Source of the DNA: Streptomonospora litoralis
Lineage (GTDB): Bacteria > Actinomycetota > Actinomycetes > Streptosporangiales > Streptosporangiaceae
Reading direction: 5' to 3'
DNA length: 64,000 bases
Assembly: GCF_004323735.1 (NCBI RefSeq)
Contig: NZ_CP036455.1
Span: forward strand, 2,165,101-2,229,100
The position numbers and the translations under genes are program-made. Of the stretch, positions 1 to 64,000 are shown piece by piece; position 1 is the stretch's first letter, and the number at the start of each line of letters is the position of its first letter. Under the pieces are notes generated by a model. That model made no database searches, was not told where the DNA came from, and saw only the letters and a list, made by a program, of their open reading frames with translations.

Positions 1-1
1 C

Positions 2-1582
2 CAGGGCATCGGGCTCACCGTGGTCATCCTGCTGACCTGCGCCGCGGCGCTGCTCTGCCGCACCACCGAGACCGCCGCCGGAGCGTTCGGGCCGTTCCTG
101 CTGGCCTGCGCCGCACTGGTGCCGCCCGCGCTCACCGGCCACTCCGCGTCCGCGGGCAGCCATGAACTGGCCATCACCGGGCTGGCGCTGCACATCCTGG
201 CGGTATCGGCCTGGGTGGGCGGGCTTACCGCGGTGACGTTCCACGGGCTGCGCTCCGCCCCTCAGGATGCGCCCGTGGCCGCGGAGCGCTTCAGCCGGAT
301 GGCGTTGTGGGCCTACATCGGCGTGGGTGTGGGCGGGGTGGCCAGCGCCGTCAGCCGCCTCTACTCCGCGACCGACCTGTTCACAACCCCCTACGGCCTG
401 CTCATCGCGGCCAAGGCGGTGCTGTTCGCCGCGCTGGGCGCGGCCGGCTGGCTGCATCGGCGCCGCACGGTCCCGCGCATCGCCGAACTCGGCGGAAGAC
501 GGCTGTTCGCGCGCCTGGCCGGCGTGGAGATCGCCGTCATGTCGGCGACGATGGGCATCGCGGCGGCGCTCAGCCGCACCGCGCCGCCTCCCGAGGAAGG
601 CACCACCGACCCCGCTCAGGCGATCCTCGGCTTCGCCATGCCGCCGCCGATCAGCCTGGAGACGCTGCTCACGCTGTGGCGGCCGGACCTGTTCTTCATC
701 GGCGCGGTCGTGCTGCTGGGCGGCGGCTACGCCGCGGGTGTCGCCCGCCTTCGGCGCCGCGGCGACCCGTGGCCCTGGAGCCGCACAGTGTTCTGGGCGG
801 CGGGTCTGCTGGTGATGGCGGCCGTGCTGCTCAGCGGCGTCGCGACCTACTCGATGGTGCTGTTCAGCGTGCACATGGTGCAGCACATGGTGCTGTCGAT
901 GCTCGTCCCGATCCTGCTGGTACTGGGCGCTCCGGTGACCCTCGCCCTGCGCGCGCTGCGGCCCGCCCGCCGGCGCGGCGACCGCGGCCCGCGGGAATGG
1001 CTGACCGCCTTCGTCAACAGCAGGTTCTCCCGGGTCGCGACGCACCCCGCGGTGGCCGCCCCGCTGTTCGTCCTCAGCCCCTACGCGCTGTACTTCTCCC
1101 CGCTGTTCCCCGCGCTCATGAACGACCACAGCGGCCACCTGTTCATGAACGTCCACTTCCTCGTCACGGGGTTCCTCTACTACTGGATCATCGTGGGCGT
1201 CGACCCGGGGCCCCGCAAACTGCCCTACCTGCTGCGCCTGGTGCTGCTGCTGGCGGCGATGGGTGTGCACGCATTCTTCGGCATCACGATCATGATGCAG
1301 TCCTCGCCGCTGGGCATGGAGTACTACGGCCAGTTCGAGGTGCCCTGGATCGACGGCCAGAGCGCCGACCAGTACACCGGCGGCGGCATCGCCTGGGCCG
1401 TGGGCGAGATCCCCACCGCGCTGGTGACACTGGCCATGCTTCGGCAGTGGGCACGCGACGAGGAGCGCACGGAGCGCCGCCGCGAGCGCCACAGCCGGCG
1501 CGACGGGTCCGACGACGCCGACATGGACGCCTACAACGCCTACCTCGCCGAGCTGGACCGGCGCTCCCGCGGGCAGAGCTGA
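2..1582 (+). CDS. CopD-CtaG fusion membrane protein (5' truncated by window)
   Basis: Copper transport (CopD) domain joined to a CtaG-type cytochrome c oxidase assembly domain, in the cytoplasmic membrane. The frame is open to the left edge, so the true start lies outside and 526 codons are seen. The first ~190 residues form several hydrophobic segments typical of CopD. After a linker, residues ~215-480 carry CtaG features: HMVQHMVLSMLVP and the His-rich MNDHSGHLFMNVHF. The tail is charged and cytoplasmic-looking (DEERTERRRERHSRR). Members of this fused family are usually 650-700 aa, which fits a missing N-terminus. Known for the family: copper delivery to aa3/caa3 oxidase. The exact substrate here is inferred. 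Confidence 0.85.
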   Translation, partial: QGIGLTVVILLTCAAALLCRTTETAAGAFGPFLLACAALVPPALTGHSASAGSHELAITGLALHILAVSAWVGGLTAVTFHGLRSAPQDAPVAAERFSRMALWAYIGVGVGGVASAVSRLYSATDLFTTPYGLLIAAKAVLFAALGAAGWLHRRRTVPRIAELGGRRLFARLAGVEIAVMSATMGIAAALSRTAPPPEEGTTDPAQAILGFAMPPPISLETLLTLWRPDLFFIGAVVLLGGGYAAGVARLRRRGDPWPWSRTVFWAAGLLVMAAVLLSGVATYSMVLFSVHMVQHMVLSMLVPILLVLGAPVTLALRALRPARRRGDRGPREWLTAFVNSRFSRVATHPAVAAPLFVLSPYALYFSPLFPALMNDHSGHLFMNVHFLVTGFLYYWIIVGVDPGPRKLPYLLRLVLLLAAMGVHAFFGITIMMQSSPLGMEYYGQFEVPWIDGQSADQYTGGGIAWAVGEIPTALVTLAMLRQWARDEERTERRRERHSRRDGSDDADMDAYNAYLAELDRRSRGQS

Positions 1583-1761
1583 CCGCTGCTCGCGAACGGC
1601 CGCGCGGGCGGCGGGCGAGGCGCGTAGCCCGGCCGCCTGCGCGGGAACGCGGCCCCGGCCCGCGGAAGGCGCCGCGGGAGAGCCTCCGCCCTCAGCGGAA
1701 AACCCCGGCCGCTTCCGCTGCGGGGTGGCGCCGCGCCGCCGATTCCGGTTGGGTCGGGGCC

Positions 1762-2715
1762 ATGAGGAAGTTCCGGTTCGGCTTCAACAGCCGACAAGAG
1801 GAGATCGACCGCTGGACGCAGGTCTGCCGGACCGCCGAGGAGTCCGGCTACGACGTCGTCCAGGCCCCCGACCACCTCGGTGCGGCCTCGCCCTTCGCGC
1901 TGCTGGCCGCCGCGGCGGTGGCGACCTCGCGGCTCCGCCTGGGCACGCTTGTGCTAAACAACGAGTTTTGGAACCCCGCCCTGCTGGCGCGCGAGGCCGC
2001 CACGGTGGACCGGCTCTCCGCGGGGAGGCTGGAGCTCGGGCTGGGCGCCGGGCACATGAAGTCGGAGTTCGAGGCGGCGGACATCCCCTGGCGCCCCCAC
2101 ACCGAGCGGATGGACCGGCTGGAGCGGAGTATCGGCGAACTCGACCGCCTCTTCGCCGAGGACGGCCAGCAGCCGCTGCCGCACCAGGTGCCGCGTCCCC
2201 CGCTGCTGATCGGCGCCCACGGCGAGCGCGGTCTGGAGATGGCCGCCCGCCACGCCGACATCGTCGGGTTCTCGGGCCTCACCCAGGTCAAAGGCGCCAG
2301 AATGGGCACCTTCAACGTCGCCGACCGGGCCGAGACCCGCCGCCGCGTCGACTTCGTGCGCGAGCAGGCGGGCCAGCGTGCCGACGGGCTGGAGTTCAAC
2401 GTGCTGGCGCAGGGCGTGGTCGTCACCGACGACGCCGAGAAGGCCGCAGCCGAACTCGCGGCGGCGTACTCCGTCCCGGGGCTGGAGACCGGGCGCCAAG
2501 TGCTGGAGTCCCCGTTCGTGCTGGTGGGAACCACCGCCGAGATCGCCGCGGAGTTGATCGCCGCGCGCGAGGAGTTCGGCTTCTCCTACATCACCACCCA
2601 CGGTCCCTTCCGCGACGCCCTCGCGGAGGTGATCCCCGTGGTGCGTGAGGCGGCCGGGGAACCGGTGGGCACGGGCGCCGGCGGGGCACCCGCGGCCACG
2701 CAGCGGGACGGCTGA
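1762..2715 (+). CDS. LLM-class F420-dependent oxidoreductase
   Basis: A 317-residue luciferase-like (bacterial luciferase fold) flavin/F420 oxidoreductase, probably of the MSMEG_2516-type subfamily. Support: the N-terminus MRKFRFGFNSRQEEIDRW, the barrel motif VQAPDHLGAASPFALLAAAA, and the signature RLSAGRLELGLGAGHMKSEF followed by PPLLIGAHGERGLEMAARHAD. The start is the ATG opening this homologous N-terminus; the frame is open far upstream but that part is low-complexity antisense-like sequence. No strong ribosome site is visible. The gene stands alone between the CopD-CtaG gene and a convergent gene. The substrate cannot be predicted. Two F420-related genes elsewhere in the window (27.7 and 28.5 kb) show that the cell uses F420. 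Confidence 0.88.
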   Translation: MRKFRFGFNSRQEEIDRWTQVCRTAEESGYDVVQAPDHLGAASPFALLAAAAVATSRLRLGTLVLNNEFWNPALLAREAATVDRLSAGRLELGLGAGHMKSEFEAADIPWRPHTERMDRLERSIGELDRLFAEDGQQPLPHQVPRPPLLIGAHGERGLEMAARHADIVGFSGLTQVKGARMGTFNVADRAETRRRVDFVREQAGQRADGLEFNVLAQGVVVTDDAEKAAAELAAAYSVPGLETGRQVLESPFVLVGTTAEIAAELIAAREEFGFSYITTHGPFRDALAEVIPVVREAAGEPVGTGAGGAPAATQRDG

Positions 2716-2742
2716 GCGCCTCCCGCACCCGGGCGGGCGACC

Positions 2743-3159
2743 TCAGCCGAGCAGCAGCGCGATGCCGGTTCCGGCGGCGCCGAACGCGGCGCAGACCAGC
2801 ACCCCCCAGCCCGCTGCGGCGGGTGTCGGCCGCAGCCCTCGGGGCACGGCCACACCACGCCCCGCGGCCGCCCGCCGCACCACCAGCGGCAGCAGCGCCG
2901 CACCGGCGGCGTAGACCACGGCCATCGTCGCCGAGGCGACCAGGAACGCCTGGCCGGCACCCGCTCCCGCGTCGCCCCCGAGCGTGCGGCCCGCAGCCAG
3001 CGCGGGAACGGCCAGCAGCAGCGCGGCGCAGACGGCGCCGAGCGCGCTCTTGGGCAGGACGGCGGAGCGCCCGGCGACCACCAGCAGCAGCCCGACCAGG
3101 GCCGCCAGGGTCACGGCGCCCGCCATACCGAAGACAGCGATGTCGACCAGCGAGTTCAC
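2743..3159 (-). CDS. hypothetical four-helix membrane protein
   Basis: A 138-residue hydrophobic protein that I do not recognise as a named family. From the chosen GTG (VNSLVDIAVFGMAG) it has about four transmembrane segments: residues ~4-25, ~35-55, ~65-90 and ~115-138, ending in GTGIALLLG. The longer upstream frame would add a very basic Arg/Pro stretch and overlap the neighbouring gene. The GTG is also preceded at 7 nt by CATAAT, a possible -10 of a leaderless message. It lies 7 nt downstream of the P-loop gene on the same strand, so the two are probably co-transcribed. Function unknown. Confidence 0.6.
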   Translation of the reverse strand: MNSLVDIAVFGMAGAVTLAALVGLLLVVAGRSAVLPKSALGAVCAALLLAVPALAAGRTLGGDAGAGAGQAFLVASATMAVVYAAGAALLPLVVRRAAAGRGVAVPRGLRPTPAAAGWGVLVCAAFGAAGTGIALLLG

Positions 3160-3166
3160 CCGGACA

Positions 3167-3862
3167 TTATGGCATCGCCGCAGGTGCGGCCCCGTCGCCC
3201 GGCGGCCCCTGGGCGTCGGCTGTGAACCGGATCTCGGCCACCTCCTCCACCGCTTCACGTCGCACCAGCAGCAGCGAACGGGCGCCCGGCACCAGCGCTT
3301 GGGCGCCCGCGGCGCAGTCGACCAGGACCCGCCGCCACCGTCGCACGTGCCACCGGTGGTTGTGCGCTGTGAGGCGGCGCCCGCGTTCGATCTGGCCGCG
3401 CAGCGCAGCCTGCGGATCGGCGTCGATCAGCAGCAGGTGCACCTCGACACCGATGCGGCGGCAGTACCGGCCCAGCAGCCGCAGCATGAGGCGCCGCGTA
3501 GCGGTGACATGCACCACCACGGGGCCGCCGCCGACGCGCAGCGCCTGCAGGACGCGCAGATAGTGCAGGCAATGCATCATCCAGCGCCACGCGGGGTAGG
3601 GCAGTGCGCGCAGTCGGCGGGTGAGCCGGTTGCGTGACTGCTGCGAATCGATCACCCGGGTGCCCTCGGGCGTTCGGACCGGGTGGGTCTCGGTGCCTTC
3701 GAGCGCGAACAGCCGGTTGAGCAGCGTGCTCTTGCCCGCGCCCGGGATGCCGCCGACAAGCAGCAGCGAGTCGTCCGGGTACCGCAGCACCCGGGGCACA
3801 CGCCCCGGCTGGAGCCCTTGCGCGGGGGCGGGGGTGGAGGCGGAGGCCGTCTCAGGGAACAT
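3167..3862 (-). CDS. P-loop ATP-binding protein (AAA-type kinase-like)
   Basis: A 231-residue soluble protein with a clear Walker A motif, GGIPGAGKST, at residues ~40-49, followed by LLNRLFALEG. Later comes a Walker B-like strand, VEVHLLLIDADPQAAL, and an Arg-rich lid (RGQIERGRRLTAHNHRWHVR), as in small nucleoside/zeta-toxin-like kinases of the AAA_33 type. The start MFPETASAST is chosen because the longer frame runs into the divergent aldo/keto reductase gene. The gene is followed after 7 nt by a small membrane protein. Many actinomycetes carry such annotated ATP-binding proteins without a known substrate. Function beyond NTP binding is not supported. Confidence 0.75.
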   Translation of the reverse strand: MFPETASASTPAPAQGLQPGRVPRVLRYPDDSLLLVGGIPGAGKSTLLNRLFALEGTETHPVRTPEGTRVIDSQQSRNRLTRRLRALPYPAWRWMMHCLHYLRVLQALRVGGGPVVVHVTATRRLMLRLLGRYCRRIGVEVHLLLIDADPQAALRGQIERGRRLTAHNHRWHVRRWRRVLVDCAAGAQALVPGARSLLLVRREAVEEVAEIRFTADAQGPPGDGAAPAAMP

Positions 3863-3945
3863 GTCGGTGGTTATGCGCCTTCCGGATAAGCAATCGTTAA
3901 GCGGCGGCTTCGCGGCGACGGTTTCGAGGGCAAGGAGTGCGGGAC

Positions 3946-4812
3946 ATGGCAAACGGCGAGCGCGGGATCGCGCTGGGGCCGTCGCAGCGGGTGCCGGCCA
4001 TCGGTCAGGGAACCTGGCATATGGGGGAGAACCCGGACCGCCACGCCGAGGAGGTACGGGCACTGCGGGCCGGCATCGATGCGGGAACGACCCTGATCGA
4101 CACCGCTGAGATGTACGGCGAGGGCGGCGCCGAACGGGTGGTCGGTGAGGCGGTCGCCGGTCGCCGCCAGGAGGTCGTCATCGTATCCAAGGTGTACCCG
4201 AGCAACGCCGGGCGACGCAGGGCCAAGGGGGCCTGTGAGCGCAGCCTCACACGACTGGGCACCGACACCATCGACGTCTACCTGCTGCACTGGCAGGGCT
4301 CGGTGCCCCTCTCGGAGACGGCGGCGGTGATGGAGGAACTGCGCGCCGAGGGCAAGATCCGCCAATGGGGCGTGTCCAACTTCGACACCGGGGCGATGGA
4401 ACGCCTGTGGCGGGTCCCCTCCGGACAGGCGTGCGTCACCGACCAGGTCCTCTACCATCTCGGCTCCCGCGGCATCGAGTACGACCTGCTCCCGTGGTGC
4501 CGCGAGAGCGCCCCCGGCCTGCCCGTGATGGCCTACTCGCCGCTGGCCCAGGGTGGCCGCGCCCGACGCGCGATCCTGGAGGATCCGACTGTGCGCCGCA
4601 TCGCCGAAGGCCGCGGCGTCAGGCCCGCACAGGTGGCGCTGGCCTGGACCGTCCGGGAAGGCGACGTCATCGCCATCCCCAAGGCCGCCGACGTCGACCA
4701 CGCCCGCCAGAACGCGGCGGCCATGGACATCACCCTGACCGACGACGAACTGTCCGCCCTCGACGCCGCCTTCCCGCCCCCGCGTCGGCGGACCCCGCTG
4801 GAGATCCTGTGA
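3946..4812 (+). CDS. aldo/keto reductase
   Basis: A 288-residue NADPH-dependent aldo/keto reductase of the compact (prokaryotic AKR5-like) type. Catalytic tetrad residues are visible: Asp and Tyr in LIDTAEMYGEGGAERVVG, Lys in VIVSKVYPSNA and His in VYLLHWQGSVPL. The C-terminal NADP-binding part is VIAIPKAADVDHARQNAAAM. The ATG at 3946 is preferred over the GTG at 3937 because AAGGAG (3932-3937) lies 8 nt before it. The gene is divergent from the P-loop gene and convergent with sbcC across a repeat island. The physiological substrate is unknown; 2,5-diketo-gluconate-type or generic carbonyl reduction is possible. Confidence 0.9.
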   Translation: MANGERGIALGPSQRVPAIGQGTWHMGENPDRHAEEVRALRAGIDAGTTLIDTAEMYGEGGAERVVGEAVAGRRQEVVIVSKVYPSNAGRRRAKGACERSLTRLGTDTIDVYLLHWQGSVPLSETAAVMEELRAEGKIRQWGVSNFDTGAMERLWRVPSGQACVTDQVLYHLGSRGIEYDLLPWCRESAPGLPVMAYSPLAQGGRARRAILEDPTVRRIAEGRGVRPAQVALAWTVREGDVIAIPKAADVDHARQNAAAMDITLTDDELSALDAAFPPPRRRTPLEIL

Positions 4813-5511
4813 GGTAGCGGGCGGGTGCGTCGGCTGGTGTTCGGCGGGGGCGACGGGAGGTTTGCACGGAAATGTGGCACCGAGGTGGCGGGTAGTCGGG
4901 CCTGAGCCCATCGGTTCGGGTGCTCGCCGGTGGCCCGCCTGACGGGGGCGGCCTCCGGCCCGCGCGGGCCCGGCCACAACACGGCGACACCACGCCGGCC
5001 CACCGGCGCCGGTATGTCCGGTATGCCGGTCCATCCGGCGATGATCGCGAACTTATGGCCGAGGAATGCGCTTTCCTGCGACCATAAGTTCACGATAGAC
5101 GGGCCAAGCCGCGCCCAACGCAGGGTTGCGACCAGACAGCGGCCGTAATCCGGTGGAAACCGCGCGTTGGATGCGCCGACCGGCCTGCGGCGGCCCAACG
5201 CCGCTCCCGCCGCAACCGCCACCGGCGAGCACCCGACCCGTCGACCGCGGGCCGGACCCGGCGCCGTCCTCGCTGCCCGTCGTTCCCGTCAGGTCACCCG
5301 CATCCCGGCCGACCAACAAGGCCGCACAGCCAACCCGAGCCGCCCCGCCGCACGCGCCACCCGCGAGCACCCGACCCGACAACCGCAGGCCCAGCCCTTC
5401 GCCGCCTCGTCGGGCGGGCTACCGGCGGGCACCCGGTGCGGTGGGCGCGGGCTGGGCCATCCGCCACCGTTGCCGCCGCCGTTCCCCGTCAGGCCACCCA
5501 CCGGGCCGTGT
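4813..5511. repeat. intergenic repeat island A
   Basis: A 699-bp gap between convergent aldo/keto reductase and sbcC genes, with no credible gene. It holds one copy of the conserved extragenic element (about 4961-5108) with its inverted repeat TCGCGAACTTATGG / CCATAAGTTCACGA (5045-5058 and 5082-5095). Degenerate copies of the ~138-bp GC-rich unit flank it. The unit core GGGTGCTCGCCGGTGG is exact at 4918-4933 on + and at 5219-5234 on -, with weaker copies near 5358 and 5435. A stretch at 5108-5190 is also shared, in inverse orientation, with 57424-57510 of island C. Confidence 0.8.
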
Positions 5512-8500
5512 TCATCCCGTCTGGTGGAGGCTGGAACCCGTCGCGGTCTTGGCCACGCGCAGGCGGGTGGTGATCCGGGTGCGGAGGTCGGCGACGTGGC
5601 TGACGACGCCGACGGCGCGGCCGCCGTCGCGGAGGGAGTCGAGGACCTCCAGGACCTCCTCCAGGGTGTCCTCGTCCAGGGTGCCGAAGCCCTCGTCGAT
5701 GAAGAGGGTGTTGATCTCACTGCCCCCCGCGCCTTGCGTGGCGACGTCGCCGAGGCCGAGGGCCAGGGCCAGGGACGCCACGAAGGTCTCGCCGCCCGAC
5801 AGGGTGGCGGGGTCGCGCTCCTGTCCGGTCCAGCCGTCCAGGACGCGCAGACCCAGCCCGCCGCCCGAGCGCGACCGGTCGCCCGCGGCCTTGTCCACGG
5901 TGTGGCGGAGCTCGTAGCGCCCGGCGGCCATCGTGGCCAGCCGATCGTTGGCGGCGGCCACCACCTGCTCCAGGCGGGCGGCCAGCACGTAGGCCGACAG
6001 CCGCACGTTCTCCCGGTTGTCGGCCGCGGTTCCCGCCGCGAGCCGGGCCAGGCCGTCGGCGACGCTGTGCCGGTGGCGGGCCGGACGCGAGGCGGAGAGC
6101 AGGTCCTCCAGGCCGTGCCGCAGTTCGGCCAGGCGGTCCGCCTGATCGGCGAAGCGGTCGCGCCAGCGCAGGGCGTGGTCGGCGGCGTCCGCGGCGCGCT
6201 CGGCAGCCGCGGTCAGTCCCGCCACGTCCGGTGCGGGCAGCGAGCCGGCCGCCGCCAGGCCGGGGTCGTCGAGGATCTCGCGGACGCGGGCCGCCTCGTC
6301 GTCGTGGGCGCGGATCTTCTCGTGCAGCGCGCGGCGGTCCGCGTCGCCGCGCTCGGCGGCCCGCACCTGATGGGAACCGCTGAAACCGGCCCCGGTCGCG
6401 GCGGCGTGTGCCTCGTGCTCGGCGGCGCGCAGCTCCTCGGCCGCACCGGCGCGGTCGTCGAGCGCCCGCACCGCCGCCGTGAGCAGCTCGGCCTCCTCGC
6501 TCAGCCTGCCGATGCGCGTGGCCAGGTCGGGGTCTGGGCCCCGTGCGGTGTCGAGCTTATCGGCGAGCCGTGCGGCCTCGGCGGCCCGCGTCTCGCGGAC
6601 CTTGTCCAGTTCGGCGATCTCGCGGGTCAGCTCCGACTCATCGGTGCGCGTTTTCTCGACCTGTGTGTCGATCCGCTCCAGATCGGCGGCGAGCCGCTCG
6701 ACCTCGACCGCGGCGGCGTCGACGCGCTCCAGCTCCGCCCGCCGCCGGTCGAGCAGTTCGGTGGCGGCGTCCCCGCTCATGCCCCCGGTGCCGTCCTGGG
6801 CCGCGTCCAGGCGCGCCTGGACCTCGGCGACCGCGTTCTCGGCGGCGGTGCGCTCCTCGTCGGCCTTCGCGGCGGCCTCGGCGGCCGTCTCCTCGTCTGC
6901 CGGGGAAGGCCGGTCGGCGGCGCCGACAGCGGGTTCCGGGTGCTCGGCCGACCCGCACACCGGGCACGCCTCGCCCGCCTCCAGTCGCTCGGCCAGCTCG
7001 GCCGCCATGCCCTCGATGCGGGCCCCGCGGATCTCCTGCAACCGGTCGCGGGCCGCCTGCGCGGCGTCGACCCGGCTGCGCCGCCGCTCCTGCGCCCCCG
7101 CCAGTTCGCCGGCGAGCCGGTGTGCCGCCTGCACCGACTCCTCCCGGGTGCGGGCGAATTCGAGCGCGGCCTCGGCGCTATCGCGCGATCCCGTCCGGCC
7201 GCGGGCCTCCTCCAGTTCGGCGGCGACGCGGGCGCGCCGCTCCGGCAGTGCGGCGGCCTGCTCCCGGCACGCGCCGAGGTCGCGCTGCGCCCGTGCCGTC
7301 TGGGCCTCCGCGCGCTCGACATCCTCGTGCACGGACCGCAGGTGGTCGGCATCGCCGCGCAGTTGCTCCAGGCGGGCGGCCTCGTCGCGCCGGTCGCGCT
7401 CGGCCGCGGCGAGCGCCTCGCGCCGGCGGTCCGGCGTCTCGGAGCCGCCCTGTTCCGCGGCGCCGTCCGTGTCGCCGCCGAGCGCGGAGGCGGGATCGTC
7501 CAGCAGCCCGAGCCGCTCGGCCGCGGCCAGGTCGCCGTCCTCCGCCAAGCCGGGTGATCCGGGCGAGGAGGGGTCGCCGGGCCCGTCCGCCGCCGCGTCC
7601 CCGTCCGCGCCTGCGGCCGCGCTCCCGTCCTCGCCCGCGGCCGCGAGCGCGCGCACCAGCCTCAGCCGCTCGGCCGCAGCGAGGTCGGCCTTCTCCAGTC
7701 GGGTGCGGCGGTCCTCGGCGCTGCGGACCAGCGGCATGACCGCGGCCGCGCGCTCGGCCGCCTCCAGCTCCTCCTGCAGCGCCGCCCGCCGGGGCGCCTG
7801 CTCGGCGAGGTCGCCTTCGCGGCGCAGCGCTTCGGCGCGTCGCTGCCGGCGCTGTTCCAGCTCGCGGCCCTCCTGCAGCGCGCCGCGGGCCGCGTCGCGC
7901 TCGCGCACGGCCGCATCGGCCGCCTGGGCGGTGTCGTCCGCCGTAGCGGCCGCGACCGAGGCCAGCTCGGCCGCCCACGGCGCCAGCGCCTCCAGGTCCT
8001 CGGCGCCCCGCGCGGAGTTCGCCTCCGGCCGGGCCGAGCGGCCGACCTCGGCGATCAGGCCGGCTTTTCGGGTGACCTCCGACTCGGCGCGCTCGGCCTC
8101 CTGGCGGCGCTCGTTCGCATGGTCGGCCAGCCACTCCTCGACCTGGGCGAACACCCCGGTGGCGAAGATGCGCTCCAAGCCGGCCCGCCGCTCTTTGGCG
8201 TCGGCGCGCAGGAACCGCGCGAAGTCGCCCTGGGGCAGCAGCACGATCTGGCAGAACTGGGCGAGAGACAGCCCGAGCACGTCGTCCACCAGCTGCCCGG
8301 CCTCGTCGGGCCGGTTGGTCAGGCCGTTCCACGAGCCGTCGGCGAATTCCCGGACGACGACCTTGGCCTTCTCCTCGGTGGTGCCCTTCCCGCGTTTCTT
8401 GGGCCGCTGCCAGGCGGGGCTGCGCAAGATGTGCAGCCGCCGCCCGCGCACGGTCAGCTCCAGCGTGACCTCGGGAGCGGTGCCGGAGGCGGCGTGGTTG

Positions 8501-8703
8501 CTGCGCGGCGACCGCGCCGCCTCGCGCACGCCGGGCACGCGGCCGTAGAGCGCGAAGCACACCGCGTCCAGCACCGAGGTCTTGCCCGCGCCGGTGGGGC
8601 CGTGGATCAGGAACAGGCCGCCGTCGCCGAGGCGGTCGAAGTCGACGGTCTCGGTGTCGGCGAAGGGGCCGAAGGCCCGGACGGTGAGGGTGTGCAGGCG
8701 CAT
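5512..8703 (-). CDS. sbcC: exonuclease subunit SbcC
   Basis: A 1063-residue SMC-like ATPase subunit of the SbcCD (Mre11-Rad50 type) nuclease, which processes hairpins and DNA ends. The N-terminal Walker A is HGPTGAGKTSVLDAV (residues ~34-48). Long Ala/Glu/Arg-rich coiled coils flank the zinc hook CPVCGSAEHP at about residue 578. The C-terminal ABC signature is TLSGGETFVASLALALG, followed by Walker B INTLFIDEGFGTLDED and the H-loop VGVVSHVADL. The start ATG shares one base with the sbcD stop (TGATG), giving translational coupling. The length is usual for actinobacterial SbcC. It ends directly beside repeat island A. Confidence 0.97.
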   Translation of the reverse strand: MRLHTLTVRAFGPFADTETVDFDRLGDGGLFLIHGPTGAGKTSVLDAVCFALYGRVPGVREAARSPRSNHAASGTAPEVTLELTVRGRRLHILRSPAWQRPKKRGKGTTEEKAKVVVREFADGSWNGLTNRPDEAGQLVDDVLGLSLAQFCQIVLLPQGDFARFLRADAKERRAGLERIFATGVFAQVEEWLADHANERRQEAERAESEVTRKAGLIAEVGRSARPEANSARGAEDLEALAPWAAELASVAAATADDTAQAADAAVRERDAARGALQEGRELEQRRQRRAEALRREGDLAEQAPRRAALQEELEAAERAAAVMPLVRSAEDRRTRLEKADLAAAERLRLVRALAAAGEDGSAAAGADGDAAADGPGDPSSPGSPGLAEDGDLAAAERLGLLDDPASALGGDTDGAAEQGGSETPDRRREALAAAERDRRDEAARLEQLRGDADHLRSVHEDVERAEAQTARAQRDLGACREQAAALPERRARVAAELEEARGRTGSRDSAEAALEFARTREESVQAAHRLAGELAGAQERRRSRVDAAQAARDRLQEIRGARIEGMAAELAERLEAGEACPVCGSAEHPEPAVGAADRPSPADEETAAEAAAKADEERTAAENAVAEVQARLDAAQDGTGGMSGDAATELLDRRRAELERVDAAAVEVERLAADLERIDTQVEKTRTDESELTREIAELDKVRETRAAEAARLADKLDTARGPDPDLATRIGRLSEEAELLTAAVRALDDRAGAAEELRAAEHEAHAAATGAGFSGSHQVRAAERGDADRRALHEKIRAHDDEAARVREILDDPGLAAAGSLPAPDVAGLTAAAERAADAADHALRWRDRFADQADRLAELRHGLEDLLSASRPARHRHSVADGLARLAAGTAADNRENVRLSAYVLAARLEQVVAAANDRLATMAAGRYELRHTVDKAAGDRSRSGGGLGLRVLDGWTGQERDPATLSGGETFVASLALALGLGDVATQGAGGSEINTLFIDEGFGTLDEDTLEEVLEVLDSLRDGGRAVGVVSHVADLRTRITTRLRVAKTATGSSLHQTG

Positions 8704-9854
8704 CAGCGGGCGGCCTCCCTGCGGCGGATGTCTTCGAAGGCGGCGGATACGAGGTCGCGCTCCGCGCCGGTGGCGGGCTCGCCGCGCGCCCAGTCGACGA
8801 AGTCCAGCACCAGGTCGGACTCGGAGCGGTCGGCCGTGCGCCGCGACCAGCTGCGGTCGTCCTCGGGGCGGCGGTCGTCGGGGGCGAAGTCGAGCACCAG
8901 GGTGTGCGGGAACCGTTCACGCAGCCGGTCCATCGGGAAGGCCGGGCGCAGCGGGTCGGTGAGGGTGACCTGCAGCCAGTGGCCGGTGTAGCGCTCCCAG
9001 CGCTCGCCGGTGAGCAGGTCGTCGATGCGGCCGCTGATGCGGGCGACCGGGCGCGGCACCGGGGCTTCGGCGAACTCGGCGGAGGCGAGCCCCGCCGGGC
9101 CGAGGTCGACGATCCAGCAGCCTTTGACCTGGTGCTCCTCGGAGAAGGAGTAGGCCAGCGGCGAGCCGGAGTAGCGCACGGACTCGGCCATGGTCTGGCG
9201 GCCGTGCAGGTGGCCCAGCGCGGTGTAGTCGGTGCCCGCGAACACCGGCAGCGGAACGTGCGAGGCGCCGCCGACGGAGATGTCGCGTTCGCTGTCGGAG
9301 GGCTCGCCGCCGCTGACGAAGGCGTGGGAGAGCACCACCGAGCGGGTACCGGGCGGGCGCGCGGCGAGGTCGGCGCGCACGCGCTCCATCGCGTGGCTCA
9401 GCACCGCCGTGTGGCCGCGCTCGTCGAGCCCCCAGTGCGGGCGGGCGATCTCGGGTTCCAGGTAGGGGATGCCGTAGAAGGCGACCGGGCCGTGGTCGTC
9501 GTCGATCAGCACCGGCGAGCCGACGGACTCCAGGGAGGAGCGCAGGTGGATGCCGGAGGCGTCGATGAGGTCGGTGGCGTAGTCGAGGCGGGCCATGGAG
9601 TCGTGGTTGCCGCTGATCAGCACCGCCCGCGCGCCGGTGTCGCGGATGCGGCGCAGCGCCTCGCCGAACAGCCGCACGGCGTCCACGGGCGGCAGGGCGC
9701 GGTCGTAGAGGTCGCCGGCGACCGCGACGACGTCGATGCGCTCCGTGCGGACGGTGTCGACGAGGTGGTCGACGAACGCCGCCTGGGCGTCGATGAGGTT
9801 CTCGCGGTGGAAGGAGCGTCCCAGATGCCAGTCGGAGGTGTGCAAGAGGCGCAT
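8703..9854 (-). CDS. sbcD: exonuclease subunit SbcD
   Basis: A 383-residue Mre11-type metallophosphoesterase, the nuclease subunit partnering SbcC. Dimetal-site motifs appear in order: DWHLGRSFH near the N-terminus, VVAVAGDLYDRALPP, LISGNHDSMARLD and YTALGHLHGRQTM. The C-terminal cap (SbcD_C) region follows. The first gene of a two-gene operon, its stop overlaps the sbcC start by one base. A TACTCT box ends 8 nt before the ATG, so the message may be leaderless. Role: SbcCD removes cruciforms and blocked DNA ends. This may matter in a genome with the palindromic repeats described here, but that link is only inference. Confidence 0.97.
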   Translation of the reverse strand: MRLLHTSDWHLGRSFHRENLIDAQAAFVDHLVDTVRTERIDVVAVAGDLYDRALPPVDAVRLFGEALRRIRDTGARAVLISGNHDSMARLDYATDLIDASGIHLRSSLESVGSPVLIDDDHGPVAFYGIPYLEPEIARPHWGLDERGHTAVLSHAMERVRADLAARPPGTRSVVLSHAFVSGGEPSDSERDISVGGASHVPLPVFAGTDYTALGHLHGRQTMAESVRYSGSPLAYSFSEEHQVKGCWIVDLGPAGLASAEFAEAPVPRPVARISGRIDDLLTGERWERYTGHWLQVTLTDPLRPAFPMDRLRERFPHTLVLDFAPDDRRPEDDRSWSRRTADRSESDLVLDFVDWARGEPATGAERDLVSAAFEDIRRREAAR

Positions 9855-9862
9855 GTTCCGGC

Positions 9863-9868
9863 AGAGTA
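9863..9868 (-). promoter_or_regulatory. candidate -10 box for sbcD
   Basis: TACTCT on the minus strand, ending 8 nt before the sbcD ATG at 9854. The spacing matches a leaderless transcript start. No clear ribosome-binding site is present. Confidence 0.4.
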
Positions 9869-10139
9869 CTGGAGTCGGCCGCGGTTGCGCAGTGGTTCGG
9901 GGCGCTGCTGTGGACAGTCGGAGCTCCAGGAGGGCGCTCGCCGTCGGGCCTGCGGTCTCGGGGCATGCCGGTGCGGGGGCTCCGGGGGAACCCCTTATCT
10001 CAAGTCAAGCCGGTAAGGACCGCCCCGCGCCACCCCGATCTCCCCCTGGTGGACGACCGTGGCGCGCAAGCGGCCCCGCCGCGGCCCGGGGCGGGCTCGG
10101 GCGGCGCCGCCCCCCGCCGCGCCGAGCCCCCGCGCCGCC

Positions 10140-10802
10140 TCAGTCCCGCTTGCGCGCCATGGTCAGACCGTCGCCCACCGGCAGCAGCACCAGCTCGGTG
10201 CGCTCGTCGGCCAGGGCGTGGTCGTTGAAGTCGCGGATGCCCTGCACCGCCGCGGAGTCCTCGGCCGGGTCGATGACGCGGCCGTGGGAGAGGGTGTTGT
10301 CCACCAGCAGCACGCCGCCCGGGCGCATGCGCGGCACGAGTTCGTCCCAGTAGCCGATGTAGCCCTCCTTGTCGGCGTCGATGAAGGCCAGGTCGAAGCG
10401 CGTCTCGGGGGAAAGCGCGCGCAGCGACTCCAGTGCCGGGCCGATGCGCAGGTCGACCTTGTGCGCGATCCCATCGCGCTCCCAGTAGCGCCGCGCGAGG
10501 GAGGTCCACTCCTCGCTGATGTCCAGGGCCAGCAGCGTGCCGTCGTCGGGGATGCCGCGCGCCATGCAGATCGCGGAGTAGCCGGTGAAGGTGCCGACCT
10601 CCACGACGTCGCGGGCGCCGGCGATGCGGGCGAGCAGGGTCATGAACGTGCCCTGCTCCGGCCCGATCTGCATCGTCGTCAGGTCGGGGTAGAGCCGCGC
10701 GGTCTCCTCGGCGAGGTCGGCCAGCACCGGGTCGACCGGGGCGCCGTGGGCCACCAGGTAGTCGTGCAGTTCCGGGGTGAGGGATTCCGAAGTCCGAGTC
10801 AC
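10140..10802 (-). CDS. class I SAM-dependent O-methyltransferase
   Basis: A 220-residue enzyme of the cation-dependent catechol/caffeoyl-CoA O-methyltransferase family (Methyltransf_3). Visible: MQIGPEQGTFMTLLARI, the SAM-binding motif VVEVGTFTGYSAICMARG, the acidic cofactor strand LLALDISEEW, and the metal-binding FDLAFIDADKEGYIGYWDEL followed by GGVLLVDNTLSHGRV. The GTG at 10802 is chosen because TAGAGT ends 7 nt before it; GTG 10811 is a possible alternative. The family is widespread in mycobacteria and streptomycetes, usually as a lone gene as here. The methyl acceptor is unknown. Confidence 0.93.
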   Translation of the reverse strand: MTRTSESLTPELHDYLVAHGAPVDPVLADLAEETARLYPDLTTMQIGPEQGTFMTLLARIAGARDVVEVGTFTGYSAICMARGIPDDGTLLALDISEEWTSLARRYWERDGIAHKVDLRIGPALESLRALSPETRFDLAFIDADKEGYIGYWDELVPRMRPGGVLLVDNTLSHGRVIDPAEDSAAVQGIRDFNDHALADERTELVLLPVGDGLTMARKRD

Positions 10803-10809
10803 GCGCGCC

Positions 10810-10815
10810 ACTCTA
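10810..10815 (-). promoter_or_regulatory. candidate -10 box for O-methyltransferase gene
   Basis: TAGAGT on the minus strand with 7 nt to the GTG at 10802, the spacing of a leaderless start. This decides the chosen start codon. Confidence 0.45.
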
Positions 10816-10936
10816 GTCGCGGCGGGCCCGGCTGTCCCGGCGGCGCGGGCGCGTGCGGAGCCGGGCCGCGACGCCGCCCCCCGCCGCCCCCCGCTGGCCC
10901 GCGCTGTCCTCGGGCGCCGGGCGGTTGGGGCACGCC

Positions 10937-11650
10937 TCACGCCTGCGGCAGCAGCTCCGGCCACGGGAACAGGTAGAAGGAGAGCAGCAGTATGGCGATC
11001 GTCAGACCCGGTGTGACGATGTTCCGCTCGACCTTGCCGTCGGTGGTGAACCCGATGTTCCGCCCGAAGCGGTACTTCGAGGCCGGCCACAGCAGCGGTA
11101 CGCCGAGCTCGGTGGCCATGTCGCCCGCGAAGTGCAGCAGGCAGCCGAACGCGACCGCGACGCCGATCCAGGCGTAGTTGACCCCGGAGGCGTAAAGGGC
11201 CAGCGTGACGGCGGCCGTGCCCATCGCGTTTATGACCTCGGAGGCCAGGCGGTTCTTGTCGTTGCCCAGTCCCAGCCCGTTGAAGGCGATGCCGAGGAGC
11301 AGGAACACGAAGATCTGCACGGCCAGCTCCGACCACAGCGCCAGAGCCTGGGTCAGCCCGCCCATCAGCAGCGCGAACAGCAGGGAGTGGGTGCCGTTGC
11401 GGTGGCCGCCGAAAATCCAGTTGAAGGCGGCGCTCAGCCCGCGGGTGACGACCCCGTAGGTCTGGGTGATGGTGGAGCTCTTGGCGTCCAGGTCGGGGAT
11501 GAGGGCGGCCCCCGCGCACACCAGCGAGCCGGCGACGATCTCCCCGGGGCCGAGGTCGAATCGCAGTCCGAAGAATTCGTGTCCGTCGAGGAGCGGTACT
11601 ACCGCCATCCAACCGACTATGCCGCTGAGCGCGTGCGCGTGCCCCATCAT
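10937..11650 (-). CDS. DUF457-type membrane metal-dependent hydrolase (YdjM-like)
   Basis: A 237-residue membrane protein of the LexA-binding inner-membrane hydrolase family (YdjM/DUF457). Typical motifs: MMGHAHALSGIVGW at the start, AALIPDLDAKSSTI, the HRNGTHSLLFALLMGG metal-site region and LLHFAGDMATELGVPLLWP. About five to six transmembrane segments are visible. ATG 11650 is preferred over the immediately following ATG because TACGGT ends 7 nt upstream. The family has conserved His/Asp residues that suggest a zinc hydrolase, but no substrate is established. It is divergent from the peptide ABC operon. Confidence 0.88.
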   Translation of the reverse strand: MMGHAHALSGIVGWMAVVPLLDGHEFFGLRFDLGPGEIVAGSLVCAGAALIPDLDAKSSTITQTYGVVTRGLSAAFNWIFGGHRNGTHSLLFALLMGGLTQALALWSELAVQIFVFLLLGIAFNGLGLGNDKNRLASEVINAMGTAAVTLALYASGVNYAWIGVAVAFGCLLHFAGDMATELGVPLLWPASKYRFGRNIGFTTDGKVERNIVTPGLTIAILLLSFYLFPWPELLPQA

Positions 11651-11657
11651 GGGCGGA

Positions 11658-11663
11658 ACCGTA
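11658..11663 (-). promoter_or_regulatory. candidate -10 box for DUF457-type gene
   Basis: TACGGT on the minus strand, 7 nt before ATG 11650, consistent with a leaderless message. Confidence 0.4.
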
Positions 11664-11898
11664 GCGGTTGGCGGTATTTCAAGCGAATCAGCTCCGGTTT
11701 TCGGCAGCGGCCCGAACCGCGCGCCCGGCGGCCGGTGCAAACGCGCTGCCCGCGCCCCCTTGTCCGGTCGTCCGGTTCCGACTCGGCGCGCGGCCCGGCG
11801 CGGATTCGAAGACCGACGTCGCACGCGGGCTCCGCCCTTGGCGGCGGAATCCCTGCCGCCCCGTCGTGGACCGCGCGGGACGCACGCGGTGTAAATCG

Positions 11899-11928
11899 TT
11901 GACGCTGTTCTGTGCATGCTGGTAAACA
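11899..11928 (+). promoter_or_regulatory. candidate promoter of the peptide ABC operon
   Basis: TTGACG (11899-11904) and TAAACA (11923-11928) separated by 18 bp, about 75 bp before the substrate-binding protein ATG. The surroundings are locally AT-richer. This is a sigma-70-like match by eye; a transcription start has not been shown. Confidence 0.35.
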
Positions 11929-12004
11929 ACCAACTACGCCATGCGTCACGATCCCTGTACACCCCGTCGTCCCCCGCACCGCAACCTGAGGGGTTGACCA
12001 GCAC

Positions 12005-13870
12005 ATGGCCCGACAGCAGGATCGCTTCCGCCCGCCCTCCCGGCCGCCGAAGACGCTGACGAACCGCCCCGCTGTGCGCACCGCATCCGCGCTCACCGCC
12101 GCCGCCCTCGCCGCCGCCCCCGGCCTGACGGCCGCCTCCTCCGCCTCCGCCGACTCCGAAAACGGCGGCGCCACACTCACCGTCGCCGCCTCCCAACCGG
12201 TCGACTCACTCAGCCCCTTCCTCGCCCAGCGGCTCATCAGCACCAGCATCCACCGGCTCGCCTACGACTACCTGACCAACTACGACCCCGAGACCAACGA
12301 GCCCATCCCCGGTCTGGCCGAGTCCTGGGAGACCTCCGAAGGCGGGCTGACGTGGACCTACACCATCCGCGAAGACGCCACCTGGAGCGACGGCGAGCCC
12401 GTGACCGCCGAGGACGCCGCCTGGACCTACACGACGATGATGGAGGACGAGGGCGCCGCCACCGCCAACGGCAACTTCGTCGCCAACTTCGAGAGCGTGG
12501 AGGCCGTCGACGCCACCACCCTGCGGATCGAACTGGAGGAGCCGCAGGCCACCATGCTCGCGCTGGACATCCCCATCGTGCCCGAGCACATCTGGAAGGA
12601 CGTCGAGGACTTCTCCACCTTCGACAACGGCGATTTCCCGATCGTCGGCAGCGGCCCCTTCGTCATCACCGGCCACGAGCCCAATCAGTCGATCACGCTG
12701 AAGGCCAACGAGGACTACTGGCGCGAGCCGCCGAAGTTCGACCGCCTGGTCTTCCGCTACATGCCCGAGCAGGACGCCCAGGTCGAGGCGTTGCGGGCGG
12801 GAGAGGTGTCCTTCGTCGGCGGCCTGACCCCCGCGCAGGCCGACGCGCTGAAGGAGACCGAGAACGTCACCGTCAACACCGCCGACGGCAAGCGGTTCCA
12901 GGGGTTCACTGTCAACCCCGGCGCCCGCACCCGAGACGGCGAGGGGTTCGGCGACGGCCACCCCGCGCTCGAAGACCGGGTGCTGCGGCGGGCCATCATG
13001 CGCGCCGTCGACAAGGACGAGATCGTCGAATCCGTCTACGGCGGCTACGCCCAGGCCGCCGGCGGCTACATCCCCGCCCGCTACGACACCTACCACTGGA
13101 CGCCCGGCGACTCCCGGCGCCTGTCCTTCGACCCCGAAGCCGCCAACCGCATGCTCGACGAGGCCGGCTACGAGCGGGGCGACGACGGTGTGCGCGTCTC
13201 GCCCGCGGGCGACCGGCTCAAGCTGCGCATGCACGTGCACAACGACCGCCCCGACTACGTCGCCATGGGCAAGCTGCTGGTGGAGCGCCTGGCCGACATC
13301 GGCATCGAGGTCGTCAACCGCACCGTCGACCCCGGTGTGCTCAGCGACGCCCTCTACAGCGGCGAGTACGACCTGATCTTCACCGGCTGGACCGTCAACC
13401 CCGACCCCGACTACGTGCTGGGCATCCACACCTGCGGCGCGCTGCCCGAGGAGCCCGGCACCATGCGCAGCGACTCCTACTTCTGCGACCGGGACTACGA
13501 CCGCCTCTACGAGAAGCAGCTCGCCGCCTACGACGACCGCGGCGCCCGCGCCGAAGCCGTCGCCGAGATGCAGCGGATCCTCTACGAGCAGGCCGTCGTC
13601 AACGTGCTGACCTACGCCGACACGCTGGAGGCCTACCGCTCCGACCAGATCGCCTCCATCCAGGTCCAGCCCGACCCCGGCGGCAACATCTGGGGCCAGG
13701 ACGGCCACTGGTCGTGGAGTTCGGCGGTGCCCGCGGACTCCCGCGCGAGCGCGGCGGCAGGCGCGTCTCCGTGGGCGATGGCCGGGACCGGCGCGGCCGT
13801 GCTGGTCGCGATCGGCGGGGGCGTGTACCTCCTCCGCCGCCGCGCCGCCACCGCCGAGGACCGCGAGTAG
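12005..13870 (+). CDS. peptide ABC transporter substrate-binding protein, family 5
   Basis: A 621-residue extracytoplasmic solute receptor (SBP_bac_5) for oligopeptides or similar ligands. The N-terminal Sec signal peptide (hydrophobic run to about residue 44, SASADSENGG) lacks a lipobox Cys. Family features: YDPETNEPIPGLAESWE, YTIREDATWSDGEPVTAEDAAWT and the late YDLIFTGWTVNPDPDYVLG. Unusually, the C-terminus carries a transmembrane helix (AMAGTGAAVLVAIGGGVYLL) followed by RRRAATAEDRE. The receptor therefore looks membrane-anchored at its C-terminus rather than by lipid. It is the first of five genes, followed after 2 nt by the permease gene. Confidence 0.94.
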   Translation: MARQQDRFRPPSRPPKTLTNRPAVRTASALTAAALAAAPGLTAASSASADSENGGATLTVAASQPVDSLSPFLAQRLISTSIHRLAYDYLTNYDPETNEPIPGLAESWETSEGGLTWTYTIREDATWSDGEPVTAEDAAWTYTTMMEDEGAATANGNFVANFESVEAVDATTLRIELEEPQATMLALDIPIVPEHIWKDVEDFSTFDNGDFPIVGSGPFVITGHEPNQSITLKANEDYWREPPKFDRLVFRYMPEQDAQVEALRAGEVSFVGGLTPAQADALKETENVTVNTADGKRFQGFTVNPGARTRDGEGFGDGHPALEDRVLRRAIMRAVDKDEIVESVYGGYAQAAGGYIPARYDTYHWTPGDSRRLSFDPEAANRMLDEAGYERGDDGVRVSPAGDRLKLRMHVHNDRPDYVAMGKLLVERLADIGIEVVNRTVDPGVLSDALYSGEYDLIFTGWTVNPDPDYVLGIHTCGALPEEPGTMRSDSYFCDRDYDRLYEKQLAAYDDRGARAEAVAEMQRILYEQAVVNVLTYADTLEAYRSDQIASIQVQPDPGGNIWGQDGHWSWSSAVPADSRASAAAGASPWAMAGTGAAVLVAIGGGVYLLRRRAATAEDRE

Positions 13871-13872
13871 CC

Positions 13873-14973
13873 GTGGACACCTCCTCGGACACCGGCGACG
13901 GCGCGCCGCACCGCCTCGGCCCCGGACCGCCGGCGGAAGGGGGAGCGGGTGGCGCCCGACCCCGGCGGGCCGGGGGCACCGCGGGCGGCGCCGCCCGGCC
14001 CGGCCTGCACCCGGCCGTGCGCTACCTGGGCGGGCGCGTGCTGACCGCCCTGGTGTCGCTGTTCGCCGTCATGGTCACCAGCTTCTTCCTGTTCCGGGTG
14101 CTGCCCGGCGACCCGGTGGCCGCGCTCACCCAGGGGCGGTCGGTCACCGTCGAGCAGTTGGAGGCCATGCGCCGCGACTTCGGCCTGGACCAGCCGCTGC
14201 CGCAGCAGTTCCTCGACTACTGCCTGGGCATGCTCACCCTGGACTTCGGCATGTCCTACCAGTACCGCGTGCCGGTCGCCGACCTCATCGTCGAGCGGCT
14301 CGGGCCGACACTGCTGCTGGCGGGCACCGGAACCGTCATCGCCGCGGTCCTGGGCCTGGTGCTGGGCACGCGGGCGGGCTGGCGGCGGGGTTCGCTCATG
14401 GACCGCGTCGACACCGGGGTCGCGCTGACCCTGTGGTCCGTGCCCTCCTTCTGGCTGGGCCTGCTGCTGATCGTGCTGCTGGCCTCGGGCGCGGGGCTGT
14501 TCCCCACCAGCGGCATGTCCAGCCCCGGTGCGCAGGGCGCGTTCGCCGCCGCGCTGGACACCGCCCACCACATGGTGCTCCCGGTGGCGACCATGGTGGC
14601 GGTGGTCTACGCCCAGTACATGATGATCATGCGCTCGTCGCTGCTGGACGAGATGGGCGCCGACTACCTGACCACCGCCCGCGCGAAGGGGCTGCGCGAC
14701 GCGCTGGTGCTGCGCCGCCACGCCGTGCCCAACGCGCTGCTGCCCACCGTCACGCTGATCTTCCTCAACCTCGGCCGCGTGGTCTCGGGGGTGATCCTGA
14801 TCGAGACGGTGTTCGCCTGGCCGGGGCTGGGCTCGCTGTTCTACTCCGGACTGCGGGTGCCCGACCTGCCCATCGTGCAGGCGCTGTTCGTCGTCTTCGC
14901 AGGCTCGGTCATCCTCATGAACCTGCTCGCCGACCTGGTCTATCCGCTGCTGGACCCGCGGGTGCGCACATGA
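13873..14973 (+). CDS. peptide ABC transporter permease (DppB/OppB type)
   Basis: A 366-residue inner-membrane permease. A Gly/Pro-rich cytoplasmic lead of ~45 residues precedes RYLGGRVLTALVSLFAVM, the usual DppB N-terminus, then FRVLPGDPVAAL. The EAA-type coupling loop is MGADYLTTARAKGLRDALVL, followed by the typical TVTLIFLNLGRVVSGVILIE and FAWPGLGSLFY. The GTG at 13873 lies 2 nt after the receptor stop, and the next gene overlaps by 4 nt. Known role: heterodimeric channel with the DppC partner. Substrate class is inferred from the family. Confidence 0.94.
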   Translation: MDTSSDTGDGAPHRLGPGPPAEGGAGGARPRRAGGTAGGAARPGLHPAVRYLGGRVLTALVSLFAVMVTSFFLFRVLPGDPVAALTQGRSVTVEQLEAMRRDFGLDQPLPQQFLDYCLGMLTLDFGMSYQYRVPVADLIVERLGPTLLLAGTGTVIAAVLGLVLGTRAGWRRGSLMDRVDTGVALTLWSVPSFWLGLLLIVLLASGAGLFPTSGMSSPGAQGAFAAALDTAHHMVLPVATMVAVVYAQYMMIMRSSLLDEMGADYLTTARAKGLRDALVLRRHAVPNALLPTVTLIFLNLGRVVSGVILIETVFAWPGLGSLFYSGLRVPDLPIVQALFVVFAGSVILMNLLADLVYPLLDPRVRT

Positions 14974-15860
14974 GCCGCGCCGCGCTGGTCTGGACACGCC
15001 GCCGCCGTGCCATGGCGGGCTACGCCCGCGCCTTCGCGGCCAACCGCGGCGGCATGGCGGGGCTGGCCGTGCTGGCGCTGATCGCGGCGGCCGCGCTCGC
15101 CGCCCCGCTGTTCATCGAGCCCGCCGCGCTCACGCTCACCGGCGCCGACGGCGGCCGGTTCCGACCTCCCGGGCCCGGCTACCCGCTGGGTACCGACGCC
15201 TTCGGCCGCTCCGTGCTGGACCTGGTGGTGTGGGGAGCGCGGATCTCGCTGACCGTGGGGTTCCTGGCGGCGTTCGTGTCGGTGGCGCTGGGCACGCTCA
15301 TCGGGGTGGTCGCCGGACACTACGGCGGATGGGCCGGCAACGTGCTGATGCGCGTCACCGACTGGTTCGCGGTGCTGCCCGCCCTGGTGATGGCGGTCGC
15401 GCTGGCCGCCGTGATGACCCGCAGCACGCTGACCATCATCATCGCCATCGGTGTCACCGCCTGGCCCACCACCGCCCGCGTTGTTCGGGCCCAGACCCTC
15501 GCGGTGGAGGCGCGGCCCTTCATCGAGCGCGCGCGGGCACTGGGCGGCGGCCACGCCCACGTCATGGTGCGGCACGTGCTGCCCAACGTCATGCCGGTGG
15601 TGCTGGCCCAGACGACACTGCTGGTCGCCGAGGCCATCCTGATGGAGGCCACCCTGGCGTTCCTCGGACTCGGCGACCCCGGCACGATCTCCTGGGGCGG
15701 GATCATCCAGGAGGCGCGCAACGCGGGGGCCATCAGTTCGGGCATCTGGTGGTACATGGTGCCGCCGGGCGTGGCGATCGCGGTGGTCGCGCTGTCGTTC
15801 ACCATGTGCGGCCGCGCCCTGGAGGGCGTACTCGACCCCCGGCTGCGGGAGCGGCGATGA
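14970..15860 (+). CDS. peptide ABC transporter permease (DppC/OppC type)
   Basis: A 296-residue second permease. Typical DppC landmarks: AFAANRGGMAGLAVLALIAA at the first helix, YPLGTDAFGRSVLDLVVWGA, and the coupling loop FIERARALGGGHAHVMVRH. Next come LPNVMPVVLAQTTLLVAEAI and the late ATLAFLGLGDPGTISWGGII. Its ATG overlaps the dppB-like stop by ATGA, and its own stop overlaps the next gene in the same way, so translation is coupled through the operon. Confidence 0.95.
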   Translation: MSRAALVWTRRRRAMAGYARAFAANRGGMAGLAVLALIAAAALAAPLFIEPAALTLTGADGGRFRPPGPGYPLGTDAFGRSVLDLVVWGARISLTVGFLAAFVSVALGTLIGVVAGHYGGWAGNVLMRVTDWFAVLPALVMAVALAAVMTRSTLTIIIAIGVTAWPTTARVVRAQTLAVEARPFIERARALGGGHAHVMVRHVLPNVMPVVLAQTTLLVAEAILMEATLAFLGLGDPGTISWGGIIQEARNAGAISSGIWWYMVPPGVAIAVVALSFTMCGRALEGVLDPRLRERR

Positions 15861-17080
15861 ACGAACCGGACGAGCGCGACGAGCGGGACACGGGCGAGCA
15901 GGCGGCGCCGGACGCGGACCGGAACGCGCGCGGCCCCGTCGGCGAAGCGGCCGGTGCGGGCGGCGGCGGCCCGGGGCCCGGCGAGTACCTCCAGGTCGCC
16001 GACCTGTCCGTCACCTACCGCACCGCCGGCGGCGACGTGCCCGCCGTGCGCGGCGTCTCCTTCGGCCTGCAGCCGGGCAGCAAACTCGGCGTGGCGGGGG
16101 AGTCGGGCTGCGGCAAGTCCACGGTGGCGCTGGCACTGCTGCGGCTGCTGCCGCGCACCGCGCGCACCGGCGGACGGGTGCTGCTGGACGGCGAGGACGT
16201 GTTGGCCATGCGGTGGGGCCGGCTGCGCGCGGTGCGCTGGGCGGGCGCCTCCATCGTCTTCCAAGGGGCCATGCACTCGCTCAATCCCGTCCACCGCGTC
16301 GGCGCCCAGATCGCCGAGCCCGTACTGCTGCACGGCGGCGCGAAGCCCGCCCGGGCGCGCGAGCGGGTCGCCGAACTGCTGGAGCAGGTGGGGCTGCCCG
16401 CCTGGCGGTCGCGGTCCTATCCCCACGAACTCTCCGGCGGGCAGCGCCAGCGGGCCGTGATCGCCATGGCGCTCGCGTGCGAGCCGCGGCTGATCATCGC
16501 CGACGAGCCCACCACCGCGCTGGACGTGATGATCCAGGCGCAGATCCTGCGGCTCATCGACGACCTGGTCACCGGGCTGGACATCAGCATGCTGATGATC
16601 AGCCACGACCTGTCGGTGCTCGCCGACACCTGCGACCGGCTCGCGGTCATGTACGCCGGACGCATCGTCGAGGAGGGGCCGGCCGAGGAGGTCTTCGCCG
16701 GCGCCCGCCACCCCTACAGCGCGGCGCTGAGCGCGGCGTTCCCCCGGGTGGGCGATCCCGCGTCGCGGCGCGCCCCGCGCGGGCTGCCGGGCGACCCGCC
16801 CGATCCGGCAGCCCTGCCCCGCGGCTGCTCCTTCGGGCCCCGCTGCCCCGAGGCCCAGCAGCGCTGCGCGGAGGTCGACCCCGTGCTGTGGCCCGCCGGA
16901 GGGCGGCGCAGCGCCGCGTGCGTGCGGGTGCTCTCGGACGAGGGTGCGCGCGCCGCGGGCGTGCCGCCCGCGCGGCCCCGGGAGGAGGGCGCAGCGGACA
17001 CGAGCCGTCTCGACAGGGGCGGCGAGGACGACCGGGCGCCGGCCCCCGACTCGGCGCCGCAACCCGAGGAGACGCGATGA
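15857..17080 (+). CDS. peptide ABC transporter ATP-binding protein (DppD type)
   Basis: A 407-residue ATPase. A ~40-residue acidic/Gly-rich N-terminal extension precedes the ABC domain. Walker A GESGCGKST is at residues ~82-90, with the signature LSGGQRQRA, Walker B LIIADEPTTALD and H-loop MLMISHDLSVL. The oligopeptide/dipeptide C-terminal module with its Cys-rich finger follows: GCSFGPRCPEAQQRC. That Cys arrangement often carries an iron-sulfur cluster in this family. The C-terminal tail is charged and disordered-looking. It couples with the downstream DppF-type ATPase by a 4-nt overlap. Confidence 0.95.
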   Translation: MNEPDERDERDTGEQAAPDADRNARGPVGEAAGAGGGGPGPGEYLQVADLSVTYRTAGGDVPAVRGVSFGLQPGSKLGVAGESGCGKSTVALALLRLLPRTARTGGRVLLDGEDVLAMRWGRLRAVRWAGASIVFQGAMHSLNPVHRVGAQIAEPVLLHGGAKPARARERVAELLEQVGLPAWRSRSYPHELSGGQRQRAVIAMALACEPRLIIADEPTTALDVMIQAQILRLIDDLVTGLDISMLMISHDLSVLADTCDRLAVMYAGRIVEEGPAEEVFAGARHPYSAALSAAFPRVGDPASRRAPRGLPGDPPDPAALPRGCSFGPRCPEAQQRCAEVDPVLWPAGGRRSAACVRVLSDEGARAAGVPPARPREEGAADTSRLDRGGEDDRAPAPDSAPQPEETR

Positions 17081-18138
17081 GCGCGCGCCCGCCCGCCCCC
17101 CGCGGCCCCGACACCACCGCGCCGGTGCTCAGCGCCACGGGCCTGGAAGTCGCCTTCACCGGCCGGGCCGTGCGCGGCACGGCGCGCGCTGTCGACGGAG
17201 TCGACCTGCAGATCCGCCCCGGCGAGATCGTCGCGCTCGTAGGGGAGTCCGGTTGCGGCAAGTCCACCCTCGCGCGCGCCCTGCTGGGTCTGGTGCGGCC
17301 CTCCGCCGGAAAGGTGGCCTTCCACGGCCGCGGCCTGGTGTACCGGCCGCGGGAGCTGAAGGCGTTCCGCGAGCGCGTGCAACTGGTGCTGCAGGACCCC
17401 AGCGGCGCGCTGAACCCCCGGCACACGGTCTACGACGCGGTCGCCGAGGGGCGGCGCATCCACCGCGGCAGCACCGCCGACGAGCAGGAGCACGTCGCGG
17501 AGGCGCTCTCCCGCGCAGGGCTGCGCCCGCCCGAGCGGTTCCTGCTGCGCTACCCGCACGAGCTCTCCGGCGGCCAGCGCCAGCGTGTGGCCATCGCCGG
17601 GGCGCTGATCCTGCACCCGGAGGTCGTGGTCGCCGACGAGCCGGTGGCCTCGCTGGACGCCTCGGTGCGCGGCGAGATCCTGCAGCTGCTGCTGCGCCTG
17701 CGCGACGACTACGGCCTGGCGGCGCTGGTCGTCACCCACGACCTGGGGCTGGCCTGGAACATCGCCGACCGCGCCGCCGTGATGTACCTGGGCCGCGTCG
17801 TGGAGACCGGCACGGTCGAAGAGGTGCTGTCACAGCCGCGCCACCCCTACACCCGGGCGCTGCTCTCGGTCCTGCCCGAGTCGGGAGCCCGCGAGCAGCA
17901 GATCCTCGCGGGCGAGCCGCCCGACCCCACCCGCATCCCCGGCGGCTGCCGCTTCCACGTCCGCTGCCCGGTGCTGGCCTCGGGGCGCGCGGAGGCGGCC
18001 GGCGTCGCCGAGCGGTGCCGCACCGAGGATCCGGGCGAACTCGGCGCCTTCGGCCCGGCCCGGGTCGCCTGCCACTGGGCGCATGCCCACAAGGCCGGTC
18101 GCGCCGGGAAGGCGGGGAAGGAGCAGCGGGCGGGGTAG
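17077..18138 (+). CDS. peptide ABC transporter ATP-binding protein (DppF type)
   Basis: A 353-residue second ATPase of the importer. Walker A GESGCGKSTLARALLG, Q-loop region LQDPSGALNPRHTV, signature LSGGQRQRV, Walker B VVVADEPVASLD and H-loop ALVVTHDLGLAWN are all present. The C-terminal oligopeptide-transporter module has paired cysteines (GCRFHVRCPVLAS and later ERC). The ATG overlaps the previous stop (ATGA). It is the last gene of the operon and is convergent with the P450 gene 74 bp away. All five components needed for an OppABCDF/DppABCDF importer are therefore present. Confidence 0.95.
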   Translation: MSARPPAPRGPDTTAPVLSATGLEVAFTGRAVRGTARAVDGVDLQIRPGEIVALVGESGCGKSTLARALLGLVRPSAGKVAFHGRGLVYRPRELKAFRERVQLVLQDPSGALNPRHTVYDAVAEGRRIHRGSTADEQEHVAEALSRAGLRPPERFLLRYPHELSGGQRQRVAIAGALILHPEVVVADEPVASLDASVRGEILQLLLRLRDDYGLAALVVTHDLGLAWNIADRAAVMYLGRVVETGTVEEVLSQPRHPYTRALLSVLPESGAREQQILAGEPPDPTRIPGGCRFHVRCPVLASGRAEAAGVAERCRTEDPGELGAFGPARVACHWAHAHKAGRAGKAGKEQRAG

Positions 18139-18212
18139 GGCGGCGGGCCCCGTGCGCGGCGATGGCGTCCCTGTGGCCGTGGTCGGCGCCCGCCACGACC
18201 GCGGAAGCGCGA

Positions 18213-19505
18213 TCACGCGGCCGTGGACGCCTCCGGTACCCGGATGACGCACCTGCTGCGGGGCAGCGCGGGCACGCGGCCCATGTCGACGGTGAAGTCC
18301 TGTTCGGGCACCTCGTAGTCGAGCCGGGACAGGCGGCGCGAGACCGCCTTGATCAGCGATACCGTGATCGGCTCGCCGGGGCAGCGGTGGCTCGTGGCGG
18401 GATCGCCCGCACCCTGGGGCACGAAGTCGTAGAGGTTCCAGCGCCATCCGCGGAAACGCTCCGGGCGGAAGTCGTCGGGCGCCTCCCACAGGAGCGGGTC
18501 GTGGTTGATTCCGTAGAGGTCGAGCAGCACGCGGCGGCCGCGGGCGATGCGCAGGCCGTGCAGCACCATGTCGTGGCGGGCGCGGGCGGCGACGAACGGG
18601 AAGAAGGGGTAGTGGCGGCGCACTTCCTGGGCGAACAGTTCCGCCGCCGGGACGGCGCCGTCCGCCGCCGCCTCGTCCGTTCCGCCGGCGGCCGCCTCGG
18701 CGGCGAGCTCGCACCTCCAGCGGGGATGGCGGTGCAGGGCGTGGGCGGCGAAAGCGAGGTAGACCGACACCGCCACCACCGGCCGCACGACGTTGAGCAG
18801 CTCCACGGCGGCGGTGTGCTCGTCCAGCAGGCCCCCGTCCGGTTCGCGGTGCCAGGCCAGGGCATGGGCGGCGGTGTCCTCGGGAGGTTCGATACGGCCC
18901 GCGCGGATCCGGCCGACGACGTCGGCGGCCCAGTCCTCGGCCGCGCGGCGGGCCAGGCGGGACCGCCAATGCCGGGGGCCCACGCGCGCCGCGTAGTCGT
19001 AGAGGGCGGTGAGCTGGGCGGTGCGCCGGTCCGCGTCCGCGGTTACCAGCGGTACTCCGGCCCAGGTGCAGACCGCGCGGGTCAGTACGGCGCGGAACTC
19101 GTCGTAGAGCACCACCTTCCGGCGCCCTCGCCAGCCCTCGGCCGCGCAGTCGAACTCCCGCTCGACCAGGGCCGTCAGCTCGGCGACCCGCTCGGGTGAC
19201 ATCAGCGCGAGGAAGACGCTCTTGCGGTGACCGTGTTCGGCGCCGTCGAGGCCCTGCACCCCGCCGCGGCCGAACAGGGTTCGATTGATGCGCCGGGGAA
19301 CGGCGCGGTGCCGGGTGAAGCGCCCGTGGTCCTGGAACACCGCGGCGGCGTGCGGTCCGGTGACGCACACGGCGGGCTCCAGCAGCAGCCGCGTGGCGAA
19401 GGCGTCGGCGCCGCGGCGCCGACACCCGCGCAGGATGAACCGGTACGGGTCGCGCAACAGGGCTGCCGTCCGGTCCCAGACGGCGCCCTCGGATCTGCGG
19501 GCCAT
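18213..19505 (-). CDS. CYP152-family cytochrome P450 (fatty-acid peroxygenase type)
   Basis: A 430-residue P450 resembling P450-BSbeta and OleT, which use H2O2 directly on fatty acids without redox partners. The haem-thiolate motif is SHRCPGEPITV (Cys ~374). The substrate-carboxylate Arg is in LLNVVRPVVAVSVYLAF (~240), replacing the usual acid-alcohol pair. The residue matching BSbeta Gln85/OleT His85 is Gln84 (LFGRGGVQGLDG), which favours hydroxylation over decarboxylation. The ATG at 19505 has a good site, GAAGGGAGAAGC. It is a monocistronic gene with no ferredoxin or reductase nearby, in keeping with a peroxygenase. The assignment rests on remembered family motifs. Confidence 0.88.
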   Translation of the reverse strand: MARRSEGAVWDRTAALLRDPYRFILRGCRRRGADAFATRLLLEPAVCVTGPHAAAVFQDHGRFTRHRAVPRRINRTLFGRGGVQGLDGAEHGHRKSVFLALMSPERVAELTALVEREFDCAAEGWRGRRKVVLYDEFRAVLTRAVCTWAGVPLVTADADRRTAQLTALYDYAARVGPRHWRSRLARRAAEDWAADVVGRIRAGRIEPPEDTAAHALAWHREPDGGLLDEHTAAVELLNVVRPVVAVSVYLAFAAHALHRHPRWRCELAAEAAAGGTDEAAADGAVPAAELFAQEVRRHYPFFPFVAARARHDMVLHGLRIARGRRVLLDLYGINHDPLLWEAPDDFRPERFRGWRWNLYDFVPQGAGDPATSHRCPGEPITVSLIKAVSRRLSRLDYEVPEQDFTVDMGRVPALPRSRCVIRVPEASTAA

Positions 19506-19664
19506 GCTTCTCCCTTCGCCGCACTCCGCCGCCGCGCAGCTACCCCGGCTCGCAGGGGGGAAACTGGTGCGCCGAGCGCCTCGTCCGCGGGTGGGGGCGG
19601 CCGGGTGTCGGGCGGGCTCTTCGGAACCGCAGCGCCGCGGAGCGTGATGAGGCACCATGGGAAC

Positions 19665-20261
19665 GTGGACGCCCAACACGTAGCGCTGCTGCGCGAACTC
19701 CTGGCCTCGACACCGTGGCTGGAGCGCACCGAGGACTTCGCCCACGCGCTCCGCCGCACCCGCGACCCCGGCGGGTTGATGCTCATCGGCACGCCCGAGG
19801 ACGAGCCGTGGCATCTGGCCGCGCATCTGGACGACGAGGCCCGCTACAGCGGACTGTCCCAGCTCGCACCCAGCCTGGTGCGCTGGGAGCCGCCCCCCGA
19901 CGCCCCCGACCACCTGCGCATCGGCCTGGACCGGATCGCCCAGGCGCGGCGCGGCGAGACCCTGTTCGTGGTGAACTCCGAGGAGCAGGCACCGGTTCCG
20001 CTGCTGGAGCGCGTCGACGACGCCCGCCGTACCGGCGCGACCGTGCTGTCGCTGGACCACGGCGACGGCGAGCTCACCTCGCTGGCCCACGAGTCCATCA
20101 GCCTGCGCCCCGGCCGCGAGCCGCTGACCTTCGAAGGGCTGCAGCACCTCGTCAGCAGCGCCGCCGGACACGAGGACGCCGGAGGGGGCCGCAAACCGGG
20201 GCTGCGCGAACGCCTCTCGCGGTTCCTCGACGTCGTCAGCGGTCCGCGCATGCCGGACTGA
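19665..20261 (+). CDS. hypothetical actinobacterial protein
   Basis: A 198-residue soluble protein of unknown function. It begins VDAQHVALLRELLASTPWLE and contains GLMLIGTPEDEPWHLAAHLDD and FVVNSEEQAPVPLLERVDDARRTG. It ends with a basic KPGLRERLSRFLDVVSG helix. No signal peptide, membrane segment or catalytic motif is recognised. GTG 19665 is preferred: CACCAT ends 6 nt before it, the spacing of leaderless genes in this window. ATG 19647 is the alternative. It is divergent from the P450 gene and convergent with a 65-residue protein gene. Confidence 0.7.
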   Translation: MDAQHVALLRELLASTPWLERTEDFAHALRRTRDPGGLMLIGTPEDEPWHLAAHLDDEARYSGLSQLAPSLVRWEPPPDAPDHLRIGLDRIAQARRGETLFVVNSEEQAPVPLLERVDDARRTGATVLSLDHGDGELTSLAHESISLRPGREPLTFEGLQHLVSSAAGHEDAGGGRKPGLRERLSRFLDVVSGPRMPD

Positions 20262-20339
20262 CCCACCCCGCGGCGGCCGCAGCACGCCGCCGCCCGCTCG
20301 GCGCCCGCGCCGCCCGCGGCGGCCGGGCGCCGCGCGGGC

Positions 20340-20537
20340 TCAGTCGCTGTCCTGTTCGTCCCACGCCTCGTTGCGGTCGGCGGCGATGTCCAAGGCCGCC
20401 GCGGCGGTGGCCTCGTCGGGGTAGGGGCCGAGCCGGTACTTGTTCGGGCACCCGGGCCCCTGCTCAGGCTTGCTGTGTCTGAGGCAATACCACCACTGCC
20501 GGTCTTCCTCCGGGGTGGTGCGGTCCCGGTCGGTCAT
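20340..20537 (-). CDS. small conserved protein, SPOR-like
   Basis: A 65-residue acidic protein: [20 protein letters not shown], then [20 protein letters not shown]. It looks like the short actinobacterial proteins annotated as SPOR-domain-like or hypothetical. Two cysteines flank the Gly/Pro turn. The start ATG has GGAGCC upstream (GCAGGAGCCGACC). It is divergent from map. Function is unknown. Confidence 0.72.
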
Positions 20538-20637
20538 GGTCGGCTCCTGCTGATTCGTCCGGCTTTGTTTGCCTGCTTCCCGGCTCTTACCCGCGTGTCG
20601 GTGTCCCGACGCGGATCGGTGCGCCTCACCTACGAAC

Positions 20638-20643
20638 TAGAAT
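20638..20643 (+). promoter_or_regulatory. candidate -10 box for map
   Basis: TAGAAT, ending 7 nt before the ATG at 20651. This is one of the best matches in the window to an actinobacterial -10 with leaderless spacing. Confidence 0.5.
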
Positions 20644-20650
20644 CCGCAGC

Positions 20651-21502
20651 ATGACTACTCCGCTGGTTCCCGGGCGCATCTCGCCGCCCCGTTCGGTCCC
20701 CTCCGCCGTCGCGCGTCCGGAGTACGTCGGCAAGAAGCGCCCGGTCGAGGGCGTGCTCGGCGATGTGCAGACGCCCGAGACCATCGAGGCCATGCGGCTG
20801 GCCGGGCGGATCGCCGCCCAGGCGCTGCGCGAGGTGGGCGAGCACGTGGCGCCGGGCGTCACCACCGACGAACTCGACCGCGTCGGCCACGAGTTCCTCT
20901 GCGATCACGGCGCCTACCCCAGCACGCTCGGCTACAAGGGCTACCCCAAGTCGCTGTGCTCCTCGCTCAACGAGGTCATCTGCCACGGCATCCCCGACGA
21001 CACGGTCATCTCCGAAGGCGACATCGTCAACATCGACATCACCGCCTACATCGGCGGCGTGCACGGCGACACCAACGCCACGTTCCTCGCCGGCGACGTG
21101 GACGAGGAGTCGCGCCTGCTCGTCGAGCGCACCCGCGAGGCCACCGCGCGCGCCGTCAAGGCGTGCCGGCCCGGCCGTCAGCTCAACGTCGTCGGCCGGG
21201 TGATCGAGTCCTACGCCAAGCGCTTCGGCTACGGCGTCGTCCGCGACTTCACCGGGCACGGCGTCGGCCCCGAGTTCCACTCCGGCCTGGTGGTGCCGCA
21301 CTACGACGACCCCCGCGCCACCACCGTCATGGAGCCCGGCATGACCTTCACCGTCGAGCCGATGATCACGCTGGGCACCATCGACTACGAGGTGTGGGAC
21401 GACGGCTGGACCGCGGTGACCGCCGACCGCAAGCGCACCGCGCAGTTCGAGCACACCCTGCTCATCACCGACGAGGGAGCCGAGATCCTCACCCGGCCCT
21501 AG
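20651..21502 (+). CDS. map: type I methionine aminopeptidase
   Basis: A 283-residue cytosolic metalloprotease that removes N-terminal Met from nascent proteins. Dimetal ligands are visible: two Asp in [19 protein letters not shown], His in [13 protein letters not shown], Glu in [12 protein letters not shown] and Glu in [13 protein letters not shown] ~40-residue N-terminal extension ([20 protein letters not shown]) is of the type seen in actinobacterial MetAP1c. The start has an upstream TAGAAT at leaderless distance. It stands 78 bp before the M55 peptidase gene and heads a run of five peptidases on this strand. Confidence 0.97.
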
Positions 21503-21580
21503 CGGCATACCGGGCATACCGAGGGCGCCCCCGGGCGCGAGCGCGAGACATTCGGCCGCGCCGGGCGAGGGGAGCGAGCG

Positions 21581-22414
21581 GTGCGCATCCTGGTTTCGGC
21601 CGACATGGAGGGCGCCACCGGCGTCACCTGGCCCGCCGACGTCACCCCCGGCACCGAGCAGTGGCAGCGCTGCCGCGCGATGTTCACCTCCGACGTCAAC
21701 GCCGCCGTCTCGGGCCTCTTCGCCGGCGGCGCCACCGAGGTGCTGGTCAACGAGGCGCACGCGACCATGCGCAACCTGCTGCTGGAGCGGCTGGACGAAC
21801 GCGCCGCCATGATCACGGGCCGCCACAAGGACCTCTCCATGGTCGAGGGGATCCAGCACGGCGGGGTGGACGGCGTCGCCTTCCTCGGCTACCACAGCGG
21901 CGCCGGCGCCGAGGGCGTGCTCGCCCACACCTACCTGCCCAATTCCATCACCGGCGTGTGGCTGGAGGGCGAGCCCGCCGACGAGGGCGGGCTGAACGCC
22001 TGCGTCGCCGCCGAGTACGGCGTCCCCGTCGTGCTGGTCACCGGCGACGACCGGGCCTGCGCCGACGCCGCCGCCTACGCGCCCGACGCCCGCACCGTCG
22101 CCGTCAAGCGCTACGTCTCGCGCTACGCCGCCCGGTGCCGCCCGCCCGGTGCCACCGCGACCGACATCGCCGCCGCGGCCGAGGCGGCGGCCGCCGACGC
22201 GGGGGCGGCCGAGCCCGGGCGCCGCGGGCCGCTCACCGTCGAGGTCGAGACCGACGCCGCCCACCTCGCCGGAGCGGCCGCGCTCGTGCCCGGCGTCGAG
22301 CTGGTCGGCCATCGGCGTGTCCGCTACACCTCGCCAAGCGCCTTTGAGATGATCCGCAGCTTCAAGGCCGTCACCACGCTCATCGCCAACGCCGTGGAGG
22401 CCGACTACGGCTGA
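21581..22414 (+). CDS. M55-family D-aminopeptidase (DppA-like)
   Basis: A 277-residue zinc peptidase of the DppA family. In Bacillus, DppA releases N-terminal D-amino acids such as D-Ala from peptides. Metal ligands and landmarks: SADMEGATGV at residues 7-16 (Asp8, Glu10), VLVNEAHATMRNLL and GVAFLGYHSGAGAEGVLAHT. Start GTG 21581 is supported by GGGGAGCGA 5 nt upstream. The gene is followed after 77 bp by an M20 peptidase and further on by an S66 LD-carboxypeptidase, which suggests turnover of cell-wall peptides. The exact substrate is inferred. Confidence 0.92.
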   Translation: MRILVSADMEGATGVTWPADVTPGTEQWQRCRAMFTSDVNAAVSGLFAGGATEVLVNEAHATMRNLLLERLDERAAMITGRHKDLSMVEGIQHGGVDGVAFLGYHSGAGAEGVLAHTYLPNSITGVWLEGEPADEGGLNACVAAEYGVPVVLVTGDDRACADAAAYAPDARTVAVKRYVSRYAARCRPPGATATDIAAAAEAAAADAGAAEPGRRGPLTVEVETDAAHLAGAAALVPGVELVGHRRVRYTSPSAFEMIRSFKAVTTLIANAVEADYG

Positions 22415-22491
22415 GCCGGCCGGCGCGGGCTCGGGCGACGCACGCACGCATACCGGCCGCCCCGGTGGCCGGCGGGCACGGACGGGAAGGC

Positions 22492-23895
22492 ATGCACGAG
22501 GCTCAGCACGCCCAGACCGCACCACAGGCCGCATCCGGCGCCGCGGAGGGGGAGGGGCTCGGTCGGCTCGACGCGGAGGCTGTCCGCTTCACCTCCGAGC
22601 TGGTCCGCATCGACACCACCAACCGCGGCGGCGGCGACGGCGACGAACGGCCCGCCGCCGAGTACGTCGCCGAACGCCTGTCCGATGCGGGGCTCGCGCC
22701 GCGCCTGCTGGAATCGGCACCGGGCCGGGCCAACGTCGTCGCCCGCGTCGCAGGCGCCGACCCCGCCGCGCCGGCGCTGCTGGTGCACGGCCACCTCGAC
22801 GTGGTGCCGGCGGATGCGGCCCGGTGGAGCCTGCCGCCGTTCAGCGGCGAGGTCCGCGACGGCGTGGTGTGGGGCCGCGGCGCCGTCGACATGAAGGGCA
22901 CCGTCGCCATGGTGCTGGCTCTGGTGCGCCACTGGGCGCGCACCGGACTGCGGCCGCGCCGCGATCTCGTGCTCGCCTTCACCGCCGACGAGGAGGACAG
23001 CGCCGCCTACGGCGCCGAATGGCTCGCCCGCGAGCACGCCGGGCTGTTCGAGGGCTGCACCGAGGCGATCGGCGAGTCCGGCGGCCACACCGTGCACACC
23101 GCGGCCGCCGACGGCACGCCGGTGCGCCTCTACCCGGTCGGCGCGGGCGAGCGCGGCACCGCTTGGCTGCGGCTGAGCGCAGCGGGGACCGCCGGGCACG
23201 GCTCCAAGACCAACCGCGACAACGCCGTCAGCGCGCTGGCCGCCGCCGTCGCCCGTATCGGCGAGCACCGCTGGCCGGTGCGGCTGACACCGGTGACCCG
23301 CGCCGCCCTCGACGGCCTCGCCGCCGCGCTGGGCGTCGAAGCCGCCACAGGTGACCCCGGCTTCGACCCCGAACGCGACACCGACGCCCTCGTCGACCGG
23401 TTCGGCGGCGCCGCCGAGCTGGTGCGGCCCACCGTGCGCTGCAGCAGCGCCCCGACCATGCTGCAGGCCGGGTACAAGGTGAACGTGGTCCCCGCCGAGG
23501 CTGGCGCCGCGGTCGACGGCCGGGTGCCGCCCGGCGCCGAGGAGGAGTTCGCCGCCACACTGGACGAGCTCACCGGCGCGGGGGTGCGGTGGGAGTTCCA
23601 GCACCGCTCCCGCCCGCTGCAGTCGCCGGTGGACGCGCCCGTCTTCGAGGCCATGCGCGAGGCGCTGCTCGCCTTCGACTCCGGCGCTCACGTGGTTCCG
23701 GTGTGCCTGAGCGGCGGAACCGACGCCAAGCAGTTCGCCGAGCTGGGTATCACCGGCTACGGGTTCTCTCCGCTGCGCCTCCCGCCCGACCTGGACCACG
23801 CGGCGCTGTTCCACGGTGACGACGAGCGCGTTCCGGTCGAGGCGCTGCACTTCGGCGTGCGCGTGCTGGACCGATTCCTGCGCGGCACCGGATGA
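22492..23895 (+). CDS. M20/M25/M40-family metallopeptidase
   Basis: A 467-residue cytosolic di-zinc exopeptidase (ArgE/DapE/carboxypeptidase G2 group). Zinc-site motifs: LLVHGHLDVVPADAARW, GRGAVDMKGTVAMVLALV and LAFTADEEDSAAYGAEW (catalytic and metal Glu). The dimerisation lid spans the middle (GTAGHGSKTNRDNAVSAL), and a late SGGTDAKQFAELG supplies the C-terminal His/Gly region. ATG 22492, with GGGAAGG just upstream, is chosen over the in-frame GTG at 22465. It lies between M55 and S9 peptidase genes with short gaps and is probably in one operon. The substrate could be a dipeptide or an acylated amino acid. Confidence 0.92.
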   Translation: MHEAQHAQTAPQAASGAAEGEGLGRLDAEAVRFTSELVRIDTTNRGGGDGDERPAAEYVAERLSDAGLAPRLLESAPGRANVVARVAGADPAAPALLVHGHLDVVPADAARWSLPPFSGEVRDGVVWGRGAVDMKGTVAMVLALVRHWARTGLRPRRDLVLAFTADEEDSAAYGAEWLAREHAGLFEGCTEAIGESGGHTVHTAAADGTPVRLYPVGAGERGTAWLRLSAAGTAGHGSKTNRDNAVSALAAAVARIGEHRWPVRLTPVTRAALDGLAAALGVEAATGDPGFDPERDTDALVDRFGGAAELVRPTVRCSSAPTMLQAGYKVNVVPAEAGAAVDGRVPPGAEEEFAATLDELTGAGVRWEFQHRSRPLQSPVDAPVFEAMREALLAFDSGAHVVPVCLSGGTDAKQFAELGITGYGFSPLRLPPDLDHAALFHGDDERVPVEALHFGVRVLDRFLRGTG

Positions 23896-23950
23896 CGCGC
23901 CTGCGGACCACCCGGACCACACGGACCACGATCAAGAAGGGTCTTCTGTC

Positions 23951-25984
23951 GTGAACCACGGCATTCCATGCGGTTCCTGGCCGTCGCCCGTCGAAGCGGG
24001 CGGCGTCGCCCGCCACTCGGGCGCGCCGAACTGGCCTGCGGCGCTCGGCGACGAGGTGTGGTGGGCCGAGCCGCGCCCGGCCGAAGGCGGCCGGGTGACG
24101 CTGTGCCGCACCCGCCTCGACGACCCCGCCGCCCGCCCGCAGAGCCTGCTGCCCGCGCCGTGGAACGTGCGCAGCCGCGTCCACGAGTACGGCGGCCGCT
24201 CCTACGCGCTGCTGCCCTCGGAGGCCGGCACCGCGGTCGTCTTCGCCGAGTTCGCCGATCAGCGCCTCTACCTGTGGGAGCCCGGCGGCGAGCCCGCGCC
24301 GCTCACACCCGGGCCCGCGCCCGGCGAGCCCGCCGCGCCGCGCTTCGTCGAACCCGTCGCGGCTCCCCGGGGCCGCGAGATCTGGTGCGTATGCGAGCGC
24401 CGCACCGGAGCGGCCCCCACCGACGTGCGCCGGGCGATCGTCGCGGTTCCGCTGGACGGCTCGGCCGCGGACGACGCCGGCTCGCTGCGCGAGGTCGCCG
24501 CCGGGCACCGCTTCCTGGCCTGCCCCCGGGTGTCTCCCGAGGGCCGCCGGCTGTCCTGGATCGGCTGGGACCACCCCGACATGCCCTGGGACAGCACCGT
24601 GCTGCACGTGGCCGAACTGGGCCCGGACGGGCGCGCGGCGGGCGCGCCGCGCACCGTCGCGGGCGGGCCCGGGGTCTCCGTCGTCCAGGCCGAATGGGCC
24701 GGCCCCGACACGCTGTACTGCGTCGCCGACTACAGCGGCTGGTGGAACCCCTACCGGATCACCGCCACCGACGGCGAATGGGACGAACCGCGCCCCGTGG
24801 CCGCCGCCGAGGAGGAGTTCGGCGGGCCGCTGTGGCAGCTCGGCTACACCTGGCTGGCGGTGCCCGACAAGGGACCGGTGGCCGCCGTGCACGGCCGCGC
24901 CACCACCGCCCTCGGCCGGATCGACCCCGCCACCGGCGCCATCGCCGACGCCGCGACCCCCCACACCGAGTGGTTCGGGCGGCTGGCCGTCGGCGGCGCC
25001 GACGGCGACACCCTCATCGGCCTCGCCGCGGCGGCAAACACCGCCCCCGAGATCGTGGCCGTGGGGCCGGGCGGCTCCTGGCGCTCGCTGAGCGACCCCG
25101 CCCGCCACAGCGCCGCCGGCACCGCATCCGCGCAGCCGCCCGCCGGGGGAGTCGACCCGTCCTACCTGCCGCTCCCGCGGCCGCGCGTGTTCACCGGCCC
25201 CGACGGGCGCGAGGTGCACGCCAACCTGTACCCGCCGCGCAACCCCCGGGCCGAGCCCGCCGCCGGCGAGCTGCCGCCGTACTCCGTATGGGCGCACGGC
25301 GGTCCCACCGGCCGCGCGCCGATGATCCACGATCCGGAGATCGCCTACTTCACCAGCCGGGGGATCGGCGTCGTGGAGGTCAACTACGGCGGCTCCACCG
25401 GCTTCGGCCGCGCCTACCGCGAGCGGCTGCGGGAGAACTGGGGCGTGGTCGACGTGGAGGACTGCGTGGCCGCCGCGCACGCCCTGGCCGCCGAAGGGCT
25501 CGCCGACCCCGACCGCATCGCCGTGCGCGGCGGCAGCGCCGGCGGCTGGACCGCGGCCGCCGCGCTCGCCTTCACCGACGTCTTCGCCTGCGCGGCGATC
25601 CTGTATCCCATCGTGGACCTGGCCGGATGGCGCACCGGCGAGACCCACGACTTCGAGTCGCAGTACCTGGAGAGCCTGGTCGGCCCCTGGCCCGAGGCCG
25701 CCCGGCGCTACGCCGACCGGTCCCCGGTCAACCACGCCGCCGACGTCGGTGCGCCGTTCGTGCTGATGCAGGGGCTGGAGGACGAGATCTGCCCGCCCGC
25801 CCAGGCGGAGCGGTTCCTCCACCGCGTGCGCGGCGTGCCGCACGCCTACCTGGCCTTCGAGGCCGAGCAGCACGGTTTCCGCCGGGAGCCCACCATCACC
25901 GCCGCGCTGCAGGCCGAACTGTCGCTGTACGCTCGGGTGTTCGGCTTCGAGACCGACGCGCCCCGGCTGGAGCTGCGCCCGTGA
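23951..25984 (+). CDS. S9-family serine peptidase (prolyl oligopeptidase/acylaminoacyl-peptidase type)
   Basis: A 677-residue cytosolic peptidase. An N-terminal beta-propeller (about residues 1-400, with repeats such as FRVSPEGRRLSWIGWDHPD-like strands) precedes an alpha/beta-hydrolase domain. The nucleophile elbow is VRGGSAGGWTAAAAL, the acid lies in LMQGLEDEICPP and the catalytic His in EAEQHGFRREPT. Start GTG 23951 follows AAGAAGGG. The stop overlaps the next start (GTGA), so it is coupled to the LD-carboxypeptidase gene. There is no signal peptide, so it acts on imported or internal peptides. Confidence 0.93.
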   Translation: MNHGIPCGSWPSPVEAGGVARHSGAPNWPAALGDEVWWAEPRPAEGGRVTLCRTRLDDPAARPQSLLPAPWNVRSRVHEYGGRSYALLPSEAGTAVVFAEFADQRLYLWEPGGEPAPLTPGPAPGEPAAPRFVEPVAAPRGREIWCVCERRTGAAPTDVRRAIVAVPLDGSAADDAGSLREVAAGHRFLACPRVSPEGRRLSWIGWDHPDMPWDSTVLHVAELGPDGRAAGAPRTVAGGPGVSVVQAEWAGPDTLYCVADYSGWWNPYRITATDGEWDEPRPVAAAEEEFGGPLWQLGYTWLAVPDKGPVAAVHGRATTALGRIDPATGAIADAATPHTEWFGRLAVGGADGDTLIGLAAAANTAPEIVAVGPGGSWRSLSDPARHSAAGTASAQPPAGGVDPSYLPLPRPRVFTGPDGREVHANLYPPRNPRAEPAAGELPPYSVWAHGGPTGRAPMIHDPEIAYFTSRGIGVVEVNYGGSTGFGRAYRERLRENWGVVDVEDCVAAAHALAAEGLADPDRIAVRGGSAGGWTAAAALAFTDVFACAAILYPIVDLAGWRTGETHDFESQYLESLVGPWPEAARRYADRSPVNHAADVGAPFVLMQGLEDEICPPAQAERFLHRVRGVPHAYLAFEAEQHGFRREPTITAALQAELSLYARVFGFETDAPRLELRP

Positions 25985-26916
25985 CGGCGGCGGCCGGGCT
26001 GCGCGGGCGGCGGCTGCACCCCGGCGACGCGGTCTCCGTGGTCGCCCCGTGCAGCCCGGTGCCCGGCGACGTCCTGGACGCCGGGCTGGCCGTGCTGCGC
26101 GGCTGGGGACTGGAGGTGGTCGAGGGCGAACACCTGCGGGGCAGCCACCCCCGACTGCCCTACCTGGCCGGCACCGACGCCGAGCGCGCGGCCGATCTGC
26201 AGCGGGCCTGGCTGGACCCGCGCACGTCGGCGGTGGTCTGCGCGCGCGGCGGCGACGGCGCGCACCGCGTGCTGGACCGGCTGGACTTCACCGAGCTGCG
26301 CAGCGCCCCGGCCAAGGTGCTGGTGGGGTTCAGCGACGTCACCGCGCTGCACGAGGCGTTCGCGGTCGAGCTGGGGGCGGCCACTCTGCACGGCCCTGTG
26401 GTGGGGCTGGAGTCCTTCACCGAGGACGCGGCGGCCGCCGAGCACCTGCGCACCACCCTGTTCGCGCCGGAGAGCGCCACCGTGCTCACCGCACCGGGCG
26501 CCGAGACGCTCGTAGCGGGCAGGGCGCGCGGCGTCACCGTCGGCGGCAACCTGAGCGTGCTCAACGACAGCCTGGCGGCCCCGCACAGCCGCGCCTCGGC
26601 TGCGGGCGGCCTGGTGCTGCTGGAGGACGTGGCCGAGGACGTCTCCCGCATCGACCGGATGCTCACCCAGTTGCTGCGCAGCGGCTGGATGGAGGGTGCC
26701 GCCGGCGTCCTGCTGGGGTCCTGGGCCCGGTGCACCCCCGACGCCGCGACCGTGCGCACGCTGATGCTGGAGCGACTGGCGCCGCTGGGCGTCCCCGTGG
26801 TGGGCGAGTTCGGCTTCGGCCACCGCCCCGCCCAGCTCACCGTTCCGCTGGGAGCCGCCGCCGTCCTCGACGCCGGGGCGCGCACCCTCGCCCTGGAGCG
26901 GCCCGCGCTGCTGTAG
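25981..26916 (+). CDS. S66-family LD-carboxypeptidase
   Basis: A 311-residue muramoyl-tetrapeptide LD-carboxypeptidase (LdcA/MccF family), which removes the terminal D-Ala from murein tetrapeptides. Motifs: VSVVAPCSPVPGD at the N-terminus, CARGGDGAHRVLD, the nucleophile elbow VGFSDVTAL (Ser118), VTVGGNLSVLNDSL and the late His in FGFGHRPAQLTVPLG. It begins with GTG overlapping the S9 gene stop by 4 nt. With M55 and the dipeptide-type importer it forms a plausible murein-peptide recycling set. A MccF-like immunity role is a less likely alternative. Confidence 0.93.
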   Translation: MTAAAGLRGRRLHPGDAVSVVAPCSPVPGDVLDAGLAVLRGWGLEVVEGEHLRGSHPRLPYLAGTDAERAADLQRAWLDPRTSAVVCARGGDGAHRVLDRLDFTELRSAPAKVLVGFSDVTALHEAFAVELGAATLHGPVVGLESFTEDAAAAEHLRTTLFAPESATVLTAPGAETLVAGRARGVTVGGNLSVLNDSLAAPHSRASAAGGLVLLEDVAEDVSRIDRMLTQLLRSGWMEGAAGVLLGSWARCTPDAATVRTLMLERLAPLGVPVVGEFGFGHRPAQLTVPLGAAAVLDAGARTLALERPALL

Positions 26917-27112
26917 CGGGTGTGCGGCGGCTCGCCGATCGTCGGTGCGGGCGGGCGACCTTCGGCGTAGGCGGCCCGCGCCGGCCGCCGCCGTCGGTCC
27001 AACCCGATTCCAACCCGGAGCATGATGCGGGCCCACGCGGGGATGCCGATACTGGAAGGAAGAGGCAGGCGAAGAAGGAGACACCGAGTCACACCCGGGC
27101 AAGGAGGCCGAG

Positions 27113-27499
27113 ATGGTCGCGATCACGTCGCCGCACCACTGGAAACGGCGGCCCCGACAGGGTGGCGCCGGCGCCGAGCGGGCGCACAGTCCCTCCGGTA
27201 TCGGCCGGTTCGGACCGCGCCGCGTGCTCTCCGCCCTGCTCGCGGCACTCCAGGCGATGGTCGACGCACAGGGTCTGCTCCCCGAGCCCGACCCCGCGCG
27301 GGTGCGCACCATGCTCATCGAGATCGGCGAGCTCGATCCCGCCGCGCCGCCGCAGGAGCGGCGCCGGGCCCTGGCTGCCTTCCAGCGCGCGAGCGGACTC
27401 GCCGACGACGGCGTGGCCGACGGCCGCACCGTGTCCATGCTCTCCCGCGCCTGGCGGGAGCGCCGCGAAATGCACGCTCTGGGCGTCGATCCCGGCTGA
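27113..27499 (+). CDS. small protein with peptidoglycan-binding-like fold
   Basis: A 128-residue protein. After a basic ~40-residue lead, the second half reads as a PG_binding_1-like three-helix repeat: ALLAALQAMVDAQGLLPEPD, then RRRALAAFQRASGLADDGVAD followed by GRTVSMLSRAWRE. This matches the family pattern in which a FQ..GL..DG..G..T motif marks the fold. A strong site, AAGGAGG, lies 5 nt before the ATG. No signal peptide is evident, so an envelope role is uncertain. It follows the LD-carboxypeptidase after 196 bp on the same strand. Confidence 0.68.
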   Translation: MVAITSPHHWKRRPRQGGAGAERAHSPSGIGRFGPRRVLSALLAALQAMVDAQGLLPEPDPARVRTMLIEIGELDPAAPPQERRRALAAFQRASGLADDGVADGRTVSMLSRAWRERREMHALGVDPG

Positions 27500-27657
27500 G
27501 GCGCCGCTGAGTCCGGCGGTGCCGCGCCACACGGGGCCGGGCGCGGCCGCCGCCGCGCCGCGGTGCCGCGGTGCCGCGGTGGTGCCGCGCGGCCGGGTGA
27601 CCCGCCGAACACCGCCGCGCCTGCCGTGGGCACCCGGGTAGCTGGCAGGATCGGGCC

Positions 27658-28344
27658 ATGGCAGAGCAGAGATCCCCATACGACCTTCCCGACGCCTCCG
27701 GGCTCTCCGTCGCGGTGCTCGGCGGCACCGGCGACCAGGGCCGCGGCCTGGCGCTGCGGCTTGCGATGGCGGGCAACCGGGTGGTCATCGGTTCGCGCAG
27801 CGCCGAGCGCGCGCAGACCGCCGCCGCGGAGTTGGGCGCGGACATCCCGGTCAGCGGCGCCGGCAACGCCGAGGCGGCGCGCGGATGCGACGTGGTCATC
27901 GTGGCCGTGCCCTGGGAGGGCCACGGCGAACTGCTGCGATCGCTGGCCGGCGACCTGGCGGGCAAGCTCGTGGTCGACTGCGTGAACCCGCTGGGCTTCG
28001 ACAAGAAGGGGCCCTACGCACTGCAGGTCGAAGAGGGCAGTGCCGCTCAGCAGGCCGAGGCGCTGCTGCCCGACAGCCGCGTGGTCGCGGCCTTCCACCA
28101 CGTCTCCGCGGTGCTGATGCTGGACCCCGCCGTCGAACGGGTCGAGCTGGACGTACTGGTCCTGGGCGACGACCGCGACGCCACCGACACCGTGCGCGCA
28201 CTGGCCGCCCGCATCCCGGGGGTGCGCGGGATCTACGGCGGCCGGCTCCGCAACGCCCACCAGGTGGAGGCGCTCACCGCCAACATCATCGCCGTGAACC
28301 GCCGCTACAAGGCGCACGCGGGAGTGCGCGTCACCGACGTATGA
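27658..28344 (+). CDS. npdG: NADPH-dependent F420 reductase
   Basis: A 228-residue enzyme that interconverts NADP(H) and coenzyme F420(H2), feeding F420-dependent oxidoreductases. The dinucleotide fold LSVAVLGGTGDQGRGLALRL is at residues ~15-34. VVIGSRSAERAQ is the NADP-selective second strand, and CDVVIVAVPWEGHGELL and VVDCVNPLGFDKKGPYAL are family-typical. It ends GGRLRNAHQVEALTANIIAV. The ATG is preceded by CAGGAT at 6 nt. It is neighbour to an F420-type oxidoreductase (28.5 kb, convergent), so the pair probably belong to one physiological module. Confidence 0.94.
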   Translation: MAEQRSPYDLPDASGLSVAVLGGTGDQGRGLALRLAMAGNRVVIGSRSAERAQTAAAELGADIPVSGAGNAEAARGCDVVIVAVPWEGHGELLRSLAGDLAGKLVVDCVNPLGFDKKGPYALQVEEGSAAQQAEALLPDSRVVAAFHHVSAVLMLDPAVERVELDVLVLGDDRDATDTVRALAARIPGVRGIYGGRLRNAHQVEALTANIIAVNRRYKAHAGVRVTDV

Positions 28345-28471
28345 GCATCCGGCCGGTGGCGGGCCGCGCTGCGCCGCCCGCCACCGGCTCCTGCCGCAGG
28401 GGCGACCCCGCTTGGTCGGCGGGCAGCGCCGAACACGGCACCGGGTACGCGGTCGACGGAACCCGGCAGGC

Positions 28472-29509
28472 TCAGACCATGGAACGCAGCTTCTCGATGA
28501 GCTTGACCGGGTCGTCGCCCACGGGGGTCACGTTGAGGTGGGTGACGCCGGCGGCGCGGAAAGCGGCGACGCGCTCGCGGACGTAGGACTCCGGGCCGAC
28601 CAGGTTGGTCAGCTCCACCATCTCGTCGGGCACCGCGGCCGCCGCCTCGTCCTTCTTGCCGTCCAGGTAGAGGTCCTGGATGCGTTCGGCGGCCTCCTCG
28701 AAGCCGTAGCGCCGGGCGACGTCGTTGTAGAAGTTCTTGCCCTTGGCGCCCATGCCGCCGACGTAGAGCGCGATCATCGGGCGGGTGAAGTCGGCGAGCT
28801 TGCGGGTCTCCTCGCCCTCGCCGATGGCCAGCAGCCCGCCGGCGGAGATCTGCAGCTCGCCCAGCGCGGGGTCGCGCTTGGCCTTGCCGCGGGCCAGCGC
28901 CTCGCCCCACACGGTGCCGGCCCGTTCCGGGATGAACAGGTGCGGCAGCCAGCCGTCGGCGATCTCGGCGGTCATGGCCACGTTCTTCTCGCCGAGGGAG
29001 GCGACGAAGATCGGCACGCTGCTGCGCACCGGGTGGTTGATGATCTTCAGCGGCTTGCCCAGGCCGGTGCCCTGCTCGGGCGGCAGCGGCAGGGTGAGGG
29101 CGCGGCCGTCGTGGGTGAGCCGCTCTTCGCGCGCCCACACCTTGCGGCAGATCTCGACGATGTCGCGGGTGCGGCCCAGCGGCTTGGTGTAGGGGACGCC
29201 GTGCCAGCCTTCGATGACCTGCGGGCCGCTGGCGCCGAGCCCGAGCACGGCGCGGCCGTCGGAGAGGTAGTCGAGGCCGGCGGCCGTCTGGGCGATGAGG
29301 GTGGGGGTGCGGGTGTACAGGGGCAGGATCGCCGAGCCGATGTTGACGCGCTCGGTGCGCGCGGCGATGTAGCCCATCAGGGTGGGGCTGTCGTAGCCGT
29401 AGGCCTCGGCGACCCACACGGTGTCCAGCCCGGCCTTCTCCAACTCGACGACCTGGTCCACCGCCGGCTTGGCCTCGCCGGCGTACTGCAGCGGCATGGA
29501 GATGCGCAT
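28472..29509 (-). CDS. LLM-class F420-dependent oxidoreductase (Rv3520c-like)
   Basis: A 345-residue luciferase-like oxidoreductase close to the Rv3520c/TIGR03559 type. It starts MRISMPLQYAGEAKPAVDQV. Supporting segments: VWVAEAYGYDSPTLMGYIAA, NIGSAILPLYTRTPTLIAQT and GRAVLGLGASGPQVIEGWHG, with a C-terminal YVRERVAAFRAAGVTHLNVT. The ATG at 29509 has a strong site, AGGGAGGCACC, so the longer frame from 29545 is not used. Its substrate is unknown; family members are found with lipid and steroid metabolism. It is convergent with the F420 reductase gene and followed by no other minus-strand gene. Confidence 0.93.
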   Translation of the reverse strand: MRISMPLQYAGEAKPAVDQVVELEKAGLDTVWVAEAYGYDSPTLMGYIAARTERVNIGSAILPLYTRTPTLIAQTAAGLDYLSDGRAVLGLGASGPQVIEGWHGVPYTKPLGRTRDIVEICRKVWAREERLTHDGRALTLPLPPEQGTGLGKPLKIINHPVRSSVPIFVASLGEKNVAMTAEIADGWLPHLFIPERAGTVWGEALARGKAKRDPALGELQISAGGLLAIGEGEETRKLADFTRPMIALYVGGMGAKGKNFYNDVARRYGFEEAAERIQDLYLDGKKDEAAAAVPDEMVELTNLVGPESYVRERVAAFRAAGVTHLNVTPVGDDPVKLIEKLRSMV

Positions 29510-29559
29510 GGTGCCTCCCTGTGACTCGCGCGGCGGGGCGCGCACGGATGCGGCAACTC

Positions 29560-29571
29560 TACTACCGAGTA
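29560..29571. promoter_or_regulatory. short palindrome upstream of the F420 oxidoreductase gene
   Basis: TACT-ACCG-AGTA, about 50 bp upstream of ATG 29509. It resembles short operators of TetR-type lipid regulators only loosely. Confidence 0.2.
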
Positions 29572-29740
29572 ACGTTCTAATGTGCTGGCGGCCCGGGTGT
29601 CGCGGCGGGCGCCTTCACGGCCGTTTCGCCGGGTATCCGGCAGTGCCGGAGTGGTGCCGGGCCCGCCGGCCCCGGTGCGGCTCCTCCGTGCGGGACGCCC
29701 GCCGCCCGGTCGGGGGACCGGCGCCGGGCGCGCCGTAGCG

Positions 29741-29780
29741 CGCACCGCCCGCCGGATGCCGGCATCGGGCGGGCGGTGCG
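29741..29780 (-). terminator. panB transcription terminator
   Basis: A perfect 13-bp inverted repeat CGCACCGCCCGCC (29741-29753) / GGCGGGCGGTGCG (29768-29780), starting 6 bp after the panB stop. No T-run follows, as is common in high-GC actinobacteria. Confidence 0.7.
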
Positions 29781-29786
29781 GCGCGG

Positions 29787-30629
<843 letters not shown>

Positions 30630-31283
30630 GGTGCTCTCCTCCGGTGTCTCGAAGCGCGGCTGCGGCGTCTCCGGACGGTGTCGGACAGGCCGGGCGGCAG
30701 GGGGCCGTCGGCTGATTCATCATCCCATAGCAGGATTCGCGGCCTTCACCGTGTCCCAACTCCGCGGGGGCCGCGGATCATCCCGGGGCCCGCCCGCCTC
30801 CGCACACCCGTGCGCCACCCGCCCGACCGCCGGTTTCGCGAGGCGTACGGCTGCCGCCGGCGGGCTTCCGGCCTGCGTCCGCCGGGCGGCTCCGTATCGG
30901 AGTTTCGGCACTCGGTGCCCCTCTTCGGCACCACAATGCGCAATGCACGCTGACGTGAACCGCGGTATGTGCGGACGGAAAGAATTCGCTCTATCTGCGA
31001 AAATCGCCACTGAATCGGCAGAATTGGACCAACCGCCGCGGGATGGTGGATATATTGTCGGTGGCTCCGACGAGGCGCGGTAATGCGGGCGCGGGCGCCG
31101 CCATAAGAAGCGCGGCCGACCACTATCGATGTGCGCAGCAATGCCATAAACTGTTCCGCACAACGGCCTCCGGAACCACGCATCCCGCTCCCGGCCGTGC
31201 GGCGATGCACTCTGCGGGTTTCACCAGCCACGGACCCGAATAGCAGATACCCGGCCGCCTCGCGCCAGGAAGGAATTTCCGTT
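30630..31283. other. 654-bp divergent intergenic region, AT-richer than surroundings
   Basis: Lies between panB (minus) and the NarL-type regulator (plus). About 30950-31200 is clearly AT-richer than the genome average and contains TATATT at 31051-31056 as a possible -10. I see no gene with a credible product: the crossing frames are Cys/Arg-rich shadows. No tandem repeat is seen. It probably holds the regulator's promoter and a long leader. Confidence 0.4.
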
Positions 31284-32006
31284 GTGAGTGGGCACCCCCC
31301 CGCCCCGGACGCAGCATACGCCGTCCCGACCGAGACCCCGGTGCCGCCCGTCAAGGTGCTCGTCGTCGACGACCACGCCTTCTTCCGGCGCGGACTCGTC
31401 TCGGTCCTGGACGACGAGCCCGACATCGACGTGGTCGGCGAGTCCGCCGACGGCCAGCACGCCGTGCGCACGGCGGCCGACCTGGTCCCCGACGTCGTGC
31501 TGATGGACGTGTGGATGCCCGGCAGCAGCGGTATCGACGCCTGCACCGGGATCAAGGACATGGTGCCCAGCGCCAAGATCGTCATGCTGACCATGAGCGA
31601 CGAGGAGGACGATCTCTTCGAGGCCCTCAAGGCGGGAGCCACCGGCTACCTGCTCAAGGAGATCTCCGTCGACGAACTGCCCTCCGCCGTGCGCGCCATC
31701 GCCAGCGGGCAGTCCTTCATCACCCCGTCCATGGCCACCAAGCTCATCGGCGAGTTCACCGCCCTGGCCAAGAAGGACGGGGGCCGCGCCCGCCGGGTCC
31801 CCGCCCCGCACCTCACCGGCCGCGAAACCGAGGTCCTGCGCGGCGTCGCGCGGTGCCGCAACAACAAGGAGATCGCCGAGCAGCTCTTCATCTCCGAGCA
31901 CACGGTGAAGAACCACGTGCGCAACATCCTGGAGAAACTGCAACTCCACTCCCGCACCGAGGCGGCGGTCTACGCGGTGCGCGAGAAGTTCCTCGACGGC
32001 GAGTAG
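31284..32006 (+). CDS. NarL/LuxR-family response regulator
   Basis: A 240-residue two-component response regulator. The receiver domain (residues ~23-145) has the acidic pocket KVLVVDDHAFFRRG, phosphoacceptor Asp75 in VVLMDVWMPGSSG, the Thr in IVMLTMSDEEDD and the Lys in GYLLKEISVDE. The C-terminal LuxR HTH (~175-235) is LTGRETEVLRGVARCRNNKE, with a late EHTVKNHVRNILEKL. GTG 31284 is chosen for the AGGAAGGA site upstream; the frame extends further left without a site. No histidine kinase gene is within the window on either side, so it is an orphan here. Confidence 0.94.
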   Translation: MSGHPPAPDAAYAVPTETPVPPVKVLVVDDHAFFRRGLVSVLDDEPDIDVVGESADGQHAVRTAADLVPDVVLMDVWMPGSSGIDACTGIKDMVPSAKIVMLTMSDEEDDLFEALKAGATGYLLKEISVDELPSAVRAIASGQSFITPSMATKLIGEFTALAKKDGGRARRVPAPHLTGRETEVLRGVARCRNNKEIAEQLFISEHTVKNHVRNILEKLQLHSRTEAAVYAVREKFLDGE

Positions 32007-32126
32007 GCCCGCGGTGCGGTCCCGCGTCGGCCCCGCCCGGGGACCGCCGCGGCCGAGGGCCGGAAGCCTACCGCTCAGCCGGACGCCCGCACCCCCGGCG
32101 GGATGCGCGGGCGCCCCGCGGCCGGC

Positions 32127-33488
32127 TCAGAGTGTCGGCAGGTAGCGCTGCAGCTCGTAGGGGGTGACCTGGCGGCGGTAGGACTCCCACTCCGCCTTCT
32201 TGTTGCGGAGGAAGAAGTCGAAGACGTGCTCGCCCAGTGTCTCGGCGACGAGTTCGCTGTTCTCCATCGCCCGGATGGCCTCGTCCAGGCTCTGCGGCAG
32301 TGGCGCTATGCCCAGTGCGCGGCGTTCGGAGTCGGTCAGCGCCCACACGTCGTCCTCGGCGCCCGGAGGCAGCTCGTAGCCCTCCTCGATGCCCTTCAGG
32401 CCCGCGGCCAGGATCAGGGCGTAGGCGAGGTAGGGGTTGCAGGCCGTGTCGACGGAGCGGAACTCGATCCGGCTGGAGTTGCTCTTGTCGGGCTTGTACA
32501 TCGGCACCCGCACCAGCGCCGAGCGGTTGTTGTGGCCCCAGCACACATACGCCGGAGCCTCGCCGCCGGCGCCCGCCGAGGCGGCGGCGTTGTCCCACAG
32601 CCGCTTATAGGAGTTCACCCACTGGTTGCACACCGCGGTGATCTCGCCGGCGTGGCGCAGCAGGCCGGCGATGAACCCGCGGCCGACCTTGGACATCTGG
32701 TATTCCGCGCCGGGCTCGTAGAACGCGTTGCGCTCGCCCTCGAACAGCGACATGTGGGTGTGCATGCCCGAGCCCGGGTACTCGGTGAAGGGCTTGGGCA
32801 TGAAAGTGGCGTAGACGCCCTGCTCCATCGCCACCTCCTTCATCACCAGACGGAACGTCATGATGTTGTCGGCGGTGGTCAGCGCGTCGGCGTAGCGCAG
32901 GTCGATCTCCTGCTGGCCCGGGCCGCCCTCGTGGTGGCTGAACTCCACGGAGATGCCCATGGCCTCCAGCATGTTGATGGCGTTGCGCCGGAAGTCGTGC
33001 GCGCTGTTGTGCGGGGTGTGGTCGAAGTAGCCGCCCGAGTCGTTGGGTTCGGGGAATTCGCCGTGCTCCGGCTTCTTCTTCAGCAGGTAGAACTCGATCT
33101 CGGGGTGGGTGTAGAAGGTGAACCCGAGGTCGGACGCCTTGCTGAGCTGGCGTTTGAGCACATGGCGGGGATCGGCGTAGCTGGGGCTGCCGTCGGGCAT
33201 CAGGATGTCGCAGTACATCCGCGCCGTGCCGTGCGGCTCGTTGCGCCACGGCAGCACCTGGAACGTGGCGGGGTCGGGCTGGGCCAGCATGTCGGCCTCG
33301 TAGACCCGCGCGAACCCCTCGATCGCCGAGCCGTCGAAGCCGATCCCCTCGGTGAACGCGGCCTCCAGCTCGGCCGGGGCTACGGCGACCGACTTGAGGT
33401 AACCGAGCACATCGGTGAACCACAGTCGGACGAACCGGATATCGCGCTCCTCCAGGGTCCGGAGCACGAACTCCTGCTGTCGGTTCAC
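32127..33488 (-). CDS. glnA2: glutamine synthetase, GlnA2-type
   Basis: A 453-residue type I glutamine synthetase (Glu + NH3 + ATP) that resembles Mycobacterium GlnA2 (MDRQ.EFVLRTLEERDIRFV) more than GlnA1. Motifs: VRLWFTDVLGYLKSVAVAP, GFDGSAIEGFARVYEADM, the ATP/metal segment FMPKPFTEYPGSGMHTHMSL, and NRSALVRVPMYKP then IEFRSVDTACNPYLAYALIL. The GTG at 33488 has GGAAGGTGGACC. It is divergent from nadE. Its role relative to GlnA1 is unclear; in streptomycetes such paralogues contribute little to bulk assimilation. Confidence 0.95.
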   Translation of the reverse strand: MNRQQEFVLRTLEERDIRFVRLWFTDVLGYLKSVAVAPAELEAAFTEGIGFDGSAIEGFARVYEADMLAQPDPATFQVLPWRNEPHGTARMYCDILMPDGSPSYADPRHVLKRQLSKASDLGFTFYTHPEIEFYLLKKKPEHGEFPEPNDSGGYFDHTPHNSAHDFRRNAINMLEAMGISVEFSHHEGGPGQQEIDLRYADALTTADNIMTFRLVMKEVAMEQGVYATFMPKPFTEYPGSGMHTHMSLFEGERNAFYEPGAEYQMSKVGRGFIAGLLRHAGEITAVCNQWVNSYKRLWDNAAASAGAGGEAPAYVCWGHNNRSALVRVPMYKPDKSNSSRIEFRSVDTACNPYLAYALILAAGLKGIEEGYELPPGAEDDVWALTDSERRALGIAPLPQSLDEAIRAMENSELVAETLGEHVFDFFLRNKKAEWESYRRQVTPYELQRYLPTL

Positions 33489-33688
33489 GGTCCACCTTCC
33501 TCGTAGTGGTGCACGCGGCGTCGCCGTCCGTCGCGGTCGGTACGGTCCTTACCGCCAGTCTGCACGCCGCAGGTTTCCGACGTATTAACGCAGCTCGCGC
33601 CGTCGGCCGTGACGCCAGTGTACGCAGTCTCACTTCGCCGTCCTCCGCGCGCCGGGGACCGGGGCGGCGCGTCGAGCGGGGCACCGAC

Positions 33689-33694
33689 TAGTCT
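33689..33694 (+). promoter_or_regulatory. candidate -10 box for nadE
   Basis: TAGTCT, ending 7 nt before the GTG at 33702. No ribosome site is present; leaderless spacing. Confidence 0.45.
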
Positions 33695-33701
33695 CGACGG
33701 C

Positions 33702-35483
33702 GTGGCCCAGCTCAGAATCGCGATGGCGCAAGTGAACCCCACCGTCGGCGACCTCGACGGAAACTGCCGGACGATCGCCGACTACGCCCGGCGCGCGCAC
33801 GACGCGGGCGCGCACCTGGCCGTCTTCCCCGAACTCGCGGTGACCGGATACCCGGTCGAGGACCTCGCACTGCGCAACTCCTTCGTCTCCGCCTCCGTCA
33901 AGGCCGTCGCCGCCCTCGCCGAGCGGCTGGCCGACGACGGGCTGGGGGAGCTGCCGGTCGCGGTCGGATACCTGAGCCGCCGCGCCGGCGTCGGCGAACG
34001 CTACGGCCAGCCCGCCGGCGCGCCGCAGAACGCGTTCGCGCTGCTGTACCGCGGCCGCGTGGAGGTCACCTCGGCCAAGCACCACCTGCCGAACTACGGC
34101 GTGTTCGACGAGTTCCGCCACTTCGTCCCCGGCGAGACCCTCCCGGTCGTGCGGATCCACGGCGCCGATGTCGCCTTCGCCGTCTGCGAGGACCTGTGGC
34201 AGGGCGGCGGACCCGTCGCCGCCGCCCGCCGGGCCCGCGCCGGGCTGCTGGTGACCGTCAACGCCTCCCCCTACGAGCGCGACAAGGACAACGTCCGCCT
34301 GGAGCTGTGCCAGCGCCGCGCCCGCGAGATCGGCGCCGTGGTGGGCTATGTGAACATGAGCGGCGGCCAGGACGAGCTGATCTTCGACGGTGACTCGCTG
34401 ATCGTCGACGCCGAGGGCGAGCTGTTCGCGCGCGCACCCAAGTTCGAGGAGGACCTGTTCGTCACCGACCTCGCGCTGCCCGACGCGCGGGAGAGGGCGG
34501 GGGAGGACCCCACGTCCGAGGATCGGGGCGAGTCCGTCGACGGTGTGCGCGTGGTGCGCCACACCCTCTCCGCCGAGCCGGTCGCGGCCTACGCGCCCGA
34601 ACCGCCGGTGCTCACCCCGCGCGCCGATCCCGCCTCCGACGTCGGCGAGGTCTACCGCGCCCTCGTCGTGGGGGTGCGCGACTACGCGCGCAAGAACGGC
34701 TTCGGCTCCGCCGCCGTGGCGCTCTCCGGGGGCATCGACTCCGCGGTGACCACCACCGTGGCCGTGGACGCGCTGGGCGCCGACCGTGTGCACGCGCTGC
34801 TGCTGCCCAGCAAGTACTCCAGCGAGCACTCGCTCACCGACGCCGAAGACCTGGCCAAGCGCCAGGGCATCAGCGCGCGCACGGTGGCCATCGCGCCGAT
34901 CGTGGCCGCCTTCGAGGAGAGCATGGCCCTGGACGGCCTGGCCGCGGAGAACCTGCAGGCGCGGGTGCGCGGCACGCTGCTGATGGGCCTGTCCAACCAG
35001 GAGGGCCACCTGGTGCTGGCCCCCGGCAACAAGAGCGAGCTGGCCACCGGCTACTCCACGCTCTACGGGGACTCGGTGGGCGGGTTCGCGCCGATCAAGG
35101 ACTGCTGGAAGTCGCTGGTGTGGGAGCTGGCGCGCTGGCGCAACGCCCAGGCCGAGCGGGCGGGCGCACCCGCCCCGATCCCGGAGAACTCGATCAGCAA
35201 GGCGCCGAGCGCCGAGCTGCGCCCGGGCCAGGTGGACACCGACTCGCTGCCCGACTACGACCTGCTCGACGGGCTGCTGGACGCCTACATCGGCACCGAC
35301 AAGGGCATGCGGGAGCTGACGACCGCGGGCTACGACCCCGAGCTGGTCCAACGCGTCATCCGCATGGTCGACCGCGCCGAGTACAAGCGCCGCCAGTACC
35401 CGCCCGGCCCCAAGATCAGCTCCCGCAACTTCGGCCGCGACCGGCGGCTGCCCATCACCAACCGCTGGACGCCGACGGCGTGA
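33702..35483 (+). CDS. nadE: glutamine-dependent NAD+ synthetase
   Basis: A 593-residue two-domain enzyme. The N-terminal nitrilase-type glutaminase has Glu in LAVFPELAVTGYPVEDL, Lys in SAKHHLPNYGVFDEF and Cys in VAFAVCEDLWQGGG. The C-terminal synthetase (about residue 300 on) has the PP-loop AALSGGIDSAVTTTVA-like segment, LLPSKYSSEHSLTDAEDLA and GNKSELATGYSTLYGDSVGG. The final step of NAD synthesis uses ammonia tunnelled from glutamine. GTG 33702 opens the conserved QLRIAMAQVNPTVGDLDGN region. It is divergent from glnA2, which links glutamine supply and use by position only. Confidence 0.96.
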   Translation: MAQLRIAMAQVNPTVGDLDGNCRTIADYARRAHDAGAHLAVFPELAVTGYPVEDLALRNSFVSASVKAVAALAERLADDGLGELPVAVGYLSRRAGVGERYGQPAGAPQNAFALLYRGRVEVTSAKHHLPNYGVFDEFRHFVPGETLPVVRIHGADVAFAVCEDLWQGGGPVAAARRARAGLLVTVNASPYERDKDNVRLELCQRRAREIGAVVGYVNMSGGQDELIFDGDSLIVDAEGELFARAPKFEEDLFVTDLALPDARERAGEDPTSEDRGESVDGVRVVRHTLSAEPVAAYAPEPPVLTPRADPASDVGEVYRALVVGVRDYARKNGFGSAAVALSGGIDSAVTTTVAVDALGADRVHALLLPSKYSSEHSLTDAEDLAKRQGISARTVAIAPIVAAFEESMALDGLAAENLQARVRGTLLMGLSNQEGHLVLAPGNKSELATGYSTLYGDSVGGFAPIKDCWKSLVWELARWRNAQAERAGAPAPIPENSISKAPSAELRPGQVDTDSLPDYDLLDGLLDAYIGTDKGMRELTTAGYDPELVQRVIRMVDRAEYKRRQYPPGPKISSRNFGRDRRLPITNRWTPTA

Positions 35484-35516
35484 GCGGGACACCTGCATCC
35501 GCGGCCGGTGACGGGC

Positions 35517-35577
35517 GGCTCAGGCGCGCTGCGCCGCCCTGGTCTGCCGACCGGTGACAGGGCAGCGCAGCGGAGCC
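35517..35577. terminator. long hairpin between convergent nadE and LAL genes
   Basis: Imperfect inverted repeat: left arm from GGCTCAGG at 35517 to GCCGCCCTG near 35541, right arm CAGGGCAGCGCAGCGGAGCC at 35558-35577. It lies 33 bp after the nadE stop and 35 bp past the stop of the convergent regulator gene, so it could serve both. Confidence 0.5.
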
Positions 35578-35612
35578 GCGTGCGCCGGTCCCCGGTGCGG
35601 TCGGCCGGGGCA

Positions 35613-38606
35613 CTACACCAGCCCCAGCTCGTGGGCCCGCGAGGCCGCACCGGCGCGGTTGGGCAGCTCCAGCTTGGCCAGGATGTGCGAGACGTGCACG
35701 CTGGCGGTCTTGGCGGCGATGAACAGTTCGGCGGCGATCTCGGCGTTGGTGTAGCCGCGGGCGAGCAGCCGCAGCACCTCGGCCTCGCGCGGGGTCAGGC
35801 CCGCTGGCGGCTCCGCCGAAGGGCGGCCGTCTGCGGCCTCCAGCGCGACCCCCGTGCGGCGCGCCAGGTCGCGGGCGCGCCCCTCCAGCACCGCGGCGCC
35901 GTGCTCGGCCGCCCGCTTCACGACCTCGCGCAACCGGTCGTCGACCTGGGCGCCGCGGTCGGCGGCCAGTGCCCACTCCGCCGACAGCAGCAGCGCCTCG
36001 GCGCGGTACAGCGGCATGCCCAGGCCGCTCCACGCCTCCACAGCGTCCCGCCACGCCTCGGCGGCCTCGGCCGCCGTCGCCCCGGAGGTGCCGCGCACGC
36101 AGGCCAGGCGTGCGCGGGTCGTCGCCCGGAAGGCCTCCTGTACCGGCCCGTCGGCACGCATCGCGGCGGCGACGCGCAGCACCTGCGCCCGCACCGCCTC
36201 GGCATCGGGCGAGCACCCCTTCGGGCGCTCGGCCACCTGTCGCAGGGTCTCGGCGATGCGGTCGACCACCATCCAGCCGTAGCCGGTGGAACGCTCGAAC
36301 TCGACGCGCTCCAGGGCCGTGCCCGCCAGCGCCAGGGCCCGGGCGAAGTCCTGCTCGGCCAGGTACAGGTCGAGCAGCGCGCCGACGCTGAGCTGGATCA
36401 TGTGGATGCGGGAGTGGACCGATTCGGGGTCGATGAAAGCCGCGCTGCGGCGGGCACCCTCCAGGTCGCCCTGGGCAACGGCCGCACGGACGTCGGCGGT
36501 GGCCAGATACATCCGGTGGGCCGGCGAGGGCGACCAGGACACGGCCCGTTCGACCAGCCTCCGGCAGTCGGCGAGGTCGCCGGTGTCGAACCGGGTCTCG
36601 GCCAGGTTGAGCGCGACGAACGGCCCGCTGGTGCTCATCAGGCCGATCGCGCGCAGCCGCTCCAGAGCGGCCTCCAGGCGGGCGCGCGCTTCGCCGTGCA
36701 GCCCGCGCTCGCGCAGGTAGTGGGCGAAGCACGCGAGGCCGCGGCACTCCAGTGTGGGGTCCTGCCGCTCGCGCGCCAGCTCCAGGCCGCGCTCGACCAG
36801 GGCGCGCCCCTCGTCGAAGCGGCCGTCGTTCATGTGCACCGTGCCCAGAGTGGTCAGCGCGTCGGACTCGGCACAGGTGTCGCCCGCCTCGCGGGAGCGG
36901 CGGATGGCCTCCGCGGCCAATTCGCTCGCGTCCAGTGCCACGGGCGTGCTGCGCTGCGATCGGCTGGTGTCGGGGCGGTCGTCGGCGATGGGCTGCTGGT
37001 GCAGCTTGACCTCCCGTGCCAGCAGGGAGAGTACGAAGCCGTATCCGGGGTCGTGGGGCGGGTGGATCGACATCGCCTCGACGAAGTCGGAGATCCCGTC
37101 TCCGTCGGAGAGCTGGGTGCGGGCCTGGCCGCGGCGCCGCAGCAGTACGGCGCGGTCGGTGCGGCTCCGCTCGTCGTCGGCCTCCTCGCCCACCTCGGCC
37201 AGTCCGGCGTCGCACAGTGCGCGGGCCCGGTAGAAGTCGCCGCTCTCCAGCGCGGCGGCGGCCGCCTGGGAGACGACCTGCACGTGGCTGTGCCCTTGGA
37301 CGCGTTCGACGGCGTCGGGCACGCTCTCCCAGTACTCCAGGACACGTTCGTGCATGCGCAGCGCCTCGGCGAAGGCGAGCGTGTCGGCGGCACGCACGGC
37401 GGCCCACCATGCGGCCTCCAGCGCGCGCGGCAGATCGTGGCCCGACCAGTAGTGGTGGGCCTGCTCCGCCGCCAGGCGGTGGAGGGGGACGACGCCGGGC
37501 AGCGCGTCCAGGGCCTCGGCGAAGCTCAGGTGCAGCCGTGTGTGCTGGCCCGGCAGCACCTCGTCGTGCACGGCCTCGCGCAGCAGCGCGTGCCGGAACC
37601 GGTATCCGGTGCCGTCGATGCACAGCGCGTTCGCGTCGACCAGGGCGCGCAGCGCGGTGTTCAGGCTCTCCTCGCCGAGCCCGGCGACGCGGGCCAGCAG
37701 GTCGTGCTCGATGTGGGCGGCGCTGACCGCGCCGATCGCGGCCACCCGCAACACCTGGCGGTGCGCCTGGTCGAGCCCGTCCAAGGAGGCCAGTAGCAGC
37801 TCGCGCGGGCGTTCGGGGATGTCCGCGCCGACGAACTCGGGACGGCCGGCCAGTGACTCGACGAACAGCGGGTTGCCGCCGCTGCGGTCGAACAGGGCGG
37901 CGGCCTCGTCGGCCTCCAGTTCGCGGCCGCGGATGGCCGCGGCCTGCTCCGCCGTCTCCTCCGGGCTCAGCGGGCCCAGCTCCAGCCGGGTGACCGTGGG
38001 CAGCCGCTCCAGCTCCAGCAGCAGGCGCCGCAGCGGGTGGCCGCGGTGCAGGTCGTCGCTGCGGTAGGTGGCGACGATCTGCACCGCCGCGGTGTCGAGG
38101 TTGCGCATCAGGAAGACCAGCAGGTCGCGGGTGGCGGTGTCGGCCCAATGCAGGTCCTCGACGAGAACGGTGAGCCCGTCGGTGCCGGCGACCGAGGCGA
38201 ACAGGCGCAGCACCTGTTCGAACAGCAGCCCGCGCGCCTCCCGGCGGTCGTCGGGCGGTGCGCCCAGCTCCGGCAGCAGGCGCGCCAGTTCCTGCGGGCC
38301 GTCCTGGGCGAGCGCGTCGAAGGGGGCGCGGCCGTGGTCGCGCAGGATCTGGCGGAGTGCGGCGACGAAGGGCGCGAAGGGAAGCCCGTCGACGCCCAGC
38401 TCCAGGCATCCGCCGGAGACCACGCGGCCGTCCGCCAGGCGGCCGGCGAACTCCGCGATCAGCCGGGACTTGCCGACGCCGGCGTCCCCGCCCACGAGCG
38501 CGGTCGCCGCGGCGGTGCCGGAGCGCGCCTGGTGCGCATGGTCGAGAAGAAGGCGGAGTTCCTGCTGGCGCCCGATGAACACGGGACTGGAACCGACCGG
38601 CGTCAT
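35613..38606 (-). CDS. LAL-type transcriptional regulator (AAA ATPase-LuxR)
   Basis: A 997-residue large ATP-binding LuxR-family regulator. The N-terminal ATPase has Walker A ALVGGDAGVGKSRLIAEFAG (~residues 34-53), TVLVEDLHWADTATRDLLVF as Walker B and LPTVTRLELGPLSPEE. The middle is a long, TPR-like helical region rich in Ala/Arg/Glu. The C-terminal LuxR HTH is LTPREAEVLRLLARGYTNAE, then VHVSHILAKLELPNRAGAAS. ATG 38606 is chosen because CATACT ends 7 nt upstream; the longer frame is a low-complexity shadow. Such regulators often control neighbouring or pathway genes, but no pathway cluster is adjacent. Confidence 0.94.
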   Translation of the reverse strand: MTPVGSSPVFIGRQQELRLLLDHAHQARSGTAAATALVGGDAGVGKSRLIAEFAGRLADGRVVSGGCLELGVDGLPFAPFVAALRQILRDHGRAPFDALAQDGPQELARLLPELGAPPDDRREARGLLFEQVLRLFASVAGTDGLTVLVEDLHWADTATRDLLVFLMRNLDTAAVQIVATYRSDDLHRGHPLRRLLLELERLPTVTRLELGPLSPEETAEQAAAIRGRELEADEAAALFDRSGGNPLFVESLAGRPEFVGADIPERPRELLLASLDGLDQAHRQVLRVAAIGAVSAAHIEHDLLARVAGLGEESLNTALRALVDANALCIDGTGYRFRHALLREAVHDEVLPGQHTRLHLSFAEALDALPGVVPLHRLAAEQAHHYWSGHDLPRALEAAWWAAVRAADTLAFAEALRMHERVLEYWESVPDAVERVQGHSHVQVVSQAAAAALESGDFYRARALCDAGLAEVGEEADDERSRTDRAVLLRRRGQARTQLSDGDGISDFVEAMSIHPPHDPGYGFVLSLLAREVKLHQQPIADDRPDTSRSQRSTPVALDASELAAEAIRRSREAGDTCAESDALTTLGTVHMNDGRFDEGRALVERGLELARERQDPTLECRGLACFAHYLRERGLHGEARARLEAALERLRAIGLMSTSGPFVALNLAETRFDTGDLADCRRLVERAVSWSPSPAHRMYLATADVRAAVAQGDLEGARRSAAFIDPESVHSRIHMIQLSVGALLDLYLAEQDFARALALAGTALERVEFERSTGYGWMVVDRIAETLRQVAERPKGCSPDAEAVRAQVLRVAAAMRADGPVQEAFRATTRARLACVRGTSGATAAEAAEAWRDAVEAWSGLGMPLYRAEALLLSAEWALAADRGAQVDDRLREVVKRAAEHGAAVLEGRARDLARRTGVALEAADGRPSAEPPAGLTPREAEVLRLLARGYTNAEIAAELFIAAKTASVHVSHILAKLELPNRAGAASRAHELGLV

Positions 38607-38613
38607 GGGGTCC

Positions 38614-38619
38614 AGTATG
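38614..38619 (-). promoter_or_regulatory. candidate -10 box for LAL regulator
   Basis: CATACT on the minus strand, 7 nt before ATG 38606; leaderless spacing. Confidence 0.35.
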
Positions 38620-38806
38620 CCGACAGTCGGGGCGATTGTGCTATTTCGATGCACGTAGGAGGTGCGGGCGCCGACGGGGTCCCCGGATCCGGAGGGACCC
38701 GCGAAGAAGGAAGAGGGAGCGGGCGACGGGAGAGCCGCGCGACGCCCGCGGCCGACCCGGCCGGATCCGGACGGAGCGGCCGCGGGCGGTAGGACCCGGA
38801 CCGCGA

Positions 38807-39055
38807 TCAGCATCGGGCCGGGACCCGGTCGCCTTCGGCGGACTCGGCGAGGGCCGCGCCGGCCGCGTCCTGCCGCCGCGGTGCGGCCGGCCCCACCTCG
38901 TGCGCCGCCCGCACCGAGGCGGGACCGGGGACCCCACCGCGCCGCCGCAGCGCCCGAGCAGCGCGCACCGTGCGGCGCAGCGCGCTCTCGCGCGCCTGCT
39001 GCCGGTAGCGCGCGATGCGGTTCTCGGCGGCCGCCTGCAGGAAGTCCGGGTGCAT
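38807..39055 (-). CDS. small basic hypothetical protein
   Basis: An 82-residue Arg/Ala-rich protein beginning MHPDFLQAAAENRIARYRQQ, a pattern seen in short actinobacterial proteins of unknown function. The first ~45 residues predict as one amphipathic helix; the remainder is Pro/Ala-rich and less convincing. A strong site, GAAGGAG, lies 7 nt before the ATG at 39055, which is the main evidence that it is expressed. It sits between the LAL regulator and a divergent secreted-protein gene. No function is proposed. Confidence 0.6.
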   Translation of the reverse strand: MHPDFLQAAAENRIARYRQQARESALRRTVRAARALRRRGGVPGPASVRAAHEVGPAAPRRQDAAGAALAESAEGDRVPARC

Positions 39056-39383
39056 GAGGGGCTCCTTCGAAGGGAAGTGGAACGGGCCGCCGGTCCGCCG
39101 GTTGCGGGCCTCGGCCCCGGTGATCACCACACTTCCGGTAAGACGGATGCGTGCACATCGGGTGAATGCCTTATCCGCGGGCCTTACCCGCCGTTCTCGC
39201 ACGCAGGCGCCGGTGGCGGCGGCTAAGACGGGTGCTCCGGCGGGGCGGCGACCGGGCGAGCGGGGAGAGCGGTATCACTCTCCGTAGGCGTGTCGTTTTC
39301 CGTTTCCGGATGCACGCGAGTAGTTGTCGTGGTTGTGGCCGCTCGTTACGGAGAGTGCCGAGAGCGATCGGGAGTTGGTTGAC
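39056..39383. other. 328-bp divergent intergenic region
   Basis: Between the 82-residue gene and the secreted membrane-anchored protein gene. It contains a short hairpin GGAGAG-CGGTATCA-CTCTCC (39264-39283) and AT-richer sequence around 39285-39345. Promoters in both directions are expected but no convincing -35/-10 pair was found. Confidence 0.35.
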
Positions 39384-40202
39384 GTGGCCGACGGGATCGA
39401 GAACTCAGGGCGCCGCTGCGCGGCGGGACTGACCACGGCCGCCGTCGTGGTGCTGGCCGGTGCCGGCGCCCCGGCGTGGGCCGCTGCGGAAAAGGGCGAC
39501 GCCGCCGCAGCGGGACGGGGCGGGGAGGCGGTGCCCATGCCGGGCCGCCCGCACGTCCCGGCCTCCGCCGCGTTCGCGCCGGGCCTGGGGCCTTCCGTCA
39601 CCGCCGCGCTCGCGCCCGTCGCCGCCGACGGCGGCGAGAACGCCGGAACGGTCGAGGGCGCCACCCTGTCCGTACAGGTGAGCGACGACCGCGACACGAT
39701 CGCCGCCGGGGACGAAGCGACCTACACGCTTACGCTGCGCAACGAGAGCGACGAAGCGCAGGAGGCCATCGTGTCACAGCGCGTTTCGGCGAAGGCGCGG
39801 TTCGTCGACGTCGAGGGCGACGGGATGGCCACGGGCGGCGTCGCCACCTGGCGCGTTCCGGTCGAGGCCGGCGCCGAAGCCGAGCGCACCGCCCGCGTCC
39901 GGATCGGCGAGCCGGGCCAGAAGCTGTGGCGGGTCGCCACCACCGTCTGCGCCCAGACCGAGGCGGGCGCCCCACCCGTGGCGTGCGCGACCGACGCCAA
40001 CCGCGTCGAGCCCGCCGCAGGCGACAGCGCGTCGGCGGTCTCGGTGCCGCAGCGCGTGCTCACCGTGGCGAGCATCGTCACCGCGACCCTGCTCGTCCTC
40101 ACGACGGGCGCGGCGGTCTTCGTCGTGTGGAACCGCCTGCGTCTCCGCTTCGGCGCCGGACCCGCGCCCGGCCGCGCCGCCGGCGACGCCGACTCCCGCT
40201 GA
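39384..40202 (+). CDS. secreted, membrane-anchored protein with DUF11-like domain
   Basis: A 272-residue exported protein. The N-terminal signal helix is AAGLTTAAVVVLAGAGAPAW with an AXA-like cleavage (AWAAAEKG). The central Ig-like domain at ~105-200 is reminiscent of DUF11/CARDB: LSVQVSDDRDTIAAGDEATY, TLTLRNESDEAQEA and later GGVATWRVPVEAG. Two cysteines (TTVCAQTEAGAPPVACATD) probably form a disulfide. The C-terminal TM helix (SIVTATLLVLTTGAAVFVVW) has a basic cytoplasmic tail. The GTG start has GGGAG 9 nt upstream. It is a probable cell-surface protein of unknown role, convergent with tetR across repeat island B. Confidence 0.75.
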   Translation: MADGIENSGRRCAAGLTTAAVVVLAGAGAPAWAAAEKGDAAAAGRGGEAVPMPGRPHVPASAAFAPGLGPSVTAALAPVAADGGENAGTVEGATLSVQVSDDRDTIAAGDEATYTLTLRNESDEAQEAIVSQRVSAKARFVDVEGDGMATGGVATWRVPVEAGAEAERTARVRIGEPGQKLWRVATTVCAQTEAGAPPVACATDANRVEPAAGDSASAVSVPQRVLTVASIVTATLLVLTTGAAVFVVWNRLRLRFGAGPAPGRAAGDADSR

Positions 40203-40920
40203 TTCCGGCGCGCGACCGTCGGCACGCGGGGCCCGCCGGTGGCGGTGGTGGTCGGCGGGGGCGGCTTCGATCTGCTGGGCGGCCTTGTTGGTCTGCCGGG
40301 TGGCGGGTGACCTGGAGGAAACAGCGGCGGCGAGGGTGCCGGATGGCTGGGCCCGCGGTTGTCGGGTCGGGTGCTCGCCGGTGGCCCGTCCGGCGGGGGC
40401 GGCCTCGGTCTGCTGGGCGGCCTTGTTGGTCTGCCGGGTGGCGGGTGACCTGGAGGAAACAGCGGCGGCGAGGGTGCCGGATGGCTGGGCCCGCGCCCAT
40501 CGGTTCGGGTGCTCGCCGGTGGCCCGCCCGACGGGGGCGGCGAGGACGGCGGTGGGCCGGGCCGTGCGGGCGCCCGCGACCGCGCCGCGCCGTGCAGCCC
40601 CCGGCCGGTGCGGGCCTGGTCGGAACACGGCGGTACCCAGCCGGCGAGCCGGTGCCGGTATGTCCGGTATGCCGGTTCATCCGGCGATGATCGTGATCTT
40701 ATGGCCGCGGAATGCGCTTACCAGTGGCCATAAGTTCACGATAGATGGGCCAAGCGGCGCGCGGGCCCAGCCATCCGGCGTCCTCGGCGCCGCTTTTTCC
40801 TCCAGGTCACCCGCTTCCCGGCAGGCCAGCAAGGCCGCACAGCAGACCGCCCCCCCGCCGCCGCAGCCGACGCCCCCGCCCACTCGTTCGGCAGGAGGAA
40901 CGCAGGAACGTGGCGAAGTA
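40203..40920. repeat. intergenic repeat island B with 138-bp tandem repeat
   Basis: A 718-bp gap between convergent genes. A tandem repeat of exact 138-bp period covers about 40255-40560: GGCCTTGTTGGTCTGCCGGG is identical at 40281-40300 and 40419-40438, and GGGTGCTCGCCGGTGG at 40369-40384 and 40507-40522. It is followed by a copy of the conserved extragenic element (about 40562-40755) with its inverted repeat TCGTGATCTTATGGCC / GGCCATAAGTTCACGA (40691-40706, 40726-40741). A further degenerate unit in inverse orientation lies near 40760-40860. No gene is supported. Confidence 0.85.
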
Positions 40921-41490
40921 CTACCCGTCGGCGCCGCAGCCCAGGATGTGGTTCAGCACGTCGCGGATCTCCTGCGTGGAGACGCCGCGTTCGTCCAGCA
41001 GGCCCTGCAGGAACAGGCCGTCGACGGCGGCGACGGCCGCGCGCACGGCGGTGGGGTCCGAGGTGCAGCGGGCGGCGGTTTCGGTGAGGGCGGCGAGGTA
41101 GCGGCGCACCACGGGGCGCAGGGCGGGACGGCGCACGGCCAGGAGGGTGAGTTCGTACTCGGCCAGCACGCGGCACCGGTCGGCGCCGCTGCCGTCGGCG
41201 ACGACGGCGGCCAGAGCGGCGGCGACGTCGGAGCCGCCCTCGGCCAGGGCGTTCAGCTGCTCGACGTAGGTGTCGGTCACCGAGGTCAGGGCGGCGACCA
41301 GCAGGTCGTCGAGCGTCGCGAAGTGGTAGACCGCCGAGCTCGCGGGTACGCCGGCCTCGCGCGCGACCGCGCGGTGGGTGACACCGGCCACGCCCTCCGC
41401 TTCGACCACGCGCAGGGTCGCCGAGATCAGCTCGGCCCGGCGGCGCTCGCCGCGGGCCCGGCGGCCGTCGGCGCTTGTGCGGGGGTTCAG
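40921..41490 (-). CDS. TetR-family transcriptional regulator
   Basis: About 189 residues. The N-terminal HTH (~residues 28-60) is VAGVTHRAVAREAGVPASSA, then VYHFATLDDLLVAALTSV. The C-terminal ligand domain is helical and includes YLAALTETAARCTSDPTAVR and AVDGLFLQGLLDERGVS, as in the TetR_C_6-like group. No ATG, GTG or TTG lies at a sensible place before the HTH. The best fit is a CTG at 41490 whose TGA overlap couples it to the upstream SMR gene. Its operonic position with an efflux gene suggests it represses that pump. The start is uncertain. Confidence 0.85.
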   Translation of the reverse strand: MNPRTSADGRRARGERRRAELISATLRVVEAEGVAGVTHRAVAREAGVPASSAVYHFATLDDLLVAALTSVTDTYVEQLNALAEGGSDVAAALAAVVADGSGADRCRVLAEYELTLLAVRRPALRPVVRRYLAALTETAARCTSDPTAVRAAVAAVDGLFLQGLLDERGVSTQEIRDVLNHILGCGADG

Positions 41491-41810
41491 TGCGCTGCCC
41501 CCAGTTCCAGGGCGAGCACCCCCGCGATGACCAGGGCGATGCCTCCCGCCTGTATCCAGGTGAGGCTGTCGCCGAGGAACACGGCGCCGATGACCGCCAC
41601 GAGGGACACGCCCAGGGCCGCCCAGACGCCGTAGGCCACGCCGATGTTCATGCCGCGGCTGAGTACTTGGGCCAGCAGCCAGAAAGCGACGGCGTAGCCC
41701 GCCAGGGCCACCACCGTGGGCAGCGCGCGGGTGAAGCCGTCGGAGAAGCGCAGGGCGATCGTCCCGGTCACTTCGGCGGCGATCGCACCGACCAGCAGCA
41801 GCCACGCCAT
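41487..41810 (-). CDS. SMR-family multidrug efflux transporter
   Basis: A 107-residue four-helix small multidrug resistance protein (EmrE/QacE type), a proton antiporter working as a dimer in the cytoplasmic membrane. The essential Glu is at residue 13 (MAWLLLVGAIAAEVTGTIAL). Other hallmarks: ALPTVVALAGYAVAFWLLAQ, IGVAYGVWAALGVSLVAVIG and the last helix WIQAGGIALVIAGVLALELG. The ATG has GGAAAGGAAG upstream. Its stop overlaps the putative CTG start of the TetR gene. Substrates may be quaternary ammonium compounds; a guanidinium exporter is also possible in this family. Confidence 0.94.
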   Translation of the reverse strand: MAWLLLVGAIAAEVTGTIALRFSDGFTRALPTVVALAGYAVAFWLLAQVLSRGMNIGVAYGVWAALGVSLVAVIGAVFLGDSLTWIQAGGIALVIAGVLALELGAAH

Positions 41811-41895
41811 GGGCGGTCTTCCTTTCCCGAGGCCGAACAGGAAGTTGAACGTCAGTTCAACTACTTCACTCTACCGGGGGTTCGCGACGGCGGCT

Positions 41896-41901
41896 ACCGT
41901 G
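41896..41901 (+). promoter_or_regulatory. candidate -10 box for glnE
   Basis: TACCGT with 6 nt to the GTG at 41908. It supports that GTG over the GTG at 41899 and the ATG at 41932. Confidence 0.45.
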
Positions 41902-41907
41902 ATCAGC

Positions 41908-44900
41908 GTGGGGACGCGGGAGACTTTCACCATGACGGCGGGCGCCCTGGCGCGGCGCGGATTCGGGGACGGTACGCGGGCGGTGCGGCTGATGGCCGAG
42001 AGCGGGCTGGACCCCGGCCGCCACCGAGCCGTCGTCGACGAACTCGGCGCCGCCCCCGACCCCGACCAGGCGCTGCTGGGCCTCGCCCGGCAGCTGGAGT
42101 GCTGCGCCGACCCCGAGGAGCTGCTGGAGGCGCTCTGCGCCGACCCCGATCTGCGGGCCCGCCTGGTCAAGATCCTCGGGGCCAGCACCGCGCTGACCGA
42201 CCACCTGGTACGCCACCCGGGGGACTGGCGCGAGCTGCGCGGCGTCGACGCCGCACGCGCACCGGGCCCCGCCGAGCTGCGGGCGGGCATGCTGCACACC
42301 GTCGGCGCCGACCCCAACGCGAACACCGCCCCCGTCGCGGCGGAGAAGGTCGACGACCCCGACGGCCCCGCCCACGCCTTGCGGGTCGCCTACCACCGGC
42401 GGGTGCTGCGGTTGGCCGGTCGCGACCTGACCGGCTCCGCCGACCTGGAGTCCGTGGGCGCCGAGCTGGCCGACCTGGCCGCCGCCGTGCTGGAGGCGGC
42501 CCTTGCCGTCGCCCGCGCGGAGGAGCCGGATCAGGCGGCCCTGTGCCGTCTGGCGGTGATCGGCATGGGCAAGTGCGGCGGCCGGGAGCTGAACTACGTC
42601 AGCGACGTCGACGTCGTCTTCGTCGCCGAACCCGCCGACGGCGTCGAGGACGACCAGGCCATGCGCGCCGCCGCCCGCCTGGCGGCGGCGATGATGCGCA
42701 TCCCCGGTGAGACCGACCGCGAGGGCACCCTGTGGCAGGTCGACGCCGCGCTGCGCCCCGAAGGCAAGAACGGGCCACTGGTCCGCCCCCTGTCGGGGCA
42801 CGTGGCCTACTACCGGCGCTGGGCAAAGACGTGGGAGTTCCAGGCGCTGCTCAAGGCGCGCCCCATCGCCGGCGACGCCGAGCTCGGCGCGGCCTACGCC
42901 GAACAGATCGAGCCGATGGTCTGGCGCGCCTCGGGCCGCGACAACTTCGTCGACGACGTGCAGTCGATGCGCCGCCGCGTGGTGGCCCACATCCCGGCCG
43001 CCGAATCCGAGCGCGAGATCAAGCTCAGCCGCGGCGGGCTGCGCGACATCGAGTTCTCCGTGCAGCTGCTCCAACTCGTCCACGGCCGCAGCGACCCCGC
43101 TCTGCGCTCGGGCAACACACTCGCCGCCCTGGAGGCGTTGTCGGCGAAAGGCTACGTGGGGCGCGACGACGCCTCCGGGCTCTCCGAGGCCTACCGGTTC
43201 CTGCGCCGCGTGGAGCACCTGCTCCAGCTGAGCAGACTGCGCCGCACCCATCTGCTGCCCGACCCCGACAGCCCCGACGGCGCCGAGCAGCTGCGCCGCC
43301 TGGGCCGGGCGCTCGGGTACACCGCCAATCCCGTGACCGACTTCACGGCGGCCTGGCGCCGGGTCGCCGGCGACGTCCGCAGGCTGCACGAGAAGCTCTT
43401 CTACCGGCCGCTGCTGCACGCTGTGGCGCGGCTGCCCGAGGGCGAGGCGCGGCTGACCCTGGAGCAGGCCGGCGACCGCCTGAGCGCGCTGGGCTTCACC
43501 GACCCCGCCGGTGCGCTGCGCCATTTGGAGGCGCTGACCTCGGGGGTGTCGCGGCGGGCGTCGATACAGCGCACCCTGCTCCCGGTGATGCTGGGCTGGT
43601 TCGCCGACGCCCCCGATCCCGACGCCGGACTGCTGGCGTTCCGCCAGGTCAGTGAGGCGCTGGGGAGCACCCCGTGGTACCTGCGCCTGCTGCGCGACGA
43701 CGTGCGGGTGGCCGAGCGCATGGCCTGGCTGCTGGGCACGAGCCGGTACGTGACCGAGTTGCTGCTGCGCGCGCCGGAGGCGGTGGGTGTGCTCTCCGAC
43801 GACGCCGACCTGGCGCCGCGCTCGCCCCGGGCGCTCACCGCAGAGGCCGACTCGGCGCTGCGCCGCCACGATTCCGCGGAGAACGCCGTTGCCGCGGTGC
43901 GCGCGCTGCGCCGCCGCGAACTGCTGCGCACAGCGCTGGCCGACCTGCTGGAGGTCTCCCCGGTCGACGAGGTCGGCGACGCGCTGACGACGATCTCGGC
44001 GGTGACGATCGAGGCCGCGCTGCGCGCCGCACGCGCCCAGGTGGCCCGGCAGCGCGGCGAGGAGCTGCAGACGCGGCTGTGCGTGGTGGCGATGGGCCGC
44101 TTCGGCGGCCGCGAGCTGACCTACGCCAGCGACGCCGACGTCGTCTTCGTCCATGAGCCGGTCCCCGGCGCGGACGCGGTGGCGGCCACGGAGACCGCCG
44201 ACGCACTCGTGCGCGAGCTGCGGCGGCTGCTGGAGATGCCGGCGGTGGATCCGCCCCTGCACCTCGACGCAGACCTGCGCCCCGAGGGCAGGAGCGGCGC
44301 CATGGTGCGCACACTGGACTCCTACGCCGCCTACTACCGGCGCTGGTCCTCGCCCTGGGAGAGCCAGGCCCTGCTGCGCGCCTGCCCGATAGCCGGCGAC
44401 ATGGAGGTGGGCGCGCGCTTCACCGAGATCATCGACCCGCTGCGCTACCCAGAGGGGGGTGTGCACGACAAGGCGTTGCGGGAGATCCGCCGGCTGAAGG
44501 CGCGGATGGAGGCCGAGCGGCTGCCGCGGGGAGCAGATCCCACCCTGCACACCAAGCTGGGCCGGGGCGGGCTCTCCGACGTCGAATGGGTGGCCCAGCT
44601 GCTTCAGCTGCGGCACGCCCACGAGATCCCCGAGCTGCGGACCACCGGCACCCTCAGCGTGCTGCAGACCGCGGTCTCCCGTGGCCTGCTCGACGCCGAG
44701 GACGGCGCGACCCTGGAGGCCGCCTGGCGCCTGGCGGCCCGCGTGCGCGGCGCGATCATGCTGGTGCGCGGCAAGCCCGCCGACTCCGTGCCCAAGTCGC
44801 TGCGCGACCAGGCGATCCTGGCCGGAGCGCTGGGCTACCGCGACGACGACGAGGAAGAGGGCGCGGTGGGCCGCCTGATCCAGGACTACCGGCAGGCCAC

Positions 44901-44946
44901 CCGGCGGGCGCGCACGGTGATGGAACGCGTGTTCTACGACGACTGA
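41908..44946 (+). CDS. glnE: bifunctional glutamine synthetase adenylyltransferase/deadenylase
   Basis: A 1012-residue GlnE that attaches AMP to, and removes it from, glutamine synthetase I according to nitrogen status. Two nucleotidyltransferase domains are visible. The N-terminal (adenylyl-removing) one has VIGMGKCGGRELNYVSDVDV near residue 218. The C-terminal (adenylylating) one has VAMGRFGGRELTYASDADVV near residue 728. Each is followed by its GlnD/PP-type helical segment (KLSRGGLRDIEFSVQLLQ and KLGRGGLSDVEWVAQLLQ). The length is usual for actinobacteria. It is divergent from the SMR gene. Its likely target GlnA1, with a target-type Tyr402, lies 0.7 kb downstream on the other strand. Confidence 0.97.
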   Translation: MGTRETFTMTAGALARRGFGDGTRAVRLMAESGLDPGRHRAVVDELGAAPDPDQALLGLARQLECCADPEELLEALCADPDLRARLVKILGASTALTDHLVRHPGDWRELRGVDAARAPGPAELRAGMLHTVGADPNANTAPVAAEKVDDPDGPAHALRVAYHRRVLRLAGRDLTGSADLESVGAELADLAAAVLEAALAVARAEEPDQAALCRLAVIGMGKCGGRELNYVSDVDVVFVAEPADGVEDDQAMRAAARLAAAMMRIPGETDREGTLWQVDAALRPEGKNGPLVRPLSGHVAYYRRWAKTWEFQALLKARPIAGDAELGAAYAEQIEPMVWRASGRDNFVDDVQSMRRRVVAHIPAAESEREIKLSRGGLRDIEFSVQLLQLVHGRSDPALRSGNTLAALEALSAKGYVGRDDASGLSEAYRFLRRVEHLLQLSRLRRTHLLPDPDSPDGAEQLRRLGRALGYTANPVTDFTAAWRRVAGDVRRLHEKLFYRPLLHAVARLPEGEARLTLEQAGDRLSALGFTDPAGALRHLEALTSGVSRRASIQRTLLPVMLGWFADAPDPDAGLLAFRQVSEALGSTPWYLRLLRDDVRVAERMAWLLGTSRYVTELLLRAPEAVGVLSDDADLAPRSPRALTAEADSALRRHDSAENAVAAVRALRRRELLRTALADLLEVSPVDEVGDALTTISAVTIEAALRAARAQVARQRGEELQTRLCVVAMGRFGGRELTYASDADVVFVHEPVPGADAVAATETADALVRELRRLLEMPAVDPPLHLDADLRPEGRSGAMVRTLDSYAAYYRRWSSPWESQALLRACPIAGDMEVGARFTEIIDPLRYPEGGVHDKALREIRRLKARMEAERLPRGADPTLHTKLGRGGLSDVEWVAQLLQLRHAHEIPELRTTGTLSVLQTAVSRGLLDAEDGATLEAAWRLAARVRGAIMLVRGKPADSVPKSLRDQAILAGALGYRDDDEEEGAVGRLIQDYRQATRRARTVMERVFYDD

Positions 44947-45000
44947 GCCGCGGGGGAGCGCTACGGCGGCCGGGGACGGGGGACGAAAGGGGAGCGGACG

Positions 45001-45043
45001 CCGCCGGGCCGCGGCGGCGCCGCTTCGGCACCGGGCCCGGCGG
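45001..45043. terminator. hairpin between convergent glnE and membrane protein gene
   Basis: A perfect 10-bp inverted repeat CCGCCGGGCC (45001-45010) / GGCCCGGCGG (45034-45043), between convergent genes. A bidirectional terminator is likely. Confidence 0.5.
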
Positions 45044-45075
45044 TGGTCCGCGGGGTCCGCGGGGTCGGGGGGGAG

Positions 45076-45411
45076 CTAAACGAAGACGGCCACGCCCACG
45101 TTCACGACCGCGAGGGCGCCGGCGGCGATGCCCAGGCGGGTGTTCGGCTTGCGGACGTCCAGGATCGCCACGACCACGACCGCCACCGCGACGACCAGCT
45201 TGATGCCGATCTTCATGTGGTTGACGGGGTCCTCACCCATCTCGGCGAGCCCGGTCAGCAGCAGCCCGGTCACCAGCTGCAGCAGTGAGCTGTGCAGGAT
45301 GCTCTTGGGCCCGGCCCGGTGCCCGGCGATCACCTGGATCAGGAAGCCCGCGATGATGCCCGCCATGCCCAGCAGGTGGAGGAAGACGAGCACGGAGTTG
45401 ATGAAGTCCAT
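45076..45411 (-). CDS. small integral membrane protein
   Basis: A 111-residue protein with four predicted helices: SVLVFLHLLGMAGIIAGFLI, LLQLVTGLLLTGLAEMG, IGIKLVVAVAVVVVAILDV and LGIAAGALAVVNVGVAVFV. It resembles uncharacterised actinobacterial membrane proteins in which a helix-1 His (FLHLLG) is kept. The ATG follows TACCGT by 6 nt, suggesting a leaderless message. A 19-bp palindrome covers that promoter, so the gene is probably under a dedicated repressor. Function unknown; the operator type hints at the BlaI/CopY class of stress control. Confidence 0.75.
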   Translation of the reverse strand: MDFINSVLVFLHLLGMAGIIAGFLIQVIAGHRAGPKSILHSSLLQLVTGLLLTGLAEMGEDPVNHMKIGIKLVVAVAVVVVAILDVRKPNTRLGIAAGALAVVNVGVAVFV

Positions 45412-45417
45412 GCCCCG

Positions 45418-45423
45418 ACGGTA
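45418..45423 (-). promoter_or_regulatory. candidate -10 box for small membrane protein
   Basis: TACCGT on the minus strand with 6 nt to ATG 45411, overlapping one end of the palindrome at 45421-45439. Confidence 0.45.
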
Positions 45424-45439
45424 CTACAGCCTGTAGTAC
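45421..45439. promoter_or_regulatory. 19-bp operator palindrome (BlaI/CopY-like)
   Basis: GTACTACAG-C-CTGTAGTAC, a perfect 9-bp inverted repeat around one base, located 9-28 nt upstream of ATG 45411. The TACTACA...TGTAGTA arms resemble operators of BlaI/CopY-family winged-helix repressors. No such regulator gene is in the window. Confidence 0.6.
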
Positions 45440-45655
45440 ATCATTGCGGTGCACCGGCCACGCCGGCATCACGATTCTGCAGGGTCGGATAATCGGCTCG
45501 GACCGGTCCGGTACCTCTTTCGGGCCGCCCGCGCCCTGGCCGGATCGGGTCGAGCGGCCGCACGGCGAAGGCCGCCGACCGCCCCGTGACCGGGTGCGGA
45601 CGACGGCCCATGCACGGCCCAGTTCAGCGCCCGAGCGGCCTGACCTGCAGCGGCA

Positions 45656-47080
45656 TCAAATGTCGTAGTAAAGCTCGAACTCGCGCGGGTGCGGGCGCAG
45701 GCGCAGGGAGTCGATCTCCTCGGTGCGCTTGTAGTCGATGTAGGTCTCGATCAGGTCCTCGGTGAACACACCGCCCTCGACCAGGAACTCGTGGTCGGCC
45801 TCCAGGGCGTCCAGGGCGGCGTCCAGCGACGCGGGGACCTTCTCGATGGCGTCGGCCTCGGCCGGGGGCAGCTCGTAGAGGTCCTTGTCGACCGGCTCCG
45901 GCGGCTCGATCTTGTTCTTGATGCCGTCGATCCCGGCCATGAGCATCGCCGAGAAGGCGAGGTAGGGGTTCGCCGAGGGGTCGGGCACCCGGAACTCCAC
46001 GCGCTTGGCCTTGGGGCTGGACCCGGTCAGCGGGATGCGGATGCAGGCCGAGCGGTTGCGCTGCGAGTACACCAGGTTGATCGGCGCCTCGTAGCCGGGC
46101 ACGAGGCGGTGGTAGGAGTTGATCGTCGGGTTGGTGAAGGCCAGCAGCGCCGACGCGTGCTTGAGCAGGCCGCCGATGTAGTAGCGCGCCGTGTCGGAGA
46201 GCTGGGCGTAGCCCGACTCGTCGAAGAACAGCGGGGCGCCGTCCTTGAACAGGCTCATGTGGCAGTGCATGCCCGAGCCGTTGTCGCCGAATACCGGCTT
46301 GGGCATGAAGGTGACCGACTTGTCCTGGGCATAGGCCGTGTTCTTCACGATGTACTTGTAGAGCTGGATGTTGTCGGCGGTCTTGAGGAGTTCGCCGAAC
46401 TTGAAGTTGATCTCGGCCTGGCCGGCGGTGCCGACCTCGTGGTGCTGGATCTCGACATCCAGCCCGGCATCGATCAGGTTGCGCACCATGGTCGAGCGCA
46501 GGTCGCTGTAGTGGTCGACCGGCTCGACCGGGAAGTAGCCGCCCTTGTAGCGCGGCCGGTAGCCCAGGTTGGACTGGCCGTTCTGGGTGCCGGTGTTCCA
46601 GGCGCCCTCGATGGAGTCGATGTAGTAGAAGCTCGCGTTCTCCTGCGTCTGGAAGCGCACGTCGTCGAAGATGTAGAACTCGGCCTCGGGGCCGACGAAC
46701 ACGGTGTCGGCGATGCCGGTGCTCTTCAGGAACGCCTCGGCCTTGCGGGCGACGTTGCGGGGGTCGCGGCTGTAGGACTCGCGCGTGAACGGGTCGTGCA
46801 CGAAGAACGTGACGTTGAGCGTGGCGTGCTCGCGGAAGCTGTCCACCACCGCGCTGGTCACGTCCGGCAGGAGCAGCATGTCGGACTCGTGGATGGCCTG
46901 GAATCCACGGATCGACGAACCGTCGAACATCAGGCCCTCGTCGAAGATTCCCTCATCGACGTGCTCGATGGGGAGGGTGAAGTGGTGCGTGGCCCCGAAC
47001 AGGTCCGTGAATCGGACGTCGAGGAACTTGATGTCCTCGTTCCGGGTGAAGGCCAGAAGTTCTTCGGCGCTGCTGAACAA
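45656..47080 (-). CDS. glnA: type I glutamine synthetase
   Basis: A 474-residue dodecameric glutamine synthetase, the main ammonia-assimilating enzyme. Motifs: [76 protein letters not shown] (ATP site), [13 protein letters not shown] and [20 protein letters not shown]. The adenylylation segment [13 protein letters not shown] places the target Tyr at residue 402, matching GlnE nearby. The start ATG 47080 has GGAGGTAAC upstream. A four-part GlnR box and TAGCGT -10 lie ~100-150 bp upstream. Expression is therefore predicted to be controlled by GlnR and activity by GlnE. Confidence 0.97.
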
Positions 47081-47177
47081 GAGTTACCTCCGTGCAGGTG
47101 AAAGAGGCCGCGCGGGCGGCGCCCCGCATCGTCGCGGTGGCGTGCGCCGTCCTCGCAACCTCCCGGCTACGTCGACG

Positions 47178-47183
47178 ACGCTA
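47178..47183 (-). promoter_or_regulatory. candidate -10 box of glnA
   Basis: TAGCGT on the minus strand, 10 bp downstream of the GlnR operator, implying a ~90-nt 5' leader on glnA. Confidence 0.45.
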
Positions 47184-47193
47184 GGACCAGGCG

Positions 47194-47231
47194 ATTTCCG
47201 GTCCATGTCTCCAATGTTTCCTGCGCGTTAC
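47194..47231 (-). promoter_or_regulatory. GlnR operator upstream of glnA
   Basis: On the minus strand the four half-sites read GTAAC-n6-GAAAC-n6-GACAT-n6-GAAAT. This matches the published actinobacterial GlnR pattern gTnAc-n6-GaAAc repeated with exact 6-nt spacers. It lies just upstream of the candidate -10, the position for activation under nitrogen limitation. Confidence 0.8.
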
Positions 47232-47369
47232 GGAGCCCGGCGTTTTCCCTGCCCATCGTGCCTGAGCGGCGGTAACAGCCCGAAACCGGACACGCCGTAG
47301 CAGTGCGGGCAGCGTGCGGACAGTGTGTGCTGCGCCGTCGGCATGACCGGAATCGTGCCGGCCTGCCGA

Positions 47370-47375
47370 TACCGT
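47370..47375 (+). promoter_or_regulatory. candidate -10 box for RDD gene
   Basis: TACCGT, 7 nt before ATG 47383; leaderless spacing. Confidence 0.4.
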
Positions 47376-47382
47376 TGTCACC

Positions 47383-47829
47383 ATGGCCGACACCGAAGGA
47401 GCCGAGCAGGAGCAGTTCCGCCACCGGGGCAACCGACTCGGGATGCCCGAGCACGGTCGCGGGTCGGTACCGGGCATCGGCAGGCGGCTGGCGGGCCTCG
47501 TCCTGGACTGGCTGCTGTGCGTTCTGGTCGCTTCGGCGCTGACCGGAGGTCCCGGCGGCGATCCCGCCGCCACCAGCTCCACCTCCAGCGCGGCACTGCT
47601 GCTGTTCGCCGCCTACAGCGCGGTGATGCTGGCTGTGTTCGGTACGACCCTGGGCAAGCGCATCGTCGGCGTCGAGGTCGCCTCCGCCGGGGACCGGCCG
47701 CTGCCCTGGCCGGTGGCGATGGTGGTCCGCACGGTGCTGCTGTGCCTGGTGATTCCCGCGGTGGTCTACGACCGCGACCACCGGGGCCTGCACGACCGCG
47801 CCGCGGGAACCGTCACCCGCCGAATGTGA
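47383..47829 (+). CDS. RDD-family membrane protein
   Basis: A 148-residue membrane protein with an acidic cytoplasmic lead. The RDD signature is visible: IGRRLAGLVLDWLLCVLVAS (Arg and Asp of the first helix) and FGTTLGKRIVGVEVASAGDR, with the closing D in DHRGLHDRAAGTVTRR. Three hydrophobic segments are present. Family function is poorly defined; some members act as ion exchangers. It is next to glnA in the same divergent arrangement I recall from Streptomyces. Convergent with the DUF4191 gene. Confidence 0.88.
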   Translation: MADTEGAEQEQFRHRGNRLGMPEHGRGSVPGIGRRLAGLVLDWLLCVLVASALTGGPGGDPAATSSTSSAALLLFAAYSAVMLAVFGTTLGKRIVGVEVASAGDRPLPWPVAMVVRTVLLCLVIPAVVYDRDHRGLHDRAAGTVTRRM

Positions 47830-47901
47830 TCCGCGCCGGGCGCAGCCGCCTCCGCCGAAGACGCGGCACGAGCCGGCCGGGCAGCCCGCCCGCGTCGGAC
47901 C

Positions 47902-48651
47902 TCAGCGTCCGCCGCCGCCCGGCGCCTTGGGTCCCTTGGGCATCCGCGCGCCCTTGGGCATGGGCCCCTTGGGCATCTGCATCGCCGCGGGCAGCGCCTT
48001 GAGCCGGTAGCGCAGCTCGGCGACCTCGCCCTTGTCCAGGTTGCGGGGGAGCTTGATCATCTGCCGCTGCAGGTTGGCGATGGGTACCTGGGACTCGCCG
48101 TTGCCGACCTGGAGGTCGTAGATCGGCGTGTTGTAGGCGACGCGCGCCACCTTCTTCTTCTCGGCGGCGATCAGCCCCTTCAGCCGCGCCGGCTCGCCCT
48201 CGCCGACCAGCACCACGCCGGGCCGGCCCACCGCCCGGTGCACGACGTCCATCTGCCGGTTGGCGCTGACGCCCGGCTCGGTGGTCCAGTCGCCGCGCAT
48301 GTTGTCCAGTACGGCCATCGCGGCGCCGAGCTGGCCGTCGAGCATCTGGTACTGGATGCGCTGGGTGGCGCGCGTGAAGTAGAAGAACCCGGCCAGAAAC
48401 GCCACCGCGAACCCCAGCGGCCCCCAGTACAACCATCCGCCGACCAGGATGCCGCCGACCACGGCCAGCGCGGCCACGGCCAGGAAGATGCCGACCGCGA
48501 TGGGGATGGTCCGGGGGCTCTGCCGATGGACCACCCGGACGACCATGCCGAACTGCTTGAGCCTGCCGGGCTTCTGCTGAGCGCTGTCGCCCGAGGCGCC
48601 GGGCGCCGGGCTCGCGGTTGCCTTGGTGTCCTTGGGCTTCTTCGCCATCAT
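47902..48651 (-). CDS. DUF4191-family membrane protein
   Basis: A 249-residue actinobacterial protein. A Lys/Pro/Ala-rich lead precedes KQFGMVVRVVHRQSPRTIPI. Two TM helices follow (AVGIFLAVAALAVVGGILVG and WLYWGPLGFAVAFLAGFFYF), then a cytoplasmic domain starting RATQRIQYQMLDGQLGAAMA. The C-terminus carries MPKG repeats (MPKGPMPKGARMPKGPKAP). Its place beside lipA matches other actinomycetes. Function unknown. The annotated start is the first of two adjacent ATG codons. Confidence 0.9.
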   Translation of the reverse strand: MMAKKPKDTKATASPAPGASGDSAQQKPGRLKQFGMVVRVVHRQSPRTIPIAVGIFLAVAALAVVGGILVGGWLYWGPLGFAVAFLAGFFYFTRATQRIQYQMLDGQLGAAMAVLDNMRGDWTTEPGVSANRQMDVVHRAVGRPGVVLVGEGEPARLKGLIAAEKKKVARVAYNTPIYDLQVGNGESQVPIANLQRQMIKLPRNLDKGEVAELRYRLKALPAAMQMPKGPMPKGARMPKGPKAPGGGGR

Positions 48652-48992
48652 GTTTCCGGGCAGGGTGCACCGGCGTGCACCGACGGGAAACCCCCTCGTG
48701 CTGCCCGTCCTCCTATCGGTCGAACCCTGCTGATCCGGCCCGTGCCCTCGGCATCGGGCGCGCGCCGTCGCTCGTCTCGGTGCGGGGCATTCGCCGGCCT
48801 GGTGGATGCCGGCGGGTGCGCCCCGCCCGTACCTCCCAGGATATGGGTCCCGCCCGAGCGGACAGGAGGCAGCGGCCCGCGGCCCGCCGTCTCATGTTGG
48901 TTACGTTGTCCGCGAAGGTCGTTGTCCGGCGGGTTCCCGAAGGTTCCCGCCGGGCACGCCGCCGCGGGTGCGTGCCCGGCGCTCAGCGGCGC
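48652..48992. other. 341-bp intergenic region between lipA and DUF4191 genes
   Basis: Same-strand gap without a gene. It holds an 18-bp palindrome GGTGCAC-CGGC-GTGCACC (48664-48681) just upstream of the DUF4191 start, and a hairpin at 48926-48953 after lipA. Confidence 0.45.
48926..48953 (-). terminator. candidate lipA terminator
   Basis: A perfect 8-bp inverted repeat CCGGCGGG / CCCGCCGG with a 12-nt loop, 39 bp after the lipA stop. No T-run. Confidence 0.5.
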
Positions 48993-49934
48993 TCAGCCGC
49001 CCGCGGCGATCCGCTCGCGCTTCTCGGCGGCCTGCTGGTAGAGGCGGCCGGCGCGGTAGGAGGAGCGCACCAGCGGGCCCGACATGACGCCCGCGAACCC
49101 GATCTCCTCGGCCTCCTCGGACAGCTCGACGAACTCCTCGGGCTTGACCCACCGCTCGATGGGGTGGTGCAGCTTGGAGGGCCGCAGGTACTGGGTGATC
49201 GTCAGCAGGTCGCACCCGGCCTCGTGCAGGTCGCGCATCGCCTCGCTGATCTCGGCGCGGTCCTCGCCCATGCCCAGGATCAGGTTGGACTTGGTGACCA
49301 GCCCGTCGGCGCGCGCCTTGGTGATGACCTCAAGCGAGCGCTCGTAGCGGAACCCGGGGCGGATCCGCTTGAAGATCCGCGGCACGGTCTCGATGTTGTG
49401 CGCGAGCACCTCGGGACGCGACCCGAACACCTCGGCGAGCTGGGCGGGCTCGGCGTTGAAGTCGGGGATCAGCACCTCGACGCCGGTGCCGGGGTTGAGC
49501 TCGTGGATCTTGCGGACCGTCTCGGCGTAGAGCCACGCGCCGCCGTCGTCGAGGTCGTCGCGCGCCACACCGGTGACCGTCGCGTAGCGCAGCTCCATCT
49601 TGCGCACCGACTCGGCCACCTTGGTGGGCTCCATGCGGTCCAGCGGGCTGGGCTTGCCCGTGGCGATCTGGCAGAAGTCGCACCGGCGCGTGCACTGGTC
49701 GCCGCCGATGAGGAAGGTGGCCTCGCGGTCCTCCCAGCACTCGTAGATGTTGGGGCAGCCGGCCTCTTGGCAGACCGTGTGCAGACCTTCGCGTTTGACC
49801 AGCGAGTGCAGCTCGGAGTACTCCGGCCCCATCTTCGCCTTGATCTTGATCCAAGGCGGCTTCTTCTCGATGGGCGTCTCGCTGTTGCGGGCCTCGATCC
49901 GCAGCAGCTTGCGGCCCTCAGGAGCGACGGTCAA
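48993..49934 (-). CDS. lipA: lipoyl synthase
   Basis: A 313-residue radical-SAM enzyme that inserts two sulfurs into protein-bound octanoate. The auxiliary cluster motif is [13 protein letters not shown] and the radical-SAM cluster is [33 protein letters not shown] and [20 protein letters not shown] are typical, and the C-terminal RSSY supplies the Ser ligand. Start TTG 49934 ([20 protein letters not shown]) is chosen because homologues begin here and GGAAGG lies 9 nt upstream; the longer frame is a shadow of lipB. It follows lipB by 56 bp. Confidence 0.96.
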
Positions 49935-49990
49935 CTCTTTGACCCTTCCTTTCCTGCGTCCCTCGTGGGGATGTCGTGATACGGCACGTC

Positions 49991-50707
49991 CTAGGCGCCG
50001 GCCGGCTCGGGCTCGCGGGTCGGCTCGGGCTCGGGGACGCGCTCTCGGCAGCGGTAGCCGGTGGCTCCCAGCACCGCGGCCAGGTGGCGCTCGACGACGG
50101 GGACGGCCTCGGCGACGGCGACGTCGCGGCCCAGTTCGGCCGAGAGCGTGGTGACTCCGGCGTCGGTGATGCCGCAGGGCACGATCCTGTCGAACCACGC
50201 CAGGTCGTTGGCGCAGTTGAGCGCGAAGCCGTGCATGCCCACTCCGCGTGCGATACGGCAGCCGATCGCGGCGATCTTGCGTTCCTGCAGTCCGCGGTCG
50301 GGATCGGCCGCCAGCCAGACGCCGGTGCGGCTCTCGACACGCATGCCCTCCAGGCCGAACTCGGCGAGGGTGCGGATGACGGCCTCTTCCAGCATCCGCA
50401 CGTAGGCCACGACGTCGATCGGGTCGCGCAGCCGCACGATCGGGTACACCGTGAGCTGGCCGGGGCCGTGCCAGGTGAGCTTGCCTCCGCGGTCGATGTC
50501 GACGACGGGCGCGCCGGGGTCGGTCAGCGGGCGGTCCCACGGCCCCGTGCGCTTGCCCGCCGTGTAGACGGGCTCGTGCTCCAGCACCAGCACGGTGTCA
50601 GGGATGCGGTCCCCGACCCGGTCGGCGTGCACCCGCTTCTGCAGGTCCCAGCCCTGTTGGTAGGGGACCGGGGCCTCACCGAGGCGGGCGAAGACGAGCT
50701 CACTCAT
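49991..50707 (-). CDS. lipB: octanoyltransferase
   Basis: A 238-residue enzyme that transfers octanoyl from ACP to lipoyl domains, the step before LipA. Motifs: [37 protein letters not shown], the Lys in [20 protein letters not shown], and the catalytic Cys in [20 protein letters not shown]. The C-terminus is an EP-rich tail ([13 protein letters not shown]). ATG 50707 overlaps the end of the upstream TIGR01777 gene by 8 nt. A TATGGT box 7 nt upstream suggests it also has its own leaderless start. Confidence 0.96.
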
Positions 50708-51626
50708 ACATCCCACCATATGCCCCGGCCGGAACTCGGGCGATGTCGGATAGGGCACCGGAAAGCTCCGGTCGCCGGAAGGAATAACCCTCGGTGAGGA
50801 GGCGTTCGGGCACCACCCGCTGGCTGACGAGCGCGGCCTCGTCGGCGAAGCCGCCCAGCGCCGCGCGCATGGCGAAGCCGGGAACCGCCAGCACCGCGGG
50901 TCGGCGCACCGCCCGCGCGACCGCCCGGGTGTAGTCGGCGTTGGTCACCGGCTCCGGCGCGGCCAGGTTCACGGGGCCGGTGATGCCGGGCCGCTCCAGC
51001 AGGAACCGCAGCGCGTGCACCTCGTCCTCCAACGCGATCCGGGAGACGTACTGGCGCCCGTCGCCCAGCCGCGCTCCCAGCCCGAGCCGGAACAGCGGCA
51101 GCAGCGTGCCCAGCAGGCCGCCCGAGCGCGCCAGCACGACGCCGGTGCGCGCATGCGCCACCGCGATCCCGGCCTCCTCGGCCGGGGCGGCGGCCCCCTC
51201 CCAGTCGTCGACCAGTTCGGCCAGGAAGCCGCGCCCGCGGGGACCGTCCTCGCCGGTGCGCGCGGCGCCGGTGTCGCCGTAGAACCCCACCGCCGAGCCG
51301 GACACCAGACGCGGGGGCGGCGCGTCCATCCCGGCCAGCGCATCGGCCAGGGTGCGGGTGCCCTGTACGCGACTGTCCCGCAGCAGCCGCTTGTAGCGGC
51401 GTGTCCAGCGCGCCGGGCCGAGCGGCGCGCCCGCCAGGTGCACGACGGCGTCGGCGCCGGCGAGGCGGCCGGTGTCCACGTACCCGCTGGAGGGGCGCCA
51501 CTCGATCTCGGCCATGTCGTGTGCGGGGCGCCGGACCATGCGCTGCACCTCGTGGCCGTCGGCGGTGAGGGAGCGGGCCAGGGCGCCGCCGATGAGTCCG
51601 GAGGCTCCGGTGATCGCGACTCGCAT
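50700..51626 (-). CDS. TIGR01777-family NAD-dependent epimerase-like protein
   Basis: A 308-residue extended SDR-type protein (YfcH/SULA-like). The cofactor motif MRVAITGASGLIGGALARSL opens the protein. LAGADAVVHLAGAPLGPARW, RLVSGSAVGFYGDTGAA, the substrate-domain LLPLFRLGLGARLGDGRQYV and the C-terminal DUF1731 segment RVVPERLLTEGYSFRRPELS follow. The physiological reaction is unknown. It precedes and overlaps lipB on the same strand, an arrangement I recall from other actinomycetes. A TAGCCC box lies close upstream of ATG 51626. Confidence 0.92.
   Translation of the reverse strand: MRVAITGASGLIGGALARSLTADGHEVQRMVRRPAHDMAEIEWRPSSGYVDTGRLAGADAVVHLAGAPLGPARWTRRYKRLLRDSRVQGTRTLADALAGMDAPPPRLVSGSAVGFYGDTGAARTGEDGPRGRGFLAELVDDWEGAAAPAEEAGIAVAHARTGVVLARSGGLLGTLLPLFRLGLGARLGDGRQYVSRIALEDEVHALRFLLERPGITGPVNLAAPEPVTNADYTRAVARAVRRPAVLAVPGFAMRAALGGFADEAALVSQRVVPERLLTEGYSFRRPELSGALSDIARVPAGAYGGMYE
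50715..50720 (-). promoter_or_regulatory. candidate -10 box for lipB
   Basis: TATGGT on the minus strand inside the TIGR01777 gene, 7 nt before ATG 50707. Confidence 0.4.
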
Positions 51627-51805
51627 GGTGCAGGGCTACCCGGCTCGACGCGTGCCACTCCCGCCGACCGCCTCAGCGGCGCGGCCCCCGGGTCCTCGCA
51701 GGCATGCGGGTCCCGGCGCGGGCTCGGCCGCGGCCGCCGGCGGTTCCGCGCAATCTTCGGTGGCCGGTTTCCGCCAAACGGCTGCGCGGGGTACCCGGTG
51801 GGCAA

Positions 51806-51975
51806 TACCGTTGTGTCAGGAGCGAGGGACTCAACGTAATCGCGGAGTCCCCGCCTCCGAGGCGGCGTACGTCCGGACGCCGCCGACGCAGACCTTTGGT
51901 GATGGGGATCACCAGGGGGATGGTGAATGGTGGGGTAAAAGCGGGGCGGTACCCGGTCTCGGGTACCGCCCCGTC
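51806..51975 (+). ncRNA. candidate multi-hairpin small RNA
   Basis: TACCGT at 51806-51811 could be a -10, giving a start near 51818. Next come stems GGGACTC/GAGTCCC (51826-51832, 51845-51851), GGCGGCGT/ACGCCGCC (51861-51868, 51877-51884) and TGGTGAT/ATCACCA around GGGG (51897-51914), and the terminator hairpin at 51943-51972. An alternative stem CCGCCTC/GAGGCGG (51851-51865) competes with the first two. No plus-strand gene follows, so a free ~155-nt transcript is more likely than a leader. Minus-strand origin cannot be excluded. Confidence 0.4.
51943..51972 (-). terminator. sucB terminator
   Basis: A perfect 12-bp inverted repeat GGGGCGGTACCC / GGGTACCGCCCC with a 6-nt loop. On the minus strand it is followed by GCTTTTACC, a short T-run, 53 bp after the sucB stop. 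It may also end the plus-strand RNA candidate. Confidence 0.75.
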
Positions 51976-52024
51976 CGCATAAGCCGCCCGAACCGCCCGG
52001 GCCGCGTCCGCCTCCCGCGGGTGC

Positions 52025-53536
52025 TCAGGCCAGGCCCACCTCGGCCTCGAACGCACCCTCCTCGATGCGCTCGCGCACGTCCTGCAGGAACCGCGCCGCG
52101 TCGGCGCTGTCGATCAGCCGGTGGTCGTGCGTCAGCGCCAGGTACATCATGGAGCGGACCGCGATCACCTCGCCCAGCTCGGGGTCGTCGACCACGACCG
52201 GGCGCTTCACCACGGCGCCGGTGCTGAGGATGCCGACCTGCGGCTGGTTGATGATCGGGGTGTTGAACAGGGCACCGACGTCGCCGGTGTCGGCGAGGGT
52301 GAAGGTGCCGCCGCTGAGCTCGTCGGGGCTCAGACTGCCCGTGTGCGCCCGCTCGCTGAGGTCGGCGATCTTGCGCGCCAGGCCGCCCAGGTTGAGGTCT
52401 CCGGCGTCCTTGACGACGGGCACGAGCAGGCCCGGCTCGGTGTCGACCGAGATCCCCAGGTTCTCGATGCTGTGGTAGGTGACCTCGTAGCTGCTGCTGT
52501 CGATGACCGCGTTGAGCTTGGGATGGGCCTTCAGCGCCTCGACCGTGGCCAGCGCGAAGAAGGGGAAGAAACCCAGCTCCACGCTCTCGCGCTCCTCGAA
52601 CTGCGCGGCGGCCCGCTCGCGCAGCCGGGCGACGGTGGTGACGTCGACCTCGACGACCTGGGTCACCTCGGCGGAGATCCGCAGCGACTCGGCCATCTGG
52701 TCGGCGATGGTCTGGCGCAGGCGCGACATGGTCTCCGTGGTGCCGCGCAGCTTGGTGTCGGCGGCCACGGAGCGGCTGGTGCGGGCGGGAGCGGGAGCGG
52801 CCGTGCCGCCGCCGGGGGCGGGGGCCTCGCGGCGCTTGCGGGCGGCGTCCTGCACGTCCTGCTTGCGAATGCGCCCGCCGACGCCGGTGCCCTGCACCGA
52901 GCCGAGGTCGACGCCCTCCTGGGCGGCGAGCTTGCGCACGAGCGGCGTCACGTAAGCCTCGGTGACGGCGTCGGTGCCCGCGGAGCGGCCGGAGCCGCTG
53001 AGTGTTTCGACGTCCACCGGCGGGGTGACGTCCTCGCGGCTGGGGCGGGGCTCGGCCTGCTGCGGTTCCCGCTTCGGGGCGGGCTGCTGCGCCCGGGGCT
53101 GCTGCTCGCGCGGTGTCTCGGTCTCGGCGGCGGGCTGCGGTGCGGGCTCGGGTTCCGGCTCGGGTTCGGGTTCCGGCTCCGGCGCGCGCTCCTCGGCCTG
53201 GGGCGCCGTGCTCTCGGCCGGGTCGGAGGCGGGCTCCTCGGGAGTGGGGGCCGGAGGCTGCGCCGCGCCGCCCTGGCCGGACTCGGCGGCGCCCTCCTCC
53301 TCCCCGCCGATGATCGCGATCTCCGCGCCGATCTCCACGGTCTCGTCCTCGGAGACGAGGATCTTGCTCAGTACCCCCGCCGCGGGGGAGGGGATCTCGG
53401 TGTCGACCTTGTCGGTCGAGACCTCCAGAAGGGGCTCGTCGACCTCGACGGTGTCACCCTCCTGCTTCAGCCACTGGGTGACCGTGCCCTCGGTGACGCT
53501 TTCGCCCAGCTCGGGCATTGAAACGGAAGTCGGCAT
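52025..53536 (-). CDS. sucB: 2-oxoglutarate dehydrogenase E2 (dihydrolipoamide succinyltransferase)
   Basis: A 503-residue E2 acyltransferase. A single lipoyl domain carries Lys43 (EVSTDKVDTEIPSP). A long disordered linker with an (EP)n run (EPEPEPEPEPEPAPQP) follows. The peripheral-subunit-binding domain is TPLVRKLAAQEGVDLGSVQG, then GRIRKQDVQDAAR. The catalytic domain ends with ALTHDHRLIDSADAARFLQD (His and Asp of the active site). Actinobacterial SucB and pyruvate E2 are hard to tell apart; sucB is the common call for this neighbourhood. It follows lpdA by 76 bp and ends before a strong terminator. LipA/LipB next door supply its cofactor. Confidence 0.92.
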   Translation of the reverse strand: MPTSVSMPELGESVTEGTVTQWLKQEGDTVEVDEPLLEVSTDKVDTEIPSPAAGVLSKILVSEDETVEIGAEIAIIGGEEEGAAESGQGGAAQPPAPTPEEPASDPAESTAPQAEERAPEPEPEPEPEPEPAPQPAAETETPREQQPRAQQPAPKREPQQAEPRPSREDVTPPVDVETLSGSGRSAGTDAVTEAYVTPLVRKLAAQEGVDLGSVQGTGVGGRIRKQDVQDAARKRREAPAPGGGTAAPAPARTSRSVAADTKLRGTTETMSRLRQTIADQMAESLRISAEVTQVVEVDVTTVARLRERAAAQFEERESVELGFFPFFALATVEALKAHPKLNAVIDSSSYEVTYHSIENLGISVDTEPGLLVPVVKDAGDLNLGGLARKIADLSERAHTGSLSPDELSGGTFTLADTGDVGALFNTPIINQPQVGILSTGAVVKRPVVVDDPELGEVIAVRSMMYLALTHDHRLIDSADAARFLQDVRERIEEGAFEAEVGLA

Positions 53537-53612
53537 GATTCCTCTTAAACGACAAGTGCGGACGCGGGGAAAGAAAAACGGGGCGGGCTGTTTCCGCCCG
53601 CCCCGCATCGCC

Positions 53613-54989
53613 TCACTCGTGGACGTGCAGCGGCTTTCCGGCCAGTGCGAGGTGCGCCTCGCCCAGTGCCTCCGACTGCGTCGGGTGCGGGTGCACGAGC
53701 TGGGCCACTTCGGAGGGCAGCGCCTCCCAGTTGTAGATGAGTTGGCCCTCGGCGGTCAGCTCGCCCACGCGCGAGCCGATCATGTGCACGCCCAGGACGG
53801 GGCCGTCCTTCTGCGCGATGACCTTCACCGAACCCTGCGTCTGCAGGATCTGGCTCTTGCCGTTGCCGCCGAGGTTGTAGTCGAGCTCGACGATCTCGTA
53901 GCCGCGCTCCTTGGCCTTGGCGGAGGTCAGCCCCACCGAGGCGACCTCCGGCTCGGAGTAGGTGATGCGCGGGACGCCGTCGTAGTCGATGGCCGGCGGG
54001 TTGAGCCCGGCGAGCTGCTCGGCGACGTAGATGCCCTCGGCGAAGCCGGCGTGGGCGAGCTGCAGCGTGGGGATGAGGTCGCCGACGGCGTAGATGTTGC
54101 CGACACCGGTGTGCAGGTTCTCGTCGACCTCGACGAACCCGCGCTCCATGCGGATGCCGTTGTCCTCGTAGCCCAGGCCCTCCGAGACCGGGGCGCGGCC
54201 GATGGCCACCAGCAGCACCTCGGCCTCCAGCGTCTTGCCGCCCTGCAGGGTCACGCTGACGCCGGAGTCGGTGGTCTTGACGCTCTCGAAGGGGGTTTCG
54301 AGCTCGTACTTGATGCCGCGCTTGCGGAAGGCCCGCTCCAGCTGCTTGGAGGTGGACTCGTCCTCCAGCGGAAGCAGATGCGGCAGCGCCTCGATGATCG
54401 TGACCTCGGAGCCGTACGAGCGGTAGACGCTGGCGAACTCGACGCCGATGACGCCGCCGCCCAGCACCGCCACCGACTTGGGCACCCGCTCCATGGTCAG
54501 GGCCTGCTCGCTGGTGATGACCTTCTCGCCGTCGATGTCCAGGCCCAGGGTCTTGGGCTCCGAACCGCTCGCCAGCAGGATGTTGGTGCCCTTGTAGACG
54601 GTGTCGCCGACGGTGACCTCGTCGCGCCCGGTGAGCCGGCCCTCGCCCTCGACCACGGTGATGCCGTGCGACTTGATCAGGCCGGTCAGCCCGCGGAACA
54701 TGCGGCTGACGACCTTGTCCTTGTAGGCGTTGACGCCCGCCATGTCGATGCCGTCGAAGCTGGCCTTGACCCCGAAGGTCTCCGAGTCCCGCGCGGCGTC
54801 GGCAACCTCGGCCGAGTGCAGCAGCGCCTTCGTGGGGATGCAGCCGACGTGCAGGCAGGTGCCCCCGAGCTTGTTCTTCTCGATCAGGGCGACCTTCATG
54901 CCCAGCTCGGAGGCGCGGATGGCGGCGGCGTAGCCACCGCTGCCGGCTCCCAGGATCACCAGGTCGAAGGTGCCGCCGTTCTCACTCAC
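53613..54989 (-). CDS. lpdA: dihydrolipoyl dehydrogenase (E3)
   Basis: A 458-residue FAD disulfide oxidoreductase that reoxidises dihydrolipoyl groups of 2-oxoacid dehydrogenases. The FAD site is LVILGAGSGGYAAAIRASEL. The redox disulfide is Cys45/Cys50 (GGTCLHVGCIPTKALLHS). The NAD site is SVAVLGGGVIGVEFASVYRS, with a late NIYAVGDLIPTLQLAHAGFA, and the C-terminal catalytic His-Glu pair is VHPHPTQSEALGEAHLAL. The GTG start has AAGGAGTGTCC upstream. It lies between pepA and sucB on one strand, probably one transcription unit. Confidence 0.97.
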   Translation of the reverse strand: MSENGGTFDLVILGAGSGGYAAAIRASELGMKVALIEKNKLGGTCLHVGCIPTKALLHSAEVADAARDSETFGVKASFDGIDMAGVNAYKDKVVSRMFRGLTGLIKSHGITVVEGEGRLTGRDEVTVGDTVYKGTNILLASGSEPKTLGLDIDGEKVITSEQALTMERVPKSVAVLGGGVIGVEFASVYRSYGSEVTIIEALPHLLPLEDESTSKQLERAFRKRGIKYELETPFESVKTTDSGVSVTLQGGKTLEAEVLLVAIGRAPVSEGLGYEDNGIRMERGFVEVDENLHTGVGNIYAVGDLIPTLQLAHAGFAEGIYVAEQLAGLNPPAIDYDGVPRITYSEPEVASVGLTSAKAKERGYEIVELDYNLGGNGKSQILQTQGSVKVIAQKDGPVLGVHMIGSRVGELTAEGQLIYNWEALPSEVAQLVHPHPTQSEALGEAHLALAGKPLHVHE

Positions 54990-55082
54990 GGGAAGGACAC
55001 TCCTTGATGTGGATGTGAATGTTCGTCTGGATCGGACGCGTCCGCGCGGCCGGGCCGGATGGTGCCCGGCCGCGGCAGCTGT

Positions 55083-56597
55083 TCAGTTCTCGCGTGCGGA
55101 GGTGTTCGCGGCGTTCTCCGCGATCCGCACCAGCGTGCGGGTGGCGGCACCGGTGCCGCCCTTCGGGGTGTAGCCGAAGGGCCGGCCCTGGTTGAACGAG
55201 GGGCCTGCGATGTCCAGATGCGCCCAGTGCACGCCCTCATCGATGAACTCCTTGAGGAACACGCCGGCGCTGAGCATGCCGCCCCAGCGCTCGCCCGGGA
55301 CGTTGGCGATGTCGGCGACGGTGGAGTCCAGGCCCTGGCGCAGCTCTGCGGGAAGCGGCATGGGCCAGCTCTGCTCGCCGGCGGCGGTCGCGGCGGCGTG
55401 GACGTCCTCGCGTACGCCGTCGTCGTTGGCCATTACGGCGAACACCCGGGTGCCCAGCGCGACCAGCTGCGCACCCGTCAGCGTGGCCACGTCCACGATC
55501 AGGTCGGGGGAGTCCTCTTGGGCGCGCACCAGCGCGTCGGCCATGACCAGGCGGCCCTCGGCGTCGGTGTTGAGGACCTCCACGGTCTTGCCGCCGTAGA
55601 TGGTCAGCACGTCGGAGGGGCGCTGGGCGCTGCCGCCGGGCATGTTCTCGGCGATGGCGAGGTAGGCCACGGCGTTGACGGCCGGGCCCAGCTGCGCGAT
55701 GGCGCGCATGGCGCCCAGTACGGCGGCCGCGCCGCCCATGTCGGACTTCATCCAGTCCATGGACCCGGCCGGCTTCAGCGAAAGGCCACCGGAGTCGAAG
55801 GTGATGCCCTTGCCCACGAACGCGATTGTGCGGCGGGCCTCGGGATGGGTGTACTCCAGGCGCACCAGGCGGGGCGGGTTCGCCGAGCCCTGGCCGACGC
55901 CGATGAGCCCGCCGTAGCCGCCGTCGGAGAGTTCCTGCTCGTCGAGGACCTGCACGCTCAGGCCGTCACCGCGTCCGACCTCGGCGGCGATGTTCGCCAG
56001 GTCCTCGGGCACGAGGTCGGCGGGGGCGGTGTTCACCAGATCGCGGGTGAGGGAGACGGCTCCGGCGATGGTGCCGGCGCGCTCGACGGCCTCCCGCGCT
56101 CCGGGGACGCCGGCGGCCACCAGCAGTTCGGCGGCGGGAGAACGGACGTCCTCGTCGGTGCGGTAGCGGTTGAAGGCGTAGTCGCCCAGCAGCGCACCCA
56201 GGGCGGCGGCCTCGGCCAGTTCGGGGGTTTCGGCGGGCAGTGCCAGCGCGATGCGGTGCTGCGCGGTGCCGCGCGAGCGCAGCGCCGCGCCGGCGGCGCG
56301 GGCGACGGCGTCGGGATCGGGGGCGGCACCGGCGCCCGGCGGGGCGCCCAGGCCGACCGCGACGACCACGGGTGCGTTCAGCGCGCCCTGCGTGGGGACG
56401 CTGTGCACCTCCTCGGCGGCGCCGGTCGCACCCAGCAGCGACAGCGTCTTGGCCAGGCCGCCGGGGAAGGCGGCGTCGACGGTCTCGGCGCCCGACGCGG
56501 GCTGGGGTCCGTCGTCCGCCGCATGGTAGCCGACCACCACCGCGTCGACGTCGAGCGAACCGGGGGATTCCGTAATAACTGACAACGACGTGCTCAC
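55083..56597 (-). CDS. pepA: leucyl aminopeptidase (M17)
   Basis: A 504-residue hexameric zinc/manganese aminopeptidase (PepA/LAP), cytosolic. The N-terminal macro-like domain begins SLSVITESPGSLDVDAVVVG. The catalytic domain has FVGKGITFDSGGLSLKPAGS (metal Lys and Asp), MDWMKSDMGGAAAVLGAMRA and the family signature VLNTDAEGRLVMADALVRAQ. In E. coli PepA also binds DNA, which has not been tested here. GTG 56597 is 7 nt after TAGCAT, so a leaderless message is likely. A 20-bp palindrome covers its -35 region. lpdA follows after 93 bp. Confidence 0.96.
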   Translation of the reverse strand: MSTSLSVITESPGSLDVDAVVVGYHAADDGPQPASGAETVDAAFPGGLAKTLSLLGATGAAEEVHSVPTQGALNAPVVVAVGLGAPPGAGAAPDPDAVARAAGAALRSRGTAQHRIALALPAETPELAEAAALGALLGDYAFNRYRTDEDVRSPAAELLVAAGVPGAREAVERAGTIAGAVSLTRDLVNTAPADLVPEDLANIAAEVGRGDGLSVQVLDEQELSDGGYGGLIGVGQGSANPPRLVRLEYTHPEARRTIAFVGKGITFDSGGLSLKPAGSMDWMKSDMGGAAAVLGAMRAIAQLGPAVNAVAYLAIAENMPGGSAQRPSDVLTIYGGKTVEVLNTDAEGRLVMADALVRAQEDSPDLIVDVATLTGAQLVALGTRVFAVMANDDGVREDVHAAATAAGEQSWPMPLPAELRQGLDSTVADIANVPGERWGGMLSAGVFLKEFIDEGVHWAHLDIAGPSFNQGRPFGYTPKGGTGAATRTLVRIAENAANTSAREN

Positions 56598-56604
56598 GCA
56601 CCCG

Positions 56605-56610
56605 ATGCTA
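56605..56610 (-). promoter_or_regulatory. candidate -10 box for pepA
   Basis: TAGCAT on the minus strand, 7 nt before GTG 56597; leaderless spacing. Confidence 0.45.
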
Positions 56611-56618
56611 GCCCTTGT

Positions 56619-56638
56619 GACGTGCCCCCGGGCACGTC
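56619..56638. promoter_or_regulatory. 20-bp palindrome upstream of pepA
   Basis: GACGTGCCC-CC-GGGCACGTC, a perfect 9-bp inverted repeat centred about 20 bp upstream of the pepA -10, overlapping the -35 position. A repressor operator is likely; the regulator is unknown. Confidence 0.5.
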
Positions 56639-57517
56639 GCCCGCGGCGTGGCAGCGCATGCGGAAAAGAACCGCGTCCCTCGACGCGGTCCGGCGACAGT
56701 CACGGTCTTCCGCCCGCAGCGGAGCCCGACACGCTGCGCCGCTCACGAAACGCGCGCCCTTCGCCACTGCCGCCGCCGAGCCGCCAACCCCAGGTCGGCG
56801 GCGCCAGCGGCTCGGGTGCGGGGACGCTCAAGGCTGCAGCGGGTGTCCGCGGCCGTGCCGCCGGACGAGTCACCAGGTCAGGCGGTCCCGATCGGGGAGG
56901 GTAACGGCCGTGGGTGTGAATAAATGTGACGATGCCAACATGTGGTACCCGTCGGCTGGCGGCTGGGGTCTGCTGGGCGGCCTTGTTGGTCTGCCGGGTG
57001 GCGGGTGGTCGTCACTGGAAATGCGGCGAGGGTGGCGGTGGGTGGCGCCCGCGGTTACCGGTTCGGGTGCTCGCCGGTGGCGGCGGCCAGCGGGGTGGGT
57101 CGGTTCCGCTGGGCGGCATTGTGGTCTGCCGGGTAGCCGGTCGCCTGACGGGGAACGGCGGGCACCGAGGGCGGCGGGTGGCCTTACCGAAAAGCGGCGC
57201 CGAGGGCGGCGGTGGGCCGGGCCTGCGGTCGTCGGGTCGGGTGCCCGCCGGTGACGGCGGTCGGCGGGGCGGCGGGTCGGGTCCGCTGGGCGGCCTTGTT
57301 GGTCGGCCGGGCGGCGGGTGGCCTGACGGGGAACGACGGGCAGCGAGGACCGCGCCGGGTCCGGCCCGCGGTCGACGGGTCGGGTGCCCGCCGGTGGCGG
57401 CGGCCGACGAGAGCGAAGTTCGGCGGCCGCAGGCCGGTCGGCGCATCTAATGCGCGGTTTCACCGGATTCCGACCGCTCTTTGGTCGAAACCCTGCGCTG
57501 GGCGACACCGGTCCCAT

Positions 57518-57573
57518 CGAGTCTGTCTGCACAGTTAGATTCGGCGCCGAATCCGTCCCTGCAGACAGACTCG
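57518..57573. repeat. 56-bp palindrome-ended insertion
   Basis: Perfect 14-bp terminal inverted repeats CGAGTCTGTCTGCA (57518-57531) and TGCAGACAGACTCG (57560-57573). They enclose a 16-bp perfect palindrome GATTCGGCGCCGAATC (57538-57553). The sequence is absent from the matching place in island A. No target duplication is evident. Confidence 0.75.
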
Positions 57574-57579
57574 GCGGGG

Positions 57580-57765
57580 CTTGTCCCGTCTATCGTGGAC
57601 TTATGGTCGCCGGGAAGCGCATGCCGTGACCATAAGTTCACGATCATCGCCGGGTGAACCGGCATACCGGACATACCGGCGCCGGTTCGCCGACCGGGTC
57701 TCGCCGTGTTCCGACCGGGCCCGCGCCGGCCGGAACAGGCGGCGGGCGCGGTCGCGGATGCTCGC
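57580..57765 (-). repeat. conserved extragenic element, copy C
   Basis: Inverse copy of the element at 4961-5108 and 40562-40755. Its arms are TCGTGGACTTATGGTC (57593-57608) and GACCATAAGTTCACGA (57628-57643), with one mismatch and a 19-nt loop. The ACATACCGG/CATACCGG motifs follow. Confidence 0.8.
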
Positions 57766-58523
57766 ACGCCCCGGTGGCGCGCCGGAGCGGGGGCCGGGGG
57801 GCGACGCCGCGTCGCTCGTGGCGCCCGGGCGCGGCCGCCGGTTGCCCCACCGCCCAATGGGGTGGGCTTTTGGGGGCCTATGCCCGTTTTGCGGGCGGCC
57901 CCGGCGGACGCAGCGGCCACGAGACGCACGAAAAGTTGACTCCGGGGGCATTTTCGCGCCATTCGGCGCGCTTCGTGCGCCACCGCCGCCGCAGCACGGA
58001 GGCGGACCCACCGAGGAATCGGGCATTGGTGGGCAAAACACCCCGCGCTGTTCCGCATCGCGGAATGACAGTGCGAGGGTGGCATCCTCAGGGCGACACC
58101 GAGGCCGATACCGCCGCACATACGTGCATCTCGTGACCGCCATCGGGCTGCATGGCGCCCGGCCGCCCCGCATCAGAGGCCGCGCCGACAACCGACAACC
58201 GCCCTCCTCGCCGCTCTCGCCGGCCGCCGCCACCGGCGGGCATCCGACCCGATGACCGCAGGCGCCACCCCGCGCCCTCCTCGCCACTCTCGCCGGGCGC
58301 GCCACCGGCGAGCACCCGAACCGTTGGGCGCGGGCTTGGCCCCGCGGCCACCGTTGCCGCCGCTTTTCAGTGCAGACCGCCTGTAACCCGGCAGATCCAC
58401 AAGGCCGCCCAGTTGGCCCGAGCCGTGTCCCCGCGGACCGCGCGACCGGAGAGCGCCCGACCCGTTGGGAGTGGATGCGGCTCTCCGTCGTGTCTCGTAT
58501 TTTGAGACGCAATTCCGGTGTCC

Positions 58524-58541
58524 GCCTCGGGCGCGCGAGGC
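58524..58541 (-). terminator. candidate cobS terminator
   Basis: GCCTCG (58524-58529) / CGAGGC (58536-58541) stem, 25 bp after the cobS stop. A second short stem GTCTC/GAGAC (58492-58508) follows. Weak. Confidence 0.3.
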
Positions 58542-58565
58542 GCGCTTGTGAGCGCGGGATGCTCG

Positions 58566-59396
58566 TCACACGGCGGCGACGGCGACGACCAGTGCGGTGG
58601 TCGCCGCGGTTTCGGATAGGGCGCCGAGGGTGTCGCCGGTGATGCCGCCGGTGCGGTGCACCGCGCGGGCCAGCAGGGGTGCTGCCGCGGCAGGGCCCGC
58701 CGCGGCCGCTGCGGCGCAGGCCGGCGCGAACCAGCCGCCGTGGGCGAGCCCGGCCGCGGCGGCGAACAGCAGTACCGCGGCGGTGGCCACGGCCGCCCCC
58801 CAATGGGGGACCGTGCCCGCCACGAACGCTCCCAGCCCCTCCGGGCGCGCCGAGGGGACGCGCGGAGTGCACGCCCAGGTGATGGCGAGCCGTCCGGATG
58901 CGGTCGCGGTGACCAGCGCCGCCGCACCGGCGGCGAGGGAGGCGTCGGCGACCGCGCCCAGTGCCGCCGTCTGGATCACCAGGGTCAGCACCAGAGTGAT
59001 CACGCCGAACGGCCCGATGTCCGAGCGCCGCATGATCTCCAGCGCCTGCGCCGCCGGTTTCCCGCTGCCCAGCCCGTCGGCCAGGTCGGCCAGCCCGTCC
59101 AAGTGCAGACCGCGGGTGAGCAGCGCAAGCGTTCCCACCGCCAGTGCCGCCGCCAGGAAGCCGGGCAGCCCCAGCAGCGCGGCGGCCACCAGCACCGCTG
59201 CGGCGGCGGCCCCCAGCACCGCGCCCACCAGCGGCGCCAGCACCATGGCCCAGCCCGCGACGGTCCGGTCGACGCGGGGGGCCGCCACCGGCACCGCGGT
59301 CAGTGTGCCCGCCGCCATGCGCAGCCCGTCCAGCCCGTCGTGCAGCGGCCCGCTCCGTGCGGCCCCCGGCGAGCCGGAGTCGCCACCCGAGGCCAT
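58566..59396 (-). CDS. cobS: adenosylcobinamide-GDP ribazoletransferase
   Basis: A 276-residue polytopic membrane enzyme joining alpha-ribazole (phosphate) to adenosylcobinamide-GDP, the last step of cobalamin assembly. Motifs: DGLRMAAGTLTAVPVAAPRV at the start, TRGLHLDGLADLADGLGSGK (conserved Asp cluster for metal), EIMRRSDIGPFGVITLVLTL and the C-terminal VHRTGGITGDTLGALSETAA. ATG 59396 is chosen for its GGAAGGGAG site; the longer frame is Gly-rich. It is separated from cobU by a TnpB element. cobT is not in the window. Confidence 0.94.
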   Translation of the reverse strand: MASGGDSGSPGAARSGPLHDGLDGLRMAAGTLTAVPVAAPRVDRTVAGWAMVLAPLVGAVLGAAAAAVLVAAALLGLPGFLAAALAVGTLALLTRGLHLDGLADLADGLGSGKPAAQALEIMRRSDIGPFGVITLVLTLVIQTAALGAVADASLAAGAAALVTATASGRLAITWACTPRVPSARPEGLGAFVAGTVPHWGAAVATAAVLLFAAAAGLAHGGWFAPACAAAAAAGPAAAAPLLARAVHRTGGITGDTLGALSETAATTALVVAVAAV

Positions 59397-59651
59397 CGCG
59401 CTCCCTTCCGTGCCCGGGCAAAGGGCTTCGTTCCCACCGTCGATGCCCCCTCGGCCCGTGGACATCGCGTTGATCCCGCCTCTGCGGCCATGTTCGGGGC
59501 CGACCACGGCCGGCGGAGCGGGATCAGGTTTTCAGCCGATTTTAGCGAGGAACCCCGCCTCTTCAGAGCCGGGAGGAATCGCTTCTCATCACGGCCCCGC
59601 CCCGAATACGAGCACGCCTGCGGATATCGGCGTTCGGCCCCTATCGGGGCG

Positions 59652-59673
59652 GCGGTGATCGTAGGATCACCGC
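59652..59673 (+). promoter_or_regulatory. hairpin directly before tnpB start
   Basis: GCGGTGATC-GTAG-GATCACCGC, a perfect 9-bp stem ending one base before GTG 59675. It could be part of the element's left end or control tnpB translation. Confidence 0.5.
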
Positions 59674-59674
59674 T

Positions 59675-60832
59675 GTGCAGCTCGTCGTGCAGGCCAAACT
59701 CATGCCCGATGCCGCACAGGCGTCCGCGCCGGCCTCCACCCTGCGCACCCTCAACGAGGCCGCCAACCGGGTCTCGGCGGTGGCCTTCGACCTCGGCGTG
59801 CCGCGCGAGTACGAGCTGCGCAAGCACACCTACGCCGACCTGCGCGCTCAAGGACTGGGCGCTCAGGCGGCCCAGCACACCATCAAGAAGGTCCGCGACG
59901 CCTACACCACGCTGGCGGCCACCATCCGGGCCGGCCACCTCGGCAAACCCGGCAGCAAGCGCCGCCGCAACGCCGAGTCCGCGCCGGTCGCCTTCCGGCC
60001 CGAGGCCGCCCACCCCTTCGACGACCGGTGCCTGTCCTGGCGGTACGACCAGCGGACCGTCAGTATCTGGACCACCGCGGGCCGGTTGAAGAACGTGGGC
60101 TTCGCCTGCTCCTCAGAGGCGCTCGAAATGCTGGTAGAGCACCGCCGGGGCGAATCCGACCTGGTCGAACGCGACGGCGTGTTCTACCTTATGGCCACCT
60201 GCGAGGTGCCCGAAGCCGAGCAGTATGCACCCGCGGGGTTCATCGGTGTGGACCTGGGCATCGCCAACATCGCTACCACCTCCACCGGTTACCGGGCGGC
60301 CGGGCGGGGCTTGAACCGCCACCGCAAGCGCCAGGCTGCCCTGCGGGCCAAACTCCAGGCCAAGAAGACGACATCGGCGAAACGCCGGTTGAAGAAGCGC
60401 AACCGGCGCGAGCGGCGCGACGTTGCGAACACCAACCACGTCATCGCCAAGCAGATCGTGACCGAGGCTGAACGCACCTCGGCCGGTATCGCCCTGGAAG
60501 ACCTGACGGGGATCCGGCAGAGGGTACGGCTTTGCCGGCCCCAACGGGTCGCGATCCATTCCTGGGCCTTCGCCCGGCTCGCCGCCTTCATCGCCTACAA
60601 GGCCAAGCGGGCCGGTGTGCCGCTGGTCTCGGTGGATCCGGCCTACACCAGCCGGGAATGCGCCGAACGCCACCACATCGACACGAGGAACCGCCTCGAT
60701 CGGGCCCGGTTCGTGTGCCGGTCGTGCGGGGTCGTTGCCCACGCCGACCGCAACGCTTCCCGCGCCATCGCCCGCCGGGGCGAGGACGCGTGGAATGCGG
60801 GGCGTGCGTCACGCGTCCCTGCCGCCCCGTAA
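59675..60832 (+). CDS. tnpB: TnpB-family RNA-guided endonuclease, probably impaired
   Basis: A 385-residue OrfB/TnpB protein. The RuvC catalytic triad is intact: Asp193 (FIGVDLGIANIATTS), Glu275 (GIALEDLTGIR) and Asp358 (VVAHADRNASRA). The zinc finger normally has four Cys. Here Cys329, Cys348 and Cys351 remain, but the second ligand is Arg332 (SRECAERHHID; codon CGC at 60668-60670, one transition from TGC). TnpB proteins cut DNA next to a TAM using an RNA from the element's 3' end and help retain the element. It is full length without frameshift. Loss of a zinc ligand probably weakens it; this is inferred. Confidence 0.92.
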   Translation: MQLVVQAKLMPDAAQASAPASTLRTLNEAANRVSAVAFDLGVPREYELRKHTYADLRAQGLGAQAAQHTIKKVRDAYTTLAATIRAGHLGKPGSKRRRNAESAPVAFRPEAAHPFDDRCLSWRYDQRTVSIWTTAGRLKNVGFACSSEALEMLVEHRRGESDLVERDGVFYLMATCEVPEAEQYAPAGFIGVDLGIANIATTSTGYRAAGRGLNRHRKRQAALRAKLQAKKTTSAKRRLKKRNRRERRDVANTNHVIAKQIVTEAERTSAGIALEDLTGIRQRVRLCRPQRVAIHSWAFARLAAFIAYKAKRAGVPLVSVDPAYTSRECAERHHIDTRNRLDRARFVCRSCGVVAHADRNASRAIARRGEDAWNAGRASRVPAAP

Positions 60833-60918
60833 GGGGTGTCTGGACGGAGGAGCCCACCCGGCAGCCGGTCGGGCGGCTACCTCCAAGCCCGCCTATCAGG
60901 GCCTATCAGGGCCGGGTC
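60833..60918 (+). ncRNA. candidate omega-RNA (reRNA) 3' part of the TnpB element
   Basis: By analogy with other TnpB elements the guide RNA covers the 3' end of tnpB and the right end. Here AAGCCCGCC is followed by GCCTATCAGG repeated twice in tandem (60891-60910), then GGGTC and AAGTTGAC. The doubling looks like an insertion in the terminal hairpin. The guide would begin after the right end, inside the cobU side. Confidence 0.4.
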
Positions 60919-60955
60919 AAGTTGACCACCCGACACGACGGGCGCGCCCGCCGTC

Positions 60956-62101
60956 TCACGGCAGTTCCGTCACGCGCCCTGCCGTGGCCAGCACGACCTC
61001 CTCGGACTCTGCCGCGAGGAGTTGGTTCACGCGGCCCAGCCAGTCGCGGAAGAGGCCGCCGCTCACCGTCGCGGGCACCACCCCCGAGCCCACCTCGTTG
61101 GTCACCGCGACGACGTAGGCGGGACAGCGGCGCCAGGCGTCGACCAGTTCGCCGACCCGCGCCGACAGCTCCTCCTCGGCGCCCGACGGCGGGCTCTCCG
61201 CCCACAGGCCGCAGTGCTCCATGGCGGCGGCCAGCCACGTGCCCACGCAGTCGAACAGCAGGGCGCCCTGCGACCCGCGCAGCACGGCCGCCGCATCAGG
61301 GGTCTCCTCGGTCTTCCACCACCAGGGGCGGCGCGCGCGGTGGTCGGCCACGCGGCGCGCCCAGGACTCGTCGCCGCTCGGGCTCGGACCGGTGGCCAGG
61401 TAGGTGACGTCGGGTTCGCCCAGCAGCCGCCGCTCGGCCTCGGCCGACTTCCCCGACCTCGCGCCCCCGGTGATCAGGACCCGGTGGGGGCCGTGCGCGC
61501 GCTCGGGCGGCCAGGCCGACGGCGGACACCACAGCTCCTGGCCGTCGGAGGGCGAGGACGCGCCCCACAACCGGGCGCGGCGGTCGAACTCGGCCGGGGA
61601 GTGGACGCGGTGGTCGCCTCCCACCGCCAGGACCGCGGTGGTGGTCGATACGACACCGGCCCGGCGCAGCGCACCGATCACGGCGGCGGACTCGCCCACG
61701 TCCACGATCGCGACGTCGACCTGGTGGGCGGGTGCCGTCGAGGCCGAGGCGGGCTCCGCGGTCCAGGTGCCGCCTCCTCGGCCCGGACCGCCGTCGGCGT
61801 CGCCGGGGGAGTCCGCGGTCGGCGGCCCCGGCGGGTCGGCGGGCGCATCGGGCCGGGCGAACAGCAGGCGCTCCCCACCGGGACCCTCCACGCGTGTGCC
61901 GTAGGGGGTCACGTCGACCGTGTACCCGGACGGGGGAGCGGAGACCGCCCCCGTGCCGGGATCGCGCAGCGTCAGGACGTCGTCGACGGTGATGCGCACG
62001 GGAACCCGCCGGTTCTCCGCCGCGCGGTTGCAGGATGCGCAGCGGCACTGCGGTGCGGGCCAGCCTTCGGAGCCGGAAGTGCCGGAGAGTCGGATTCGCA
62101 C
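60956..62101 (-). CDS. cobU: CobU-type kinase/guanylyltransferase fused to a degenerate MBL-like domain
   Basis: A 381-residue protein. The C-terminal ~175 residues are CobU (adenosylcobinamide kinase/GTP:cobinamide-P guanylyltransferase). They include the P-loop VLITGGARSGKSAEAERR at ~208, the His in ADHRARRPWWWKTEETPDAA, ALLFDCVGTWLAAAM, and VVAVTNEVGSGVVPATVSGG with FRDWLGRVNQLLA. The N-terminal ~200 residues (IRLSGTSGSEGWPAPQCRCA; later GDHRVHSPAEFDRRARLWGA) resemble the metallo-beta-lactamase-fold domain fused to CobU in streptomycetes. They lack an HxHxDH metal site and contain a Gly/Pro/Asp-rich insert. The start is GTG 62101, with TTAACT 7 nt upstream. Confidence 0.92.
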   Translation of the reverse strand: MRIRLSGTSGSEGWPAPQCRCASCNRAAENRRVPVRITVDDVLTLRDPGTGAVSAPPSGYTVDVTPYGTRVEGPGGERLLFARPDAPADPPGPPTADSPGDADGGPGRGGGTWTAEPASASTAPAHQVDVAIVDVGESAAVIGALRRAGVVSTTTAVLAVGGDHRVHSPAEFDRRARLWGASSPSDGQELWCPPSAWPPERAHGPHRVLITGGARSGKSAEAERRLLGEPDVTYLATGPSPSGDESWARRVADHRARRPWWWKTEETPDAAAVLRGSQGALLFDCVGTWLAAAMEHCGLWAESPPSGAEEELSARVGELVDAWRRCPAYVVAVTNEVGSGVVPATVSGGLFRDWLGRVNQLLAAESEEVVLATAGRVTELP

Positions 62102-62328
62102 GTTGGCCAGTTAACAGCATCGGGGACGGGAGGATGCGGCGAGGCCCGGGCGCGTCCGGGCCTCGCGGCGCACGCACGTGCCGGCGCCCCGTGGTCGGGA
62201 GCCCGGGAGGCCGCCCGATGCGTGCGCCGGTACGGGTGCGCTCGGCGGGCACACCCTATGCTCGAAGATCCGGATCCGGTGCCGTGCGACGGGGCCGGCA
62301 GCGAGTCGGACGTGAGAAAGGGCGGCCC

Positions 62329-62535
62329 ATGGCCTGGAGTTGGCGGTATGAGACCGAGCACGGCAAGCCCGTGGACGACGGTTCCCTTCCGCGCGAGCTG
62401 TTCTCCTCGCGCGGCGACGCCGAGAGCTGGCTGGGGGAGACCTGGCGGGATCTGGTCGACGGCGGCGCCGCCCGGGTCACCCTGCTGGAGGACGAGCACC
62501 CCGTCTACACGATGAGCCTGGACGACCCCGCCTGA
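62329..62535 (+). CDS. small conserved actinobacterial protein
   Basis: A 68-residue acidic protein: MAWSWRYETEHGKPVDDGS, then SSRGDAESWLGETWRDLVDG and VTLLEDEHPVYTMSLDD. It matches the pattern of short actinobacterial proteins (MAW.WR.E..DG...) that I recall as conserved but uncharacterised. GAAAGGGCGGCCC precedes the ATG. TATGCT near 62257 is a possible -10. It is divergent from cobU and convergent with an aldo/keto reductase gene. Confidence 0.82.
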   Translation: MAWSWRYETEHGKPVDDGSLPRELFSSRGDAESWLGETWRDLVDGGAARVTLLEDEHPVYTMSLDDPA

Positions 62536-62781
62536 GGCGGGGCGCAGGCGGTGACCCGGTCTGCGCCGCAGCCCCGCCGGTCACCACCGCAGCCGCGGCA
62601 GCGGTCGTGTGGTCGTCGACGGGACCTTGTGCGCGAAGCGTTCGACGACGGCCTGCGGCCGAGCGGCGGGGATCCGGCCCGGGCATGCGGCACCGCCGGA
62701 AGGGCGGTGGCCGATGCCGGGCCGGGACGACTCGTCGAAACGGGACGAAGCAGGACGCGACGGGGCTGCGGTCCGGGTGTT

Positions 62782-63780
62782 CTACGGGCGCTGCGGCGGG
62801 CTGACCGTCCGGGACGGGTCGCGCTCGACGCCGTCGCCGAGGATCTCGTCGATGCGGCGCATCAGCTCCGCGTCGAGCCCCTTGCCCGCTGCCGCGGCGT
62901 TGTCGTGCACCTGCTCCGGGCGGGACGCTCCGATGATCGCCGCCGAGACGTTGTCGTTCTGCAGCACCCAGGCCACGGCGAGCTGGGCCATGGTCAGCCC
63001 GGCCTCCTCGGCCAGCGGGACCAGCTGCTGGACGCGGGCGAGCACGTCGTCGTCCAACCTCCCGCTGATGAACCGCCCGCCGATCTCGTCGGTGGCGCGC
63101 GATCCGGGCGGCGGCGCCGCGCCCGGCTTGTACTTCCCGGTCAGTACGCCTTGGGCGATAGGCGAGAACACGATCTGGCCCAGCCCGCCGCGCCGGCTGG
63201 CCGGAACGACCTCGGGCTCGATGACCCGGTGCAGCATGCTGTACTGCGGCTGGTTGGAGACGATGCGGTCCAGGCCCATCTCGTCGGCGAGCTTGAGCGC
63301 CCGCTCGATCTCCTCGGCCCGCCACTCCGATACGCCGATGTAGCAGACCTTCCCCTGGCGCACCAGGTCGTCGAAGGCCCGCAGAGTCTCCTCCAGCGGC
63401 GTCTCGTAGTCGAACCGGTGCGCCTGGTACAGGTCCAGGTAGTCGGTGCCGAGCCGACGCAGGGAGTCCTCGCAGCCGCGCACGATGTGCTTGCGGCTCA
63501 GCCCGCGATCGTTCTTCCCCTCGCCCATCGGCCAGTAGACCTTGGAGAGGATCTCCAGGCCGTCGCGGCGCTCGCCCTTCAGTGCCCGGCCCAGCACCTC
63601 CTCGGCGCGCCCCTGCGCGTAGACGTCGGCGGTGTCGAAGGTCGTGATGCCCTCGTCCAGCGCCGCGCGCACGCACGCGGTGGCGGCCTCCTCCTCGACC
63701 TGGGAGCCGTGGGTGATCCAGTTCCCGTAGGCGATCTCGCTGATGACGAGACCGCTGCTGCCTAGATGCCGGAATTCCAT
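62782..63780 (-). CDS. aldo/keto reductase (AKR, potassium-channel beta-subunit-like)
   Basis: A 332-residue NADPH-dependent oxidoreductase of the larger YghZ/Kv-beta-like branch. It starts MEFRHLGSSGLVISEIAYGN. Tetrad: Asp and Tyr in GITTFDTADVYAQGRAEEVL, Lys in EILSKVYWPMGEGKNDRGLS and His in DLYQAHRFDYETPLEETL. Cofactor binding is FSPIAQGVLTGKYKPG and AIIGASRPEQVHDNAAA. ATG 63780 follows TAGGCT by 7 nt. It is unrelated in position to the first aldo/keto reductase (3.9 kb), and the two belong to different branches. Substrate unknown. Confidence 0.93.
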   Translation of the reverse strand: MEFRHLGSSGLVISEIAYGNWITHGSQVEEEAATACVRAALDEGITTFDTADVYAQGRAEEVLGRALKGERRDGLEILSKVYWPMGEGKNDRGLSRKHIVRGCEDSLRRLGTDYLDLYQAHRFDYETPLEETLRAFDDLVRQGKVCYIGVSEWRAEEIERALKLADEMGLDRIVSNQPQYSMLHRVIEPEVVPASRRGGLGQIVFSPIAQGVLTGKYKPGAAPPPGSRATDEIGGRFISGRLDDDVLARVQQLVPLAEEAGLTMAQLAVAWVLQNDNVSAAIIGASRPEQVHDNAAAAGKGLDAELMRRIDEILGDGVERDPSRTVSPPQRP

Positions 63781-63787
63781 GCCGAGC

Positions 63788-63793
63788 AGCCTA
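63788..63793 (-). promoter_or_regulatory. candidate -10 box for aldo/keto reductase gene
   Basis: TAGGCT on the minus strand, 7 nt before ATG 63780. Confidence 0.4.
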
Positions 63794-63912
63794 CGCCCGG
63801 GGCCCGCGGGCCGGGCCCCGGGCCACTCGGCGCGGAGCCCGCGGGGCCGGATGCGGCCGCGGCACCACGGGAGAGGGGCGGACGGGGGAGTGCGGCGAGG
63901 CCGCGGAGGGGC

Positions 63913-64000
63913 TCAGCGCTCGGGCGCCGGGACGGCCTGTCCCGGCTTGACCCGCGGCTTGGGCAGGCGCAGCCGCCGGATCTGCAGCTGGCGCATGGCG
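63913..64000 (-). CDS. C-terminal end of probable DUF3043 protein (truncated by window)
   Basis: The last 28 codons of a minus-strand gene enter the window: a basic tail MRQLQIRRLRLPKPRVKPGQ followed by AVPAPER and TGA (63915-63913). The KPKVKPG-like ending and the position near cob genes recall DUF3043 membrane proteins (Rv2206-like, next to cobT/cobS in Mycobacterium). The evidence is a short tail only, so the family is tentative. Confidence 0.45.
   Translation of the reverse strand, partial: AMRQLQIRRLRLPKPRVKPGQAVPAPER

What the first reader, a model, noticed from the sequence alone, without database searches (positions are those of the whole stretch)
4961..57765. Conserved 145-190 bp extragenic element present three times
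Copies lie at 4961-5108 (+), 40562-40755 (+) and 57580-57765 (-). They share GGTATGTCCGGTATGCCGG, then CATCCGGCGATGATCG, then an inverted repeat of 14-16 bp (GTGAACTTATGG / CCATAAGTTCAC) around a 19-23 nt loop containing GCGCAT or ATGCGC, then ATAGACGGG. Copies B and C also share ~50 bp upstream (GGTCGGAACACGGCG). None is in a gene. Conservation of the stem with different loops suggests selection at the RNA or DNA-structure level, or a mobile palindromic family. I know of no named family with this core.
Basis: seen in the sequence. Interest (0 to 1): 0.75.

Follow-up and report, generated by a model that had tools for sequence, protein, structure and literature searches.

The report
Long mosaic transposon-derived repeats between genes
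The three repeats are fragments of a larger, species-specific family of non-coding DNA, most likely mobile-DNA remnants, that sits mostly behind the ends of genes in an actinomycete bacterium; the kind of element is known, but its large mirror-image, tandem-repeat build is unusual.

Summary
The three copies are real and are the centre of something larger. Their palindrome (16-bp arms, 23-bp spacer) recurs roughly 80-90 times in the 5.72-Mb chromosome, inside mosaic blocks of strict design: inward-pointing tandem arms of a ~138-bp unit (M2; 298 of 298 inward) around a cassette L-U-K-T-V in fixed order. A minority of block sides (42 of 180 not chosen for it; 3 of 28 in an unselected stretch) keep ends like [A/G]GCCGTGTTTAAGAA, preceded by TA in 26 of 46 (background 1%). 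A congener and another genus carry ~1.03-kb IS5-family insertion sequences with near-matching ends and TA flanks; no such transposase was found in this genome. Best reading: long MITE-like non-autonomous IS5-family elements, their mover lost, later mosaicised by recombination. TA-centred YTAR sites are nearly absent from genes here (11 of 138), which could place the elements behind stop codons. Arms are better conserved than flanks, but pairs do not covary beyond shuffles, so RNA-structure selection is unsupported. The window copies lack recognisable ends; their assignment rests on shared modules. Organism: inferred Streptomonospora litoralis. A new variant of a known kind.

The parts
4848..5502 (+). 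Block A (mosaic element as far as modules are recognised), between convergent aldo/keto reductase and SbcC-like genes; outer ends not recognisable
   Evidence: profile matches to modules; flanking genes
4848..4942 (+). Block A, left M2 arm unit, inward
   Evidence: nhmmer 50 bits
4948..5006 (+). Block A, partial module U
   Evidence: nhmmer 28 bits
5011..5114 (+). Block A, core module K with palindrome 5043-5097
   Evidence: nhmmer 117 bits; arms; RNA fold z -4.3 and -6.7
5112..5187 (+). Block A, module V (no T module found)
   Evidence: nhmmer 61 bits
5213..5502 (-). Block A, three right M2 arm units, inward
   Evidence: nhmmer 76, 31, 43 bits
40273..40844 (+). Block B, between convergent DUF11-protein and TetR-type genes; outer ends not recognisable
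   Evidence: module matches; flanking genes; G004 and G005 have under 100 bp between aligned gene ends here
40273..40532 (+). Block B, two tandem left M2 units (138-bp period), inward
   Evidence: nhmmer 89 and 92 bits; unit length
40557..40651 (+). Block B, module U
   Evidence: nhmmer 61 bits
40657..40760 (+). Block B, core module K with palindrome 40689-40743
   Evidence: nhmmer 107 bits
40759..40844 (-). Block B, right M2 unit, inward
   Evidence: nhmmer 58 bits
56971..58412 (-). Block C, 3' of the cobS gene; cassette in minus orientation; outer ends not recognisable
   Evidence: module matches; no module match at the syntenic place in G004 and G005
56971..57407 (+). Block C, four tandem left M2 units, inward
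   Evidence: nhmmer 76, 27, 59, 70 bits
57430..57531 (-). Block C, module V
   Evidence: nhmmer 85 bits
57518..57573 (.). Block C, module T (palindromic)
   Evidence: nhmmer on both strands, 27 and 34 bits; within inverted repeat I7
57575..57677 (-). Block C, core module K with palindrome 57591-57645
   Evidence: nhmmer 105 bits
57682..57825 (-). Block C, module U
   Evidence: nhmmer 86 bits
57838..58050 (-). Block C, module L
   Evidence: nhmmer 200 bits
58221..58412 (-). Block C, two right M2 units, inward
   Evidence: nhmmer 29 and 83 bits

Best explanation
The copies are internal pieces of a species-specific family of long, non-coding, MITE-like elements of the IS5 family. Full design: terminal repeat > (M2)0-5 > [L-U-K-T-V] < (M2)0-5 < terminal repeat, with TA at the target. 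Shown: the module order and inward polarity; IS5-like ends beside TA at a minority of block sides; IS5 insertion sequences with near-matching ends in relatives; no such transposase found in this genome; no K module in the sister stretches read. Inferred: an IS5-type transposase once moved these elements in trans; its target YTAR, nearly absent from coding sequence here, steered them to stop codons and intergenic gaps; once the transposase was gone, copies diverged, gained or lost arm units and exchanged segments by homologous recombination. The K palindrome is a sequence-conserved internal module; a role as a protein site used in amplification is a guess. No current host function is shown.
For: M2 units: 298 of 298 in clusters with cassette modules point inward; 38 of 38 in the unselected 264 kb. 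Cassette order L-U-V unbroken in 59 of 59 clusters that hold at least two of the three. End profile score >=10 at 57 of 198 cluster sides, opposite-strand control 0; leaving out eight stretches fetched because of their ends, 42 of 180; in the unselected 264 kb 3 of 28. TA before 40 of 61 ends scoring >=8, 26 of 46 without the end-chosen stretches, TA background 0.99%; TA on both sides in 13 of 22 two-ended elements, 7 of 15 without the end-chosen stretches. G004: five 1034-bp IS copies with TA on both sides in 5 of 5, proteins 99-100% identical, NF033580 transposase. G023, another genus: five end pairs spanning 1037 bp including the TAs; the one read encodes a 321-aa NF033580 transposase. Compact elements of 217 bp (M2-like filling) and 377 bp (M2-U-K by eye), both TA-bounded. 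YTAR: 138 sites in 264 kb, 109 intergenic, 18 in stop codons, 11 coding, although 77% is coding. M2 pattern 272 in own genome; 0, 0, 2, 1, 0 in five congeners. G005 has 283- and 330-bp elements with related ends and TA on both sides.
Against: Most block sides have no recognisable end, none of the six in the window (best score 5.5), and only 3 of 28 in the unselected stretch. In 14 of 40 TA ends the junction stop closes a coding-like frame, but a plain open-frame count is only modestly better than the other frames (100 codons or more: 21 against 14 and 10). Nearly identical copies inspected do not end at these ends but at scattered points. No clean empty site with a single TA was found: at the one TA-bounded element tested, four of four sister orthologues lack it, but ~1.2 kb beyond is inverted relative to two of them and absent at that place in the other two. 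Typical bacterial MITEs are shorter (recalled). The arms' conservation is not explained by this reading.
Confidence: 0.74

Rival explanations
1. Functional bidirectional 3'-end elements: blocks act as transcription terminators, insulators or mRNA 3' stabilisers between genes, with inward M2 units read in sense by transcription entering from either side and K as the barrier hairpin.
For: Of 91 blocks with two neighbours called, 36 lie between convergent genes and 7 between divergent ones (background 135 and 124); median gap to a gene 3' end 43-56 bp, to a 5' end 220-281 bp. K folds better than shuffles on both strands. Arms conserved above flanks.
Against: Target-site bias plus selection against promoter damage gives the same distribution. 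One M2 unit tested does not fold better than shuffles (z 0.35 and -0.10). No covariation. No U-tract terminator in A; one in the stretch around C, about as many as in shuffles. G004 and G005 do without the block at B and C, G004 at A.
Confidence: 0.13
2. REP/BIME-type elements moved by a REP-associated tyrosine (Y1) transposase; K would be a REP palindrome.
For: Extragenic palindromes, mosaic build and 3'-end location resemble REPs and BIMEs; 11 of 80 K copies have CGTC before the stem; CGTC-tagged REPs exist (PMC3733652, passages read). One full Y1 transposase match in this genome.
Against: CGTC in only 11 of 80 copies; palindrome 55 bp rather than 20-40; the nearest K among the places listed or sampled is about 19 kb from the Y1 gene; the ends found are IS5-type with TA.
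Confidence: 0.04
3. K is a second, nested palindromic MITE (terminal repeats = the 16-bp arms, TA at both ends in older copies) that landed in the larger element before it spread. This is compatible with the best explanation.
For: Right arm ends in A in 75 of 76 copies, left arm begins with T in 20 of 76; one copy (C1:2314087) loses flank similarity at the left arm (by eye).
Against: No empty site for the 26-base joined pattern at up to 6 mismatches in the sample; the first 20 hits printed for a shorter pattern look like chance. The arm pattern is in no relative other than the own genome among 60 searched at 1 mismatch.
Confidence: 0.2

Closest known systems
[quoted passage not shown]
   Same: Non-coding, ends shared with IS5-family elements, TA-type target, high copy number, extragenic
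   Different: Median 872 bp and up to 1932 bp in the sample; arms built of tandem 138-bp units; no IS5 transposase found in this genome
Foldback elements of eukaryotes (recalled; a Mutator/Foldback family and Galileo were seen only in a search listing)
   Same: Long inverted arms made of tandem subrepeats of variable number around a variable centre (recalled)
   Different: Bacterial, IS5-type ends; no sequence comparison made
BrickBuilt MITE of Porphyromonas gingivalis (PMC4596501, abstract and outline read)
   Same: Bacterial, intergenic MITE containing a tandem repeat
   Different: 23-nucleotide repeat with inverted-repeat ends, not inverted twin arrays as far as the abstract tells; 19 copies; other phylum
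REP/BIME elements, GTAG- and CGTC-tagged palindromes (PMC3733652, passages read)
   Same: Extragenic palindromes near gene 3' ends, mostly in convergent and same-strand gaps
   Different: Units 20-40 bp; CGTC in only 11 of 80 K copies; the word 'actinobacteria' does not occur in that paper's text

Membership tests
IS5-family MITE | Terminal inverted repeats matching an IS5-family element | tested here: met
   Met for part of the family: 42 of 180 sides outside end-chosen stretches, 3 of 28 in the unselected stretch, 0 of 6 in the window; IS5 with near-matching ends in G004 and G023
IS5-family MITE | Target duplication (TA) | tested here: met
   TA before 26 of 46 ends and on both sides in 7 of 15 two-ended elements outside end-chosen stretches; 40 of 61 and 13 of 22 with them
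IS5-family MITE | No coding capacity of its own | tested here: inconclusive
   0 matches in the own genome to the G004 transposase and to PF13340; blocks not searched for other proteins
IS5-family MITE | Mobilisable in trans by an IS5 transposase | not testable with these tools
   needs a transposition assay
IS5-family MITE | Small size (below ~600 bp, recalled) | tested here: not met
   cluster lengths 69-1932 bp, median 872; 217- and 377-bp forms exist. Hence 'MITE-like', not plain MITE
REP element | GTAG or CGTC tag beside a 20-40-bp palindrome | tested here: not met
   CGTC in 11 of 80, CGAT in 55 of 80; palindrome 54-56 bp
Structured RNA family | Covariation of paired positions | tested here: not met
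   Watson-Crick pairing 0.748 against 0.764 in shuffles; compensatory cells 18 against 29.7
Structured RNA family | Match to a described Rfam family | tested here: not met
   0 matches in the window at gathering scores

The most novel reading that the evidence does not exclude
A bacterial foldback class: selfish elements whose inverted arms grow and shrink by tandem units, aimed at stop codons by the scarcity of their target elsewhere, and whose conserved inner palindrome has since become a host-used bidirectional 3'-end boundary or protein-binding site in this species.
Probability: 0.15. Interest if true: 0.7.

Novelty: new variant of a known kind. Interest (0 to 1): 0.45.

Why it matters
If right, it shows how a target preference that is rare in GC-rich coding DNA can place mobile elements behind stop codons without harming genes, a mechanistic alternative to the usual functional reading of 3'-end and convergent-gene repeats. 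It also suggests that bacterial non-autonomous elements can take a foldback-like form with tandem-repeat arms, and that congeners can carry different palindromic fillings behind related ends (seen in two, this genome and G005).

Tried and rejected
RNA structure selection: tested by pair counts and shuffles, not supported. Known RNA family: none in the window. REP with Y1 transposase: one full Y1 match, no K near it among listed or sampled places. M2 as a 3'-UTR element oriented by the adjacent gene: rejected, polarity follows the block. Single arms as ends of an autonomous element: two single-arm loci read and found to be decayed hairpins among other modules. Empty K site: the 26-base joined pattern gave none. 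Clean empty site of a TA-bounded element: not obtained because of rearrangement; at C1:2234034 the sister orthologues G004 and G005 lack the element, but their gene ends do not align to the last residues. Element boundaries from near-identical copies: scattered, taken as recombination. Naming the organism: no match for 20 kb of the second contig in the plasmid collection; later inferred from its 89,998-bp length in a paper. Exact genome contigs pattern: no match, own or near records may be left out there. Literature: I saw no description of these repeats in the listings (open PMC library only; listings, few papers opened).

Full report
Observation. The three copies are at the stated places. 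The arm motif with up to 3 mismatches hits the window six times, the two arms of each copy, against 0.05 expected. In the own genome (5,814,190 bases, two contigs) the arm motif with up to 2 mismatches occurs 81 + 86 times, reversed control 0 + 0. A BLAST with copy C scored 40 of 341 first-look candidates; all 40 gave a match of at least 172 bases at 81-100% identity.

Sampling. Apart from the 264 kb the sample is chosen, so proportions are not genome-wide estimates. It holds 154 of the 167 arm matches and 176 of the 272 M2-pattern matches. Of 86 arm groups in the first sample (up to 3 mismatches) 80 are paired palindromes spanning 54-56 bp.

The larger element. The 30 best-scoring copies align over about 750 bp, with a weaker stretch downstream of K. 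Self-comparison gave 93 repeat blocks, median 924 bp. Profiles of six modules gave 99 clusters in the larger sample, 69-1932 bp, median 872. Each M2 unit in clusters with cassette modules points inward: 148 left plus, 150 right minus, 0 exceptions; six clusters without cassette modules were set aside. Without the end-chosen stretches it is 277 of 277, in the unselected 264 kb 38 of 38. M2 units are tandem, mostly about 138 bp apart and some about 70, 0-5 per side in clusters with K. The order L-U-V is kept in 59 of 59 clusters with at least two of the three; 14 more hold only one kind. Scaling cluster bases by the M2 pattern suggests about 2.2% of the chromosome, a rough figure.

Ends. Beyond M2 lies an end motif, first seen as GCCGTGTTTAAGAACGCCGGTC (25 occurrences at up to 4 mismatches, reversed control 0). 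A 15-base profile of its outer part scored >=10 at 57 of 198 cluster sides, opposite-strand control 0; without the end-chosen stretches 42 of 180, and in the unselected 264 kb 3 of 28. Of ends at >=8, TA precedes 40 of 61, or 26 of 46 without the end-chosen stretches, against 0.99% of dinucleotides. TA stands on both sides in 13 of 22 two-ended elements, or 7 of 15. The profile was made from motif matches in the sample, so scores are partly by construction; the TA was not part of it. The six sides in the window score -6.3 to 5.5, no recognisable end. Compact forms exist: a 217-bp element and a 377-bp element that holds K and begins at a gene's TAG.

The mover. The end pattern at up to 2 mismatches occurs 60 times in the own genome (control 0), 37 in G005 (0), 13 in G004 (1), 3 in G001 (3), 1 in G002 (0) and 0 in G003 (1). 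In G004 five pairs span exactly 1034 bp and bound an insertion sequence with TA on both sides in 5 of 5; its 337-aa frame matches IS5 models (PF13340, PF01609, NF033580 at 249.5 bits, cut-off 110). A sixth G004 copy has an internal stop. Among 120 family genomes the TA-plus-end pattern at 1 mismatch is in five: own 31, G004 12, G005 25, G023 10, G029 1. G023, another genus, has five pairs spanning 1037 bp with the TAs; the one read encodes a 321-aa NF033580 transposase. The own genome has 0 matches to the G004 transposase (28 candidates) and 0 to PF13340 (33 candidates), so the mover is gone or too diverged; G005 has one partial protein match and 0 PF13340.

Why after stop codons. In the 264 kb (73% GC) there are 138 YTAR sites: 109 intergenic, 18 in stop codons, 11 coding, while 77% is coding by my rough gene caller. 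TA plus the first end base makes TAA or TAG in 37 of 40 TA ends. In 14 of 40 that codon closes a coding-like frame (open 50 codons or more with actinomycete codon-position GC); by plain open length of 100 codons it is 21 of 40 against 14 and 10 in the other frames. Blocks with two neighbours called: 36 convergent, 48 same-strand, 7 divergent of 91 (2 of 93 dropped), background 135, 436, 124; median distance to 3' ends 43-56 bp and to 5' ends 220-281 bp. YTAR as the IS5 target is recalled; only the TA is shown here.

Relatives. The K arm pattern at 1 mismatch is in the own genome alone among 60 searched; the M2 pattern in the congeners is 0, 0, 2, 1, 0. The window is syntenic with five congeners as far as contigs reach, with an inversion in two. 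Gaps between aligned gene ends. Site A: 699 bp here; 185, 1611, 754 and 583 bp in G004, G005, G001, G002. Site B: 718 bp; 53, 89 and 283 bp in G004, G005, G001. Site C: 2026 bp; 573 and 605 bp in G004, G005. Profiles of the six modules found only M2 in the sister strings, and only in G005. At site A G005 has M2-like units, one left plus and five right minus, around a different palindrome. G005 also has 283- and 330-bp elements with related ends and TA on both sides; the palindrome was read in two other G005 elements with one recognised end each.

Conservation. Over 76 copies of span 55 (four of 80 dropped for length) mean majority-base conservation is 93.8% and 96.5% in the arms, 87-91% in the inner hairpin and 77-79% in the flanks. 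Watson-Crick pairing over 26 pairs in 58 distinct hairpins is 74.8% against 76.4% in shuffles; compensatory cells 18 against 29.7. One pair (T-A 30, C-G 26, C-A 15, T-G 4) looks covarying but may reflect subfamilies. So sequence, not pairing, is kept. The K of copy A folds well on both strands (z -4.3 and -6.7), one M2 unit does not (0.35, -0.10).

Dynamics. Among 14 listed alignments of >=93% and >=300 bp (two of them the same pair), those inspected end at scattered points, not at the end motif, which speaks for recombination or gene conversion among copies. K copies lie 42 minus and 38 plus.

Organism. GlnE relatives place it near Nocardiopsis and allies (nearest listed: a metagenome bin 80%, Nocardiopsis potens 76%; near records may be left out). 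The second contig is 89,998 bp, the length given for the episome of Streptomonospora litoralis M2 (PMC8448680, passages read); the chromosome length given there differs (5,878,427 against 5,724,192), so the name is an inference.

Verdict. Long MITE-like IS5-family elements, foldback-like in build, a new variant of a known kind. The architecture is firm; the IS5 origin rests on a minority of ends and is indirect for the three window copies.

Noticed in passing
window 59675-60832 (+): 385-aa gene with Cas12f1-like TNB and OrfB_IS605 domains, a TnpB-type protein, about 1.3 kb from block C.
   Followed up: no
window 57518-57573; G005 syntenic string near 44.66-44.74 kb: Module T is palindromic; G005 holds a palindrome of different letters (GAGGGTGTCC...GGACACCCTC) after M2-like units, which might be related (by eye).
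   Followed up: no
L259-L264 (G005): G005 carries IS5-like short elements; in L261 two of them abut with only TA between their ends, and two others (L259, L260) hold a long nested palindrome.
   Followed up: partly
G000:C1 about 5516340-5517550: About 1.2 kb beyond a 377-bp element is inverted relative to G004 and G001 and not at that place in G003 and G002, a possible repeat-linked rearrangement.
   Followed up: no
G000:C1 581-1078 kb: Five very similar K copies (near 581, 607, 647, 700 and 1077 kb) lie within 0.5 Mb, perhaps regional gene conversion.
   Followed up: partly
G003, C1: G003 holds 18 DUF4096 matches, many of them one ~61%-identical IS5 relative in high copy, yet 0 end motifs of this type.
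   Followed up: no
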